Assembly (NCBI GenBank): GCA_017506865.1
Contig: JAFCMP010000457.1
Location: forward strand, 434,001 to 498,000
Origin: Tribonema minus
Lineage: Eukaryota > Sar > Xanthophyceae > Tribonematales > Tribonemataceae
Length of the DNA: 64,000 nt
Reading direction: 5' to 3'
The position numbers were made by a program, and so were the translations under genes. Position 1 is the stretch's first letter. Each line of letters starts with the position of its first letter. Below the pieces are notes generated by a model. It made no database searches and was not told the DNA's origin. It worked only from the letters and a program-made list of their open reading frames with translations. Below are positions 1 through 64,000 of this stretch, piece after piece.

Positions 1-1295
1 TGTCACACGACATGTAGATTCCGTAAAGCAAGCTTAAATTCCATTCATCTGGGCTTTTTCGCGCCCTGAGCAAGGATTAATAAATGATACAAGTACGAGG
101 TTTGAATAACTGGTGAGAGCGGCTTTGGTTACAAGTTTGATTCGTGCTCTGTGAAACGGTACGCGTATACTTGTGGCATGGTTTATTGCTGATCGAACAT
201 TTTGTTCCCTGTTTCAACGAGTTTTGAGCTGTTGTACCAGGTTCCTTGCAGCAATGTCCCATGTCATGTACAATGTAAGATGCTTGAATCTGACCCGCGG
301 ACATCTTCTGTGGAGGCTTGCTAAGGCTTGAAAGCCGTGCGTGCATTGCAAGGCATGAAATGAAACACACGTGGATGTACTGTTTCAGATTTCGAAGCAT
401 TCAGTAGCTGGCATGCACAAGTACATGCAGCTTACTAGCATGCACATCTCTTTGGCAGTAGCTCTGGGCCAGCGCAGCGTGGCGTTGAAGTTTGAGTCGA
501 TGAAAAAACGCTCGCTATGAAAGGCCACTGCGTCCGAGCCGCTACGATCTCAGCTATTCAAGAGTGATAGATGACCTGTTCTTTCATCGGTGCTTGATCG
601 CAATCGCAATTGCAACGCTCCACAGGCTATGTGTCAGTAACAGAAACTTCGGCCCAACCCAACTTGAAAGGCTTTGTTCTTGAGGAGCTCGCGCAGCGTG
701 CGAATTACCTCAGACAACAGGTTACGCGTACGAGTTATTCCGCGGCCATGGGTACGAGTTGTTACGCGCGTCAAAAACTCGTACAAGTACGCGTGCCACA
801 AGCGTACGCTTTATCTTTGCTTTATAATTATGGACTTTTGCAAGATGCGACATACAGTACCGCCCCATCCGTTTGCTTGCACTACTTAGCCTCAAGACAA
901 AGCATCTGTGGCACCTGAGTGACATGACACAACAAAGTACATTGCTGTGGTGACACTTGTTTCCTAGTCGGTGATGTTTGTTTTCACGTTGTGCAATCTA
1001 GACGACCGCTGAACTGACACAAAATTTACAGGACGCAATTCTGATCCATACATGCACTCGCAGGGGACATCAAATGCCGTGCTCCATGTGCCCTTGGTCA
1101 CTGAGTGGCGATAATAATGCGCAGTCTAGAGACACCATAGACTTGGCAATGTTGCCACAGACTGTGTGACTTCACTGTCGACTAGCTTGTTCATGGCATT
1201 TCGGCAACAACATGTGACAAATATGACATCAGCACCTGCCAGGATGTTGCAGACAGATGCTTAGCAAGTGCCACGAGCTGTTCCAGAAAGCTCAC
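1..1295. other. Probable KATNIP intron running off the left edge
   Basis: The last recognisable KATNIP exon ends at 1296 with a good GT donor (GTGAGC on the minus strand). The third KATNIP module is incomplete at that point: the DG..N.T...HMW and WNY pieces that should follow are missing. I could not find them in either strand of this stretch, so it is most simply a long intron whose next exon lies outside the window. Small ORFs here have no recognisable domain and look like chance. A dispersed repeat lies at about 15-95. Confidence 0.5.
15..95 (+). repeat. Dispersed repeat, copy 1
   Basis: The core at about 46-70 (catctgggcttttt then cgccctgagc) recurs with a few substitutions at about 16351-16381. 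In both copies a short AGATTC block lies upstream and an A/T-rich block ending in ATACAAGTG/A lies downstream. The two copies flank the KATNIP gene in the same orientation. The family is not recognised. Confidence 0.5.
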
Positions 1296-4200
1296 CTGAG
1301 CAGGCTCCAATGGCAGGGGTTTGCCATCAGCCCCCATCACCTCCAGTGCATCCAGTCCAACGTAGTAGTGGTCGCCCCATGAGGAATGAATCACGATTTG
1401 AAGTAGCATGCCTGTTGGGTGCATGAGGGTCTCATAGTCCTGATGTGGAGGCATCCGCAGGTATGACACTCGGTGCAAGCGCTGAGTCTCCGTGACAGCA
1501 GCCAGCAGCCTGCAAGCACCAGAGCCGGCAGTAATTGAAAAAGCTGTCTGGTGTGGCATCCACCATTGATGAGGTCATTCATTGTAATGACGCCGCCGAA
1601 GAATCGCATGCATGCATTATACAGTGTTATTGAATAAACGTGATAATCCATACAACATGCAAGTTCAAAGGGCTGCTGCGGAGCTGGCAGCACAGGACAT
1701 ACCTTCCATCACTTTGGGCGATACTCTGTCGATCGAGGTTGATTAGTTGACCATAGTCAAGGGTGCTGCTGCCAGGAGCTCTCCTGATGATTGCCTGTGT
1801 AAGCACACTTCCATCCAACTCAAACTGGATGAGCCTGGCGCCAATGGATGCATCCTCATCAGATCTGTTGTAGTTCCAGAGGATGATCCCGGCTACCGCC
1901 CGATATCTGCCCAAGTCTATCTGCAGGGTGCAGCCTGTGGCAGCACTGCAGCATCCAGAAAATCATGACAGCTGTGAGAGGGGGTGCTACAACTATCAAA
2001 GAAGTGCCGCAGCTTACCAACACATTGCATTCAAAGCCTACCTACCGCCTGCGATCAGTGTGTGCTGCGCTCAGGTGCCTGGCAATACATAACATTGTCC
2101 AGAGTGGAGCACTGACGTCGTGCGAATAACATTGTCACCCCACACATGATGCAACTCTCATGCAGTCATCATGACAACAGTTAGTAAACAAGATACACAA
2201 AAGGCAAACGTATTGTATGACAAAACTACCTGAAAGGTGCTTTCCACATATGCCGCTGCTCCAGAGTCTGCGTATTGCCGTCAAGGAGGTTTGCTGGTTC
2301 TCTCAGATGCTCTCTAAGTCCAGATGCACCAGACCAGGGTGTCAGGCAACAAATGCTGTCTTCACCCAAGCTGACGCATACTGGATCTGTCTGGTCGGGC
2401 ACTTGCTCCAAAATTGCGACGCCTGTGCAGATAAGCATGCAGATACACACAGGCAATGAATGCAACAAGTTCGTGGCAAGCATATTTGCGCATCACTCTT
2501 GCCTACATGGTAAAGGTGCCTCACACCGTGCACACTATCCAGCTGAGACAAACAGGAAGCATTGACACAAGCACCTTCATCACTTGTTTCCAATGCAATT
2601 CAGCAGCAGTCATCAGCGACTTTGTGTGCCGATCATGCCCCTGCAGCCTGTCAAGGCCATACAATGTCAGAAAGGAGATGTTCATTTGCATCCATGACAC
2701 GCCAGGCTGCACACAAGACAATGTCATGCGCCATTGTTCGCATACCTGTGAGGCCGCAAAAGCTCTTGCTGCCCCATGTCGAGAGTATGCGAAGTCTGAG
2801 CATGCGACCAGAGGTGTGGGGTGCCGTCGCAAGTGCCGCCGCGAGCGCAACTGGTGCAGCTGTGCTCGTCGCAGCAGCAGCACTCCTCAAAACAGCATCA
2901 GTGATGGTTGACCTGCCTGCAGAGTAGAAATCCGACAATAGGTGGCAGGCGCAGCTGAGACGTCTCAAACGCGGTAAGCGTAAGCACATGCAAATCACAC
3001 CAGCAGCGTGTGATGTTCTGGGATGTACTGTAGCACCGTGCACAAGTCATCAAATCCTGGCGCTACCTTCATTTCACTACAACAGTCATCCCTCACCATC
3101 AGCAGGCATCCTGCAGCATTCCAAGTGTAGCTTCGAGCATGAATTTTGGTTGGCGTATCTGCAACCAGCATCATGCGATCAGCTCCCATTGACCATGTAC
3201 CTGATGTACTTTGTAAGCCTGCAGAAAGTACAAAATGGAACCACTTGACTGACAGGCCCTGTTGCATTGCACGTCTACAGGCACGAGTTTGTGCACCATC
3301 AGGGTGCATTGCACATGTTTCTTGCACCAAACACGTGTAGCATGCTTGAATTCATTGAGTCCTGTTCAGCTGTTCAAAGTTACTCGAGGTCATTGAGGTC
3401 TACGTATGGATATATTGGATTCACAGCAGTGCGGTTTGTAAAAACACTTTGCTTATCATCGGCACTGACCAATTCACACTCAAGAGTGGTGCGGCCTGTA
3501 CGGACTGTCGCAAACTCAGACAATGCTCACACATCAACCCACTTGCCTTGTGAAATTTCTGGTGCATTGCTGCTGACACGTTCAGATGCCACCTCTGATG
3601 CATATGCAGCATCAGTGCCAACTTCGTCGAATATGCTGGGTGCCTGCATGCAAGCAGACGCAACACCATCTGAGCATTTGCAGGTGGTCCAAGGCAGAAA
3701 GAACACCACTGAGAGCCACAAATTTCAGGCATTGCACTGGACACGATTGCCACCATTTACTTCATGAGAAGCGGTGGCCATGGAAGCGCAGCACTTCAAT
3801 GCGGCAGCCAATACCTGTGTTACAGCATTCAAAGTAGTGTAGGTCTAAAGGCCTACAGCTGCGCAGGCAGCACATGCATACCAAGCTGTCGCCTGTAACT
3901 CAACATCAGGCTTTGATCTGCGAACATGAAATGGAGCCTCCAGAGCTGTCATCACAGCAATTTCCTGCGCCAATGATTATGTTGCCTTTGCAGCACTTCC
4001 TGTGACGTGTTCATCAACTAAAAAACTCCGCATGCCTTGTAGCAGTAACTGTGACAATGGCATAACATGCATTGCATGCGCACCAGCGTGAGATTGGCCG
4101 ACCGCAAGCTATTATGTACATGAACATGGTGAAATCACGGGGCATGTGAAGGATGCCTACAATGGCTGTTCCCATTGTTGGAGTACCTGAGCATGTACAT

Positions 4201-7200
4201 GGCGTACATGGCGTGCAGGTGGTAGGGCATCCGCATCCATCTGAACTTCCGCAGTCGTTGGGCGGCTGCTGTTGTATGTTGCTGACTCTGGAGCCTCGTC
4301 CTCATTCTGCTGCTGCTGCTGCAATGGCAAGTGTTTCAGCCCTGTAGCCTCTGCTCGTTGCACCAGCTCCTCGTCCAATGTGAACAGTATCAGCTCGCAC
4401 CTCTCAGGGACAAATGGTAAGCCCGGGGCAGCTTTGCGGATCTCACCATCAAATATGACGGCTGAATCCAATGATATGCGTGCTCGGCGAACGCCGCGGT
4501 ATGAGTGTTCTCTGGACTTGCTGTAGTTCCATATGCGCATGGCACTCAGCGTGACTGGTAGGTGGAACTGCACTGTCACCGTTGTCCCGCATGCTGCACA
4601 AGAAGGTCGGGAGTGCAGAAGGTACGGATGCAGAGGTGGGCTTGAGTGCCTATTGGCGCAATTGTCAATGCAGCATAGAATTGCCGGCATCTGCACATCA
4701 ATCATCAAACGTCAGGTTTTCCCCAACCAGCACTGTGTTTGGAGTGAAGACCCGCTCTCAGAGTCCACAGTGCGCCGCTGTCGAACACAATCAATGATTG
4801 TCAACCGCAACGGTGGGCACGACAAAATTTTTGAAACCTCTTGCAAAGCATTGTGCAGAGAAGCGTGTCAATCAGGTGCCAGTCAATCCACATACACTCT
4901 GAGCGGAGATGTCCCGTCTTACCAGCGTCGTGAGGTGCCAGCCACATGTGCAGGTCATCGCAGGTGTCATTGACACCGTCAAAGAGCTTGTCTGCAGTTC
5001 TTGGATCAGCGGCACCCGGTGACCCCTGAGCCTCCACTTTGAGACAAGGGTGCGCCACTACCTGTTTGATGCAAGGATGTGCGATCAGCTACTAGGGATA
5101 TGTGCCAGGATGTGACAATAGCACGTTCATTGCAAGCATCAGCAGATATTGGCCACCAAATAACATATTTTGAATACCCATGCCTCAAACGCTAAAAGCT
5201 TGCACACTGAAGTCTTTTTGACTGGTGGATATGGTGGTACTGTTTGACTCGTGGCCGATTGCTGCAGCAGCGGCGACCACGGTTATTGGTGGAAGGCACT
5301 TGCGGCTGACCATCCCTTGTCACCTGGAGCTCTACGATCTTTTGATTCGTTTTCATATTTTATGCGTTGCGCACATTGTTGTGCTACAAGAGCTTGTCTG
5401 CAGAAATGCAAGCCACCAGTCACATGTATCACATCGCAGTGTGGCATGTGTGAAGGCAGCAAGTCCGCAAACACAACTCTTCAAGTACCTGCTGGACAGG
5501 GTCCGGGAGTGTCACCACTTGGCCCTGCTCATCAAACAGGTCCACGCCAGCCAGTCCAATGTAGTAAGGGTCGCCCCATGTGGACAGCAGCTCCATCTTC
5601 AACACACAACCGCTGGGTAGCACCGGGCACTCAAATGGAACGTCTGGCATGACTTGATGGAGGCAGTGGAGAGGTGCTGCTTCATTGAGCTCCACGCTCT
5701 CATCAAACTCCGAGCTGCGCTGATGACCTAGGCTCTGGTGCTGAGCACCAATGCTGGCATGCTTGTTGTCTTGATTGCATCCACGATCATTTGCAACACC
5801 CATGTCCGGCAGCGGTGGTGTGTCGTGTGCTGCCATTGCCGTGGGAGGAGGTAGGGGCAGCGGAGGCTGGGGTTGTTGTTGTTCAGGAGCATCCGTGTGC
5901 TGATGGGCCAGTGAATATGCGGACAGTGCTCCTAGCTGCGCCTGCACCAGCTGTACCTGCTCAGCGGTAAGCATAGGTACAATACATACCGGCTGGCATT
6001 GGGCATCAGCATAAGAATGAATGGGTACTGACATAGTGATATCTGTTTGAGGCACTGGGTTGAGCGCAGAGGTACCACACCAGACAAACTGTACTGGAAT
6101 TCCAACAGACGAAAAAGTTGGATGTCGATTCGCTGCAATAGCCAAGCTCTATTTTGCCTGGCAGGTTGTCGCATGATGAGAGACGGCTGGCTCTGAATTC
6201 GGCCAGTTTGTTCACACGCATGCTGAAGCAAAACAAATTAGCATCCAGCTAAGGTGGATGCTGCTATGGCAAGAAGTTCAGATTGTTGATGGCGCACAAA
6301 TGACCTTGTTGGGTTCCTCAATCATACACTCACCAGCAGATGGCAGCCGACCCTCACCCGAGTGCTGCTGCCGTTGGTCTCAAGCTGAATTGGCATGCAT
6401 CTGCCAACGGCTGACTACATTGTCGCTCCACCCACAGCATGATACTATCATGTGCAACGGTTTGCAAAAAGCATAACCTTATACTCTGGAAATCGCTTCT
6501 GCGGTGCTGTCAAATCATTGCATGTCAATCATGCACTCAAGTGTACTTCAAAATGCACAACATTGGTCCGGCACTCTCTTACCTTTGCGAGTGCTTCTGA
6601 TACCTTGACGGCACGCTCAAGCCTAGTGGTGGGCTTGCCATACTCAGGCGCACCTGCTCAAAACAATTGATAACCAAGAACATGAAGGGGTTCTTCAGCA
6701 CAAGCGATGACAACAACATAACTGGTAGAAATGGGTGCTGATCAGTGCAGAATACTCAGCTCCCCCATGCTTCCTTACGATAAGCACTTTTTTCAGCGAG
6801 AGAAGCCCCAAACAACGACCCAAATGTACAGTTCATGTTATCAGCATGCCCTGCAAGCAAGGGGGTCTAGAAAAGAAAATTGGGGTCGCAACTTCCCCAA
6901 ATCCCCGTACTAACGCGTGCCAACTCAGCCCTACAAAAGCGTGGCATCACGATATAAAAAACACTTTTTTAAATTTATTTAGCACTACGAAAACAACGTT
7001 TTTGCAGCACTACGCGCGCGTTAAGGGGTGCAACCCGGCAATTTCTCGTATGCGGCTTTGCATGGCAGCAACGAGGCTGCTCTGAAGTTATTGCCGGGTT
7101 AGGGGTCCCGGTTGGCGAGAGCACTCATTCAGGAGGGCTTCGGGGGGGTCTGCCGACCAAGCAGCAGTAAACACATGAACCGTGCTTGTCTTACACGCTA

Positions 7201-10200
7201 CCTTATGAGGTGCGACTGGGTGCGTTAGAACGCTAGATAAGCAGTCTCCAACATCTGTTAAGGTTGCATAGGCAATAGTGGTGTATTACGCACGCGCGTG
7301 TGCTAAAAGTGTTTTTGTAGGGATGGTCTGACCTCGGTTTTCGGGGAATCGCGACCCCACTTTTATTTTCTAGACCCCCTTGCTGCAAGTGCAGGGCTCG
7401 ACAGCACAAGACGGCTAATGCTTGGGTTAGGTTTGCAGGCATGCTCCTCGTGCATGATATCAAAACATGCCTCGTCTTTTAGAATCTACAAACAAGCTCT
7501 AATGCCATCACCATGCAGGGATGAGCGGCGTCGCTTAGGTCTCCTGATGGTATCAGGTTGCAGTGGCTTCACGATACGGCCAGTTCAATGTGTAGGCTTG
7601 ACCCACTTGAAGCCTGGACATCTAACTGGATCACATTGTATCGACAACACAAAAGCCTTGTCATCTGCACTGTTTCACATGAGATTAGCAATAGTGACAA
7701 AAGCAGCTGACCTTCGGCGCATGTCTTCAAATCAGCAGCATCAGCATTGCGGCAAATGGGCGCAGCAGCTGCGCCCAGCCTGCTTTTGCTGTTGCGCCCG
7801 AGGAAGCTGAGGGAGTCCCATGACAGCTGCAGGTGCGCTTGTGCAAGCTTGTCCTCTTCACAGGTCCCTGCGCGTCTCTCAAGCACTGGGCCTTGCTCTT
7901 CCATCTGTGCCTGGAGCTGGTTCCGACGTTCTCGCAGCAGCAGCTGCCCCAGGACATCATGCAGGTCATCTTCACAGGCCTGGATCGCTTTGAGCTGAGC
8001 TGCAGTGATTGCATCGTACGTGATGTGGTTCTCCCTTCGAGCGGACCTAGCATGCACATACAATGCAAAAATGTTTACAGATTAGCTGGCTGTTGCTACA
8101 TGGCAAGTGGCCAGCACGCTCCGCATAGAGCAGGCAAGCCTTTTTGTGCAGCTTAGGGTTACGTGGCGCAGCACTGGCAGTCTTGATAATAAGTATCCCG
8201 CACCCATGAAAACAGCTTTTCGTATGAGCGCTGCAGATGTAATCGTTGTTGACGACCTGCAGCATCTACATGATGCATCGGCAAATTCACTCCAGCTGTA
8301 AACTTGTACATTTTCTCGTTTAGGGCTCAGAGAAGCCCACAAACAGATAAATGAGCAGAGTAGACGGTAGAAAAAGGCCAAGATTTGATGTTGTAGCCCA
8401 CACCATTCTGCAAGAAGCTCCAAACACTGGCTGTCAGTGCCACTGATCACACCTCAGCCTTCAAACAGTTGAGCGAAAAATGTATAGCCGAGGGCTTATG
8501 CTTGGTCACGTACATGAAGCAGAGAGTGTACTGCAAAGTAGATGTGGTCATGGACAGCAAGTCATGGTTTATACATAATTTGTCAGTTGCACTCAAGACA
8601 TGGCTGCTGGTGGGCTCTTACAATACATGGCGCTAAGTGCCGCAGCTTGAAGCGCCCTTATGTCGCAGCAAATGGCAGTGCTACACAACAAAGAATATGC
8701 ACTTGCACCTGCTGCTGCTGACTAGACTCAGGCACACGTGCGTCAAGCACTACTGTCATCCATAAATAGAATTTGTGTAGTAGCTCAATCTAGAGGGTGG
8801 TGCCAGGACAGTGAGCAAGAACTCCATGCAGTAGCATACGAAACGGAAGGGTCATGTCAGCTGTATAGACGGACATGTTCAACATGTCATAGGAGCATTG
8901 TAAACAACAACACCTGACATACATAGCCTACCACTGCAGAAGCTGACCTATCTGTAGTGGCGTCTGCATGCCGCCTGCGTTGCCTGCTCTGAGGTTCCTG
9001 TGTCGCCTGTGGGTTTGATACCTGCACTGTCGCTTTGTTATGTGGTGGCGGGTCAGAATGCCGCCTCCGACCTGTGAAAGGCAGTTGCGTGTACAAGCGT
9101 GCCTGAGTTGTAACAAGCACACACGCATGCGCTTAGTGCTTCACATATGGTGGTGCTTGCTTTCGGGCACTCACGCATGAAGTGTTTATAAGGGGCGGCC
9201 AATGCAAGCACTGGTATTGTCACAGGTGAGTGTTCACCCGGAATACTGACATTTCTGTACCATCCCCTGATGCATCAGTATACGTTGGGGTGCATGTGCA
9301 CAGTTGTGTGGATAAAGTGGCTGATGCATTCGTGTGCGTGCCACTCTGTGCATCTACTTAGTTGACATGTTGCACTTGACAGGTCATGATGTTCGTGCCA
9401 AAGAAACTTATCATTCAACTCGCAGGTACATTAGCTGCAGAGGCCACAGCCATGGCCAGGTGCGATGCACCCAACGTGTTATGGCTGCAATCGAGCGGAG
9501 CTCTCACATGATCACAGATCTGAGCATGTAGCAACACGGGCTGACAACGCTGAACATACCTGTGTGACAATCAGTTGCTACCTCGACGTGAGTGCCACTT
9601 GATTTTGTTGGTACGGCTGTGCTCCTGCCATCATGTTGAGGTGTCCCTGCTCTCCCTTGAGGATTTGCACTAACAGCAGCGAGCAAGCATGGCACTATGG
9701 TATCCACATCAGCAGTGTCCACAACAGTTCTGGGTGGCTCAAAGCTGCTGCCCAAGGGCCGATGGCGCTGACGCCGACTGTTGCTTGAGGTGCCACTACT
9801 GCCTGACCCGCACCGCCTCTTGTCATCGGGAAGAGGGTCAGATGCAGCCCATGTGCGCAGGGCTGCTGCTGCTGCGGGTGGATCAGCAGTTGCTGTTTTT
9901 GTGAGCCAGTCAGGGGGTCGCACTGAGCCTGCACAGGTGCACGGCAAACAAACAGAAATGGCATGACTGTCTTGTGTGCAAGATGTGCGACAGCACCAGC
10001 GACGATGCAAACTACCACGCTCAATCATTCACACCACATGCAGCGAGCTTCGACTCACTACGAGTGCATGGTGCGCGGTGCTCTGCATAGACCCACGGCA
10101 CTGCCTTCCTGATATATATTGTGTGAGCCCCAATGCAGCGTACCCCCAAACTAACGCCAATGCAAGCAATGTGCAGTAGTCATCTTGACATGCGAATGCC

Positions 10201-13200
10201 AACAACGGCAACGTGACTGACACTGACCTTCCGTGCATGAGCCAGCAGCGATGAAGCGGCTTGGTGGTGATGAAACCTCTGCGCTGGCGGCTGCAGCCAC
10301 TTGATGAGCGTCGCCCATGCTGATGTCGGCGGATGCAGGCTCTTTTACCATACTGGTGATGGTCGTGATGGAGCAAAGGATTGCAGACCAATGTCATGCT
10401 AGTAAGCAAACTTTCATGTTGTTGGACGGCTTCAGCAGGCTTGATGCCACGCCTCTGGCCTGGGCGACACCTCACTCGTCACAACCAACCTAGCACATGA
10501 TGCCTAGGATGTCATGACTGCAGACCGCTCTCTCTCTCGCGACGAGGTAAATCATCATGACTTGTGTTCATTCCATTGAGACGGCAGTCTCCGGTGGTGG
10601 CTGCTTGGGGGATTCTACGCACCCATGTATGTATGTCATGCAGCAGAGTCGCCAGTACGTCGATGACGCAGTAGTAAGCTGTTTGTTGCATCAATTCCCG
10701 TCGCCTTTGATACTGTTCGCCATAAATTCAATCAATGAGTGTCAACATCACATGTGAGTGTAGAATGGCCAGAAGGCAATGACCACTTGTATACAAGATA
10801 TCACGCCTGGTTCTCTGAAGTAATTTGTCTCTGGTGATACTTGCAATAAGCTGGTGTTCGGTAGCAAGGGAGAGTACTCCTGCAGTAAACATATTAGCAA
10901 TGAATGAGTAAATGCTGCATTCATCGGAGTATCCACTGAAAATATTGATCGACTACTTTGGATGTGCGAGACGAATAATAATATTGTGGTGCGTTTTGCA
11001 CAGCCTACCTCCTCCTTCTTCTTCTGGGCGCTGCTGCTATAGTCGTGGTGTTGCTGTTGGCGCTGCTGCACCTGATGCACCTGAATTGTTCTGCTCCAGT
11101 GCCCACTTGACTGCTGTCATCGCCAAGCGCTTCACCAATGCTTGTATGTGCCAAAGTCTGCTGTTGCTGCAATTGATGCCGCACATCATCAACAAAACCA
11201 CTGTCGCGGACACTTGCTTCAGAGGCACTGTCAACACGGCCGAGAGTGTGCTGGACGACAGCAACGCCAATGCTGTTGCACTCCTCAGCATCCAGTGTCG
11301 CAGTGCTGTGTATTTGAGAGATGAGCACTTCGGTCCGCAGCCGGTGCTGGTGGTCGCTGCAAAATGACAACAACATGTTTGACATGACGTCAGATGGCGC
11401 CCTTGCACTGATGACGTATTTCACACAGCATCACTATTAAGAGCACGTGCTTGATCGCTGCGGCACACTGCTTGTGCATGTCACATGTGCTGCAGCTTAG
11501 ATTTGAAGCAGTATCCTAGTGTGCTCTTTAGGTGGCCATACGCATGAGCTCAAGCCTCATGCTGACCTTCTATGGGCTGTCACGATCTGTCTGCGGCGCT
11601 CAAAAGACAGGGTGTTGGATGGACACAGAAGAAGCAGGGGGGTGCTTAAATTTGTGCTCGCACCCGTGTCCACAGTGGCAAACATCAGTACACAAAGCTG
11701 TTGATGCACCTCGATGGATTGCATGCTAAATGGCTCTGCCTTTCCGTTGCACCACAAATACGTAACGCTGAGGAAGCCATCATACCTTCACATTGCACCA
11801 CTAACACCTAACGCTCAGAAAGCCATCATACTTTAAAGTGTTCTATTTCAACAGCAACAGCCCCTGTGCAAATTCAAAAAACGTCCACTTGCCTGGCACC
11901 ACAAGCTGCAGCAGTCGTGGACACATCGATGGAGCTCGGCGCACCATTGTTGATAACGCTGGCACCAATTGCAATTTGAATACTGCTGTCCGCGTGTGCC
12001 TTGAATGGGTCGCATTGACCATACTGGCTGCAGCGCCGATCGTCACTCTGCGCAGTTGGCGCTTGCTGTTGACCAAATAGTGCACTGCTGATATTTGCAG
12101 GCATCACTGCTGTTGCTAGGGCACACGTCTTGTCGCTGTGCAATGCCGCCATGCTGTTGTAGCCAGGCTGGACAAGGGTGTTTGTGTCTGCCGTAAGAAT
12201 ACCATTGACAGAAGCAGCATCCTGAAGAGCTGTCGCAGCAGAAGCGCTTGTGCTGCCTAGGGTCAGACCCTCCGGCAACAGATGCTCAGCCTGCAGGTGG
12301 TTTACTTGCGACATTGCGGTTGCAGAGGCAGCGACAGTGGCTTCACGCTGTAAAGCAGCCAGCACTGCTGTCACTTGGTCACTGCTGTCGGTATGTGATG
12401 ACACAATGCTGGTACGACGTGGCGTGTTGATAGTGCTCTTCGTGCTGATGGCGGTCATCATGACATCCACGCCTGGGTGGCTGAAGGGTGATTCTGATTG
12501 CAGCGACGTGCTAGTTGCAGGAATTGCGCCAAGCACCCTTGTGTTCATCCCCATGTGGGTGCCTGCGAATGCAAAATGGGCAAACCAAGATTAAACTCCA
12601 CAATTTGGTGGAACACTGTAGTCCGAGTTGCCACCATATTGGTCACTAGCACAAACAACGGCGTTGCTTGCTGCCCACTGCATGAAGACTCTTGCGACTT
12701 GTTGACAGAGGATCAAAAATGAATCGGAGAGGCCCGCTGTTCTGACCCCAAACATGAGTTCACTTGGCAGTTTATGATTACAGAAACGGAAGCAGCAGGT
12801 GTCTCAGTACGGGCTGGGCACTCATGGAGGCACAAACACGTTGTTCAATTCGTCAACCAGCATGTGCATGGGGAATGCTTTGGTTTCACTTATGTGGACA
12901 TACACAACAGTATAAGGCCGCAGCAGGATGTGAAGGTCCACAATGGTGCTCCACTACATGGCTTACATCAAAAATGCAACCAAGTGAGTGTGCGCCGTCC
13001 CTTGACGGGATAAAGTTAATGCAATCGTCAGTGTCTTTCATGCAAGATATGGACCTTATCAGATTCAAGGCTGCCAAGCACAGCACCCGACTGCACAAGG
13101 GCTGTTGTTTGTACATTGACAGCTACCAGCTCATACCTCGGACAAACTTGTGGCAATTTCAGCACAAATGATTTTGTTTTTCCCTGAGTTTTCAGACGTT

Positions 13201-16129
13201 TCAGATGCCAAACCTGGACATGATGATCCACTTCGCCATGACTTGCGACCCAGTGCCAGTGCCAATAGAGATATTCGATTCCTACCCATTTGATGTACAG
13301 GACTGTGCGTCTCTCAAGTCAAACGTCATTGTGTGAAGAAGTGAGCAACCAACAGCCCCTCCCATCAGCGGCACATAACCTCAAGCAACGTAGCAGCAAT
13401 TGCAAGTTTTGCGAAGTGCATGCACTGCCTGCGTCAGGTCACGCTGTGCTGTGGGCTGGCCCTTGGCAGACTATAATAACTTTTTCAACTTCCCAGCCCC
13501 TTTGGTTCTTTGGCATTTTCAATGCAGTCTAGTACTTTGCTTCGTTAAGGCAAGGGGCCTGGAAGAGCACCCATAAATTTCAATACATCATATTGCAGTG
13601 GTAGACCCTTGAAAATGACGTGACGATATAGACTGCATTTAACGAGATTTACCTGCATCATTCATGGCATAATCTGCTCCAAGCTGATTCATTGCACTAA
13701 GCACTGGCTCTTCCTCATCTATGTCCTCCTCATCTGAGCTGAAGTTTGTGATAGAGAGCTGATCACGTCTGTCATCGGCGTGCAGCGTTGAGGCATCGAA
13801 GGAATGCAACAATGCTGCCAGCTGATTGGTGCCCTCTTGGCTGATGATCTGCTAAAATGCCCAGGAACAAAAGCAAAAAAAGGGTGCACCATTGAACATC
13901 AGTATTGGCCAGCTTGATGCAGGAGAATGGTAGAATGCATGTGACGGTGCAATAATATGCATCAAACATCAGATGCAGTGTCTGCTACGCGCGCCAGCGT
14001 CTCGCTGACGATGAGCGAGGTCAAACGTTATCAACATTGAAACCATCTCAAGTCATGCATCAAGAAGAATCAACCTGCTGGGCATTGTCCGCACGCACAA
14101 GGTCCGTTCTTGAGGACATTTGCATCTACCATTTTTACGCAACATTCACTGCACTATCAGCATACAGGGTTGAAGTGTACGGCAGCAGGACTTGTGAAAT
14201 GTGCAAGTGCTTAGCCACTTCTCTCCATCCTCAATCATTTGTAAGCTACACCGATGAAGCAGCACACACATGTGAGCACTGCTGGGCAGGTTCGACAAGT
14301 TGATGTGGTGACTACCATCGCAAAGACCTCACTGACGGCAGCATATGCATACAACAAAAAGCCACCTGAATATGATGAAGTCCACACACGCTTGAAAATG
14401 CCAACTCCATGCACGCCGCCAATTGTCAACGGATTACATTACGCGAGTGCTATGGGTCAGAGCCACCTTTACATGCTCCAGGGTACTTGCAAGTACTTGA
14501 AAGGTAGGTTTAGGCATTGTGCGCATCGTTTATTGAAAGTGGTTTGAGTGAGCAGCGCTATGCCACTTGTTGTGGTGACTTGAGAGCGATGTCAGCCAGC
14601 GAACAACTACAGAGAGCGACGTGCCGTGTTTAGACCTACTGAGGTATGAGAGAGGTGTGCGCCTGCAGACTTTTGGTTTTATCACTTGACAAATGCAGAT
14701 GGGCGCGAGCAGAGACCAAGCCGAGCATCAGATACTGCAAATCGCATGCTACAGCCAACGGCAATATCAGCCACAGTAATGTAGTGTTTGAGTGCTGTAG
14801 ACTCAGGTACCGACCACAATACTGACCTCTTTGATGGATAGCTCTAGCCCGTCGTCGTCAAAGTCGTCCTCATATTCGACCACAGTCATCTCTTCCCCGC
14901 CATCAGCAGCCTTGTGGTCCACTATTGATTCACAAGCTTCCCGCCCACCACCTCCATGTGGCTCTTCAGAGTGTTGCTGACTCACACCACTGTCATGAGA
15001 TGCACGCCTGCTACTACCACTGCTGCCGGTCTGTAAAGGTGCCTGGGGCGGTTTGGACCATGTGCGCCGCTGCCGTCCCGCCCTGCCACCACTGTTGCCA
15101 CCACCAGCCCCACAGCCATACGTGCCATCACCCCCGCTGCCACCATGGCTGCTGTCGCCGCCACCAGCTGCTGCCGCAGCTTTGAAACCAGTTGCAAAGT
15201 CTGACGCTGCACCTGTGCCACACACATCGCTACATGCAAGCAAGAGCAGGGATGCAGCTGATAAGATGAGGGTGCTGGCCTGAACAATGAGTAAGCATCA
15301 CATACTCGTTTCTGTACTACTATCAGAATTGAGCCAGTCTATCATGTTTTGATGACGCTGACACAGTAAGCTTGCATGTAGGCAATCAAAAAAGCAACCT
15401 TCATGTCAAGATGCTTTGGAACATTTTACCGCCACTACAGTTGATCAGCACAAGGTCGGCATTGTCACGCTTTACTTGTGGCACCTGCACCTGGCAGCGC
15501 CTTGTATTCATTCGTCATGAGGACAACGATTCCATTCAAAGCTGACACAGATTTACTTGTAGCACCTGCACCTTGCAGCGCTTCATCTTCATTCGTCATG
15601 AGGACATGATTCCGTCCAAAGCTGAAACACATGTACTCATCAATCACCACACTGAAACCGTCACTGCATAAGTTGATCCGAACACTAGACAAGTTACCTT
15701 GACTGCCGAGAAGACAATGTTGAACACTTGCCTTCCATCCGCCGTCCCCCAGGCTTTCGGTGGTCGCAATTGCGGCTGCGACAGATGCTGTCTGTGCTTT
15801 GATGCGCCTAATGTCTTTACCTTCAATCTGACTTGGTTGGCCCCAGCAAAATGCACCTCAAAACCTGCACAGCAGGCCACACAGTATGGTCAAAGTTTTC
15901 GACTTCAAGTACACATGTCGTGCACCAAACCGTGCTTTTGTCATGTCCTAGTTTTAAGACAAGGCGGATGTGTCTCACCTCGTTCGCGGGCTTCGAGAGC
16001 AGATTGCTGCTTGGATTTTGTTTCCAGCCTACGCTTCAACCTGTTCCTCGCCTGCAACAAGCGAATGTACTCCATCTGGCGCTCGGTGGTAGAGGAGGGC
16101 ATCTCGGCGACATTCGCATCGCTCTCCAT
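1296..16129 (-). CDS. KATNIP: KATNIP (katanin-interacting protein), 3'-partial
   Basis: KATNIP family proteins act at the ciliary base and bind microtubules and katanin (family knowledge). Exons on the minus strand, joined in frame: 16129-15979, 15864-15732, 15229-14827, 13848-13653, 12562-11893, 11356-11009, 10352-10228, 9928-9560, 9071-8932, 8789-8709 (tentative), 8046-7712, 6653-6583, 6384-6334, 5956-5489, 5025-4923, 4593-4187, 3643-3547, 2916-2746, 2422-2230, 1945-1703, 1509-1296. The N-terminus has the family's basic helix (RQMEYIRLLQARNRL), then GFEVHFAGAN and VEYEDDFDD near residue 213. The middle is low-complexity. The C-terminal half holds repeated DUF4457-like modules: WGDPYYIGL, DGVND...HMWLAP, MRIWNYSKS; then WGSKSFCGL, NLLDG...HMW, ILWNYNRS; then WGDHYYVGL. 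One small exon between 8.9 and 8.05 kb is probably missing, because the phases do not join there. Three introns use GC donors (15731, 11892, 3546). About 1650 codons lie in the window. Confidence 0.88.
5314..5354 (+). repeat. Peptide-coding repeat fragment, copy A
   Basis: This 41-base block can be read as [15 protein letters not shown] near copy, [14 protein letters not shown], is on the minus strand at 22152-22195 inside a PRMT5 intron. Most differences between the two fall at third codon positions, which suggests a once-coding unit. This copy lies in the KATNIP intron between exons 5956-5489 and 5025-4923, antisense to KATNIP. Its origin is unknown. Confidence 0.5.
6848..7397. mobile_element. 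MITE-like element with long terminal inverted repeats (KATNIP intron)
   Basis: The left end (gccctgcaag, then agcaagggggtctag, then ggggtcgcaacttcccc) is matched in inverted orientation at the right end, around 7345-7397, with a few mismatches. The inverted arms are about 50-60 bases and the whole is about 550 bases. Next to the arms, acgcg-rich and aaacactttt blocks also appear in inverted orientation. No transposase ORF is present, so it would be non-autonomous. It sits in the KATNIP intron between exons 8046-7712 and 6653-6583. The exact ends and target-site duplication are not resolved. Confidence 0.72.
15473..15627. repeat. Tandem duplication, about 78-bp unit, two copies
   Basis: The block beginning acttgtggcacctgcacc and ending near attcaaagctgacac is followed directly by a diverged second copy (acttgtagcacctgcacc to gtccaaagctgaaacac). 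Both share attcgtcatgaggac. It lies in KATNIP intron 2, the intron with a GC donor at 15731. Confidence 0.75.
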
Positions 16130-17579
16130 GCTGAGTGCACAGGCCAGCTGCGGCCAGCGACCAGCAGCGGAGAATCCGCTGCTGCTGGCCGCCGCTCCTT
16201 GTTTCGCAAGTTCTCTCCTAGGCCTCCTGTTTGCTGATTCAACTTCAAGGGTTCGTCAAGTCAACGGTTTGACGGTTAACCGGTTAGGTTAGTGTTAGGG
16301 TAAGGTTAGAGTTGGTGTTCACACACAGATTCTGTTTGCATTCTGGACATCTACCATCTGGGCTTCTTTGTGCCCTGAGCGAGAATTTTAATACAAGTGC
16401 AGCATCTACATGTCATGTCACAATCTGAAAGTGTCAAATGACAATCACTTCTAAACGACGTCACAAAAATGCATCACCCTCCCCTCGAAGTCTTCGTCTA
16501 TCTGCCTTCCCTTCCACTTTTGTTAAGTTAATTTCACTTGGGGCGCGAAAGCCCTCGCTTTATGGATTGAATTTGCAATCGTGCAACACTCCTTCTCTGA
16601 AAACGCATTCGGAATTCACACACCTAGGCTTCCCCCTTCACACTACTTTACCACCAACACCCCACAACCGAACCTTACTTGGGGTTGCCCAGCCGCAAGG
16701 CACACTTGTCCCATCTCTTAAAACAAATAATGTGTGCAGGCCTGGGTCACCTTTTAGAAAGACTGTGCCCAGAACTGTGCAAACAAGTAGCCTCAGAGCG
16801 CAAACAGCGTTCAATCCTGTCCGCATCGGAAGAAACAAGTTTGTCAAACCCATGCACACACTGCTCTGTGCTGTACAGTAGTAGCTAGGTGCTCACGTAG
16901 CAAGTCCAATTGGCCACTTCGGTTTCAATGGCTCCACACACTGCACACCCACGTACAACACGCAGAACACCTGCTATATTTTGCAGTAGAACGCAGTCAT
17001 GAAGATGTACAAACGAGCAGACACTAAGTTGGCCGATGCAAAAGGTCATAGCCAATCAGTGTTAGTGACGCATGGCTGATAAACGTGCCGATTACTTGTG
17101 TGGTATGTGCATCATGCAGGCAACAACTAGAAAAGCTTTGAAGGCTGGCAGCATCAACACACACACACACCGGCTACGGAGGCTTATGAAAGGAGGCAGC
17201 TGTAACAAGGTGATGATGCTACACTGAAGCTAATGACTGCAACAGCACGCATCAAGTGCAAAAACAATGTTTACACTTACTCATCATCATGTTCACACAG
17301 ACAAACAAAGGCAAATTGAATGTGCGTGTGACACAAGCACCACCAACACGAATGCAGGATGACTGCTCCATAGACGTGCAGTCGGACAGCCTTCACGTTC
17401 ACACTTGGCATGATGCCTCAGCAACTTGTTGAACGCTCAGTGCTCGTCTCCATGCAGATGTGTGATCCCAAATATATTTGGCTGCAACCAGCTGAACACA
17501 GCGCTTTGTCAGCCAAGCACACGCCATGGCCCATGCTTATAGCAACCAGCATCTCTGGGGCCTTGGCCAGCCCACTTTC
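16130..17579. other. Intergenic region between the KATNIP start and PRMT5 end
   Basis: Both neighbours are on the minus strand, so this should hold the KATNIP promoter (just above 16130) and the PRMT5 3' UTR (just below 17580). A short TTAGGT/TTAGGG-like stretch lies at about 16280-16312. The second copy of the dispersed repeat follows at 16328-16405, and an (AC)n run lies near 17158-17171. ORFs of up to 147 codons around 16438-16888 have no recognisable domain, so I do not call them. Confidence 0.5.
16328..16405 (+). repeat. Dispersed repeat, copy 2
   Basis: This matches 15-95: AGATTC, then catctgggcttctttg and gccctgagcg, then an A/T-rich tail with ATACAAGTG. It lies just upstream of the KATNIP start codon (16129). 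Part of the core may recur in inverted orientation near 16538-16575 (ggggcgcgaaagccctcg), so the element may have inverted ends, but the similarity there is weak. Confidence 0.5.
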
Positions 17580-20500
17580 TCAAAGGCCTATGTAGTGACT
17601 CCGCCCATTGGGGTTGTGAATTGGCGATGCGTGTGGTGAGGTAACGGCCCATTCATACCACACCTTTTTGTCACTGCAGCATCGCCAAAAGTGTGCCTCC
17701 AGTGTCTCGCCAGCACGCAGCTGCACGGGCTGTCTGATGGGGATGTATAGGGGGAACCAGCTGAACATACCCTGCGATATGAAAGCGAGAGCGTGTGAGT
17801 CAACCACCACCGTCTTGTATGCACTGGCGTGGGACGCCACTAGTCACCAGCCGCGATAATTGGCGCTCATTAAATGCAGTTGACCGCGTTGGATTTGTAT
17901 CTCAAGTGGGTGCCTCTGCCAGAGTTGCACATGGCAGGTGGCAGATAGCTGTAGTCCTTCCATCATCAAAAAGTACAACACACAGGGCCATGCTGGTGCC
18001 GTCACGTGATCAGTCCAGTCCTTGACTTCAGCGCATACACACTCAGATGTCATAGAGCTTTGCTGGCACCAAGGCACGCCTCAACAACAACTGCTTGCGT
18101 TTACAAGTGACAGCCTAGTGCAGGCATGTATGTTTCTGTTGAAAAGCAGTGAAGGGCGATTCTCCTAGGCACACCAAGGATTGCGCTGCTGATTTTGGTG
18201 GTTGAGCACGACGGAGTTCTCATCGGCGCTATCATCAGTACATGCTCACCTCCGAGAAAGTTGATGGAACAATGCTGATGTCAATGTCCTTGTACAGCTT
18301 GGCAGAGAAGTACCCTGCGAAGCCGTGCAGCGTGAATGACTGCTGCACATCAAAGCTGTGGCAATACAACAAGCAAGCAAGAAATGACAACAATTAAGTA
18401 TAGTCGGTGTAAGTTGCTGCGTGTGCCATATAGTGGGTAGAATGCGAATAGCTGAAGCAGCCAGGGGCACGACGACAGTGCATCACGCCCTGTTGTGCAC
18501 GCAGATGGTGCTCACAAGTCACACACCACTGCAGCATGTGATCTGGTGGAGGTATGTAGCATCTGCATCTTACCACGCGCGGACAGGCGGCATGGAAAGC
18601 ATGCCTATATATTGGCCACACGTGCACAGGCAGTAACATATTCACGTGTCTATCCATGCGTGCACATGTGTGGTATGTGTGCACTGCAAGTAGCTGGTGT
18701 GCAGGGTATGAGGGCACTTAGTGAGTAGACGAAAGCAGAGAGAAGCACACAACACAACACAACATACCGTTCACTGCGTTTCAGTGACTTCATCGCCGAG
18801 TACACTGTCAGCCTTGCAATGTGATACTTAGACTATGTGCCAATGGTCACTTGTGTCAATAAGTTCAATTACTGTTACTGCACTGTTACTGCTAGCAGTG
18901 CTAGGTCTCACATACGTGTATACCAAGTGATTGGTACACACAGGATGATGCTGGTCAGGAGTGATAGGCTGCACACCACACAATTACCAACCTGAGAGTG
19001 ACGTATCGCCTGTTGTCAATGCCGCCCGTCCCTGGCAGTGGCACATTTGGGTGCTCAAATATGAAGCAAGGCTGCTCCTTTGCCATCTGGCAGAAGTTGT
19101 GAAGCTTGACTACATATGTCGTCTCCATCCGCTTCACCTCCCCCATGCTTTCCACTGCACGCCAGAGCTTATGCGAGGACATGGGCGCCACGAAGCTGGT
19201 GTACTCGTAGGGTATGGATATGCCGCCTGGTTTGAGGTACGCCTGCGCTCCATCCAAGCATTCCGGGGAGAGCTCATTGTCTCCCCATGACCCCAGCAGC
19301 TCACTGACCAAAATGTCTGCCTGTGACACGCATGTGACCGCACAGTGGGGACAAATAATGAGAGTCAGCTCACAAGCGCCACAACAAATCAGCACTCAAG
19401 TGGTCCTGTTTTCCCACTCAGACACACGACACACGCATGACTTAAAAAAAGGCATGAGCAGCAAGGTACAAGCTTATTGCTTGCGATTCGTTTGGCCCTG
19501 CAATCAGCAACAAGAACCTGGTGCGTAACATTATTAGTGTGCGTTCCATCCCGTGCTCGGACAATGCACCTGTATGCTTTGTTGAGAACTGACGACATTG
19601 ATACGCATGTCTGTAAAATAATCCATGACTCGTGGGCTGTGTCGTTCAGTTGCGATGCGAGTGGAAGTCAACAGCAGCACACCGTCATCAAACGGGCGAG
19701 CGAACAGGGCATTACTGTGGCACAGGCAACAGTAATCAATGACACTTCTCAGCACAATGTCAGCAAGACCCATGCAATGGTGATAGATTGCAGGTGCGAC
19801 GACATGTGTCACAGGTGCATCAGGTAGCTTCAAGTGCTGCAACCGCATTGTAGTGCTGTTACAAGGCACACGCACAGCACTTGCCTTCTCAGGCGCATCC
19901 CAGCAGCGCATGTCGGATGCGACAATGGTCACATTGGTCCAGCACTCAGTGATGGCCAGGTTCCTGAGTGTGATGACTGCATTGGCATTCTTCTCAACAG
20001 CCACAATGCGCAGCTGGCGGTTGGCCTCCCTGGATGCATTGAGCGCTGCCCTGACTAGCGGTCCACGGCCAGCGCCCACCACCATCAACAGTGTCACCTG
20101 TAGGCGTGTATATAGGTGCACCAAACATGGGCAGCTCAGCACACGATGCTGACACAGGCGCACGCGCATGCAGCAGAGAGGTGTCGCACAAGCATCTTGA
20201 CAGGTTGACTGATAGTGCCTGAAGCGAACAGCTGTCAGCCACAAACAACTTTTGCGACAAAGGATGCCGCACTGGGCATCAGGCAGATTGACTCACAGTG
20301 CCCCACGCAAATGGAATCAACAATGTGACAACAAGGAATGGATAGCACTAGATGCTGCCGCATGCATGGCTCATGACACTGGCAACTTCAAATGCAGCCA
20401 CGCAGCCAGCCTATGAGCACTTGAAGCTGATCACTGATACAATGAGTCATCAGTAGGGATAATACCACTGATAACAAACATGAATGCACACAGAATGATG

Positions 20501-23500
20501 TCCATTCAAACACAAGTGAGATCAAACAAGGCAAAACTTTTGATGTGCTCACAAAAAAACATGCCTTGATAGTTCACATGAGCAAATATGCAGCATGCAC
20601 ATGACAGGTGTGCTGGCGTCTCATTTTTGTTTCCTGATTGCTGGTACGGTATGACACTATACAGCATGAATACAACAGGCGTGTTGATGTGTAAACCTTG
20701 CTTGCTGATTGCTAGTACGGCTCGGTATAACACACCTTGTGTTGCGTACCTTGTGTATGTGATCGGTATTGTCATCATCAAAATGAAAAGCCTATAAATG
20801 CCGGAAAACAAAAAACGGCAGCCAGCACAATTGAGTACATTGGGACAAACAGTACACCACCACTTGCCTTGTCCTCTGGTGTGTCGAGCAACGCAGCAGT
20901 GATGGCCAGCTGATACTGGCTGTACTTGACAGGATCCTTCTCAAACACCTCATATGTCTGAGACTCCAGGTTGTCCATGAGCGGTTGCAGTGGCGACTGC
21001 AAAAAGTCCAGGTAGGGGGCTTCAAAAGTCTCGCGTTCATGCAAAGGCGGCCTGTGGACACAACATGAGATCATGCGCAGAGCATCTCCAATTTACACCA
21101 TATAAATTCTCACCAAGGTGTGATACAGGGTATGTGCCCCAAGCAGGCGCAGAGCGAAAACATGGCCGGACAGCTACTTGTGGAGTATTGAGGTTACAAG
21201 ACATGCACTTGACCACTTTGAGAGGCACAGTGGCATCATGATACAGGCGCACACTATCTAATCCCAAACTTGACTTGTTTTGTTAAGACCAAGATCAATG
21301 AATGATGAGATTCAGGTGTCTCGAGTCAACAGTCGCCTTGCTTGACAGTGGTCCAAATCTGCAAGACAATTTTTTTTGAAGTATGCGATCAGTAATAATA
21401 ATGCAAGGCGCGCTCCATCGAATGCACTGATATAGTTCTGCAGTATGAGCAAATCCAGCACACAGAAGACATGCATGCATGTACCCATGTGACATCGTGT
21501 CGTTCCTGTGCACGTCACTTGCCTTCTGGTGCGAAGGTGGTCCAAGTACTGGAGGTAGGGCAGGTATCCCTTGGGGTGCCTCGGCCTCCCCTTTACCACA
21601 AATTGCAACTTGAATCGCATGAGCCACATGACCAGATCCTGATGTCTCCGTGACAGCGTGGGATAACCTTTCTTGTTGGTCAGGAAAATGTTGGTGCGTA
21701 CAATGACTGCACGCACTTGCTCTCCGTCCCACCGCGCCAGGGCTGCTTCGCTAGGTAGGTCAGATGTGAGCTCCAGCACCACATTTAAGCTGTAGATGGT
21801 GGACGTAGCATGAATATATGGAGGTGAGCAAACATCAATACTTCGTATGACACTATCATGGTGTGATAGCTAGCTTGAAGCACAGACAGGCGCTTGAACG
21901 TCAACAGTATACAAAGCATCAGCCTCTTCACACAAGTACTTCCATTGATGGTATGCAGATGCACAGCTTGATGCCTTGTCAATGAGGCACACAATCATGC
22001 TGCTCAGTAACACAGTGGCAGGTAATGCAGGAGCTCAGCATGCAACAATGCACCAACGGAGCACATGAGCTAGGTGGCATGGAACTCAAAGTACTGTTGG
22101 TTGTTAGGACGTTCAACTCTCAGGTGGTCAATTTCTGGAGGAGAGCGTTCGTGGAAATGAATCAAAACATCGTAGAGTTCTAGGTGACAAGGTGTGATGA
22201 ATGCTTTCATATCGTACGTCAGATATTGAACCATATACCTTTGAATGTGCCAGCCCGGCAATGTGTATGTAACGGCATGTGCTACGTAGCTCAGACGTAA
22301 CCAGATACATACGTTAACAAGGCATTGAGGGCACTCAAACGCATGCTGGTCATTTTTTAATGTACAATATATGTGTTGTGGTGCCACATTACCAGTGCGC
22401 AGAACATGCAAGCAATGGCAGAAGGCGCATGTGTGCGCTATATTTTTGTCAAAGAATTTGACTTTGCTCACCATGCCAGGTGCTCGCACAGAGTTCGGAT
22501 CCTGCTCCATGTTTCCCAAGGGTCCTCCAACACGGCCCCAGCAGGTTTGATGCCTTCACCGCCACCAGCAGTTCCCTGACCCCTCATCAGGCACAAGCAC
22601 ACAAAAAAAAAAGCGCGCGGCTTATTTAATTTGCAAATAGTTCGAGCAGAACATGCGCGATGGCGCATCGCTGGCTGCACTTGACTGGTGAAAGCTCGAT
22701 TGGCATTGATGTCAAATGGACACACTCCATGGACCATGGCAATGGCAAGGTTTACCCATATCATTCATCACAAAACTGATTTAGCTCAAACACGCCAGGA
22801 TACTGTACAACAGAACAGCAGTGCATGGTTTTGCAAGCTTGCAAACATTCACTAAATCAACAGCTGTCCCCGCGCGTCCTTTGCCACGGCATCTCATATG
22901 GCGCTCGTTTCAAAGAAGTGTTATGTACAGTATGTGCGGTGCACACCATGAATGCAATCACAGCACAGGAGTGCACATGGTGACGCGCTGCTGCATATCA
23001 AGATATAGTCTAGGGTTTGCTTGAACCTCCCCAATACAGCCTCAGATGAAGGCATCACAATGACCCCATTCCACTGCCTCTCACAAAAGTATGACCAACA
23101 GCGCATTATGACAATGGCATGACCTGTCTGTGCGCAAGATATGGCCTGCACCTAATGGTTTAGTTGATTCCGTGCATGCCAACTTGAGGACATTACTTCG
23201 TAGCTGCATGGCACTATACTGATCCACAGCACCAGCATTGATCACGTGCAACACGCCACTACCATCATCGCAGCTGACCTGTTCTGACTGCGGCCACACG
23301 GTGGGAATTCTGACCCATGCCTGCACATACCCCAGCTCCTGAGCCACCTGGTTCAGGCACCGGCTGTAATTAGCTCCAGCTCCTGGCCTAGGTGTAGGCA
23401 GCATCACCGCAGCCAGTGCCAAGTGGGAAACCCAAGCCATCTCCTGCTTGAAAGCCACTTCTGACGACCGCCTGGTGTCCGCGCATGGCGAATCAAGGTC

Positions 23501-24656
23501 AATCCACTGCAGGGGATCAAGTCAAAGCGCCAGCATTGAGATCAGCACATGTAATGTGATTCGTGTACACGTGAGCCATGCAAATTGACCACTAGCTTGT
23601 GGAGGCTGAGTTAAAGGTGACCAAGTTGCCCGCATCATGAAACAAGTGAGTTCCTCTGAAAAGCAAACCCCAAAAGATCTGAAGGCTGAGTTAAAGGTGA
23701 CCAAGTTGCCCGCATCATGAAACAAGTGAGTTGCTCTGAAGAGCAAACCCCAAAAGATCTACTTTTTGAGACGTGATGGCGAATGAACTGGCAGGAAAAG
23801 TGCAAAGGAGTACGGACATATCAGCAAAATGTCATTCATGCATCATGACGTACAGTCATTTGTGCAAGAGCAAGTGTACAATCTGTTTAAGCGCCATGCT
23901 GATACAGTAGAATACATGTATGAAACACAACGCCGGTATTGTCGGCCATAATGCAGGTAACAACTTTGCCACCAACTGGACACCTTCATGACCCCTTCAG
24001 TCACCAGACGGTGGACATCATGCATATTCAGACTGCTTCGAGCTGTGCTGCACAGTACTCACTAAAACACGTCAAAAACATGCCATACAGACATACCTCA
24101 GATATCTTCCCCACTACCAGCGACCCCCACTGCTTGCTGTCCAGAAGCAGATCGCTCCTCGTCAATGGTGTACTACGTGTTTCGCTGACCCCCCTTGCAT
24201 CCCTGCTGAAGCGGGGGTGTACCTGCAGGAGCGCGATCAACAGCAATGGGTTTGGCATAGGCGTCGCCAAATTATAACAGCCAGGGCAGCAGCAGCAAAC
24301 ACAGCAGCAGCACACTATCCTACATGCACATCTTCCGCCCGCCATGACAGAGTTTTCAAAGCTCGTCGCAGTAGCAATCTGCATTGCTCCAGGCCAAGAC
24401 CTCCAACACAGAGTTTCACTTACCAGTGGTACGCAGACAAAATCGAAGTGCTCCTGGCGAGCTGTGACATGCAGAAGCAGCAGCGGTGAGTAGTATATCT
24501 GCAAGATTTGGCGACAAGATTGGCGACAAAGGAGCACAGTAGCGAGAAGCGTGCCTCACCATCCTCCAGTAGGACCGCCAGATCCGGGACGCAATTTGTC
24601 TCAAATCCCACTGTCAGCTTGTCCGACATGGCGCAAACCCAGCTGTGTGAGGCCAA
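17580..24656 (-). CDS. PRMT5: PRMT5, type II protein arginine methyltransferase
   Basis: PRMT5 transfers methyl groups from S-adenosylmethionine to arginines, giving symmetric dimethylarginine on histones and Sm proteins (family knowledge). Eleven exons join in frame: 24656-24560, 24461-24424, 24222-24097, 23506-23279, 22575-22472, 21789-21523, 21051-20868, 20097-19885, 19320-18992, 18355-18250, 17771-17580. They encode 627 residues (human is 637). The N-terminal barrel shows NCVPDLA and RSDLLL. The catalytic part has [12 protein letters not shown], where Phe323 matches the phenylalanine that sets symmetric methylation. It also has [10 protein letters not shown] at about 354-363 and [15 protein letters not shown] with the paired glutamates at 426 and 435. 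The C-terminal beta barrel ends in GRSHYIGL. All key residues are present, so it should be active. Introns after exons 6, 7 and 8 start with GC, and only that choice keeps the frame and the conserved protein. Confidence 0.96.
22152..22195 (-). repeat. Peptide-coding repeat fragment, copy B
   Basis: On the minus strand this reads [14 protein letters not shown] and stays open for about 30 more codons ([11 protein letters not shown]...). It lies in the PRMT5 intron between exons 22575-22472 and 21789-21523. It matches copy A at 5314-5354, with changes mainly at third codon positions. It may be a remnant of a gene or transposon ORF. I recognise no family. Confidence 0.5.
23604..23760. repeat. 80-bp tandem duplication
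   Basis: The block from ggctgagttaaaggtgac to ccccaaaagatct (23604-23680) is repeated almost exactly at 23684-23760, with two substitutions seen. It lies in the PRMT5 intron between exons 24222-24097 and 23506-23279. The near-identity points to a recent duplication. Confidence 0.9.
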
Positions 24657-24770
24657 TCACTCACTGGTGAAGTTAGACGTGAAGTTGGCAAAGACGTACG
24701 TACGTACGTGACGTGACGTACGTGACGTCGTGAAGTTTGGGGGGGGGGCACGGGGGGGGGGGGGACTAAT
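24657..24770 (-). promoter_or_regulatory. Probable PRMT5 promoter: ACGT-core array plus G tracts
   Basis: Immediately upstream of the PRMT5 start codon, 24692-24731 is an alternating run of ACGT and TGACGT words, including the palindrome GACGTC. It is followed by two G tracts (about 24739-24748 and 24752-24764). ACGT and TGACGT cores are the usual binding sites of plant-type bZIP factors (family knowledge). A regulatory role is inferred from position and motif only. Confidence 0.4.
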
Positions 24771-26718
24771 AAATAGCCTCTCGAAGCAAACCTCTCTGCC
24801 GTAGACGAAGGCACCCTTGCCGAGCATTGTGCTCGTGCGCTATTCGGGTCAAACTTTCAAAGCAAGTCGATGAGTAAGAAAAAACACAATCTGAACCAAA
24901 CTTGCAAGGGAACCCCTTCAAGCGTCCCTACAGCTGCGTACATGTGCACATAGGTGCACGCGGAAGCAGTGGCGCAGGTCTGCATATCCCTAGGTGCTAT
25001 AAAGCCGATTGCTTGCCAGCTCACGCTGGCGGCTGCCATAATGCTCATTGGCGCGTGCCTCACTTTTCGTATATGCTCGCATACATAATTAGCCCTATTC
25101 CAGTTTGTGATGTGCGCGCCTTACAGCATGGTTCGTGCCCACATTTTGCAGTGCGCATCAGTGACGGCGGCCGAGACGGATGTCTGAAGCACCATGGTAT
25201 CAAACAAAAAGTGCGTAGGCCACAGTACCTCATTATGAGGGCATGCCGCCCCTTTGCCACTTTGGATCCTCGAGTCAAAGGAGGTCAGCAGAGAGCCCTT
25301 GCCAGCGCAGACGCCTGAACCCTCCAACCTCAGGCTTTTGCCAGGAATCTCATCGAAGTGTACTGCTGCAGTTCCGCACACGACCTCGCCCGTGCCTGTC
25401 CTCCCCCGATGCCTGCCGCCTATCTTCATGGACCAGAAGTGGTGCGAAGCGCCAACCTCCCCCCCCCCTCCCCCCCCCCCCCCTGCTGCACAACCTCAAT
25501 AATGCCCCTCACGCCATTACGGCATCCGCTTCCTCGTCACCACCCTGATGCTCCCCACACTTATTTCTTGAAGTCACTGCATCCACTGTATGTACATCTC
25601 AGCTGCACATAGTATGCATGTCAGCAAGCGTACATTGGCAAGCCTGGCAAAGCAGGAATTCAGGGCGCCCGACAAAGTCCTCCTGGAAGCCCATCTGTAG
25701 TTGGCCTGGCGGTCAGTACTCGCTTTATAGTGTAGATAGCGCATGTAGTCCATTGCAGTCACAAATGTGTATGAGCACACGCTTGATGATGTGAGCACAA
25801 GTGTTGCATCACTGATGGCATGATATCTTGCATTTTTCATGGGGTTTCCGCCCCATAATCGGAGGTAAATCAAGTACAATGCAGGCCTCCGCAGTTGCTC
25901 ATTGCATTAAGCTCAAGTCCGTAGAGGGGTATGATATATGACTACTTCGAAGTATATTGTTCTACGGTGGCATGCATGATTGCACCTGTCAATCATGTCT
26001 TCTGCCTTTTCCGGTGCTCAGTGGCCGTCGGTCATGGACGTGCTGTGGACGAGCCAGGGGGCCAGGATGCGGTGCCTTGATTGGCCAGCGCGCTCAATCA
26101 ATTGCATCACACCGCGCTCGCTCCGAGCATTGGTGCGCTGCCGCATGGTGGTGATGTTAGCTTTCTTCGTTCATGGCTGCATGAACTCAGCATACCACCA
26201 GAGGTCCGGACCGGCCATCAGCTGAATGAGAGGTGGAAACAGCCGTCCCATGGCGCTGCACGTGCGAGGAGCAGCCCATGACACAGCCACAACAAAGTCA
26301 CATCATGGTGACACACTGTCGCCAACGTCATTGTGCAATGCGTGGATGCATACTCATAGTGTGCACGCAGCCAAACTGTGCATGCAGCAACAATGACAAC
26401 TTCGATCATCACAGTTGTTTGACTGCCAAGGCGCCGGTCACCCACACAGCTGCTACAGCGGTAGGTGATGGCCAGGTTTCGGCATGTGATGCCCTCAGTC
26501 CATCACAGCGACTGAGATCTAACGGTGTGGCAGGTCAGGCACACTGCCAGTGTGACAGGACACATGTACAGTGCTGCTACTAGTGGTGCTCCTATGCAGA
26601 AACTGCTGTGCTCATCCTCGACCTGTCTGCAGCTAATATGCAGCAATGTTGTGCCTGCGGCTCTCAAGGGTGTTGGTGTTCAAACGTGTGCGCCGTGTGA
26701 CACCTGTGAACCGCAAGA
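24771..26718. other. Mostly unassigned region with one weak exon candidate
   Basis: No known domain is visible. A minus-strand open stretch at about 25460-25230 ends at a GT donor and contains HFDEIPGKSLRLEGSG; it could be an exon of an unknown gene. A C-rich run lies at 25458-25483. The region upstream of PRMT5 should begin at the left end of this stretch. Confidence 0.3.
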
Positions 26719-27195
26719 TCAAAGTTCAAGGTACAAATGACGAAGTGGGTCTGATGTACGCGTCACAATGGCCAGTGCCACAATAAGAGACAGCTGCTGC
26801 AGCATGGCTTCAACTTGCGTGCGGTCGACGCGGGATAAACGCCGGCTGGGGCTTAAGGCGGGGGAGGGGAGCAGTGAGCTTTGGAGGGACCGGCAGCACT
26901 GCAGGCTCCACAGAGTGTCCCTGTTATCACGGCGCGCTGCGGCATTGTCGACATCCACATCGAGCTGCTGCAGCTGTGCCAAAAGCCGGCGCTTGCTAGC
27001 GTCGCTGTCACCATCGGGCAGGTGGCGCACCGTCTCGCAGATGTCCAGGATCTTGAGGTAATCGGCGCCCTCCTGCACTTCGCCGTCATCGTCCATCATC
27101 GCGCCCCTGCAGCCCAGCTGAGTGATGCGTGCCTGCAGCTCCCTGTGGAAGTCGTTGCCGGCATAGCTGGTCATCTTCTCCGCCAAGTCGTGCAC
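26719..27195 (-). CDS. Candidate exon(s) of an unrecognised gene
   Basis: A strong minus-strand acceptor (gcttccacag) is followed from 27195 by an open frame of about 150 codons. It begins AVHDLAEKMTSYAGND and is rich in charged, helix-forming residues (DYLKILDICETVRHL, LLAQLQQLDVDVD). It is also more GC-rich than its surroundings, like the proven exons in this window. No domain is recognised, and both its 5' partner and its end are uncertain. It could belong with the candidate exons at 27.7-28.0 kb on the same strand. Confidence 0.35.
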   Translation of the reverse strand: MHDLAEKMTSYAGNDFHRELQARITQLGCRGAMMDDDGEVQEGADYLKILDICETVRHLPDGDSDASKRRLLAQLQQLDVDVDNAAARRDNRDTLWSLQCCRSLQSSLLPSPALSPSRRLSRVDRTQVEAMLQQLSLIVALAIVTRTSDPLRHLYLEL

Positions 27196-27699
27196 AGCTG
27201 TGGAAGCATCACATACATTCAATTTGGCCAGGCGGAGTCCGTAAGCTGGTTGGCAACAAGTGCTGTGTGACTTTAATTGTACTTTAAGACCACACTAAGC
27301 CTGGCTGGAACGCCAAGTCGAGAATATCCCGACAGGTTGGCTCACTGTAAGGCCATCAAAAATTTGCTTTTTGCATGCAGGGACAGGATGAGATGCGCAC
27401 AAGCTGTTGGAATATGGACAGTTCCTTCTGTCACAATCATCTGGTACAGGGGGGGGGTTCAGACCCAGCAGCTTCATAGCACATGTCAGTGTTCTGAAGG
27501 AATGTGCGTTACTTGACGTTTACATCTACCGTCTGGAGGTTACATTCTGCTTTGTGTGTCTAGCAATATTCACTCAGGTAAGCCCAGCACCCACGGTTTG
27601 GCGATGCCTCTCAGCCTCCTGTGCTGCCGTTGCTAGTGCGCAACACCACATTTCTAAGGAGCAGCGTGTGGCTCACACACCAAGTTGATAAACAAAAGC

Positions 27700-27990
27700 A
27701 AAGGGAAGTGCCCATAGAGTCATAGTTGCCCACGTCACGGGCGCCCAATGACAACAATAGCTGGCTGCTGCCATTTCCACATCTGCCGAGCAGGGCTAGC
27801 GCAAGTGTGAATGCAGCCTGCACCCAGCCTTCTGTCCGAGTGGCCACCATGCAAGATGCGTAAAGCAGTGTGATGTTGAGTGGTATTGGTTACCAACACA
27901 TAGCTCCATACCTGCCCCAGACTGGCCTCATCAGGTGGTAATAATGACATTCCCATTGAGTCCAACGACTGACGCAGCGGATGGTCCAGG
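27700..27990 (-). CDS. Weak candidate exons, unknown protein
   Basis: On the minus strand an open stretch (NMLLDHPLRQSLDSMG to DEASLGQ) ends at a CAG|GTATGG donor near 27914. Another open stretch lies lower (EGWVQAAFTLALALLGRCG, then SSQLLLSLGARD). They may be consecutive exons of the gene that includes 26719-27195. The SLGARD string is vaguely like patatin-type lipases, but no active-site motif is visible, so I make no functional call. Confidence 0.25.
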
Positions 27991-28405
27991 AGCATGTTGA
28001 ACCAAACCCCTCACTTTTCTCTGACTTGCAGATTCTGGTGATCTGGGTCTGCCGGATGCGCATTACCACGAGAAGTGCGACGCAACATGAAACTTCAAGC
28101 TGTGGAAGAGGCCGCAGCTGTTTTCACCCCGCATAGGCTTCATGAGCTCACTGTGGATCCTGCGCTGATCTGCCAAGTTGTGCTTCACTGAGACATATAC
28201 TGAAGGTATGCAAACGGGCTATGACTGGGCCCCTCTACTACCCTGCACACAGTGCAGCGCTGGCTTCAGATGATGTGTGCCTGACACATAAGGCAAGTAT
28301 CTCTGCATTATGACTGTGCAAGTTACAGGAAGCCAGACTTCTGAGATAACAGGCATTCTGGGGTGTTACCACCTACATATCTCACCTCGCGGGCCTTCTT
28401 GTGCA

Positions 28406-29143
28406 TCAGCACGGTATGGTAACTGACGTGCCAGCAAGGGCAGGCAGAGGGGGGACGGCTGGCTCCAGAGGGTCAGAGTGCATCAAGAACAGGTCCACAC
28501 CATGGGAACCAAGAAACCGTACTCTGCTAGTGTCGGTGCATTCGCAGACAATGCCAAGGATGTAGCCATCAGTACGTACGACCACACATCCGTACAAGTC
28601 TGCTTCAATGGATGTCTCCAGCTCGAGGGTAGAGCTTTCCACAGAATCCGCAGTAACGTGGCCGTACGTGCAGCTGCGCTGACCAGACGCGAAGCCCAGG
28701 ACATGCACTCTGTCGCCGATGGAGGGCGAACACGCCGGCAGTGAAGGGGGCAGCTTTACTTGACGACGGGACTGAAACACGGCTATGCCGAGCGAACTCC
28801 TCGCAAAAATGTGGGTCTTGAGCAGCTCCAGCTCCGCGTACTTGTCCACAGTGCTGCCGTCCACATGGCAGTTGTAACGGGCCTCATATTCATCAGGCTC
28901 GCTGCCGACGATTTCCTTGGCTGTCACGACAAAAGGTGTTCGATCGCCACTGCTTGGGAACGCGAGCCCGCTGATGCTCCGGCCATCCAATCGCCTCACC
29001 TCAACAATCAGTGGCTCGGCGCGCAGCAGCACCTTGATTAGGCTGCTGCCGCTGCTGCTGATGCTGGCTATGGGGCCTGGCAATACTGCTGGCACAGGAA
29101 CTCGCTCTCTTTTGGCCCTGGAAGCAGACCAGCAGATCCCCAT
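28406..29143 (-). CDS. Predicted lipid-anchored pseudoprotease (trypsin-like fold)
   Basis: A single open frame encodes 245 residues. I chose the ATG at 29143 because it gives MGICWSAS, a classic N-myristoylation start with a palmitoylatable cysteine; the frame also stays open upstream. The body has the layout of trypsin-like (HtrA/Trypsin_2) peptidases, with beta-rich segments, GDRVHVLGFASG near 143-154 and DGYILGIV near 192-199. All three triad positions appear lost: VVTAKEIV (72-79) stands where T-A-A/N-H is expected, LGIAV (118-122) where D-[LI]-A-V is expected, and ADLYGC (181-186) where G-[DN]-S-G-G is expected. It would then be a membrane-associated binding protein, not an enzyme. The fold assignment is from pattern only. 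A GTAAGT about 30 bases upstream on the same strand may be a donor of a 5'-UTR intron. Confidence 0.6.
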   Translation of the reverse strand: MGICWSASRAKRERVPVPAVLPGPIASISSSGSSLIKVLLRAEPLIVEVRRLDGRSISGLAFPSSGDRTPFVVTAKEIVGSEPDEYEARYNCHVDGSTVDKYAELELLKTHIFARSSLGIAVFQSRRQVKLPPSLPACSPSIGDRVHVLGFASGQRSCTYGHVTADSVESSTLELETSIEADLYGCVVVRTDGYILGIVCECTDTSRVRFLGSHGVDLFLMHSDPLEPAVPPLPALAGTSVTIPC

Positions 29144-29638
29144 TTCTTTCTCTGTTTTTATTCTTTTTTTGAGACTTACTTCAAGTTGTTGCAGTTCACA
29201 GTTGCGAAACAAACAGATGAGCAGCAGGCGTGAGCAGCAGGCGCTCGAAAAGTACGGGTTACTCCCAGGTCGAAGTCACGCTTACGACCGCAACGGTCGC
29301 GACCTTGGCTACTCTATGTCAGTTGCCATTGCCCACGCTGGCAACGGCTGCTGACCATTGACCACCGTCCACATATTGTCGGCCAGTGAGGATGTTACCT
29401 ATGTACCAATAGTATGTCCTCGATAATCGAGATGCAACGTTCCAGGCGATCGCGCTCGAGGAGCAGCAGCACACGCTTTACGTACACACCGGGGTCACCC
29501 CCCACTCTTGACTTTGTTTATTCTTCTTGAAGTTAAGCTTTTCTCCGCGTTGTCGTGCGGTATCTCAGGCCACCCATACGTTTGTCGCGCACACGCTGTC
29601 TACAGCTGAGTACAGGAACACGGCTACAGTATTCCAGC
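29144..29638. other. Divergent intergenic region (pseudoprotease / kinase)
   Basis: This separates the minus-strand gene starting at 29143 from the plus-strand kinase starting at 29639, so it should carry both promoters. It includes a short hairpin-prone stretch, gaccgcaacggtcgcgacc, at about 29285-29304. No clear TATA-like element is seen. Confidence 0.4.
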
Positions 29639-32600
29639 ATGAAGATCAGGCGCCTGCGGGTGTTCGCATGTGGTGCCTGCACCCAGACGCTGGCATTTGT
29701 GGCGCCATACCCGTGCGTCCTGCCTTTCGTCAGGCCAGCTTGTTCTGCTGATCAGCGTGGCCATCTCTCTGCGACTAGCAGCCAGCCTTTCGGGCGTCTC
29801 ACAGGTACGCTTTGATTTGGCGACTTAGATCGCCGCGATGATCAACAACCCTCTGCTTCATCCTGGGGCTGGCTCTTCCCTTGCGTCTGTGACATACTTC
29901 TTGTTCCAGGAATAGTTCAACTGGCTGCCGACTCCAGTGCAGACGATATTGATGACGATGAGGTTTTACAAGATGTGATGCAGAGGAGGAAGCGGGTGGA
30001 AGCAGCCTTGCTAAACGGCGATCCAATCATGCAGATGTCAGCCAAGCAGCTGAAGGACTACTTCAACGAGTTGTTGAACCAGGAGCAGATGCTGCTGCAG
30101 ACAAAGCTCATGCGTGGTGCGTATCACAATTTATTGACTCTAGCGGCCTTATCTCCTCTTGTTGATAGCATGAAAGTCGTACTGTTGCCTGGCGTATGCG
30201 TGCAGCAGGCCTTATACTAGTCCAGTATTGCCTCCCACAATGCTTGAGATAATCTAGCTACTGTGATGACTATAGCTTATAGCGCTACCATGCATGATAC
30301 TTCATTCACCACACACCAGCTTTGTCAGCAGAGCATGCAGCACTACCATTCATGAGACACCATTCGCCACACACTTCAGCTAGAACATCAGTGCAGGATA
30401 ACCCGGAGCGCATGCCTGCACTAAACATGTCCGCGGCAGGCCCACAGGCTTTGCCTACAAGAATCATACCTGCTCGTAGGCCGGCGCACCGTGTCCTGTC
30501 TGAGGGGAGCCATTGCGCTGAGAGCTGGCCTGATTGAGTGCAGGTTGTGGCAGTGCATTCAAGCTGGCAGGCTTGGTACACTCTGGCATTTTTGTGAGTG
30601 ACCTTTCCTCACAGGCATCAATTACTCTGCCTGTGCTCTCCAGGGGCTGAGGCTGGTCTGCTTGCCAACAAGGTGGCAGTGCTGGCGAATCAGCTTGAAC
30701 TCCTTCGCAGCAGCAGCTTGTCCCCCAGTCAGACAGGAGGCAGGTTGATGCAGAACCCGAGCTGGCAGATTGACAGCTCGGCTGATGTGGACAGGCTGCT
30801 GGGGCCAGCACCAAGTGACATATTCGGCATGGCAACTGAGCTGCTAGCAGCATTGCAACAAGGCGGATCGCTGACCATTGACAGCCTAGCAGAACGCGAG
30901 ATGCAGGCGCAGGGTAACAGCAATGAGTCAGAATGGGCACACGAAGAGGAGAAGCTACACTACGCCGTGGGTTTTCTGTTGCGCTCGTTTCAAGTGATAC
31001 ATGCAGGAGATTGCTGCTGGACCCTTCATGATACACATGCGCCACAACAAGAATTGGAGGGGCGCAAGGGACGGATGGATTATGCGTTCACAACGGGCGA
31101 GAGATGGTGGGCACAGGTGAGCGCATGACAGCAGCCCCCGCAGCCGGCAGCTTGTATGGATGGCGCAGGTATATTATATCTCCCGCCAGAAAATTCCACT
31201 ATTGTACTCAGTATTCAGAGTGGTTCCGCAACATGTACCACAGGCGACATAAAGGGCACCTGGCAATGTTGGAAGCTGCTGCTTGTCAGCCCTGTTGCTG
31301 TACACCGTCACAAGTGCTGACCAGCCTAATGCTGTACGCTGTCAGAGGTTTCTATCAAGGTAAATAGAGTAAGAAAACTGTATGATGTAGTTTGTATACT
31401 GGCAAGTGTACTTGCCGGGACCGTGATGTATGCAATGTGCATGCAACTGCCATGATGTGTAAAGAGGCTGAATGTTTACTTTGCTCATAGCAAACCATAA
31501 CGGTTGGTAGACTTCAGTCAGGCTGCGCTCCTCATGAGACGCTGATTGTGCACGCTTCTACAGGTGCTCTTTCTGCTGAAGCTCAAGACCAAACTCCGGC
31601 CCCAGAGCATCACTCACAAGTCAGCTGTGGGTGAACTGGTGGAGTGCGCCCGAACAGCGCTGGCTCACCAGCCTTTGGAGCGCAGCCACATGTTTGGCAT
31701 AGCTCTTTCTCCAGATGCCATACAAGTCCTCAGCATCCAAAAGAGTGTGGGATCCGCCTTGTTGCACACGGACCTGTTGCCATTCGCCTTGGAGTCAGAT
31801 TCGCCAGGCTGGCATCTACTGGTTAGGGTGCTCTCTGCAGGGCGTGGCGCTCATGGCTTCATTGATAAAGACCCTCCAGTCATCAACCTACCACCACACC
31901 GCTTCATGGACTTCAAGCTGAAGGACTGGCGGCAACTACGCCCCAATGCAATATCCAAAACGTTACACATGGAGCCAGCAACTCAAATCTGGCGTGCAAC
32001 GCACCCGCTAGGGGAACAGCCGCCGCAGCACGTTGCAGTCAAGACATGCTTGAGGGCAGCCTGTGAGAATGAGGTATGCCGCGTATGCGATGTCACTGTT
32101 CTGTGGTTCTCATTTTCGTTTAAGATGCGGACAGTGGTGCCTACTTTGTAATCTCAGCCATTTGCCAAGACTTACAGTTGCGCTTTCATGTACCCAGATG
32201 TACGGTAATTGAATCATTGCTGTAACATTGCCAATGTGCCAGCACAGCTCAGCAAGTAATACACACCATGCAAGCACGTACGTGCTCAGCACTGCCTGAG
32301 GGGCCGAATGGCCGGCTCAGGTCCGGCACAGCTGCCGCATGTGGAACTTGCTGTTGTAGTGGTATTGCAGGTTGTAGTAGGTCCACTTGGGTTCGTTCGC
32401 TTCCTCGAGCTGCGGACAAGTGATACGGAATTAGTATTTGTAGGTGTTATGCCAGGCCTAGGGATCGCTTGCGTGTTCGATGTTATGCGTGACTGCTACC
32501 AATACGTTTTTGGCCCTTATAAGGGCTTGGGATAATGTAGCGCTAATGCCTGTTTTGGGATCATACATGTGGTCAATACCCCACAACACCACACTCAGTC

Positions 32601-33439
32601 TGCTATTATTCTCGTTTAGCACCAAATCAAGCAGCCCCTCAGGGTATGGCCATATATGGACTCTGTCCTCTTTAAACTCTTGGGGACTGACAAAAAAGTT
32701 GCTGCTCATTGCGTGTGGACGTCTGCAGGTGCGCATGTTGCAACTCCTTTCTGGTGTGCCTGGCGTGGCCCGGCTTACTGCCATAGGAGAAACGTCAGAT
32801 GGTGATCAGCCATTCATAGCTACTGCGCCATTCGGTCGCTGCCTGTCCTTTACTGATGATGCGGAAACCGTGCTCTCAGTGATCCATAGCATTGTGTTCA
32901 CATTAAGAGCCATGGCATCATTGACACCGCCAATCATACATTGCGATCTGTCGCACGGAAACATCATCATTGTCGATGCCGAGATGGCATCAATTACAGA
33001 TGGCACATTGGAGGGCATGCGGCATACACCGGCTGCCTACCTTATTGACCTTGCCACCGCACAGCCACTACCTCCTGAGGCAGATGTAGTTGTGCAAGAG
33101 CACCCGCAATCGCATGTTGGTACATGTGTGTTCATGGCCCACAGTGTTGAGAAGGGCGAGCCTCACAGCATATCCTCAGACCTGGAAAGCCTATTCCTGG
33201 TCCTGGTGTACGTTGCATGTTCAGGACACGTGTATTGGGGCAACAGGTTGCCACACACGATCAGTGCCTTTGACGCGAAGGTGTCTGCGCTGAGCACCCG
33301 TGCACGATTTGAAGAGTGCATTGTGCCCAAGTGCCGTGAGGATCTACTCCCACAAGTTCGTGCCCTGCACAGACTCTTTTACCTGCCAGAGTACAAAACC
33401 AATGTTGATCATGCAGCATTTTTGGTTGCATTGCAATGA
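29639..33439 (+). CDS. FunK1-like (fungal-type) protein kinase with N-terminal leader
   Basis: Five exons join in frame: 29639-29804, 29910-30116, 30644-31116, 31564-32073, 32729-33439, encoding 688 residues. The kinase core is at the C-terminal end: VAVK with the ATP-binding lysine at about 442, an alpha-C glutamate (CENEV) near 450-452, HCDLSHGN with the catalytic Asp near 525 and Asn near 530, and LIDLA with the metal-binding Asp near 559. It ends with GTCVFMA and SSDLESLFLVLVYV. HCD in place of HRD, an IDxA in place of DFG, and the GT.xFMA...DLES block are typical of the FunK1 group. The preceding region (WWAQVLFLLKLKTKL) matches the FunK1 upstream part. The N-terminus is basic and hydrophobic with LAFVAP, possibly a targeting leader. 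An acidic, helical segment follows (residues about 60-150). The substrate is unknown. Confidence 0.8.
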
Positions 33440-35157
33440 CACTGTACGGCGACAAGTACTTTCACAACATGTGTCCTATGCAATGCTATGCAAAGATGCT
33501 TCATACTTATCGTGCTTTGTCCACTGCTGCTGCTACTGCAAAGGCCATGGCAAGCAGCAACACTGCTTTGCAAAAAAAAAGAATGGCTGTGCACCATTGG
33601 AACTTCGCACCACTGTGCTTTGTTTGCTTCAATTGTGCAACTGTCGTGCGGCTGCGCGCGCCTGCAGGCGATGCTTTGACGTGTGTTGTGCTTATGAAGA
33701 TGCTTGGATTCATACAGAACAGCTGAGGCCTCTAGCCCATGTAACATCAGTACATCATTACAATGTTGTTCGCAGTACCACAATGCGTCCACCACGTCCG
33801 TTGTGTTGAGTATCGCTCAATGTGCGAGCAAGCTCGGATGATCAGTACTTTTACATAAAAAACATGGCGTTGCCACAAGGCGCTGGTGTCACGATGTTCA
33901 GTCTGCTATACATGCATGATTACAGCACTTTGGTTAGGCCACGGTCTAGGTAAACCCAATGTGGGTCTCACTGACCATGACTTCCGTCTGTGAGTATGCC
34001 GTTGTCCGCTGCATATGCTGTAACCCGAACTAACACTCAGTTTCCGCGCCTTGGCAATGGGGCGCCTCCTGTGGGCTGCAACGAACGGCTAAACTATAGA
34101 GATGCGAAGTCCACATAGGGCTGTTGTGGCGTTACAAATACGCCATAGATGTGAAGTAGCACCATGTGCGAGGCTGCCCCAGAGCGGCCGTCTGATGGCC
34201 ACATGGTGCAAGCCGCACAGGAGGTTTCCGCCGACCCGAAAGTAGATGTAATGATGACAGTTCATGATTATTTAATGAATACACGCACGTGCACGTGTGA
34301 GTGGTTTGTAAAAAAATACGGCAACGAGTTCCTTGTGCATGTTGCACTACGGTCTCCCTCCTCCTGCCTGCCATTGGTGGGCTGCTTACCAATCGATGCA
34401 GCCAGCATGCGATTTATTGCATACATGTCATGCAATGCCATTGCTTCTTCTAGTCCTATTTGAACATTCACTGAAATGCAGCGGACACAAGTCGACGATA
34501 GCAAAGCGACACAGGCATGCACCGGCAACACTGTTGTCAAGTTCAGGCGGCAGCAATGAGCATCACCATCAAGCAGCGCCAAGGTGGTACTTTTGCATGT
34601 GCGATGCCTGCCCGCAGAAGAGCACTGCACGTGAGAATGAGCTATGTCCAAAACACAACGAGCAGAAGATTCAAAGGCGACGCAACCATGACAAGAATGG
34701 TAGTCCATTAGAGGCCGCTGATCCCCTCGTTCCCACAGTGTCTGCACCAGTACAGAGTGCACCAACGGAAACACAACGATACTGTAGCCTCCCATCTAAC
34801 TGTAATATATGGGCCAAACCAGCATTGCCAGCTCTGTCACCTGCATCAGGCATGGCCTGACAGAGCACAAAAGATGATGGCAAGGCCCAATTTTGCGGCA
34901 GTTGCTGTTCAGGACACAGGTCTACTCGCATACTGATGCAGGGATTACTGCCATGTCGACAGGGACCCTGGCAAAGGTGCCACAACTACCAGCCTGAGTC
35001 TGGCTGCAAGCCAAGGCACCTGTAAAATGTCCCCGTCTGTGAGACCTGCCGTGGTGATAGTAGCTGGTGTTCTACAGCCAGTCCACTGCATATACACACC
35101 GGTTTCAAAGGGAAACTTGAAGTGCGGGATTGAGTTGGTGACGAGTTCAACAACGGA
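33440..35157. other. Spacer with only weak ORFs
   Basis: This lies between the kinase 3' end and the 3' end of the unknown minus-strand gene. A plus-strand open stretch at about 34520-34860 contains a possible zinc-ligand set (C-M-C-D-A-C, then C-P-K-H) followed by basic residues, and a shorter one starts at 34164. Neither has convincing splice partners or a known domain, so I leave them uncalled. The kinase 3' UTR and polyadenylation site should be near 33440-33800. Confidence 0.3.
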
Positions 35158-36291
35158 TCAAGGATTCCAACAGCGGCTGATAGGGCCTCCTCCCGCAAAT
35201 CCTGGTACCAGCTTCAGTACGGGGCCCAACCAGGGGGGATCCATCAAGAACACGCCCCCCTTTGCCTTACAGCACTGCTCAACACACAAATTCTGGAACA
35301 GCTCATTTTGACTCGTGTACCGGCAGCAGCGACCCAAATTGCACTCCGTGGCTCAGGCTCATCCAATGAAATATATGCTCAAGGGCTCGCGCCCGAAAGC
35401 AACAGAAATGCGGAAGGCCAGGGATCATATCAAACGGTGGCCACTGAGCCATAGGGCCAGCAGTACACAGCCGCAGACGAGTGTGACAATGATGGTCGTC
35501 ATCAATTCACACCTGCAAGGGGGCATTAGCATGCGGCGCTGTGTAAGTGGCGTGGACTGCAGAACTTTCAATCTCCTGGCCACAGAGACTGAGTCACTAG
35601 GCAATGTGATGATGTCAAAGTGTAGAGATTGTGAAAGGGGCAGTATCAGGCCACGAAGGGGGGTCAAGCTCCGTGACACAGCTGCTGTCTGCTGCTCGGG
35701 ACGGCTGATTACATGAGTCTCCGGGGTCCTGAAGCAGATGTATTCACAAGTGCAGCATTTGGGCATCCTGTCAATCGGTTGATATCTCTTGCAAAGCTTA
35801 GACAAGCCGTGACGCATCTCCTGACCGTGCAGGTATCACACATTTGTACAGCAAGCCTGGAGTCCATCTGGTGCAGGACTTATGATTTGAATCATAGAAA
35901 GGCAGCAGTCAGCAAATGATGCTGCCTGTCAAGGAGAAAAACAATCTGGGCATACCGTACTTGACACAGGTTGAATTGCTCATCACTTACCGGTTGATGG
36001 CCTCCTTCGCCTTGGCGCATTTTTGCTGCTCACGCTCTGCCCGCCGTTGCTGCTCCATTTGCACTTCCGGGTCAGCGATTGACATGTATGCACTCTCTCC
36101 CACCATCCTGCCGCCGAACAGCGCTGCGGCTTCAGTCGAACTTAACTTCCAGCCTCGCACTGCTCCATTTCCTTTGAGGTGCTTCCAGCCTCTTTCCGCA
36201 TTCGGTGGCATGGTGTGGGGAGAAGGGCCTCGTTCGGGATGTGGCATACTGTGTGTGGGTAACACTGTAGCCATGGGAACAGCACCTGTCA
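35158..36291 (-). CDS. Unrecognised gene, at least three exons, 5' end uncertain
   Basis: Three minus-strand exons join in phase: 36291-35991, 35704-35513 and 35311-35158 (stop at 35160-35158). A possible upstream exon at 37237-37154 (RKFPSYNRLRSVAPP) also has the matching phase, but no start codon is fixed. The predicted product contains GNGAVRGWKLSSTEAAALFGG, then a charged helix (QMEQQRRAEREQQKCAKAKEA). A hydrophobic-rich segment follows (LTPLRGLILPLSQSLHFDI), and the end is GGVFLMDPPWLGPVLKLVPG. DPPW also occurs in MT-A70 methyltransferases, but nothing else here supports that. The acceptor before the last exon is poor in pyrimidines, so that exon is the least certain. Confidence 0.4.
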
Positions 36292-37718
36292 CTGAAACAA
36301 GATGGGGGCACTGAAGCAAGTTATGGTCCATTCCTTCACTTCCTGAATTGTAGAATTCTTATTCTAGTGAGCAACAACCCCAGCTGATACGCATCTGAGA
36401 TATGTCATTGTAGCAAGCAACTGTGACACCATGTACCAGAAATGCCAAGTGCTTAGACCCAATCACTACCGTACCTCACACAGCAAGACAAGCTGAACTG
36501 CTGCTGAGTTGCCATCAGCGTCAAATCTACCACCTGACACAGAAATGATTACAGCTAACCTCGCCTGGTCGATCCTGTTTTGGTATGCAAGAACGAGACA
36601 TTGCACTCGGACTACACGTCGTTGTTTAGTGTGACGAACATCGCAATGCATCGAAATCTGGCAGGATGTGACTCTGTAGTCAAAGCAGCTGGAGGTTGCT
36701 GCTACAAGACCAACAAGTCATGAGCGTGACCGTCAAAGCAAGCATGATCCCTGACGGGAAATTAAGCCGAGTGAGGTGGTACTCCCTTTACATTGTTGAC
36801 AACGCACATTTGCTCTACGTAATCATGCACCATAGGGCCATAAAAGCTTGGATGAGCACAGTATCGCCCCCGCCCTATAAAAGAAACGCACAGCATGCAT
36901 GCTTTTGGATAATGATTTCAGAAGATAAGTTTGAGCACCATCAACCATGCGCGCTTGACGGGATGTACCTTGGGTGAAGATTGCCGGTGTTGCCCGAGGA
37001 TCAAGACGACGTCAGTCGTCAGTGGGAGAAGGCCATCGCTTTATCGCCTTTGCGCGTGTGCACAAGCGCACCAAACTTCAAACCCAATTGGCAAACTTGC
37101 AGTTTGTCGCGTGAGTGATCACGATCTTGCCACACGCAGTGCAGCGGCATCACCTGTGCTGGAGTGAGTGGGCGACGGCTCGAGGGGGGGCGCAACAGAG
37201 CGAAGGCGATTGTAGGACGGGAACTTGCGGTCCTGCTCTAAGGGAGTCACAAAAAAGCTCGGTTTTACGCTTGTCGCCCTGGATCGTGAGCAGTGGAGTC
37301 CTGCAGGTGACCGCGATTTCGTGTGGTATGCTCTGCCGCATGGTCCATGTCGTTGTATGCAGGATGGGCTTTCTGAAGCTGCTTTCAATAGGCGCGACAA
37401 TCCTCCGACTCTGGCATTGAGGCAATTGCTGTGTGTGCTCAGCACAGGTGTGCTGTTGCCTGAGCCCCGCATCAGGCTGATCAAGTAAACTAATGCATTG
37501 TGAAATTGACAGCTGAAACGTTGAAAACAGCTGCAGTACTCGAATGTGTTTCTAATTCGTTTCTTGTGCAATGTCTGTTTGTCCGATCCAAGTTCGTGTG
37601 CACTTTTGAGGCTACATTCACCTCACAACAGCACTTTCTCACGCAGACGGAGGGTGCAGCGGCGTGGAGGCTAGGCGAGCGCTAGGCATATTGCTGGAGC
37701 TGGAAAAGCCGGCCGGCC
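36292..37718. other. Region upstream of RPB2, possibly holding 5' exons of the unknown gene
   Basis: RPB2 starts on the plus strand at 37719 and the unknown gene runs on the minus strand, so this is a divergent spacer with at least the RPB2 promoter. The possible minus-strand exon 37237-37154 lies here. Apart from that I see no recognisable gene. A GGCCGGCC palindrome immediately precedes the RPB2 start codon. Confidence 0.4.
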
Positions 37719-40700
37719 ATGGATGACCTGTATGGCCTTCAGGTAAGGACATACCGCTTGGTTCTCACAGTCACTAATTTAGGCGGAAGGTGTTCAAATT
37801 AGCTTGTGGAGCAGATCTGTGTTTCATCTGTCTGTCAAAACAAACCAGGAGTGTAGTTTGTACTGGCTTATCCCCCAGCAGCCAATGTGGCATTCAGAGG
37901 TGCCCTTGCATGGTGTCAAATTAGTGATGACCACTCACAAGCATTACAAGACTCCGTCACGTTAACATGTTGTGTACCACCATACTGGCCTGGGGCAATT
38001 CCATGTTCATCTGCCGCCAGTGATGTTGCTACTGTGATTGCAGAGCTCTACCACGTATGTACCTGATATCTGGTGTGCGAATCCGGCTGATGGCAGCAGA
38101 CACTTCCTCCACGTTCCTGAGTTGCTCATGGTATCTCTGTATTGAGTCTTTGGAGACCAACCACATATTTTGTATGTGCTCTTTTGTCAGCAAACATCAT
38201 ATGCGCTTCGCAAACAGCAAGCAAGTTCGCTCGGCATGAACTCCAAATCTGGAGCACACCCATTCACTTGGTTCACGTCAACCTGTTCTCAGCGTACGTG
38301 CCGTCAAGCACCGTGCAAGTGCCATTTTCTCTGCGCATTGACCTGGCCAGCATTTTCAAACTGGCTAGCAGTCCGACAAGCTCGCCTGCTGCAGTAATAA
38401 GGCATATTGGGTGGAGCGCACTGTAGACGCGTGTGTTGGCAATGAAAGTATTGACTCTGCCTACACATGAACATTGAGTTACTTCATACACCGATATGCA
38501 GTACGTAGATCTTTGTGTGTTCCTATATGTAGTGCCTGCTTATATGCTCGCATTACACTAGACATATCCGCCATCACAGCTGTGTGCTGCATCAAGCCCC
38601 CCGCAAATATTGTTGCAGGAACATTCAGGTTGCTTCAGGCACATTGTGACAACTTAGCAAACGCCGCCAATGCGGGGCGGGGCATTTGCTGCTGCTATTT
38701 AAGGGCAACTGCTCATCCGAAACATTGCTAAAATGCTTGTTGACTTCTTCTTCATGTCGCCCTACAGGCGCTTTGCGCTGCTGGTCGGATGTCAACCTGT
38801 ACTGTAGCTACCAGCGCATTGATGTCCAGATTCAGTCATGACATTGCTGCAAATGGTGATTTTGTTGCCACAGGATCGGGATGGGATGGATGTGGACAAT
38901 GAGTATGAGTTGGATCCCCACGAAGAGGAGATAACCCAGGAGGATGCGTGGCAAGTGATATCCAGCTACTTTGCGGAGAAAGGGCTGGTGCGGCAGCAGC
39001 TGGACTCATTTGATGAGTTTATCAACAACACCATGCAGGTAATGTACATGCGCGGTCTGCAAAGAGTGCCCGGCACTGACAGCATAGGTCAGCACATTTG
39101 AGTATGTGGGTTCAGAGATGACTATGCAGTGCCTTCTCATAGCAGATGTTGATGCTGGTGTAGTCATATTCACCATACGCTGGCAATTGCTGCAGGTCAC
39201 ACTTGCTGCTTGCTTCACAACCTGGGAGTAGCACTTTCATATCGCCAGTAAACGAACAACGTTCATGGCATGGTTGTAGACAAAAGCCAAGGTCCGTTCC
39301 AAGTCGCTGTCTCGGGCACAAAACACCAATACATCTTCATCACCGGAGCTCGGTTTGCCAGGTGTTGGCATCTTGTCTGGGCTACATCATGTACAGCATT
39401 CCTGTCCTGTTGTCACCTGTGACTGCTGCCACTTTGGGGCATGCAGCTGCATACTGAAATCATTGCTTTGGGCTGCAGGAAATTGTGACGGAGTCTGGTG
39501 ACATCCGCGTCACACCGGAGCCGCAGTATCTCCCGGGCATGGAGGTCACCAAGAAGACTTTCCAGATCAAGTTCAACCAGGTCTACCTCTCCAAGCCTAT
39601 CGTGATCGAGAAGGTGGGTGTGGTCTATCATATCAACAAGCACCTCCCAAGACTCTGCGAAGAAGTTTTGTTTCGCACACAGTGTCTGCAAGGCAGCAAG
39701 CATCAAAGCCGGTGTAGTGGGCTTGGGTTGTCGTGCAAGGTTTTCGATGAACTATCCAGACCTTTTGGTTGCAATGCCACATGCAACAACAAAAGGCGAC
39801 TCCTTCCTCATTGTTCCTGTGGAACGCCCTCATGCGTATCAAGCAAGGGCTGCAACTCTTGAGCTGCATGCACTTGAGCACCTTTGCTAGTGTTGATTTT
39901 CACATAGCAGATGAGATGAATCACCCCAGATGATGCATTTCAATTGCATGCATTGAAAAGTTCGGATGCTTCTGCAGCTGATCATTTGGCCATGAGGTTT
40001 ATGAAGCAAGCATTAAGCGTAGATGCAATAGATGTACTTCAGCAAGTCATCTGATTCATGTCTGCATTGCTTGCTGATGCTTTTTGCAGGATGGCTCCGT
40101 GACCAACATGTTTCCGCATGAGGCCCGGCTGCGGAACCTCACATACAGGTGACTGCTGCAGTGCGCCTTTGTGCGGTCATCGTATGAAACTGCAACAGAT
40201 AAGTCAGGGCGGTGCTATACTCCCCGTTCAAATGCATGATATGCAATGTGACCCCATTGGTGTACAGTTTGAAGTTATGTCTTTATTGTAAGTGTAGCAC
40301 GTGGTCTCCTGCATCCTGCTTCGCTGCCTGGTGATGGTCCTCCAAGAGTCCCGCTGTGTTTCCTCTATCACCTTGCATTCTGATCATGAGGCTCTAGTGA
40401 CATGTTGGTGCATTCATGCTCTTTGTCGCTCTGACTGTCAATGGCCCAAAGCCCTACTGTCAACGGCCCACATGTCTCTGCTCGATATGTGTGTGTGTGT
40501 TTGTGTGGATGGCAACTTGCTTTCTAATGGTCAAGGCAAAGAGCACAGCGCTTTCTTGCTGTTGAACTTTGTTTATATATATGTTGCTTGCTTGTGGTGT
40601 TTGCATGCTGCAGTGCTCCGCTCTACTGCGACATTGACTGCAAGATCTATGATGCCGACAACCCGGCTGCGCCCATCGACGACAAGGCAAGTATTCTTCT

Positions 40701-43700
40701 CGCTGCGTACTGGAAGTATGTCATGTAATGTACAACGTGTGCTATCGTCATGAAGCGTGACGCATGTCATGTACACGACAAGGCAAGTATTCTTCTCGCT
40801 GCGTACTGGAAGTCGTGGCGCATGTCATGTACACGACAAGGCAAGTATTCTTCTCGCTGCGTACTGGAAGTATGTCATGTAATGTACAACGTGTGCTATC
40901 GTCATGAAGCGTGACGCATGTCATGTACACATGTGTATCCCTGCATGCATTTCATCTTGTCATGATGCAGTTGGTGGAAGCAGCAATCGTTCAGCGGCAG
41001 CCTGACATGGAGTATATTGTTTGCAACCAATTAAATAGTGCGCTCGCATCAGCCTGACCAGCATAGACTGCTTACATGATATGTGCACAACCCACATATC
41101 GCACTCCTTTGCGTGTTGTCTCCAAGTGCAAATACAATTCTAAAGTGGCCGTGCTGTGCGGGTGTGCCGCATATATTGGGCGCTGCATGCCTCGAAGCAG
41201 CAATTTCAGGAGTACGGTCACATGAACAGAACTGTAACATGCATGGACTCGATCCTCATCAGCATTCTGGCTTCCTTGCTTCCGCTGGATCACAGGCAAT
41301 GGAGAAGGAGTTCTTGGGCTATGTGCCCATCATGCTGCGCTGCTCGTTCTGTGTGCTGGCGGACCGCAGCGACAGGGAACTCACAGAGCTGGGCGAGTGC
41401 ATCTATGACCAGGGCGGCTACTTCATCATCAATGGCAGGCAAGTGACATGATTCCGCTTGTTGAAAGGCAGCCGGTCATCATGATGTGTTCAGTACTAAG
41501 CAGTCGCTACGTACATGTCAGTCATGCAGGATACGGCTGCATTTAAACGCTTTGCTCATGGCACAACTAATGATGCTTCGTGCAAAAGGTGTTATTGCTT
41601 TGTGACTTGACACGGCGATCCAACGAGTGTGCGTGAGCACTAGACTCCTCAACTGATGTGGTTTGCGTGCCACTCGCTCTTACTGTTGTGTGTACTGTGC
41701 AGTGAGAAGGTGCTCATCGCTCAGGAGCGCATGAGTAACAACCACGTCTACTGCTTCCGCAAGAAGCAGCCCAGCAAGTTTCACTGGGTGTGTGAAACGC
41801 GCTCACACGTGGAGGGAGGTGAGCTACCTGTTGTGTTGATGTCATTGCGGAGTTGCACCTGTCATGGTTTTGCAAACAGGCTTGCTAAACATAGTCAGGG
41901 AATCATGCAGTGTGCACAGACAACGCGAAGCTCAACGAAGCACATGGCATATACGCACCAGGCTGATAGGTCAAGAGGCAACATGATGACATACTTTAAT
42001 GTGCTTTGCCACCACTTGTCAAGTGCAAGCGCTTTGCCCTGTCTTCAACGGCTTGCTATGGACGAATCAGCTTTTAGTGTGTGTATTCCATGCAGTACTA
42101 CAATAGATCATGATGTCAAATTATGCCCATGCAGGCTCGTCGCATTTGCTTGTCAGTATCAGGTTTATCTACTGTCAGCGAGTATTTCAACGGGCACAAT
42201 GCCCTTTTGTTTGTGAAATGATGGATGACCACCTCATGGCCAGTTGCACGGTGACATGTGAGTTGAAGTTGGTGACAACTTGCTGAGGCGGTATGACAGG
42301 TCTGTGCTCTGAGTGTCACCAATGCTCTGCACTCCTCTCATTGTTTATGCAGGCACCAGACCAACGTCCACCATGTACTTGCAGATGTACGTCAAGGGGC
42401 CCAAGCACAGTCAGATTGCAGGGGGGCAGGTGCGTCACACACACCGACAGGTTTATATAGCCTGTTACCTGTGCTATGCCCTTGATTTGCCATCGTTTGC
42501 ACAATGTTGTTTCTGCTTCTAAACGGGTGCTGGCAGTCATGATTCGCACACCATCTTGTGGATCCTTCTGGCACTGCGCGGTAATAACAAAGCTGTGACA
42601 TGGAGCAAGCACAGACATATACTTACCCCACTTGTTGATGCGCGACACTACTTTGTCATGCAGTCAACATTGAAGAAGGCTCACTTGCCATGCCTTTGTG
42701 CAGCGCTCAACATGCCCATGACAAGGGCGCTGCAAACGTTGCATCAGTACTCATGGGACAATGATGCAGCACTACAGTATTCTTGCGCTGCTGTTTTCGC
42801 ACTTACTCATGCTTCACTTGTGGCCTGTTGCCCGTGCATCTATGGCTACAATGCCTTTGCTGGAGTTCAACTGAAATGCATGTGCGCCACATGTGTATGT
42901 ACATGCAAATGTGCATGCTTTGTCTGATTGATGCAACGTGCCACGCTCACTGCATTGTACATGCTTTGTCTGATTGGTGCAATGTGCCACGCTCACTGCA
43001 TCGTCTATTGTGGCAACAGATCAGGACCACTTTGCCGTACGTGCGCACAGACGTGCCTATCGTGCTCATCTTCAGGGCGCTGGGCTTTGTCAACGACAAG
43101 ACTATCCTTGAGCACATTGTCTACGACTTCAGGTCAGCAGCTACAAGTACAGTATACCACATGCTAGACTTGGGTAGTGGCCGTTATCGGCTGTGAACCC
43201 TATGCAGGCAGTATGCGCTGGCACAAGCGAGCAGCACTGTAGTGACATCAGTTTGTTGGATGGCACGGCAAGCACGCCTTTGGATTTTGCACATCTTAGG
43301 CATCATTAACGTCATTTTCTAGTCGGTCAAACCCTCGTGAAAGTCATGTAGCCATGCCGGGCTTGGCACACATATGAAACTGATGCATGTGTCACGAATG
43401 GGAACGTCACCTGGTTTGCCTTAGCCCAGTCAGTGGCATCATCATATGTCAATGTACATGCGGCATGCGTTCAATTGCCAAACCGTGTCTCTTCTAATAG
43501 TGCCATTGCAGCTTCTCATGATGACATCTTGATCATCGATGGCTCCATTTCCTCCCGTTGTGACAGTGATGCTGAGATGATGGAGAAGTTCCGTCCATCA
43601 CTGGAGGAAGCTGATGTCATCCAAAGCAGGACCCTGGCACTGGACTTCATTGGCAAGCGTGGCAGCGCGGCCAATGTTGGCAGAAATGAGCGCATACAGT

Positions 43701-46700
43701 ACGCTAAGGGCTTGCTGCAGAAGGAGGTCAGTTGACCTGCGACATGACACTCTGATGATTTGGTTGTCGCAATGTATTAACGTTTGACAATCAAAGCACG
43801 CAATGCAAATGCCTCATGCAAATATCAAGTCGTAGAATATAGAAACTTACTCCCAAAGGCAGCGTGGACTGTGGTACACAGGAGAGACGCTCTGGAGTGC
43901 TTCTTGTGCCTCTGAAGTTGGCCAGTGGTGCATCATCACCATCACTTGTCACACTCATTGACGACCATAGGATGATGATGTCAATCGCTGGGATGTCTTT
44001 TTGCGTAGTCAGCCATGCTCTGCATGCAACTTTCATGTACTGCGCAGCCGTATGATGTGCACTTGTGGGCTTGATGCCGACCACGTGTGGACTCGCAAGA
44101 CTGTGAGGCTGGGTGGTTTCATGTGCATACTAAACTGGACATATGCTTAGAACCAGACTGCACTAAGCAGCTTTCGATGCATGGTGATCTGTTTGTGATA
44201 CACCACGGTAAGCATTGAACTTCCGCTGCGTGCTCCCTGCGACGCTCCCTGCAGGTGTTGCCGCACGTGGGCACGGACGAAGCCAGCGAGACCAAGAAGG
44301 GCTTCTTCCTGGGCTACGTGGTGCACAAGCTTCTCATGTGCAGCCTCGGGCGCCTCGAGGAGGATGACCGTGACCACTACGGCAAGAAGCGACTGGATCT
44401 GGCAGGGCCACTGGTGGCGGGTCTGTTTAGGACGCTGTTCAGGACGCTGACCAAGAACGTGCGCAAGTACCTGCAGAAGTGCCTGGATGAGGGCAGGGGG
44501 TTTGTGCTGGGCGTGGCTATCAAGTCCAACACCATCACCAATGGGCTCAGGTCAGCGCTGCTTGATTTTGATAGATATGCCATGCAATTGGATTGGACTA
44601 AGCTGGTTGCGCGTGAAATGCAACAACGACCAGGAAAATGGCGATGCTGATGCACAGGTGAATTTGCACATATTGCTCGCCAATGTTGTTGACGTGTCAC
44701 ATTGATGATGTCAATGTCACCCCCCCCCTTCCCCCCCCCGTGTATGCGGCAGGTACTCCCTGGCCACGGGCAACTGGGGAGACCAGAAGACGGCCACCAA
44801 GGCAGGCGTGAGCCAGGTGCTGAACCGACTCACCTACGCATCGGCGCTCTCACACCTGCGGCGCCTCAACACCCCCCTCGGGCGCGAGGGCAAGCAGGCC
44901 AAGCCTCGACAGCTGCACAACACTCACTGGGGCATGATCTGCCCCGCAGAGACCCCGGAGGGTCAGGCCGTGGGGCTCGTCAAGAACCTGGCTCTCATGG
45001 CGTACATCAGCGTGGGCTGCGCGCTGTCGCCCATCCTCGAGTTCCTGGAGGAGTGGGCCACGGAGAATCTTGAGGAAATCTCGCCGTCGACCATCGCAGA
45101 GAAGCAGTGCACCAAGATCTTTGTCAACGGCAACTGGATTGGCATTCACCGCGAGCCCAACCAGCTCGTCCGCACCCTGGTCATTCAGGTGAGGCACACG
45201 TGCGCTTGGTGCTCATTTGACAAGTGTGTGTCAGTGTTGCGTGCGACACTGCTTGACCATTGCGGCGTTTCATTGCAGAGATGACATATAATGCATGACC
45301 GCGATGAGCTTGCCAGTACAATCTGGGCTTCACAAAGGAGCCATCGTGCTCTGTTGAAGTTGCGCTAAGTGGTGTCAAGCGAGGGCATGCGTGCAATGAG
45401 CACGCTGTAATGACGACATCTCACACACATGCTGCCATCATCATCCATATCCTGCCTGACTGCTCTTTTTTCGCTTTCGACGCCCAATAACACCCCCCAT
45501 TGTTGTGCTCATCCCCCCCCACCCCTTCCTGCAACACCAGCGCCGCTGCCTGGACATTGACGCGGAGGTGAGCGTGGTGCGCGACATCAAGGAGAGGGAG
45601 CTGCGCCTCTACACGGACGCGGGGCGCATCTGCCGACCCCTCTTTGTCGTGCAGAACAACAAGCTGGTCATCCGCAAGAGCCACATCCACGACCTCGTCT
45701 CCAACCCCGAGGAGTACAACTGGACGAGCCTCATGCAGGCGGGCGTGGTGGAGTACGTGGACACTGAAGAGGAGGAGACCACCATGATAGCCATGGACCC
45801 CAGCGACCTGGCGGCGGGCGGCGGGTACAGCACGACGTACACGCACTGCGAGATCCACCCCAGCATGATACTGGGCATCTGCGCCAGCATCATCCCCTTC
45901 CCGGACCATAACCAGTCGCCGCGGAACACCTACCAGAGCGCCATGGGCAAGCAGGTACAGTACACGCATGCTTGGGGGGGGGGGGGGGTAAATGCTATAA
46001 TGCTTTGGCACCTGATTCATGTGTCACAGCGAGACAGTGTATTGCATGGCGGCGTGGTGTGCGCTTGGTCCGTTGCATGCGCCTCAGCCTTGCATAGTCG
46101 CTCAGTGGGCAGGCGTATGAGTAGGTCTGATGAGCGCTTATGCGCCTCTCTATGTGGTTGAACTCATCAGGTCGCCGTACTGCATATCGCACATTTCGAC
46201 TCGAATTTTTGAGGCACCACAAGTCATTCAGCATTCTCGCATATTATGCTAAGGTAGCCTGAAGAAGCACCTTCATTTTGATGACGGATGTTTTTTGCAG
46301 TAAAGAAATGTGCATTTTTCTGATGCCTGGTAAACTACCTTCACGTGTGCAAATACTGTCAACGATGCTTCTGAGTGCTGGTCTAGCGAGTCACTCATCA
46401 AGTGCGCACACATAATGTGTTACTGCCAGGCCATGGGCGTGTATGCGAGCAACTACCAGGTGCGCATGGACACCCTGGCGCACGTGCTGCACTACCCCAT
46501 GAAGCCTCTCGTCTGCACGCGCTCCATGGAGCACCTTCACTTCCGTGAGCTGCCAAGCGGTGTCAACGTCGTGGTGGCCATCATGTGCTACACGGGGTAC
46601 AACCAGGAGGACTCTCTCATCATGAATCAAAGCGCTATTGACAGGGGACTCTTCCGAAGCAGGTCAGTGCTTGTTAGAGGCGCTTGCAAGCAGTCTATTG

Positions 46701-49700
46701 ACCAGAGTGCATGGCAAAGGCCAGGGGTGGTCGCTGCATCAATGGCAGGCACCGAAATCAATGAGGCGCAACAGGCGTTGGTAGTGCCACCTGAGGATAT
46801 GCACCGTGCTTGAAGGCAAAGGGCAAGTACATTCACTCACTTGATCTATGTACAACGCACTAGTCCTACTTCTCTGTACAACAGAGAGACATCGGTGAGC
46901 GCAATTGCAGGAGTTTGACTGATAGTCCCCATGCTGTCACACACGCGTCACACATGCAGCAATATGCTTCGCAATCAACAAGACAAGCTGAAGGACATGA
47001 GCATATTGCCCTTGTGCTGCATTAGCTCGTGACGTTGGAAGTAGTGTGTGTTGTGTGCATGATTCATGCAGAGGCATGCATCACAAACAGTGCTATGCAT
47101 GCATAGCAACAGCAAACACATGGCAGCAACACAATTTTGAGACTCTCAAGTAAACAGTGTGCAGCGGCAGTATGCACAGCCCCATCTTGGCCATTCATCC
47201 ATGTCTGCTCACCTTGTAATTTTGGCAATCTACATTTGTGTCAATCCCTGTGTCGCAGCTACTTCCGCAGCATCGTGGACAAGGAGAAGGCCGGCAGCGG
47301 TGTGGGAGAGATGGCACTGCTCAGCGCTGAGCAGTTTGAGCGACCAAACAAGTACGTGCACACATGCTGCCACTACACAAATGCCAACACCTATTTGACA
47401 TTGAGCGGGCAATGCGGCTGAAGCCATTGACAGTTGATGCCTTGCTGGCACCGCAAAAGTAAACTCATTCATACACACTGGTGTGCTGATGAACTCGAGT
47501 GTGTGATGTTTGCAGATTTGTGCGGATTTCATGCAGCACAGTGCACATGACATTGTGCATCATACTCGAATGATCAACACTGCTGGTAGGCCAACGCAAG
47601 CAAAGATTGCCATTGCCATTGTATAGAAGTATAATATTTGATGCTTTGAACCTCTGCACTAATATTTTGTCTGGTTGCTTGCTGCAGGGACCAATGCTCT
47701 GGCAGCCGCAGTGGCAGCTACGACAAGCTGGACGCTGATGGCTTGGTGTCACCGGGCACCCGTGTCAGTGGCAGCGACATCATCATTGGCAAGACGACAC
47801 CCCTGGCGCAAGGCGGTGCAGGGGGGCTCACGGCCGGAGTCAACAGGTGTGCAAGCATACGTCAGGACTGATTTGAAACAAGATGCTTGCATGTACAACC
47901 TCACGGAATGTGCACGCCTTAGGCCGCTTCTTGACTGCATTGCCGGTTGCGGTCAATCCCCGCCCTGCCAAATGGAGGAGCGTCAGGCTCATGAAGCAAG
48001 TACCTGTACTGTAGGTGAAGCGCCCGTTCCTTACAACTTTGTCTTGCTATTCATCACATGATTTTTATGTTGTTGCAGCTTGACGATTGATGATGGGCAG
48101 CTCTGTGCTTGCTGATGTTGTGCTACAGTCGTGATGTTGAGCAGGGGTGGCGTATGCGTGCTTTACCTTGGTATCGTCATGTCGCTATTGAAGCCGGCCG
48201 ATCACCTAATCAAAACAGGCGTGTGTATACGTCGGAATAGCAAATCAAATCAAGCCTTTGTATCCCTAGGCTTATATTAAGTTGACCTCCATAAGCCACA
48301 CCCTTACACTCCACACAACAGGCCCACACATTTGGCTGTCACAACCGTCTTTTTAGTTCAAGTTGTTGTTGAGCTTTGCAGTTTTTCGGCCGCCCGCCCG
48401 CGCGTGGCTCCTGTACGAAGCTGAAAGAGGCTCAGAAGTGGGCTGCAGACATTTGAAAGCAGCACTGCATCACAGATATCTGCAAGAGGGCACCCGAAGC
48501 CACTCGTGCAGGCAACAACGGCAGCTTCAGTTCAGCGTGCAGCACGAGCAGCGACACACACACCATCAATAGTGGGGGGTCGGCTTATATTGAACCCAGT
48601 GAATGTACTACCCAGGCTTAATTAGTTTGGGGCTAAATATCACGTCAATTAGGTGTCCGGCCGGCTTTCAAAATAGCGACATGACGGTACTCTGAAAATC
48701 ATCATGTCTGACTCTTATGGTACTGCTGCACATGAAATGCTCATCAAACTGCGAACTACTTGCGTTTATTGTTCGAAAACGCAGGTCATCACATCTATCA
48801 TCATCGTGTTTAGATCATCTCAGCAATCGCCATCCACTGCCTCATGCATTGATCACACCTGTTGCCCGGGGCCAACGACCGTTGCTGATCAATTGCTCAC
48901 TCAGCATGAACACGTTTGTCATGACATGCAGGTTCAGCAAGAGGGACAGCTCAACAGCCATGAAGGCGCACGAAAGTGGTACCATTGACCAGGTACATGC
49001 GCTTAAGTGTATTATCTGCGTATGTACTTGCATACGCACATTCATGTTAAGTATCACGTACATCTCGCACCTCGTGAAGTTGCATGAAACAAAACAAATG
49101 CATTCGTGTCTGGTACATCTGGCTGTACAATGCGGCTAGTATGCTCATTGCGCGCCTCATCAAGTTGCATGTACGCGCATCAGTACACCTGGTCACAAGA
49201 ATAGGCAGTACTTTTGTACACACAACTTGCCTTCCAAGCAGGTCTTTGACAAAACCAGCAGCCAACGTACAACTGCACTTACTGAAAATGATGAACATAT
49301 CAAAGGCCTCAGTTTATGATTTACGTGCCAACCTGATGCGTGCTGCTGATGTATGTGATGGGCACATGTGCCTTACATTTGCCCAAAGCACATTCGAGCA
49401 GTGTGTTTGCCAAATCTCCATAGCCTGCAAGCACGATGAAGCAGTCATTTCTGCTCCGCTTTGTGCATCTGGCAACACTCTTGTATTGTTTGAGAACAGC
49501 ATGTCTGCCTGCTGACTCTTTGCATGCTGTTGCCTTTTGTGAACTCGCAGGTCATGCTGACCACCAACCAGGAGGGATTCAAGTTCTGCAAAGTCCGCAT
49601 TCGCAACGTGCGTGTGCCGCAGATAGGTGACAAGTTTGCCTCGCGGCACGGTCAGAAGGGCACCATCGGCATGACCTACAGGTACGCAATGCATTGTTTT

Positions 49701-52454
49701 GCCCCTTTGACCATCTGACGTTCCATGGATTTGTCCATTCATTACGCCAGCAACACCTCTCAAAGTATCTGTTTATGGGGCGGTGATACTTCCTGCCGTG
49801 CTTCGTGATGACCGCAAGGGTCGGTTTCCCAGGAATCTATTTAAGTTGCACACATGGGAAATGCAGAATTGTAGGATGAAGGGGGGCTGGTGCAGTCAGC
49901 ACAATGTCTTCGGAAGCTGACTCAAGCTGACTTGTCAGCCACTGAGATTACGGACAACGCGCTGGGACAGCACAGCCCGGACAGCGCAATTCAAGACTTC
50001 TGTGCAAGCTTAGGTTGTGTTGCAGTGCAAGCACCCTTTCTGCATCTTGGCCCTGATGTGGGTACTTCAAGTTTTGAAGTCATCCTACCCTGATAGACTG
50101 CATCGACCACAGTCAATTTTTTTCGGTGGCGGCAAGAGATGGCTTGCTCCTGACTGACTTGGCTTGGCTCGCCCTTTTGCTGCTGGTGAACAACAGGCAA
50201 GAGGACATGCCCTTCTCAGTGGAGGGCATCACACCTGATCTCATCATCAACCCACACGCCATCCCCAGGTACACAAACGTACACCAAACGCACTTGTCAC
50301 ATCTTTGTGCACTACCACTGTCGTCAAGTGCACAAGGCTGTTGATGAAGCGCCCTGATATGTCCCTGGCTAAGGGGAAGCATTGTGCTCTTTTTCAAATG
50401 GAGCGCAGGTGATCATTGTGTGCGTGCTTGACTGTCTTGTTTAGCAGCATGGTGAATCCGGGCATTGCCGCATTTATGATATGCCAGCTGCACTTGCAAG
50501 CGAGCTAACTTGTGTGCTTCAGCAGATTACAGATGGCCACCAGCTCTTACGGCAATGAATGAGCACTCCTCACTGGCTCATACACGACTGCCTTATGTTT
50601 TGTGCGCAGTCGCATGACCATCGCGCATCTCATCGAGACACTCATGGGCAAGTTTGGGCTGCTGGTGGGCACTGAGGGTGATGCCACGCCATTCACAGAC
50701 GTGACTGTTGCGGACATCAGCAGCCGTCTGCATCAGGTACGTCTGGCAGACTCATGACGTACACCTTGGCTTTGCGATGCATCAGTGAGGTCGAGCAGCA
50801 GCTAAAAGTGCTTGCAGCATGTGAGTTTCGAAGTGGGCGTCACGCCAGTGCATGGCCTGGTGTCATATTGTACCTGTACTGCACTGCACATTCAGCACCT
50901 GTTTTGTTCCCCTTGAGTGATAACTAGTGCCCACAGTAGTGCTGTGCCTGGCTGCAGTATCCACCAAGTGCCCCAGTGCATCAAGCGCGCACGTGCATGC
51001 CAGTTGCAGGAGACCACGCTTATACGCTCATATGCTTGCAAATTTTGCCAGTCACAGCTCCAACCGCAGTGGCGGAACGCAGCAGACGATGCGCTGCACT
51101 GCTGATTTCGTGATGTTATAGAGGATAGTTTCACTGGTTTTCCTCCAGGTGTGAGACAGCACCTCAACAGCACTATAACCAGACGCTTGAATCTGCAGAC
51201 CTGCGTTTGCTGGCTGGCCTGCATCTAGCACACTGTCCCACTGCGCAACAGAGGTCGACGGAACCATTTATCTCGTAGCAGTACACTCGAAGTTTGAACA
51301 TTGGCATGGCATACGACCATAACTCACATGCAGCATTTCAGATGCCCATTCCCCTATTCCTGACCTGCCACCCTCTTCGCTGTCTCTGCCTGCAACGGCT
51401 ACAGATGGGCTACCAGAAGCACGGCAACGAGACCATGTACAGCGGGCACACGGGCCGCATGCTCACCTCCAAGGTCTTCCTGGGGCCCACCTTCTACCAG
51501 CGCCTCAAGCACTTGGTGGACGACAAGATCCACAGCCGCTCGCGCGGCCCCGTGGCCATGCTCACCAGACAGCCCATGGAGGGCCGCGCGCGCGACGGCG
51601 GGTTGCGCATGGGGGAGATGGAGCGCGACTGCCTCATCAGCCACGGCTGCGCCAACTTCCTGCGCGATCGGCTGTTCCTCAACAGCGACGCGTACCGCGT
51701 GCACGTGTGCAACCGCTGCGGGCTCATCGCCATCGCCAACTTGCGCAAGCAGTCGTTCGAGGTGAGAGCCGTTTTTCTGCTGATGGAAGGCTTGCATTGC
51801 TCATGCACTCAAGCACATCATTCTGTGTTCCATGCACTATGAGTACTGGTCAACGCCCTGTGGCTAGACAGGCATGTATTGCTTCGTGCCATCCCCTGTC
51901 CGCAACTCAGTCTGTATGTCGTTGTTGCCACCAGCCCCTCATATCCTACACAGATGCTTTCCAGAGTTGCTTGCGCTGTCAGCAGTAGAGCAGCTCCAAT
52001 GCGAAAGCACTCATTTCTTTACTGATAATTCTCTTGGTGCTAGATTGCACATGGTGCTCAGCGACCCCCCTCATTGTTGTAGCACCTTGAAGGCAATCAT
52101 GCTGTTGGATCACTATGGTGCAACTCCGTGCTGAATCACTACACCCGTCACCGTGGCATGTATCGCGACTCATTAGTGCCATGCAACTGAAGGTCTCATG
52201 CAACTCGTGCCACGCGCACTCATGCGCCGAGCATCAAGGTCACGCACTTGTTGCCTTCAAAACGGCTTCACTGATCACGCTCTGTTGCCGTTGCTGCTGC
52301 ATCACAGTGCCGCGGGTGCCGCAACAAGACGGACATCAGCCAAGTGCACATCCCGTACGCGTGCAAGCTGCTGTTCCAGGAGCTCATGGCCATGTGCATT
52401 GCGCCGCGCATGTTTGTGGACGAATCGAGCGGCGTCAAGCGCGTGCATTTCTGA
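37719..52454 (+). CDS. RPB2: RPB2, second-largest subunit of RNA polymerase II
   Basis: RPB2 forms the wall, lobe and hybrid-binding half of the Pol II active centre (family knowledge). Twenty-two exons join in frame to 1196 residues: 37719-37742, 38874-39038, 39479-39613, 40090-40148, 40614-40686, 41296-41438, 41703-41818, 42353-42429, 43020-43132, 43567-43726, 44255-44550, 44753-45188, 45541-45954, 46430-46662, 47259-47351, 47688-47846, 48932-48992, 49551-49681, 50197-50268, 50610-50736, 51405-51761, 52308-52454. Hallmarks in order: [111 protein letters not shown]. The C-terminal zinc site has Cys 1131, 1134, 1149 and 1152, split by the last intron. Introns 5 and 6 begin with GC. The first exon encodes only eight residues. 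All core motifs are intact. Confidence 0.97.
40674..40930 (+). repeat. Tandem triplication of an RPB2 exon-intron junction
   Basis: A unit of about 95 bases starts inside exon 5 (cgacaag), includes its GC donor (gcaagtattc) and runs to catgtcatgtaca. It is followed by a shortened second copy (about 58 bases, internal part missing) and a third near-full copy. Each copy keeps cgacaaggcaagtattc, so three identical GC donors lie in a row at about 40687, 40785 and 40842. The first is the one that fits the protein. Confidence 0.93.
42914..43005 (+). repeat. 46-bp tandem duplication
   Basis: The block atgctttgtctgattg then gcaacgtgccacgctcac is repeated at a 46-base offset with few changes (gcaatgtgccacgctcac). 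It lies in RPB2 intron 8, immediately before the acceptor of exon 43020-43132. Confidence 0.85.
48175..48686. mobile_element. MITE-like element with terminal inverted repeats (RPB2 intron 16)
   Basis: The left end reads gtcatgtcgctatt, then gaagccggccg, then cacctaat. The right end, read on the opposite strand, gives gtcatgtcgctatt, then gaaagccggccg, then cacctaat. The inverted arms are about 40 bases and the whole is about 510 bases, with a second inverted pair further in (gcttatatt). There is no transposase ORF. It lies wholly in the intron between exons 47688-47846 and 48932-48992. Target-site duplications are not clear. Confidence 0.75.
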
Positions 52455-53506
52455 GCCTGCCTGCTGATGAGGATGCGGCAGTCCTACAGGCACGGTTGCT
52501 TGGGGCATCACGTGCTGGACTTGCCATGTGGCAGACTTGCGTGCGCGAGGGCGATACACACGCCGTACAAGCATAATTGATACACACAACCCATGACACA
52601 CTGTTCTTTGAGTACTTTGCTTGCTCGCTCCACGACGGTTGTGGCGCAGGCAATAAGTTTTGCCGCTCAACTTAACGAGCATGCTGTGCCTCTTGCACAA
52701 TGGGGTGCGTTGTCAACAGGAGCATGCGTGGAGCAGCCCACTGTGCTGAGACGACTCAAGGACTGCCTCATGTCGTCAACACAAATGTCATGCAAGCAAT
52801 TCCACAAACCCTTCGCAATTGACGTGGGCTTGTGAAGCCTGCCGAGCATTGTTGTTGATTGCATTGCATTGCCATTTTACTGGGGCGTTGGTGGCGGCAG
52901 TGAAAGCAATCCATCTACTGTACTGCAAACCGCTTGAAAGCCCGCAACAAGAGGATACTTGAGGTGTAGGTGCAGTTGTGTGAATTGCACAGGTCAAGAC
53001 CTCCGAGCATTATTCGGAGTGTTCGTGTCAACGTGCAGCTATCACAGCCACCCAAGTGCCCATTTGCAATTGGAGTGCACTCATCATCATCCCTTGTGCA
53101 TAGCCACCTTACGCTTTGTAAGTAGAGCAGTCGAGTGATGGATCTGCTCTGAAATCTGTACATGCCGGCTGTGCACAACACAAATCGACATGCTTACACA
53201 ACTTCACAACACTGGACTCAGATTGCAGGTGAACTTACAGCAGGTCATGACAGCGCAGTGACAGTACTACACCAGTGCTGCAGTTGCAGTTGCGGTCATT
53301 GCACTGCGCCTGCGCATACGATGCCATCACTCAAAATACCTGCTACATTTTTTTCACCTGTGTAGCATCATAGCTTCATGGCAGACGTAGATTTCCATGC
53401 AGCGTTCGAAGGCAAGCAGTGCAGGGAGATGTCGTATCAAGGCAGGACATACATTTATAAACAAGAGTGCTGTCATGCGGCTGTACTGCAGCGAAGGACA
53501 GAATTG
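52455..53506. other. Convergent spacer between RPB2 and LAMTOR2
   Basis: RPB2 (plus) and LAMTOR2 (minus) converge here, so it should hold both 3' UTRs. I see no supported gene; the ORFs are short, lack domains and overlap on both strands. Confidence 0.45.
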
Positions 53507-53893
53507 CTATAAAGGCTCTATCTGAGACATCTGGTCATCGAAATACCTCTGCAATGCCTCCAACTTGGCCTTGATGAGACCAAATTTGACGCTCTCCTGT
53601 GCATATACACATACCAAGTATTCGCCCCCTGTTGAGGCAACGCCTAACCGGCCCTTCTCCAGTTGCAGCAGCATCACCTTCAGTCCGCCTCCCTTGATGT
53701 TGTCCTTGCCGCACACCTCAAATTCTGTCCATATGTTGGAGACTATGGCCGAGACTATCCTGTCGTCAAGCTCTGCTAGACCCTCCCCTGCGCTCCCCAG
53801 CAAAGCGCCATCCCGCTGAAGCAGCAGGCTAGCAGTGATACCGTCATAGTTCACAACGTCCAGCGCTAGCGGAATCTGCTTGGCACGCAGCAT
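53507..53893 (-). CDS. LAMTOR2: LAMTOR2-like Ragulator subunit (roadblock/LC7 domain)
   Basis: This is an uninterrupted frame of 128 residues. I chose the ATG at 53893 because it gives MLRAK, like the MLRPK start of the animal protein; the frame stays open 14 codons upstream. The whole length is one roadblock domain: GITASLLLQRDGALLG, then VSAIVSNIWTEFE, LKVMLLQLEKGRLGVA, YLVCVYAQESVKFGLIKAK, and a final helix. LAMTOR2 pairs with LAMTOR3 in the Ragulator complex, which anchors Rag GTPases and TORC1 signalling at lysosome-like membranes (family knowledge). Length and motif order match the family closely. It has no introns, unlike its neighbours. A plus-strand gene starts 155 bases upstream. 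Confidence 0.9.
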   Translation of the reverse strand: MLRAKQIPLALDVVNYDGITASLLLQRDGALLGSAGEGLAELDDRIVSAIVSNIWTEFEVCGKDNIKGGGLKVMLLQLEKGRLGVASTGGEYLVCVYAQESVKFGLIKAKLEALQRYFDDQMSQIEPL

Positions 53894-54048
53894 CGGAGTC
53901 TCACTCTTTTTTTTTTTGCAACTTTGAACCAACACTTCAAGTCAAACTTCAAGTCTTAATTTATTCCGTCATGCAAAATGGCTTGCCACAGCGCCAATTG
54001 TAGATGATTGAGGTGTGTTGAAAGATACCAGCACACACACCAACCCAC
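53894..54048. promoter_or_regulatory. Short divergent promoter region
   Basis: This 155-base interval lies between the start codons of LAMTOR2 (minus) and the small unknown gene (plus), if the latter is real. It would then serve both. A run of T (A on the minus strand) at about 53908-53918 lies just upstream of LAMTOR2. The role is inferred from position. Confidence 0.35.
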
Positions 54049-54432
54049 ATGCTCAGGTTCTTGTGCGGAATATGCGGAAGCTGTGAGCGTGAGGCAGACA
54101 GCTCTGCGGCGGAGCACAACAATCAAGGGTACAGAAGACCCACTCAAGGCGCAAGGCATGTGATCATCAGGTACCCACCAGCACGAACTGTCGACAACCT
54201 TGTCTCCGTGAGGTGCTATGATGAGAGGAGCAAGGCGGTGTATTTTGCTGGCCTCGCGAAACCTGGGTTCAAATTGGAGTTATGTTTTCCTGATGAGGAT
54301 TCCATCAAGGTAGATGTCGCGAGCAGGAGACTGAATAATCAAAGCGCCAGCGAGAGACTCTCTGCAAGACCAGACCTCAAGTATGTTCTGATTGAGTGGA
54401 AGGACGGTGCCCTTACACTCACAGGTCTGTGA
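54049..54432 (+). CDS. Small uncharacterised protein
   Basis: An open frame of 127 codons begins MLRFLCGICGSCEREAD and ends KDGALTLTGL with a TGA stop. The start is cysteine-rich. The rest is predicted to be mostly beta-strand (HVIIRYPPARTVDNLVSV, KAVYFAGLAKPGFKLELCF, LKYVLIEWKDGALTL). I recognise no family. It may have further exons, or it may be a chance ORF. Its favour rests on the divergent position next to LAMTOR2 and the protein-like composition. Confidence 0.35.
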   Translation: MLRFLCGICGSCEREADSSAAEHNNQGYRRPTQGARHVIIRYPPARTVDNLVSVRCYDERSKAVYFAGLAKPGFKLELCFPDEDSIKVDVASRRLNNQSASERLSARPDLKYVLIEWKDGALTLTGL

Positions 54433-56209
54433 ACCTCTAGCCTCGTGCATGGGTTGATGCTGTCAGGGCATGGGGATTCTGGTGGCAGCCATCTGTCTGA
54501 TGCAAACAATGGGTCAAGAGTCACGTCCGGGGCTCTAGCGTCCGCGTGCCGACGAATTAGCATATGCGATGACGAGCCGAAATACAATTCATTGCCTTTG
54601 TGCTTGCACCTTCTTTTGGGCCCCCTGCTGCTGCACCTGGGCAATTGTCATTCTTGTCCTGCGTAGAATAACCACGTTGCCGGGTGCATGCCATGCCATA
54701 CATGTCCATCCCTTGCAACGCACATTGCACGCGTATGGACGGACACAAGGGTCTCAAGTGCATTCGGGCATGCAACACTTTCGGCAAAGTTGCAAAAGAG
54801 TTGTCATCATGTCAATGTGCAGGTGCGGAGGCGGGACGCGGCAAGCAGCAAGGCAAATTAGCCAATGAAGGCCGGATGCAGCACTAGAGAAATAGGGCAA
54901 ATTGGCCATCATCAGCAAGTGCACCTCGATGCGTCTCACAGAGGGGCCTGGCTTTGATTTGATGTTGGCGCAAACGACACCGGTCCACAAATTTCGGGCA
55001 AGTGCAAAGGACGTGTCTTGCTGGTGTTGAGGGTATGCTGCAGTGCCTGCAATAGAAGTATTTATGATGTGGCCAAGCATTCAAAGTGCCACGCTTGCAT
55101 GTCTTCACGCACACAGGCGCAAATCAAACATTCATACGAGTGTTTCTAGGGTTCCCCTGCAGCGGCATTGCGTCGCGGCATCAATGCAGTTCTTGGCGGG
55201 TGACGTGGAAACTGCACCAAATGTGGGGTCCGCAGTCTATTGGGTACACAAGCTGCTCATAAGAGGCAAAACAGATTTCACAGAGCTTCAAAGTCTGCAT
55301 GGGCACGTTGAAGGCGTCACAACGACCACCTGTGTCACAGGGGTCTGCATTGGAGTCGCAACAGTCGTGGTCACAGCATCGCAGTAATACATCCTGTTGA
55401 TGAGCTCGCCAATGCGGTCCACCCCCTGGCTGTTTGACCGCACCCCCCTCACACGAACCAGGGAGAGAGGTGCCAGACTGATGACATGGTAATCAACAGC
55501 ATGACGATGCATTGCATCAGACATACACACTGCACACAATCAATTGCAGCGGTGTGACATTCTGCGGCAAGCAGGTTGTATTTGCTGGTTGCAATGGTAC
55601 AGTGATATCTTCAAGTACCAGAGTGGCGCAGCGCGACAACACAGCAGCTGCACTTGCGCGAGCGCGGCGACGCCAAGGTGAAGTGAAGCGATTGACACCA
55701 TCGGGGATCACAGCGCACAAGCATCGCCGGCAGAGATGAGTGCGGCAGTACGTACTCACTCGCAGCGTGCAGAGGCACCACAAGCTGTGATGAGCAGGGG
55801 AGCGTGCACAGGCCACAAAGACATGTGCAAAGCACCGCTCAAACTACCCCAGCTGCCAGCTCTAACTGTTGTTTGCCAGTGATGAGTGAGATTGGCACAA
55901 CTCCCTGGTCATTGGTGAAACCTACCACCAGCAGGCTGCTGACGCTAATATAGCAGGCATAGTGGCATAGTCTGCACGCATGCTTCAACGCCTGGCAAAG
56001 TACTGTAGCAGCAGCGCTGTCGAGGAACACATGGACCTGCAAGACTCAGCCGTCACGCAAGTCAAGCCGTGATATGCAGCGAAATGCCAATGTTCACATT
56101 GACCATAGATGTGGAAACGGCTGTGTGTTGCGCTCTATGGCGCAATGCGGTCCCCCCCCAAACGCACTGCCCATTCCCCCCCTACCTGATACAACCCCCC
56201 CCCCCCCCC
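54433..56209. other. Spacer without a recognisable gene
   Basis: Many short ORFs overlap on both strands, with no domain and no consistent splice partners. C runs lie at about 56151-56165 and 56194-56210, next to the end of the HAD gene. I see no RNA gene. Confidence 0.4.
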
Positions 56210-59200
56210 TCATTCTCCATCCACAAACTGCCCACGCCGTCGTGTCGTCGGTACAGGCCCCGATAGAGCAGGGAGACCCAGCCTGGGGAGCAGTCCCGAG
56301 ATGCCCATGACTGTGTAGGCTTGTGGCCCCTGTGGTGCGGGCGGGTTGGCAATGAGGCACGACTGCCAGCCCGCTGCTGCTGCGCCTCCAATGTCGCGCT
56401 CCAAGTCGTCGCCGCAGTGCAGCGCTTCGGCAGCGTTGGTGAGGCCTGCTTTGTCCAGCGCCACGTCAAATATGGCGCGAGCCGGAAGCTCTGATCCAAT
56501 CTGCGAGATGTGAATGCAAGCATTCCAGATGATTCAGCCTCAGGTGCAATGTCAGACATGCACACAGTCTGGTCGCACTTCTGACAATGCTTGATATAAC
56601 ATTTGTATGGACGTGCGAGTGGTCATCATCTCATGATGGTGCAGCATACCAAGTAGATGGCCTATATGACGCATCATATGCGTACCCATACACCTCTCAA
56701 AGTCGCACAACGCTTGTTGCCACTTGTTGCCAGACATCCTATGATTTGCTGACAATGACACCAGACATTTTCGTATGATGGAGTGCAATGAAGTTTAGGT
56801 ATTGTTAGCATAGAGAAACGTGACCCCAACGAGCAAGTCACAGCTGTTTATGCAGGACCAGCAGAAGCGCAAACAGCCCCCAGATAAAGCAGACCTCTGC
56901 ACCATGCGTGTAATCAACCTGAGTACTGCTGAATTGACAAGGCATCATCAGCAGTAGAAGTATGGCCTGACCTGTCTTGAGGTGAGCACAAAGTCAAACA
57001 CCTCCAGTATCCCCAGGTTGAGCAGCACAGTAGGCAGCCGCTCATCCGCATTGGTCACTATACCCAGGAGAGGCCCTGTGCCCGCCTCTCGCCATTCAGC
57101 CAGCTTCTCCAGGGTCCTGGCAGCATCCGGCCGAAGCTCGTAAGCCTGCCAATGGAAGTGAAATCAACGTCAGATCCTTGGCACCATAATGCAAGATATT
57201 TCATGCTACAGATGATGCTGTGGAGAGTGTGAAAGCCTTTACAAGGTTACGACATTGCTGTGGCAGCTTTTTCGTGAGCCGTGGCTATGGGTCACACCAA
57301 AAGCACCGGCAAACGCTGGCTTGGCATAGCTAGAGAGTGTGTGACATGAGAGAAACAAGGGTGCTGCAAAGTCTCACACACGTTGCAGTGGTCGTTCCAG
57401 TACAACGGTATACAACAGTCATCAGATACTGGCCACAGTCCATACCTTGCAACTATGCGAATCTGTGGTAGGTGCTGGAGCAAAGCGCTGTAGGGGTTGC
57501 AACATGATTGTCATGCTCACATTGGCTCAGGATGACGAGGGTCATAAAATATGAGAAGGCGCTCGTGTTCAACTAGGCGTTTTGTCTGGACTTCACACCC
57601 AGACACAAAAATGACAAACTGCATTTCAATGATTGACATATTGCATATAAGCTGGCAATGCAACGAATGGTGAATGACTGCAATATCTGTGCTTTTCACA
57701 ATTACTTCAATCAGCATGTCCAAATATATATGAATCAGCAGGCAATACTGCAATTGGTTGGAAACGACAACACTATTTCTGCTCACACCAGAGCCTGCCT
57801 GGCCAAGTTGGCTCACCTCAGGGCCTGTGAATGTTTCATAGAACAGCTCATCAAACAGCTCCTCCATCACAGGGTCAACCATCTCACTGGGCGGAATGTT
57901 GTGCGCCTCCAGCGTCTCCACCAGCGCGTCGTACACCACGCCGTACCACCACTGGTGCGATGTCACGCCTGTCCCGCAGCCATAGCACGGCTGTGCTGCT
58001 GTGGCTGCGTTGAGTGCCTTGTCATATGCGGCCTGTGATGCGCAATTGGCGAGCAGGATGTAAACAAGTCAGATGGTGCAGTTGCTCCAACAAACACGTT
58101 GTTGAAATACGACTTGACAGACGCAATAGCAGCTCCATTTCAGTGTTCCATACCATGAAAAGGAACACCCATGGGCTGGGTTTTCGGCTTCAAAGGTCTG
58201 ATCTGATGGCAGAATTTGTACATGTGAACATTGAAGTGACCATGGGCACCTAAGATGGCCATCTCATACATACTAGTGCAATGCGCGACCAAAGATGGCT
58301 GCTGCTTCGCCATCGTGTGGGTATACCGCGCAATTGTGCGGAATGCTCAGGGACTCGGGCAGGCCTATCCCACACAGTTGCCTGCCTACCATTTGCAGTA
58401 CCACTTTGCGAGCTGCTCCTGACTAACAGCGACCAATTGATTTTTGTTAGCTGCATGATCGACAAGAAGATGATAGTACCAGAGACACACAGACAGCTGA
58501 CGCCGCTTTTGCTGTAGTCTGCCATTTGCGATTTGCGGCAAGGCGTCAGGCAGATGCCGCTAGGCTTTGCAAACGAACGCTGAGGTACTTGTAGTTGTGC
58601 TACTGCATAAAGCAACATTCAAATCAGGGGTTGATTCCGAATGCTTCCAGAGGCAAACGGTCGTGTGCACGTTCAAGCCACAGTGCCGTGCAAGGTGCAC
58701 CACAGCAGCGGCAGATGAAGTTGCCGAGGAGCACTCAACGTGTCGTCACGAGACTGCCTTGCACAAAGCGTCGCTGAGCTCTCCATTTCGCATGAGGCTG
58801 CAAACTATGCTTCCGGTAACACCAGTGCCAGCTTTAAAACTCGGCAGTGGCTGAACAATGAGTCCTGGGGGTAGTGCTTGCTGGGACAGTGCACTGTGAC
58901 CGTCACCGCAAACAGCTCCAGAAAACTGACGACGCTTGAGACCAAGCTCGCTGTATACAAGCATGCATCGTACTTCTACATGTATGATTGGACGGCTTCA
59001 CAGTATTAGCACAAGGTAAACGCATTGACATGAAGCAGCCATGGCAGCAAACAACCAATGTACAAGCTGCCATCTGTTATGATTTTGAAAGATTAAGGAA
59101 GGTGCTATTCTCGACGAAGAATACAGCAACGTCGCGGTGCACACTGGTTACGTGGCTTGCCTGGAAAAGGTCGGGTCCAGGGAGCCGTGCTAGGTACCCA

Positions 59201-59478
59201 TGTGCCTTCAGCAGGCTCTCCCTCAGGATCAGTCCCTTTGGTGACGCCAGCTGCAGCAGAGTGCCCTCAGCATCAAAGGTGATAAGCTTTGGCGCCGGCG
59301 GCAGAGGCACTGCCAACTCCTGCACGCCAGCCCTCACCAGCCTCCCCGCGCCGCCCGGCGCCATTGATGCCAGCGGTTTTGCTGCGCAGCGTGGTGCGCT
59401 AGGAGCAACAAAGCCGCTCGCCAACCCGGCTATGCACAGCAGCAGCGTGCAAGCCGCCGCCACTGCATGTGGTGCCAT
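56210..59478 (-). CDS. HAD-superfamily hydrolase, HDHD3-like, with N-terminal leader
   Basis: Four minus-strand exons join in phase 0: 59478-59161, 58032-57817, 57145-56972, 56500-56210, encoding 332 residues. The start carries a hydrophobic leader (AAACTLLLCIAGLASGFVAP) of signal-peptide type, then an Ala/Pro-rich stretch, which suggests plastid or secretory targeting. HAD motif I is FDAEGTL with the nucleophile Asp69. The cap region has WWYGVVYDALVETL. Motif II is GIVTNADER (Thr209) and motif IV is GDDLERD (Asp267/268). Motif III, normally K-P in G..KPDPxIF, reads GSELPARAIF, so the lysine is replaced by Leu241. The second Asp of motif I is also Glu71. Activity is therefore doubtful. The first intron can start with GC at 59160 or with GT nine bases later; both keep the frame and differ by three residues. 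Confidence 0.82.
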
Positions 59479-59704
59479 GCTTCTGTGCCTCCACCGTACG
59501 CAACACCCACGTCACCGCCCGCTGCAACTGCAGCACCAAAGCAGCTTTCAATGCTGCAGTCCGCCAGAGACTGGCTGCGACAGCACACGCTCCGCCAGCC
59601 TGCTCCTACTTTCGACCGCAAGTTCTCTACTGCAACTGGAACTTCAAAAACATTCGAACTTTGTGATACGCTCGACTGCAGTGGCAGTGCGACAGCAAGC
59701 GAAT
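59479..59704. promoter_or_regulatory. Shared divergent promoter (HAD gene / MIC19)
   Basis: These 226 bases separate the HAD start codon (59478, minus) from the MIC19 start codon (59705, plus). With so little room, the two genes probably share a bidirectional promoter. A plus-strand ORF covers the interval, but it merely continues upstream in the MIC19 frame. Confidence 0.5.
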
Positions 59705-61746
59705 ATGGGAGGGCGCCAATCTAGGCTGCCACATCAGCCAGATGCTGGCATGGAGGCCGATGCTCCACAGGCGGGGGGCGTGTCGGTATCTATAAGCGAT
59801 GCGCTCAAGGAGGATCTCGCCAAAGCGCACCAACAAGTGCCAGCAAGGTCAGTCCTTCAGTTGGACCACGTGTCAATGTACCAGTGTGCCACGTCTGGCG
59901 AGAACTAACGCAACGAAAGTAGTGGTGAGCCTTGGGCAATGTGAAATCGCCATTGTGCAGCGGATCTTCTGATTGCATGCGAGCATGCGATGGTTGTAGC
60001 CAGCAGTCATTCTTGTCAGTCACCTGACTTTTAGCATGCAAGGACAGACGGTTCTGTCAGATGGGTGACAAAGCATGTTTGATTTTGAACAGGCAGCTCA
60101 GCAGCAGCTTGGACACTCTCAGCACATCTAAGTCACGAAGTTTGATCAGCTGCGTCTCACTTGCTCATCTCTCTGTACAGAAACAGTGAACCACCAATGA
60201 CGATAGCTGGCATGCATGACAGATTGCAGACATTCAGTACTCATTTCGTTCGAAATGATCATTATGAAATGATCAATGATCAATGACGGTGATGCGCTCA
60301 CATGCACAGCGGGGCTGTCGCTTCATGAAAGGCAATTGTTATGTACACATGTCACATGTCTCCCCACCAACAAATGGTGTTTCACTGGTTGCCATTCTTC
60401 ACAGAGGCATGCAAGCAATGTTGGGCTCACTGGCAATCCCAAGTGTGCATGATGCGATGGGTCCAACCTCATGATTTCTAATCGTTGTGCAATGACATAC
60501 GTACCGTCATGTGCCTATTTAGGCCGACCGGACCAACATTTGGAGCGTTCCGGGCAGCGATCCTAATTGTGCCTGGGCATTTTGTTGGGCATTCCCAATT
60601 AGGCCTGGTGGCACAATTTGCGTGCCGACCTTATTGTTGCCTGGCCCGATTGTCTGCTCGCGTGGTCAACTAAATGAAGCGGAACGCCATAGCAGGCAAG
60701 CAGATGGCGACTGCCATGCTCACGAGTGTCCTGATACTGGTGCACAGACTATTTGCAGCCGCACACTGATGGCCTTCCCCGTTTACGACACACCCGTTTT
60801 CTCGTTTCGCAAACCAACTTCATCTGGAAGTTGAACTTTGTGCCGAAACTGTTTCAGAAGGACGCATCTCGCTCATGGATCATTGTGTGCTCATTTGGGG
60901 TGTTCCTGATGCTCTGTCCTAATCAGGCCTGGTGCTTTTTTTGCGTGATCCAAATTCAGTGTCCGAGTGCTTTTTTCGCCGATACTTAATGTTGGTCCAG
61001 TCGGCCTAATTAGGCACAAGACGGTGCAGTACAAGCAGGCATGACATATTATGAATAGTCGGTGTGAAGAAAAGCTTCCACAAGTCAATGTAGCTGCGAG
61101 CAGCAATGCTGCAACCAGGACGGCTACGGATGCAAAGGCATGAAGTTTGCATGAGTCATCTTTGGCAAGCGGTTCACCTGCTGGGTGTCTAACAACCTGG
61201 TACTGCAAACACCGTGTGCACCACATCTGTTTACATGAATTTAACTTTGCGTGCGCTCTGTCTACATCCTGAGCCCGAGCATATGTTTTCATCTGATTTG
61301 ACCACAAATTCGTTTGCTCTACATATCAGAAATCTGAGCCCCAGCGTCGGCCGGTCTTTAATGTCACCCACGTGCTTGTGTGTTCATTTCGCAGCGTACG
61401 GTGGCAGCAGCAGCTCATGGCTGCATACCAGGAGGGGGTGCAGCATGCCTCGTCAGAAGCAGACCAAGATGCGGAGGCGCTGAAGAGTGAAGTTGAAGCG
61501 CGCTGGGCAGCTAAAGTTGAATATGCAGCACTTCAAGAAGAGCGCGAACTGGAACGCGCCATTTCAAAGCTACAAAGCGGGCTTGAGCAGCGAAGTAGTG
61601 GGCGGTCTACGGCGGCGAGTGCTTGTGCAAGTGAAGAAAATGCTGTAGTGGCTTGCTTGCAAGGGGACAGTGCAGTTGCGTGTGATCCATTCGTCAAGGC
61701 ACTTGAGGCTTGTGCTCAAAGAGCACTGATGTCGGCAGGTAGATAG
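59705..61746 (+). CDS. CHCHD3: MIC19/CHCHD3-like MICOS subunit
   Basis: Two exons, 59705-59847 and 61395-61746, join in phase 2 to give 164 residues. MICOS MIC19 sits on the inner mitochondrial membrane and shapes cristae junctions (family knowledge). The protein starts MGGRQSRL, matching the myristoylated MGG start of animal CHCHD3. It has a central charged helix (about 60-115) and ends in a CHCH domain with two CX9C pairs: Cys125/135 and Cys144/154. It is shorter than human CHCHD3 (227), mainly in the coiled-coil. The ATG at 59705 is chosen because it creates the MGG start; the frame is open further upstream. The 1547-base intron carries a MITE-like element, and a further small exon there cannot be excluded. 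Confidence 0.82.
60502..61025. mobile_element. MITE-like element with terminal inverted repeats (MIC19 intron)
   Basis: The left arm is accgtcatgtgcctattt, then aggccgaccggaccaacatt. The right arm, read on the other strand, is accgtcttgtgcctaatt, then aggccgactggaccaacatt. That is about 38 bases of arm with four mismatches and a total length of about 520 bases. Internal copies of the tgcctaattagg motif occur near 60585-60615 and 60918-60932. There is no transposase ORF, so it is non-autonomous. The left flank (gt) and right flank (gc) do not show a clear target duplication. Confidence 0.8.
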
Positions 61747-62068
61747 CACAGCGTGATGCTGAGAGCACACGACAGTAGCAAGCGCAGCTATAGGAATACA
61801 AATCTCTGTTCATACTCGAATGCTGGCATGGAGGCTTTGCAATTTTGCTCGAGGCCAATACATTGTCAGGAATGCTCAGCTCACCACCCTGTACGAACTC
61901 GTTCACAATTCGGGCAAACTGTGTAATCACGCAAGGTTCAACACTGAACTTCAACGGCGGCGTGTCACCCTCGAAGCGTGAAATAGTCTTGCTGAGAGAC
62001 TCAGCTCAGCGCGCCGTGCGGCAGGTTGTAAAGTACATTATAGCTTGACTCGGTCCAGTGTGGTGTCT
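61747..62068. other. Spacer between MIC19 and the NOC3-like gene
   Basis: Both genes are on the plus strand, so this holds the MIC19 3' UTR and the promoter of the next gene. No gene or clear motif is seen. Confidence 0.45.
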
Positions 62069-64000
62069 ATGGCGAAAACCAAGAAGCCCAAAGGTCAGCA
62101 GGACAAACGCACCAAGAAGAAAACCAAGATCAATGGCACAGCCGCACCGCCAGTAGAGGCACCACAGAGCAGCGATGCCGACAGTGCCAATGAGTCTGAT
62201 GCCGAATTCATGGCCGAAAATAAGGACTACGCAGGGTTTGTCATGTCTCTCGACGCTTCCCGCCTAGATGTGTTTGGTAAGCGCACTAAGAAAAAGGATG
62301 CCGACATTGAACACCAGGCAAGGCGGCAGCCGTCCACGACTGGATGGGAAGCGGAGGCGGCGACCAAAATACAGCGATTGCCGATTAAAAATCGGCAGGG
62401 TGCACTGGTCCCCAATCAGCATTTCATTCATGAGGACGCTGTTGCTGCTGCGGCTGCGAAAATCACTCAGGATTGCGAGGAGGAAAATGGAGCGGATGGC
62501 AAAGGTAAGCACATGCACATGTCCAAGTGACTTCAGCAGTGCCACTAAAGAAGTCAAACATCTGATTGAGCTGACTGGTGTCTTTCTACGCTATGTTTAA
62601 GTTGTGCATAATTCCAACTCAGTGGTTGAGTGCTAGTCATCAGACATTTCACCTGTGCTTCAGAAACAGTGACATGGCAGATTCTGTTTTCCAGGAAGTA
62701 CGAACTTTGATGTGAATGCGCCAATGCAATTGTCAGCAAATAGCGTGCTCAATAGAATGGAGCTGTGATCACATCCATGCGCGCAGCTTCACAATCACAG
62801 GTGCATTGTCTCAGTCACTGCTCACAGCCGCTGTTGCTACAAAGACGGCCATGTACATCATGTATGCAACACGCAGATTCTCTCGATGCACCGCATGTAC
62901 CAGTATAGATCGATGATTCTGGCGATCTCACAGTACAGTGTAGCGCTGCATATACTATGCTTTGACACTACAACACTGCAGGCCTTCTCCACTCGTGGAG
63001 GGCCGCTGCTCCACAGTGCAAGTTCAGGCACCTGCTTCGACAGTTGAGCAATGATCAGTACAGTTAAACAAGTACGTGCCATGAATGTGCAGAAGTGTCC
63101 ATGATAAGCAAGGGGTGCATTGAGCAAATAAATACGAGCGGTAGTTGACGGCAAGAGCGCAGTTGACGGAGCTGATCAGGCGCTCATGCGTATATAACCC
63201 GAAAGGAGCGCCTGTGCGTGCACACGCTATGTAGGCCTATGCCGATGGCCACATGATCTCATTGTGCGACGACTGCATGCTACATGTGATACATACAGCT
63301 GAAGGCCATGAGCAACTTGGATGCCGCAACTGAATGTTATGACTGTAAGTGTTTCGCGCTGCTTCTTGTCTTCTTGAAAGGACACCTAGAAGTGCTTGTG
63401 CTCCAAAATTGGTGCGTTTCTCAGCAAACTCACATGCACATTGTTGCAGGCAGCGAGGCTGCCGAGACCAGCGGCGGAAGCGGCGGAAGCGACTCCGAAG
63501 GCATGAGTGTATACGACTCTGCCGATGACCAAGAAGATGTTGAAGATGCAGGGGATGTGACTCTCCAATCACAGCAGCAGGTGCTGACTGGATTGGATCT
63601 AGCAGCGCTGCGCAAGCGGCGCTATGCACAGAAGAAGGCGGAAATAGCGCAGCTGTGCGAGGCTATCCTGGAGAACCCAGAGGACGCTGTCGTGCGGCAC
63701 AAAGTGAAGGAGAAGGAGAAGGGCGCAGCAGCAGAGGGTGGTGAGTCATTGCAAACGTGCATTTATACTTCAACAGCTTTCCTCTCGAACATTGCAGATT
63801 ACTCACTTCAAGGGAGGCCGTGTGTTGGACAAGGACATAACACAGTTGGCTCTATTTGACACGCGCCAGGTGGTCCAGTCGATGTGATGTCGCACAGATA
63901 CATGTTGCGGACATTCAAGGCTATAGCTGTAATTTGACCTGACATGCCATATGGAACACTCAGCTGCAGTCAGTACCAGTGAATCAATACCATCATGGGG
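62069..64000 (+). CDS. NOC3: NOC3-like nucleolar ribosome-biogenesis protein, 5' part
   Basis: NOC3 helps 60S pre-ribosomes mature and leave the nucleolus (family knowledge). Two exons join in phase 1: 62069-62504 and 63450-63740; the gene then runs off the window. I chose the ATG at 62069 (MAKTKKPKGQQDKR, a basic nucleolar-type start); an in-frame ATG lies eight codons upstream. An acidic segment (SDADSANESDAEF) follows, then IQRLPIKNRQGALVP, matching the LPIK..G.I.P motif of NOC3. The second exon has a Ser/Asp-rich stretch, then LTGLDLAALRKRRYAQKKAEIAQL and ILENPEDAV. These match the NOC3 stretch that ends in ..KK..IA.LASAIL.DPE... The ARM-like body that should follow is absent. A possible exon after 63798 gives an early stop in this phase, so the next true exon probably lies beyond 64000. 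Confidence 0.65.

Follow-up and report, generated by a model that had tools for sequence, protein, structure and literature searches.

Genes and candidate GC-AG introns in the window

The window, by which we mean the whole 64,000 nucleotide stretch of DNA analysed, contains genes for RPB2 and PRMT5, two DUF4457 pieces of KATNIP, and a HAD gene. The exons of RPB2 match Pol II RPB2 in the PDB (1170.8 bits) and PRMT5 is the PF05185 gene. Note that the low end of the PRMT5 span comes from an open frame and the high end from an HMM-type model. We take the HAD gene to be HDHD3-like; its own support is a weak alignment (83 identities over 264 columns). An earlier note had proposed eight introns with GC donors, in KATNIP, PRMT5 and RPB2, and a possible ninth in the HAD gene. 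Read directly, all eight donors are AG|GCAAG on the strand given, and the HAD gene site, at 59160, is CAG|GCAAGCC. The features are as follows.

37719..52454, + strand: RPB2 gene; the HMM model has 22 exons and 21 introns (19 GT, 2 GC), with a PDB match
40687..41295, + strand: RPB2 GC-AG intron, AAG|GCAAGT, phase 0; acceptor as in the HMM model
41439..41702, + strand: RPB2 GC-AG intron, CAG|GCAAGT, phase 2; 8 of 8 identities on both sides, passes the support filter
17580..24629, - strand: PRMT5 gene; 11 introns in the equal-cost alignment (6 GT, 3 GC, and 2, CT and AA, judged artefacts)
21052..21522, - strand: PRMT5 GC-AG intron, AAG|GCAAGT, phase 2; passes the filter
20098..20867, - strand: PRMT5 GC-AG intron, AAG|GCAAGT, phase 0; passes the filter, the aligner splitting its far end around a spurious micro-exon
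19321..19884, - strand: PRMT5 GC-AG intron, AAG|GCAAGT, phase 0; 6 and 7 of 8 identities, passes the filter
58033..59160, - strand: probable GC-AG intron of the HDHD3-like gene, CAG|GCAAGC, phase 0; preferred to GT, fails the filter
2917..3546, - strand: possible GC-AG intron of KATNIP, AAG|GCAAGT; ambiguous
11892, - strand: claimed GC donor of KATNIP; AG|GCAAG motif only
15731, - strand: claimed GC donor of KATNIP; AG|GCAAG motif only

Spliced alignment recovers GC donors at conserved positions

Donor usage was determined by protein-guided spliced alignment of 11 genes. All 16 donor dinucleotides were given equal cost, and only AG acceptors were permitted. Except for most of RPB2, the protein references were reconstructed rather than retrieved sequences. 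About ten chaperonin loci could be made out; seven were retrieved and six used. The seventh, L034, aligned poorly to every CCT (best 133 identities over 562 columns), is probably cpn60, and was left out of the counts. LAMTOR2 aligned with no intron.

The alignments contained 109 introns: 93 with GT donors, 9 with GC, and 7 with other dinucleotides (CT, AA, CG, TG, GG, TA and CA, one each). After filtering for support, 88 remained, with 78 GT, 7 GC and 3 others (AA, CG and CA). These last three we judged to be artefacts; they trace to the split PRMT5 intron between 20867 and 20098, to a gap of 51 nt in CCT3 and to the PSMA1 tail. Hence, the noise of the method is 7 introns in 109, of which 3 pass the filter. 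The alignments thus predict that 7 of 88 well-supported introns begin with GC, at conserved positions that keep the frame, and end with AG. Across about 14 of the 21 kb of PRPF8, 17 introns were read, none with a GC donor.

We then compared scores for the model with GT and GC donors and for a model restricted to GT. Scores fell from 3493.6 to 3426.1 for RPB2, 1432.6 to 1357.3 for PRMT5, 213.3 to 188.7 for HDHD3, 1444.3 to 1400.8 for CCT7, 1419.1 to 1349.7 for CCT4, and 1478.6 to 1432.6 for CCT2. These are all six of the genes with a GC intron. The losses bear out the warning that gene finders limited to GT would break such genes, and GT-AG-only models would be wrong at the GC introns of Pol II RPB2, PRMT5 and three chaperonin subunits, among others. 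Two ab initio runs of gene prediction, which treated GT, GC, GA and GG alike, assigned GC to 87 of 231 and 103 of 245 predicted introns. These runs were not used for rates, because GA and GG donors persisted (16 of 231 and 23 of 245) and a PRMT5 GT donor, CTCAG|GTTGGT, was missed in favour of a GC site.

Alternative GT donors are poor substitutes

Logically, the true donors might be GT dinucleotides a few bases downstream, for instance at +5 of GCAAGT, with the acceptor shifted to match. The GC sites would then be misreadings. The earlier note held that only GC donors keep the frame, and this was mistaken at 41439, 19884 and 3546: in each case, a GT-AG pair with both ends moved by 4 nt keeps frame and length. 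GT alternatives at +9 (21522) and +12 (20867) also keep the frame. However, the former adds three residues and the latter four, and the shifted pairs alter conserved sequence. At 41439, INGSEK of RPB2 becomes INGRQK (SE to RQ). Similarly, at 19884, EKADI of PRMT5 becomes EKANI, with a conserved D replaced by N. At both sites, conserved residues in the predicted proteins favour GC. The alternative donors also lie in poor contexts (CAA|GTGACA, CAA|GTGCTG, GAC|GTGCAC and GGT|GTACTG), GT alternatives score lower in 6 of 6 genes with a GC intron, and 7 of 9 GC introns lack an AG at the +4 acceptor position. Hence, we give misreading very little credence.

The intron at 40687 fails the support filter, with no identities on its poorly conserved left side. 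At this site, no frame-keeping GT-AG pair was found with donor shifts of -12 to +24, acceptor shifts of up to 24, and a net change of up to 12 nt. Taken together, the alignments support the proposed GC donors of PRMT5 (21522, 20867 and 19884) and RPB2 (40687 and 41439), and make that of the HAD gene plausible; in KATNIP, 3546 is ambiguous, and 11892 and 15731 show the motif. As far as sequence can tell, GC-AG introns are very likely present, nearly all of them AG|GCAAGT.

GC donors outside the window

Within the window, GC accounts for 4 of 23 well-supported GT or GC introns (6 of 32 unfiltered). Outside the window, in genes picked without regard to their donors, the count is 3 of 62 (95% confidence interval 1.0-13.5%; 3 of 70 unfiltered). 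The two shares differ with a Fisher p of 0.08, and the pooled share is 7 of 85, or 8.2% (confidence interval 3.4-16.2%). The figure of 14% implied by the first count in the window (8 of roughly 58 introns) does not carry over to the genome, given only 3 of 62 outside. With a true rate of 1%, at least 3 in 62 would be seen with a probability of 0.024; with a true rate of 2%, the probability rises to 0.13. Hence, the range seen in plants is compatible with the sample from outside the window alone. Beyond the flagged region, GC donors seem to make up a few percent of all introns. Note that the word AGGCAAGT is about 4 times denser in the window than genome-wide.

The U1 genes found have a standard 5' end

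We found three U1 genes, each with the standard 5' end ATACTTACCTGG, and their products would be expected to recognize the GC donors. The matches score 65 bits, below the family gathering score of 69.5, and scoring covered 41 of the 2803 candidates from a first look. A search for variant U1 genes, combining a ATACTTGCCTG 5' end with the genome's own U1 start and allowing up to 3 mismatches, returned 22 places; a reversed control returned 5. Five of the 22 were classified. Three are the canonical U1 genes and two, C525 and C434, were rejected as compensating variants, being U1 neither by Rfam nor by alignment.

These results bear on the suggestion, made in the earlier note, of a lineage in which U1 tolerates GC. 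More broadly, changes to U1, U1C or U6 might relax 5' splice site recognition, so that GC is accepted at any donor. The pooled share of 7 in 85, above the usual 1-2%, fits this idea. So does the U1C zinc finger, which has an apparently unusual SAPGRKQH stretch. However, the U1 5' ends are standard, the two best variant candidates are not U1, and C at +2 is nearly restricted to donors that otherwise pair well. Relaxed recognition is therefore unlikely.

Most GC donors have near-perfect context

The well-supported GC donors are AGGCAAGT in 6 cases and AGGCGAGT in 1. Outside position +2, they match U1 at a mean of 7.0 of 8 positions, compared to 5.4 of 8 for GT donors. Of the 13 donors that match at 7 or more of these 8 positions, 6 are GC; of the 72 that match at fewer, only 1 is (p = 2.5e-5). 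Similarly, AAG occupies +3 to +5 in 6 of the 7 GC donors but in 2 of the 78 with GT (Fisher p = 4e-7). The exceptions to perfect context are the CCT4 donor, GCGAGT, and the weak HDHD3 donor, GCAAGC. Predicted pairing with unmodified U1 (RNAduplex) is on the weak side for the GC sites, at -5.6 to -7.1, where the 5-95% range for GT sites is -10.4 to -5.4. Hence, compensation for C at +2 may be incomplete. The U12-type (minor) intron donor has the consensus [AG]TATCC. None of the 9 GC donors has this motif; all are AG|GC[AG]AG.

We compared C and T at +2 with intron interiors. For AAG donors the ratio is 6:2, and GCAAG to GTAAG in intron interiors is 84:16 (p = 0.62); with only 8 donors this is no proof of neutrality, and splicing signals may have contributed to the background too. 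Conversely, GAG donors have a C:T ratio of 1:24, below the intron background of 25:50 (p = 0.003), which also argues against relaxed recognition. Genome-wide, AGGCAAGT occurs 7281 times, AGGTAAGT 2108, AGGCGAGT 3812 and AGGTGAGT 6627. In the window and sample together, AGGCAAGT occurs 28 times (13.9 expected) and AGGTAAGT 5 times (4.0 expected). These counts are kept as supporting evidence for GC use, not proof, because the C:T ratio is largely accounted for by composition.

A further possibility is that AG|GTAAGT is selected against for pairing too strongly, with C at +2 favoured there as a weakening change. Consistent with this, GTAAG is found in 2 of 78 GT donors, with 12.1 expected under independent positions (p = 2e-4), and the genome-wide count of AGGTAAGT is lower than that of a reversed-word control (3579). 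However, in intron interiors only 16% of GTA words are followed by A, and donors match this (6 A among 28 with A at +3). The C:T ratio at AAG donors equals background, and GTAAGT is also below trinucleotide expectation in the sampled sequence (56, compared to 72.4). Over-strong U1 pairing is not needed as a cause, and we consider it highly improbable.

A model for GC-AG introns

We favour, with a probability of roughly three in four, ordinary U2-type GC-AG introns in which C at +2 is tolerated when the remaining donor pairs with U1, and base composition supplies the C. Recognition would be by the major spliceosome, with a normal U1 RNA 5' end. While C at +2 would cost one U1 base pair, this may be tolerated if AG|G_AAGT otherwise pairs almost completely. 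In such donors, +2 could take C or T almost freely, leaving local base composition to decide. With GCAAG about 5 times as frequent as GTAAG in introns, most perfect donors would be AG|GCAAGT, and AG|GTAAGT rare. Donors of weaker context (GTGAG, GTACG and GTCAG) would retain T. What we observe directly is the pattern in the sequences, how it depends on context, the composition ratio and the standard 5' ends of the U1 genes found. We infer that the introns are spliced at the modelled junctions and that the C is set by composition, not by selection; the well-supported GC donors behind the model number 7.

A stronger version, to which we lean less than to its negation, is that +2 of fully U1-pairing donors is effectively freed from selection, with T or C set by intron composition. 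If so, the GC-AG share of a genome would be predictable, as the share of AG|G_AAGT contexts multiplied by the GCAAG:GTAAG ratio. With GCAAG 5 times as frequent as GTAAG in its intron interiors and a G+C content of only 52%, this alga would then offer a clean test of why lineages differ so much in GC-AG introns. Context and composition would offer a simple and testable explanation for the uneven spread of these introns, scarce in some lineages and common in others, with no change in U1.

Comparison with other GC-AG systems

The GC-AG pattern is already known from other algae. In the haptophyte Emiliania huxleyi, GC donors are reported at 135 of 241 curated junctions (56%) and 65% of 270 read-checked junctions (PMC4028052). 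Both algae have many GC-AG introns with AG acceptors, and that report also warns against GT-only gene finders. In E. huxleyi, however, GC is in the majority; here GC donors number 7, against 78 GT, among 88 introns, and outside the window they number 3 among 62. The authors of that report point to a genome of 65% GC, whereas this window is 51.5% GC (PMC4028052).

Like the U2-type GC-AG introns of plants, animals and fungi, those described here combine C at +2 with an otherwise near-consensus donor (PMC7072748, PMC2490688). For ordinary GC donors, C at +2 accompanies well-pairing remaining positions (PMC2490688). In these groups GT-AG introns average 97.9-98.7% (PMC7072748); GC is more frequent in our pooled sample, whereas the sample from outside the window overlaps 2%. 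In dinoflagellates, GC donors are also common enough for gene finders to have been adapted (PMC5029490, PMC6123633). Unlike here, GA donors are used there too (PMC5029490, PMC6123633). We saw GA in none of 109 introns (none of the 88 well-supported), with GA allowed at equal cost. Separately, a search for phycoerythrin alpha (PF02972) gave no match, and neither did its control; three LHC proteins of this alga, compared with the PDB, have their matches mainly among antennae of red-lineage type and long LHCI chains.

Probable GC donors in spliced alignments

The 158.18 Mb genome is assembled in 554 contigs, and the window covers C457:434001-498000. In the window, RPB2 exons match Pol II RPB2 chains in the PDB (1170.8 bits), PRMT5 is the PF05185 gene, and two DUF4457 pieces back the identity of KATNIP. 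The motif AG|GCAAG, reported by the earlier note at eight putative donors in these genes, is present at all eight, on the strand named there. The three KATNIP sites, 3546, 11892 and 15731, are candidates by motif. A ninth candidate, 59160 in the HDHD3-like gene, reads CAG|GCAAGCC.

Donor use was scored with a purpose-written spliced protein-to-DNA aligner. Its donor score is blind to intron bases +1 and +2, with all 16 dinucleotides competing equally; acceptors were AG only. The sample was 12 segments from 11 genes: RPB2, PRMT5 and HDHD3 inside the window, and CCT1, 2, 3, 4, 7 and 8, PRPF8 (two parts) and PSMA1 outside it, the latter genes being selected blind to their donors. The reference proteins were human, apart from the greater part of RPB2, for which the PDB match supplied the sequence. 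An intron counted as well supported if each of its 8-column flanks showed 3 or more identities and there was no more than one gap. Unfiltered, there were 109 introns (GT 93, GC 9, other 7). The filter left 88: GT 78, GC 7, and one each of AA, CG and CA, which we judged to be artefacts. None of the 109 began with GA, although GA was allowed at equal cost. Models restricted to GT scored lower in all six genes with a GC intron.

Among individual sites, 41439 (RPB2) and 19884, 20867 and 21522 (PRMT5) passed the filter; at 20867, the aligner split the far intron end around a spurious micro-exon. Site 59160 failed, yet GC scores above GT there (225.3 vs 202.8). Site 40687 in RPB2, adjoining a variable stretch, also failed.

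It had been claimed that only GC donors keep the reading frame. At 40687, no frame-keeping GT-AG pair occurs among the donor and acceptor shifts listed; the GT-only model places its donor at TAT|GTCATG, so that 11 codons of intron are translated. The claim does not hold at 41439, 19884 and 3546 (KATNIP). Note that AG|GCAAGT contains GT at +5. Hence, if the acceptor side offers a second AG 4 nt downstream, the intron can also be read as GT-AG with its length unchanged. At 41439 and 19884, judging from the encoded protein, conserved residues (SE in RPB2, the D of EKADI in PRMT5) decide in favour of GC.

One further feature lies at the RPB2 intron start:

40679-40930 (+), three copies of the GC exon-intron junction (ACGACAAGGCAAGT...); if the frame is continued past the donor, an in-frame TAA occurs ahead of copy two

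Frequency of GC introns

Of well-supported GT or GC introns, 4/23 inside the window were GC, compared with 3/62 outside (CI 1.0-13.5%; Fisher p = 0.08). Pooled, the share is 7/85 (CI 3.4-16.2%). PRPF8, the best-aligned gene, had no GC donor among 17 introns read. The pooled sample, which takes in the eye-catching window itself, rejects 2% (p = 0.0016), while the out-of-window introns alone fit 2% (p = 0.13). Because the window was chosen for catching the eye, it overstates the rate. The window is not typical in its density of AGGCAAGT, with 12 copies on both strands vs 7281 genome-wide, about 4 times the genome density; three of the 12 are tandem repeat units in RPB2.

Known precedents come from other algae. 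For Emiliania huxleyi, PMC4028052 reports 241 curated junctions (GC 135, GT 95, GA 11), 13 of them verified by RT-PCR and sequencing. Dinoflagellates are described as using both GC and GA donors (PMC5029490, PMC6123633), and GT-AG is put at an average of 97.9-98.7% in animals, fungi and plants (PMC7072748). In the light of these precedents, the probable GC introns of this alga are a moderate example, tied to donor context, of something already described.

Donor context and base composition

AAG occupies +3 to +5 in 6/7 GC donors but 2/78 GT donors (p = 4e-7). Similarly, where 7 or more of the 8 U1-consensus positions outside +2 match, 6/13 donors are GC; where fewer match, 1/72 are. Such compensation by the rest of the site is described as the usual rule for GC donors in PMC2490688. 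With unmodified U1, RNAduplex still gave GC sites only -5.6 to -7.1, values found among the weakest GT sites.

Intron interiors (47,452 bases) contain G_AAG with C 84 times and T 16 times, and G_GAG with C 25 times and T 50 times. The C:T ratio of AAG donors, 6:2, resembles that of the interior (p = 0.62), whereas the 1:24 of GAG donors differs from it (p = 0.003). In weak contexts, selection would hold +2 at T; in a strong context, +2 would be nearly free and composition would make C the common state. The simplest reading is context-dependent selection at +2 plus composition, for which eight AAG donors are too few for proof. The base following GTA is A in 16% of intron interiors and in 6/28 GT donors. 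Since these match, selection against strong pairing is not needed to explain the scarcity of GTAAG.

Genome-wide word counts, with reversed-word controls in brackets, were AGGCAAGT 7281 (1770) and AGGTGAGT 6627 (3569), exceeding AGGCGAGT 3812 (3738) and AGGTAAGT 2108 (3579). Because these counts take in non-donor copies, and a trinucleotide model predicts C:T of about 3.5:1 in the AAGT word from composition alone, they fit the above reading without proving it.

U1 and U1C

A lineage-altered U1, suggested as the cause of GC tolerance, gains no support from the three U1 genes found. These are identical and start with the canonical ATACTTACCTGG; they score 65 bits, under the family gathering score of 69.5, with 41 of 2803 first-look candidates scored. 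A scan for variant U1, with an end pairing with C at +2 followed by the next bases of this genome's U1 (at most 3 mismatches), gave 22 places (reversed control, 5). Three are the canonical genes. Two of the other 19 were examined, including the closest, and U1 was ruled out for both by Rfam or alignment. Two U1 loci, L004 and L005, share an upstream block, TTTTGCGAGTGGTTATGCTTT, between otherwise different flanks; this is a possible snRNA promoter element.

The U1C gene was also found (L039, C346:100494-100601). Its zinc finger carries SAPGRKQH where the human protein has SPSVRKTH (human form, SPSVRKTHCSGRKH), a possible lead. In structures of U1, these residues lie close to the 5' splice site.

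Light-harvesting genes and other features

The chlorophyll-binding family has 92 exon matches in the genome. Light-harvesting (LHC) protein 1 best matches long LHCI chains (PDB 9vfj), then ACPI and CAC antennae; protein 2 best matches the same chains, then Lhcr3; protein 3 best matches the fucoxanthin protein FCP-D. From these matches, the host is therefore a photosynthetic alga, and its antennae are probably of chlorophyll a/c type. For the LHC loci L029 and L030/L031, the long 9vfj LHCI chains (411-1048 residues) are top among the chains listed.

Other features of the window are:

6847-7393, inverted repeat in the KATNIP region, with 58-nt arms of 81% complementarity separated by 431 nt
23600-23759, tandem pair of 80-nt units sharing 96% identity, within a PRMT5 intron
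53507-53941 (-), LAMTOR2-like (Ragulator) gene, whose alignment shows no intron, in a window rich in introns elsewhere

At L012 (proteasome alpha, PSMA1-like) and L013 (divergent, histone H4-like), exon-like pieces are repeated in tandem, and may be decayed duplications.
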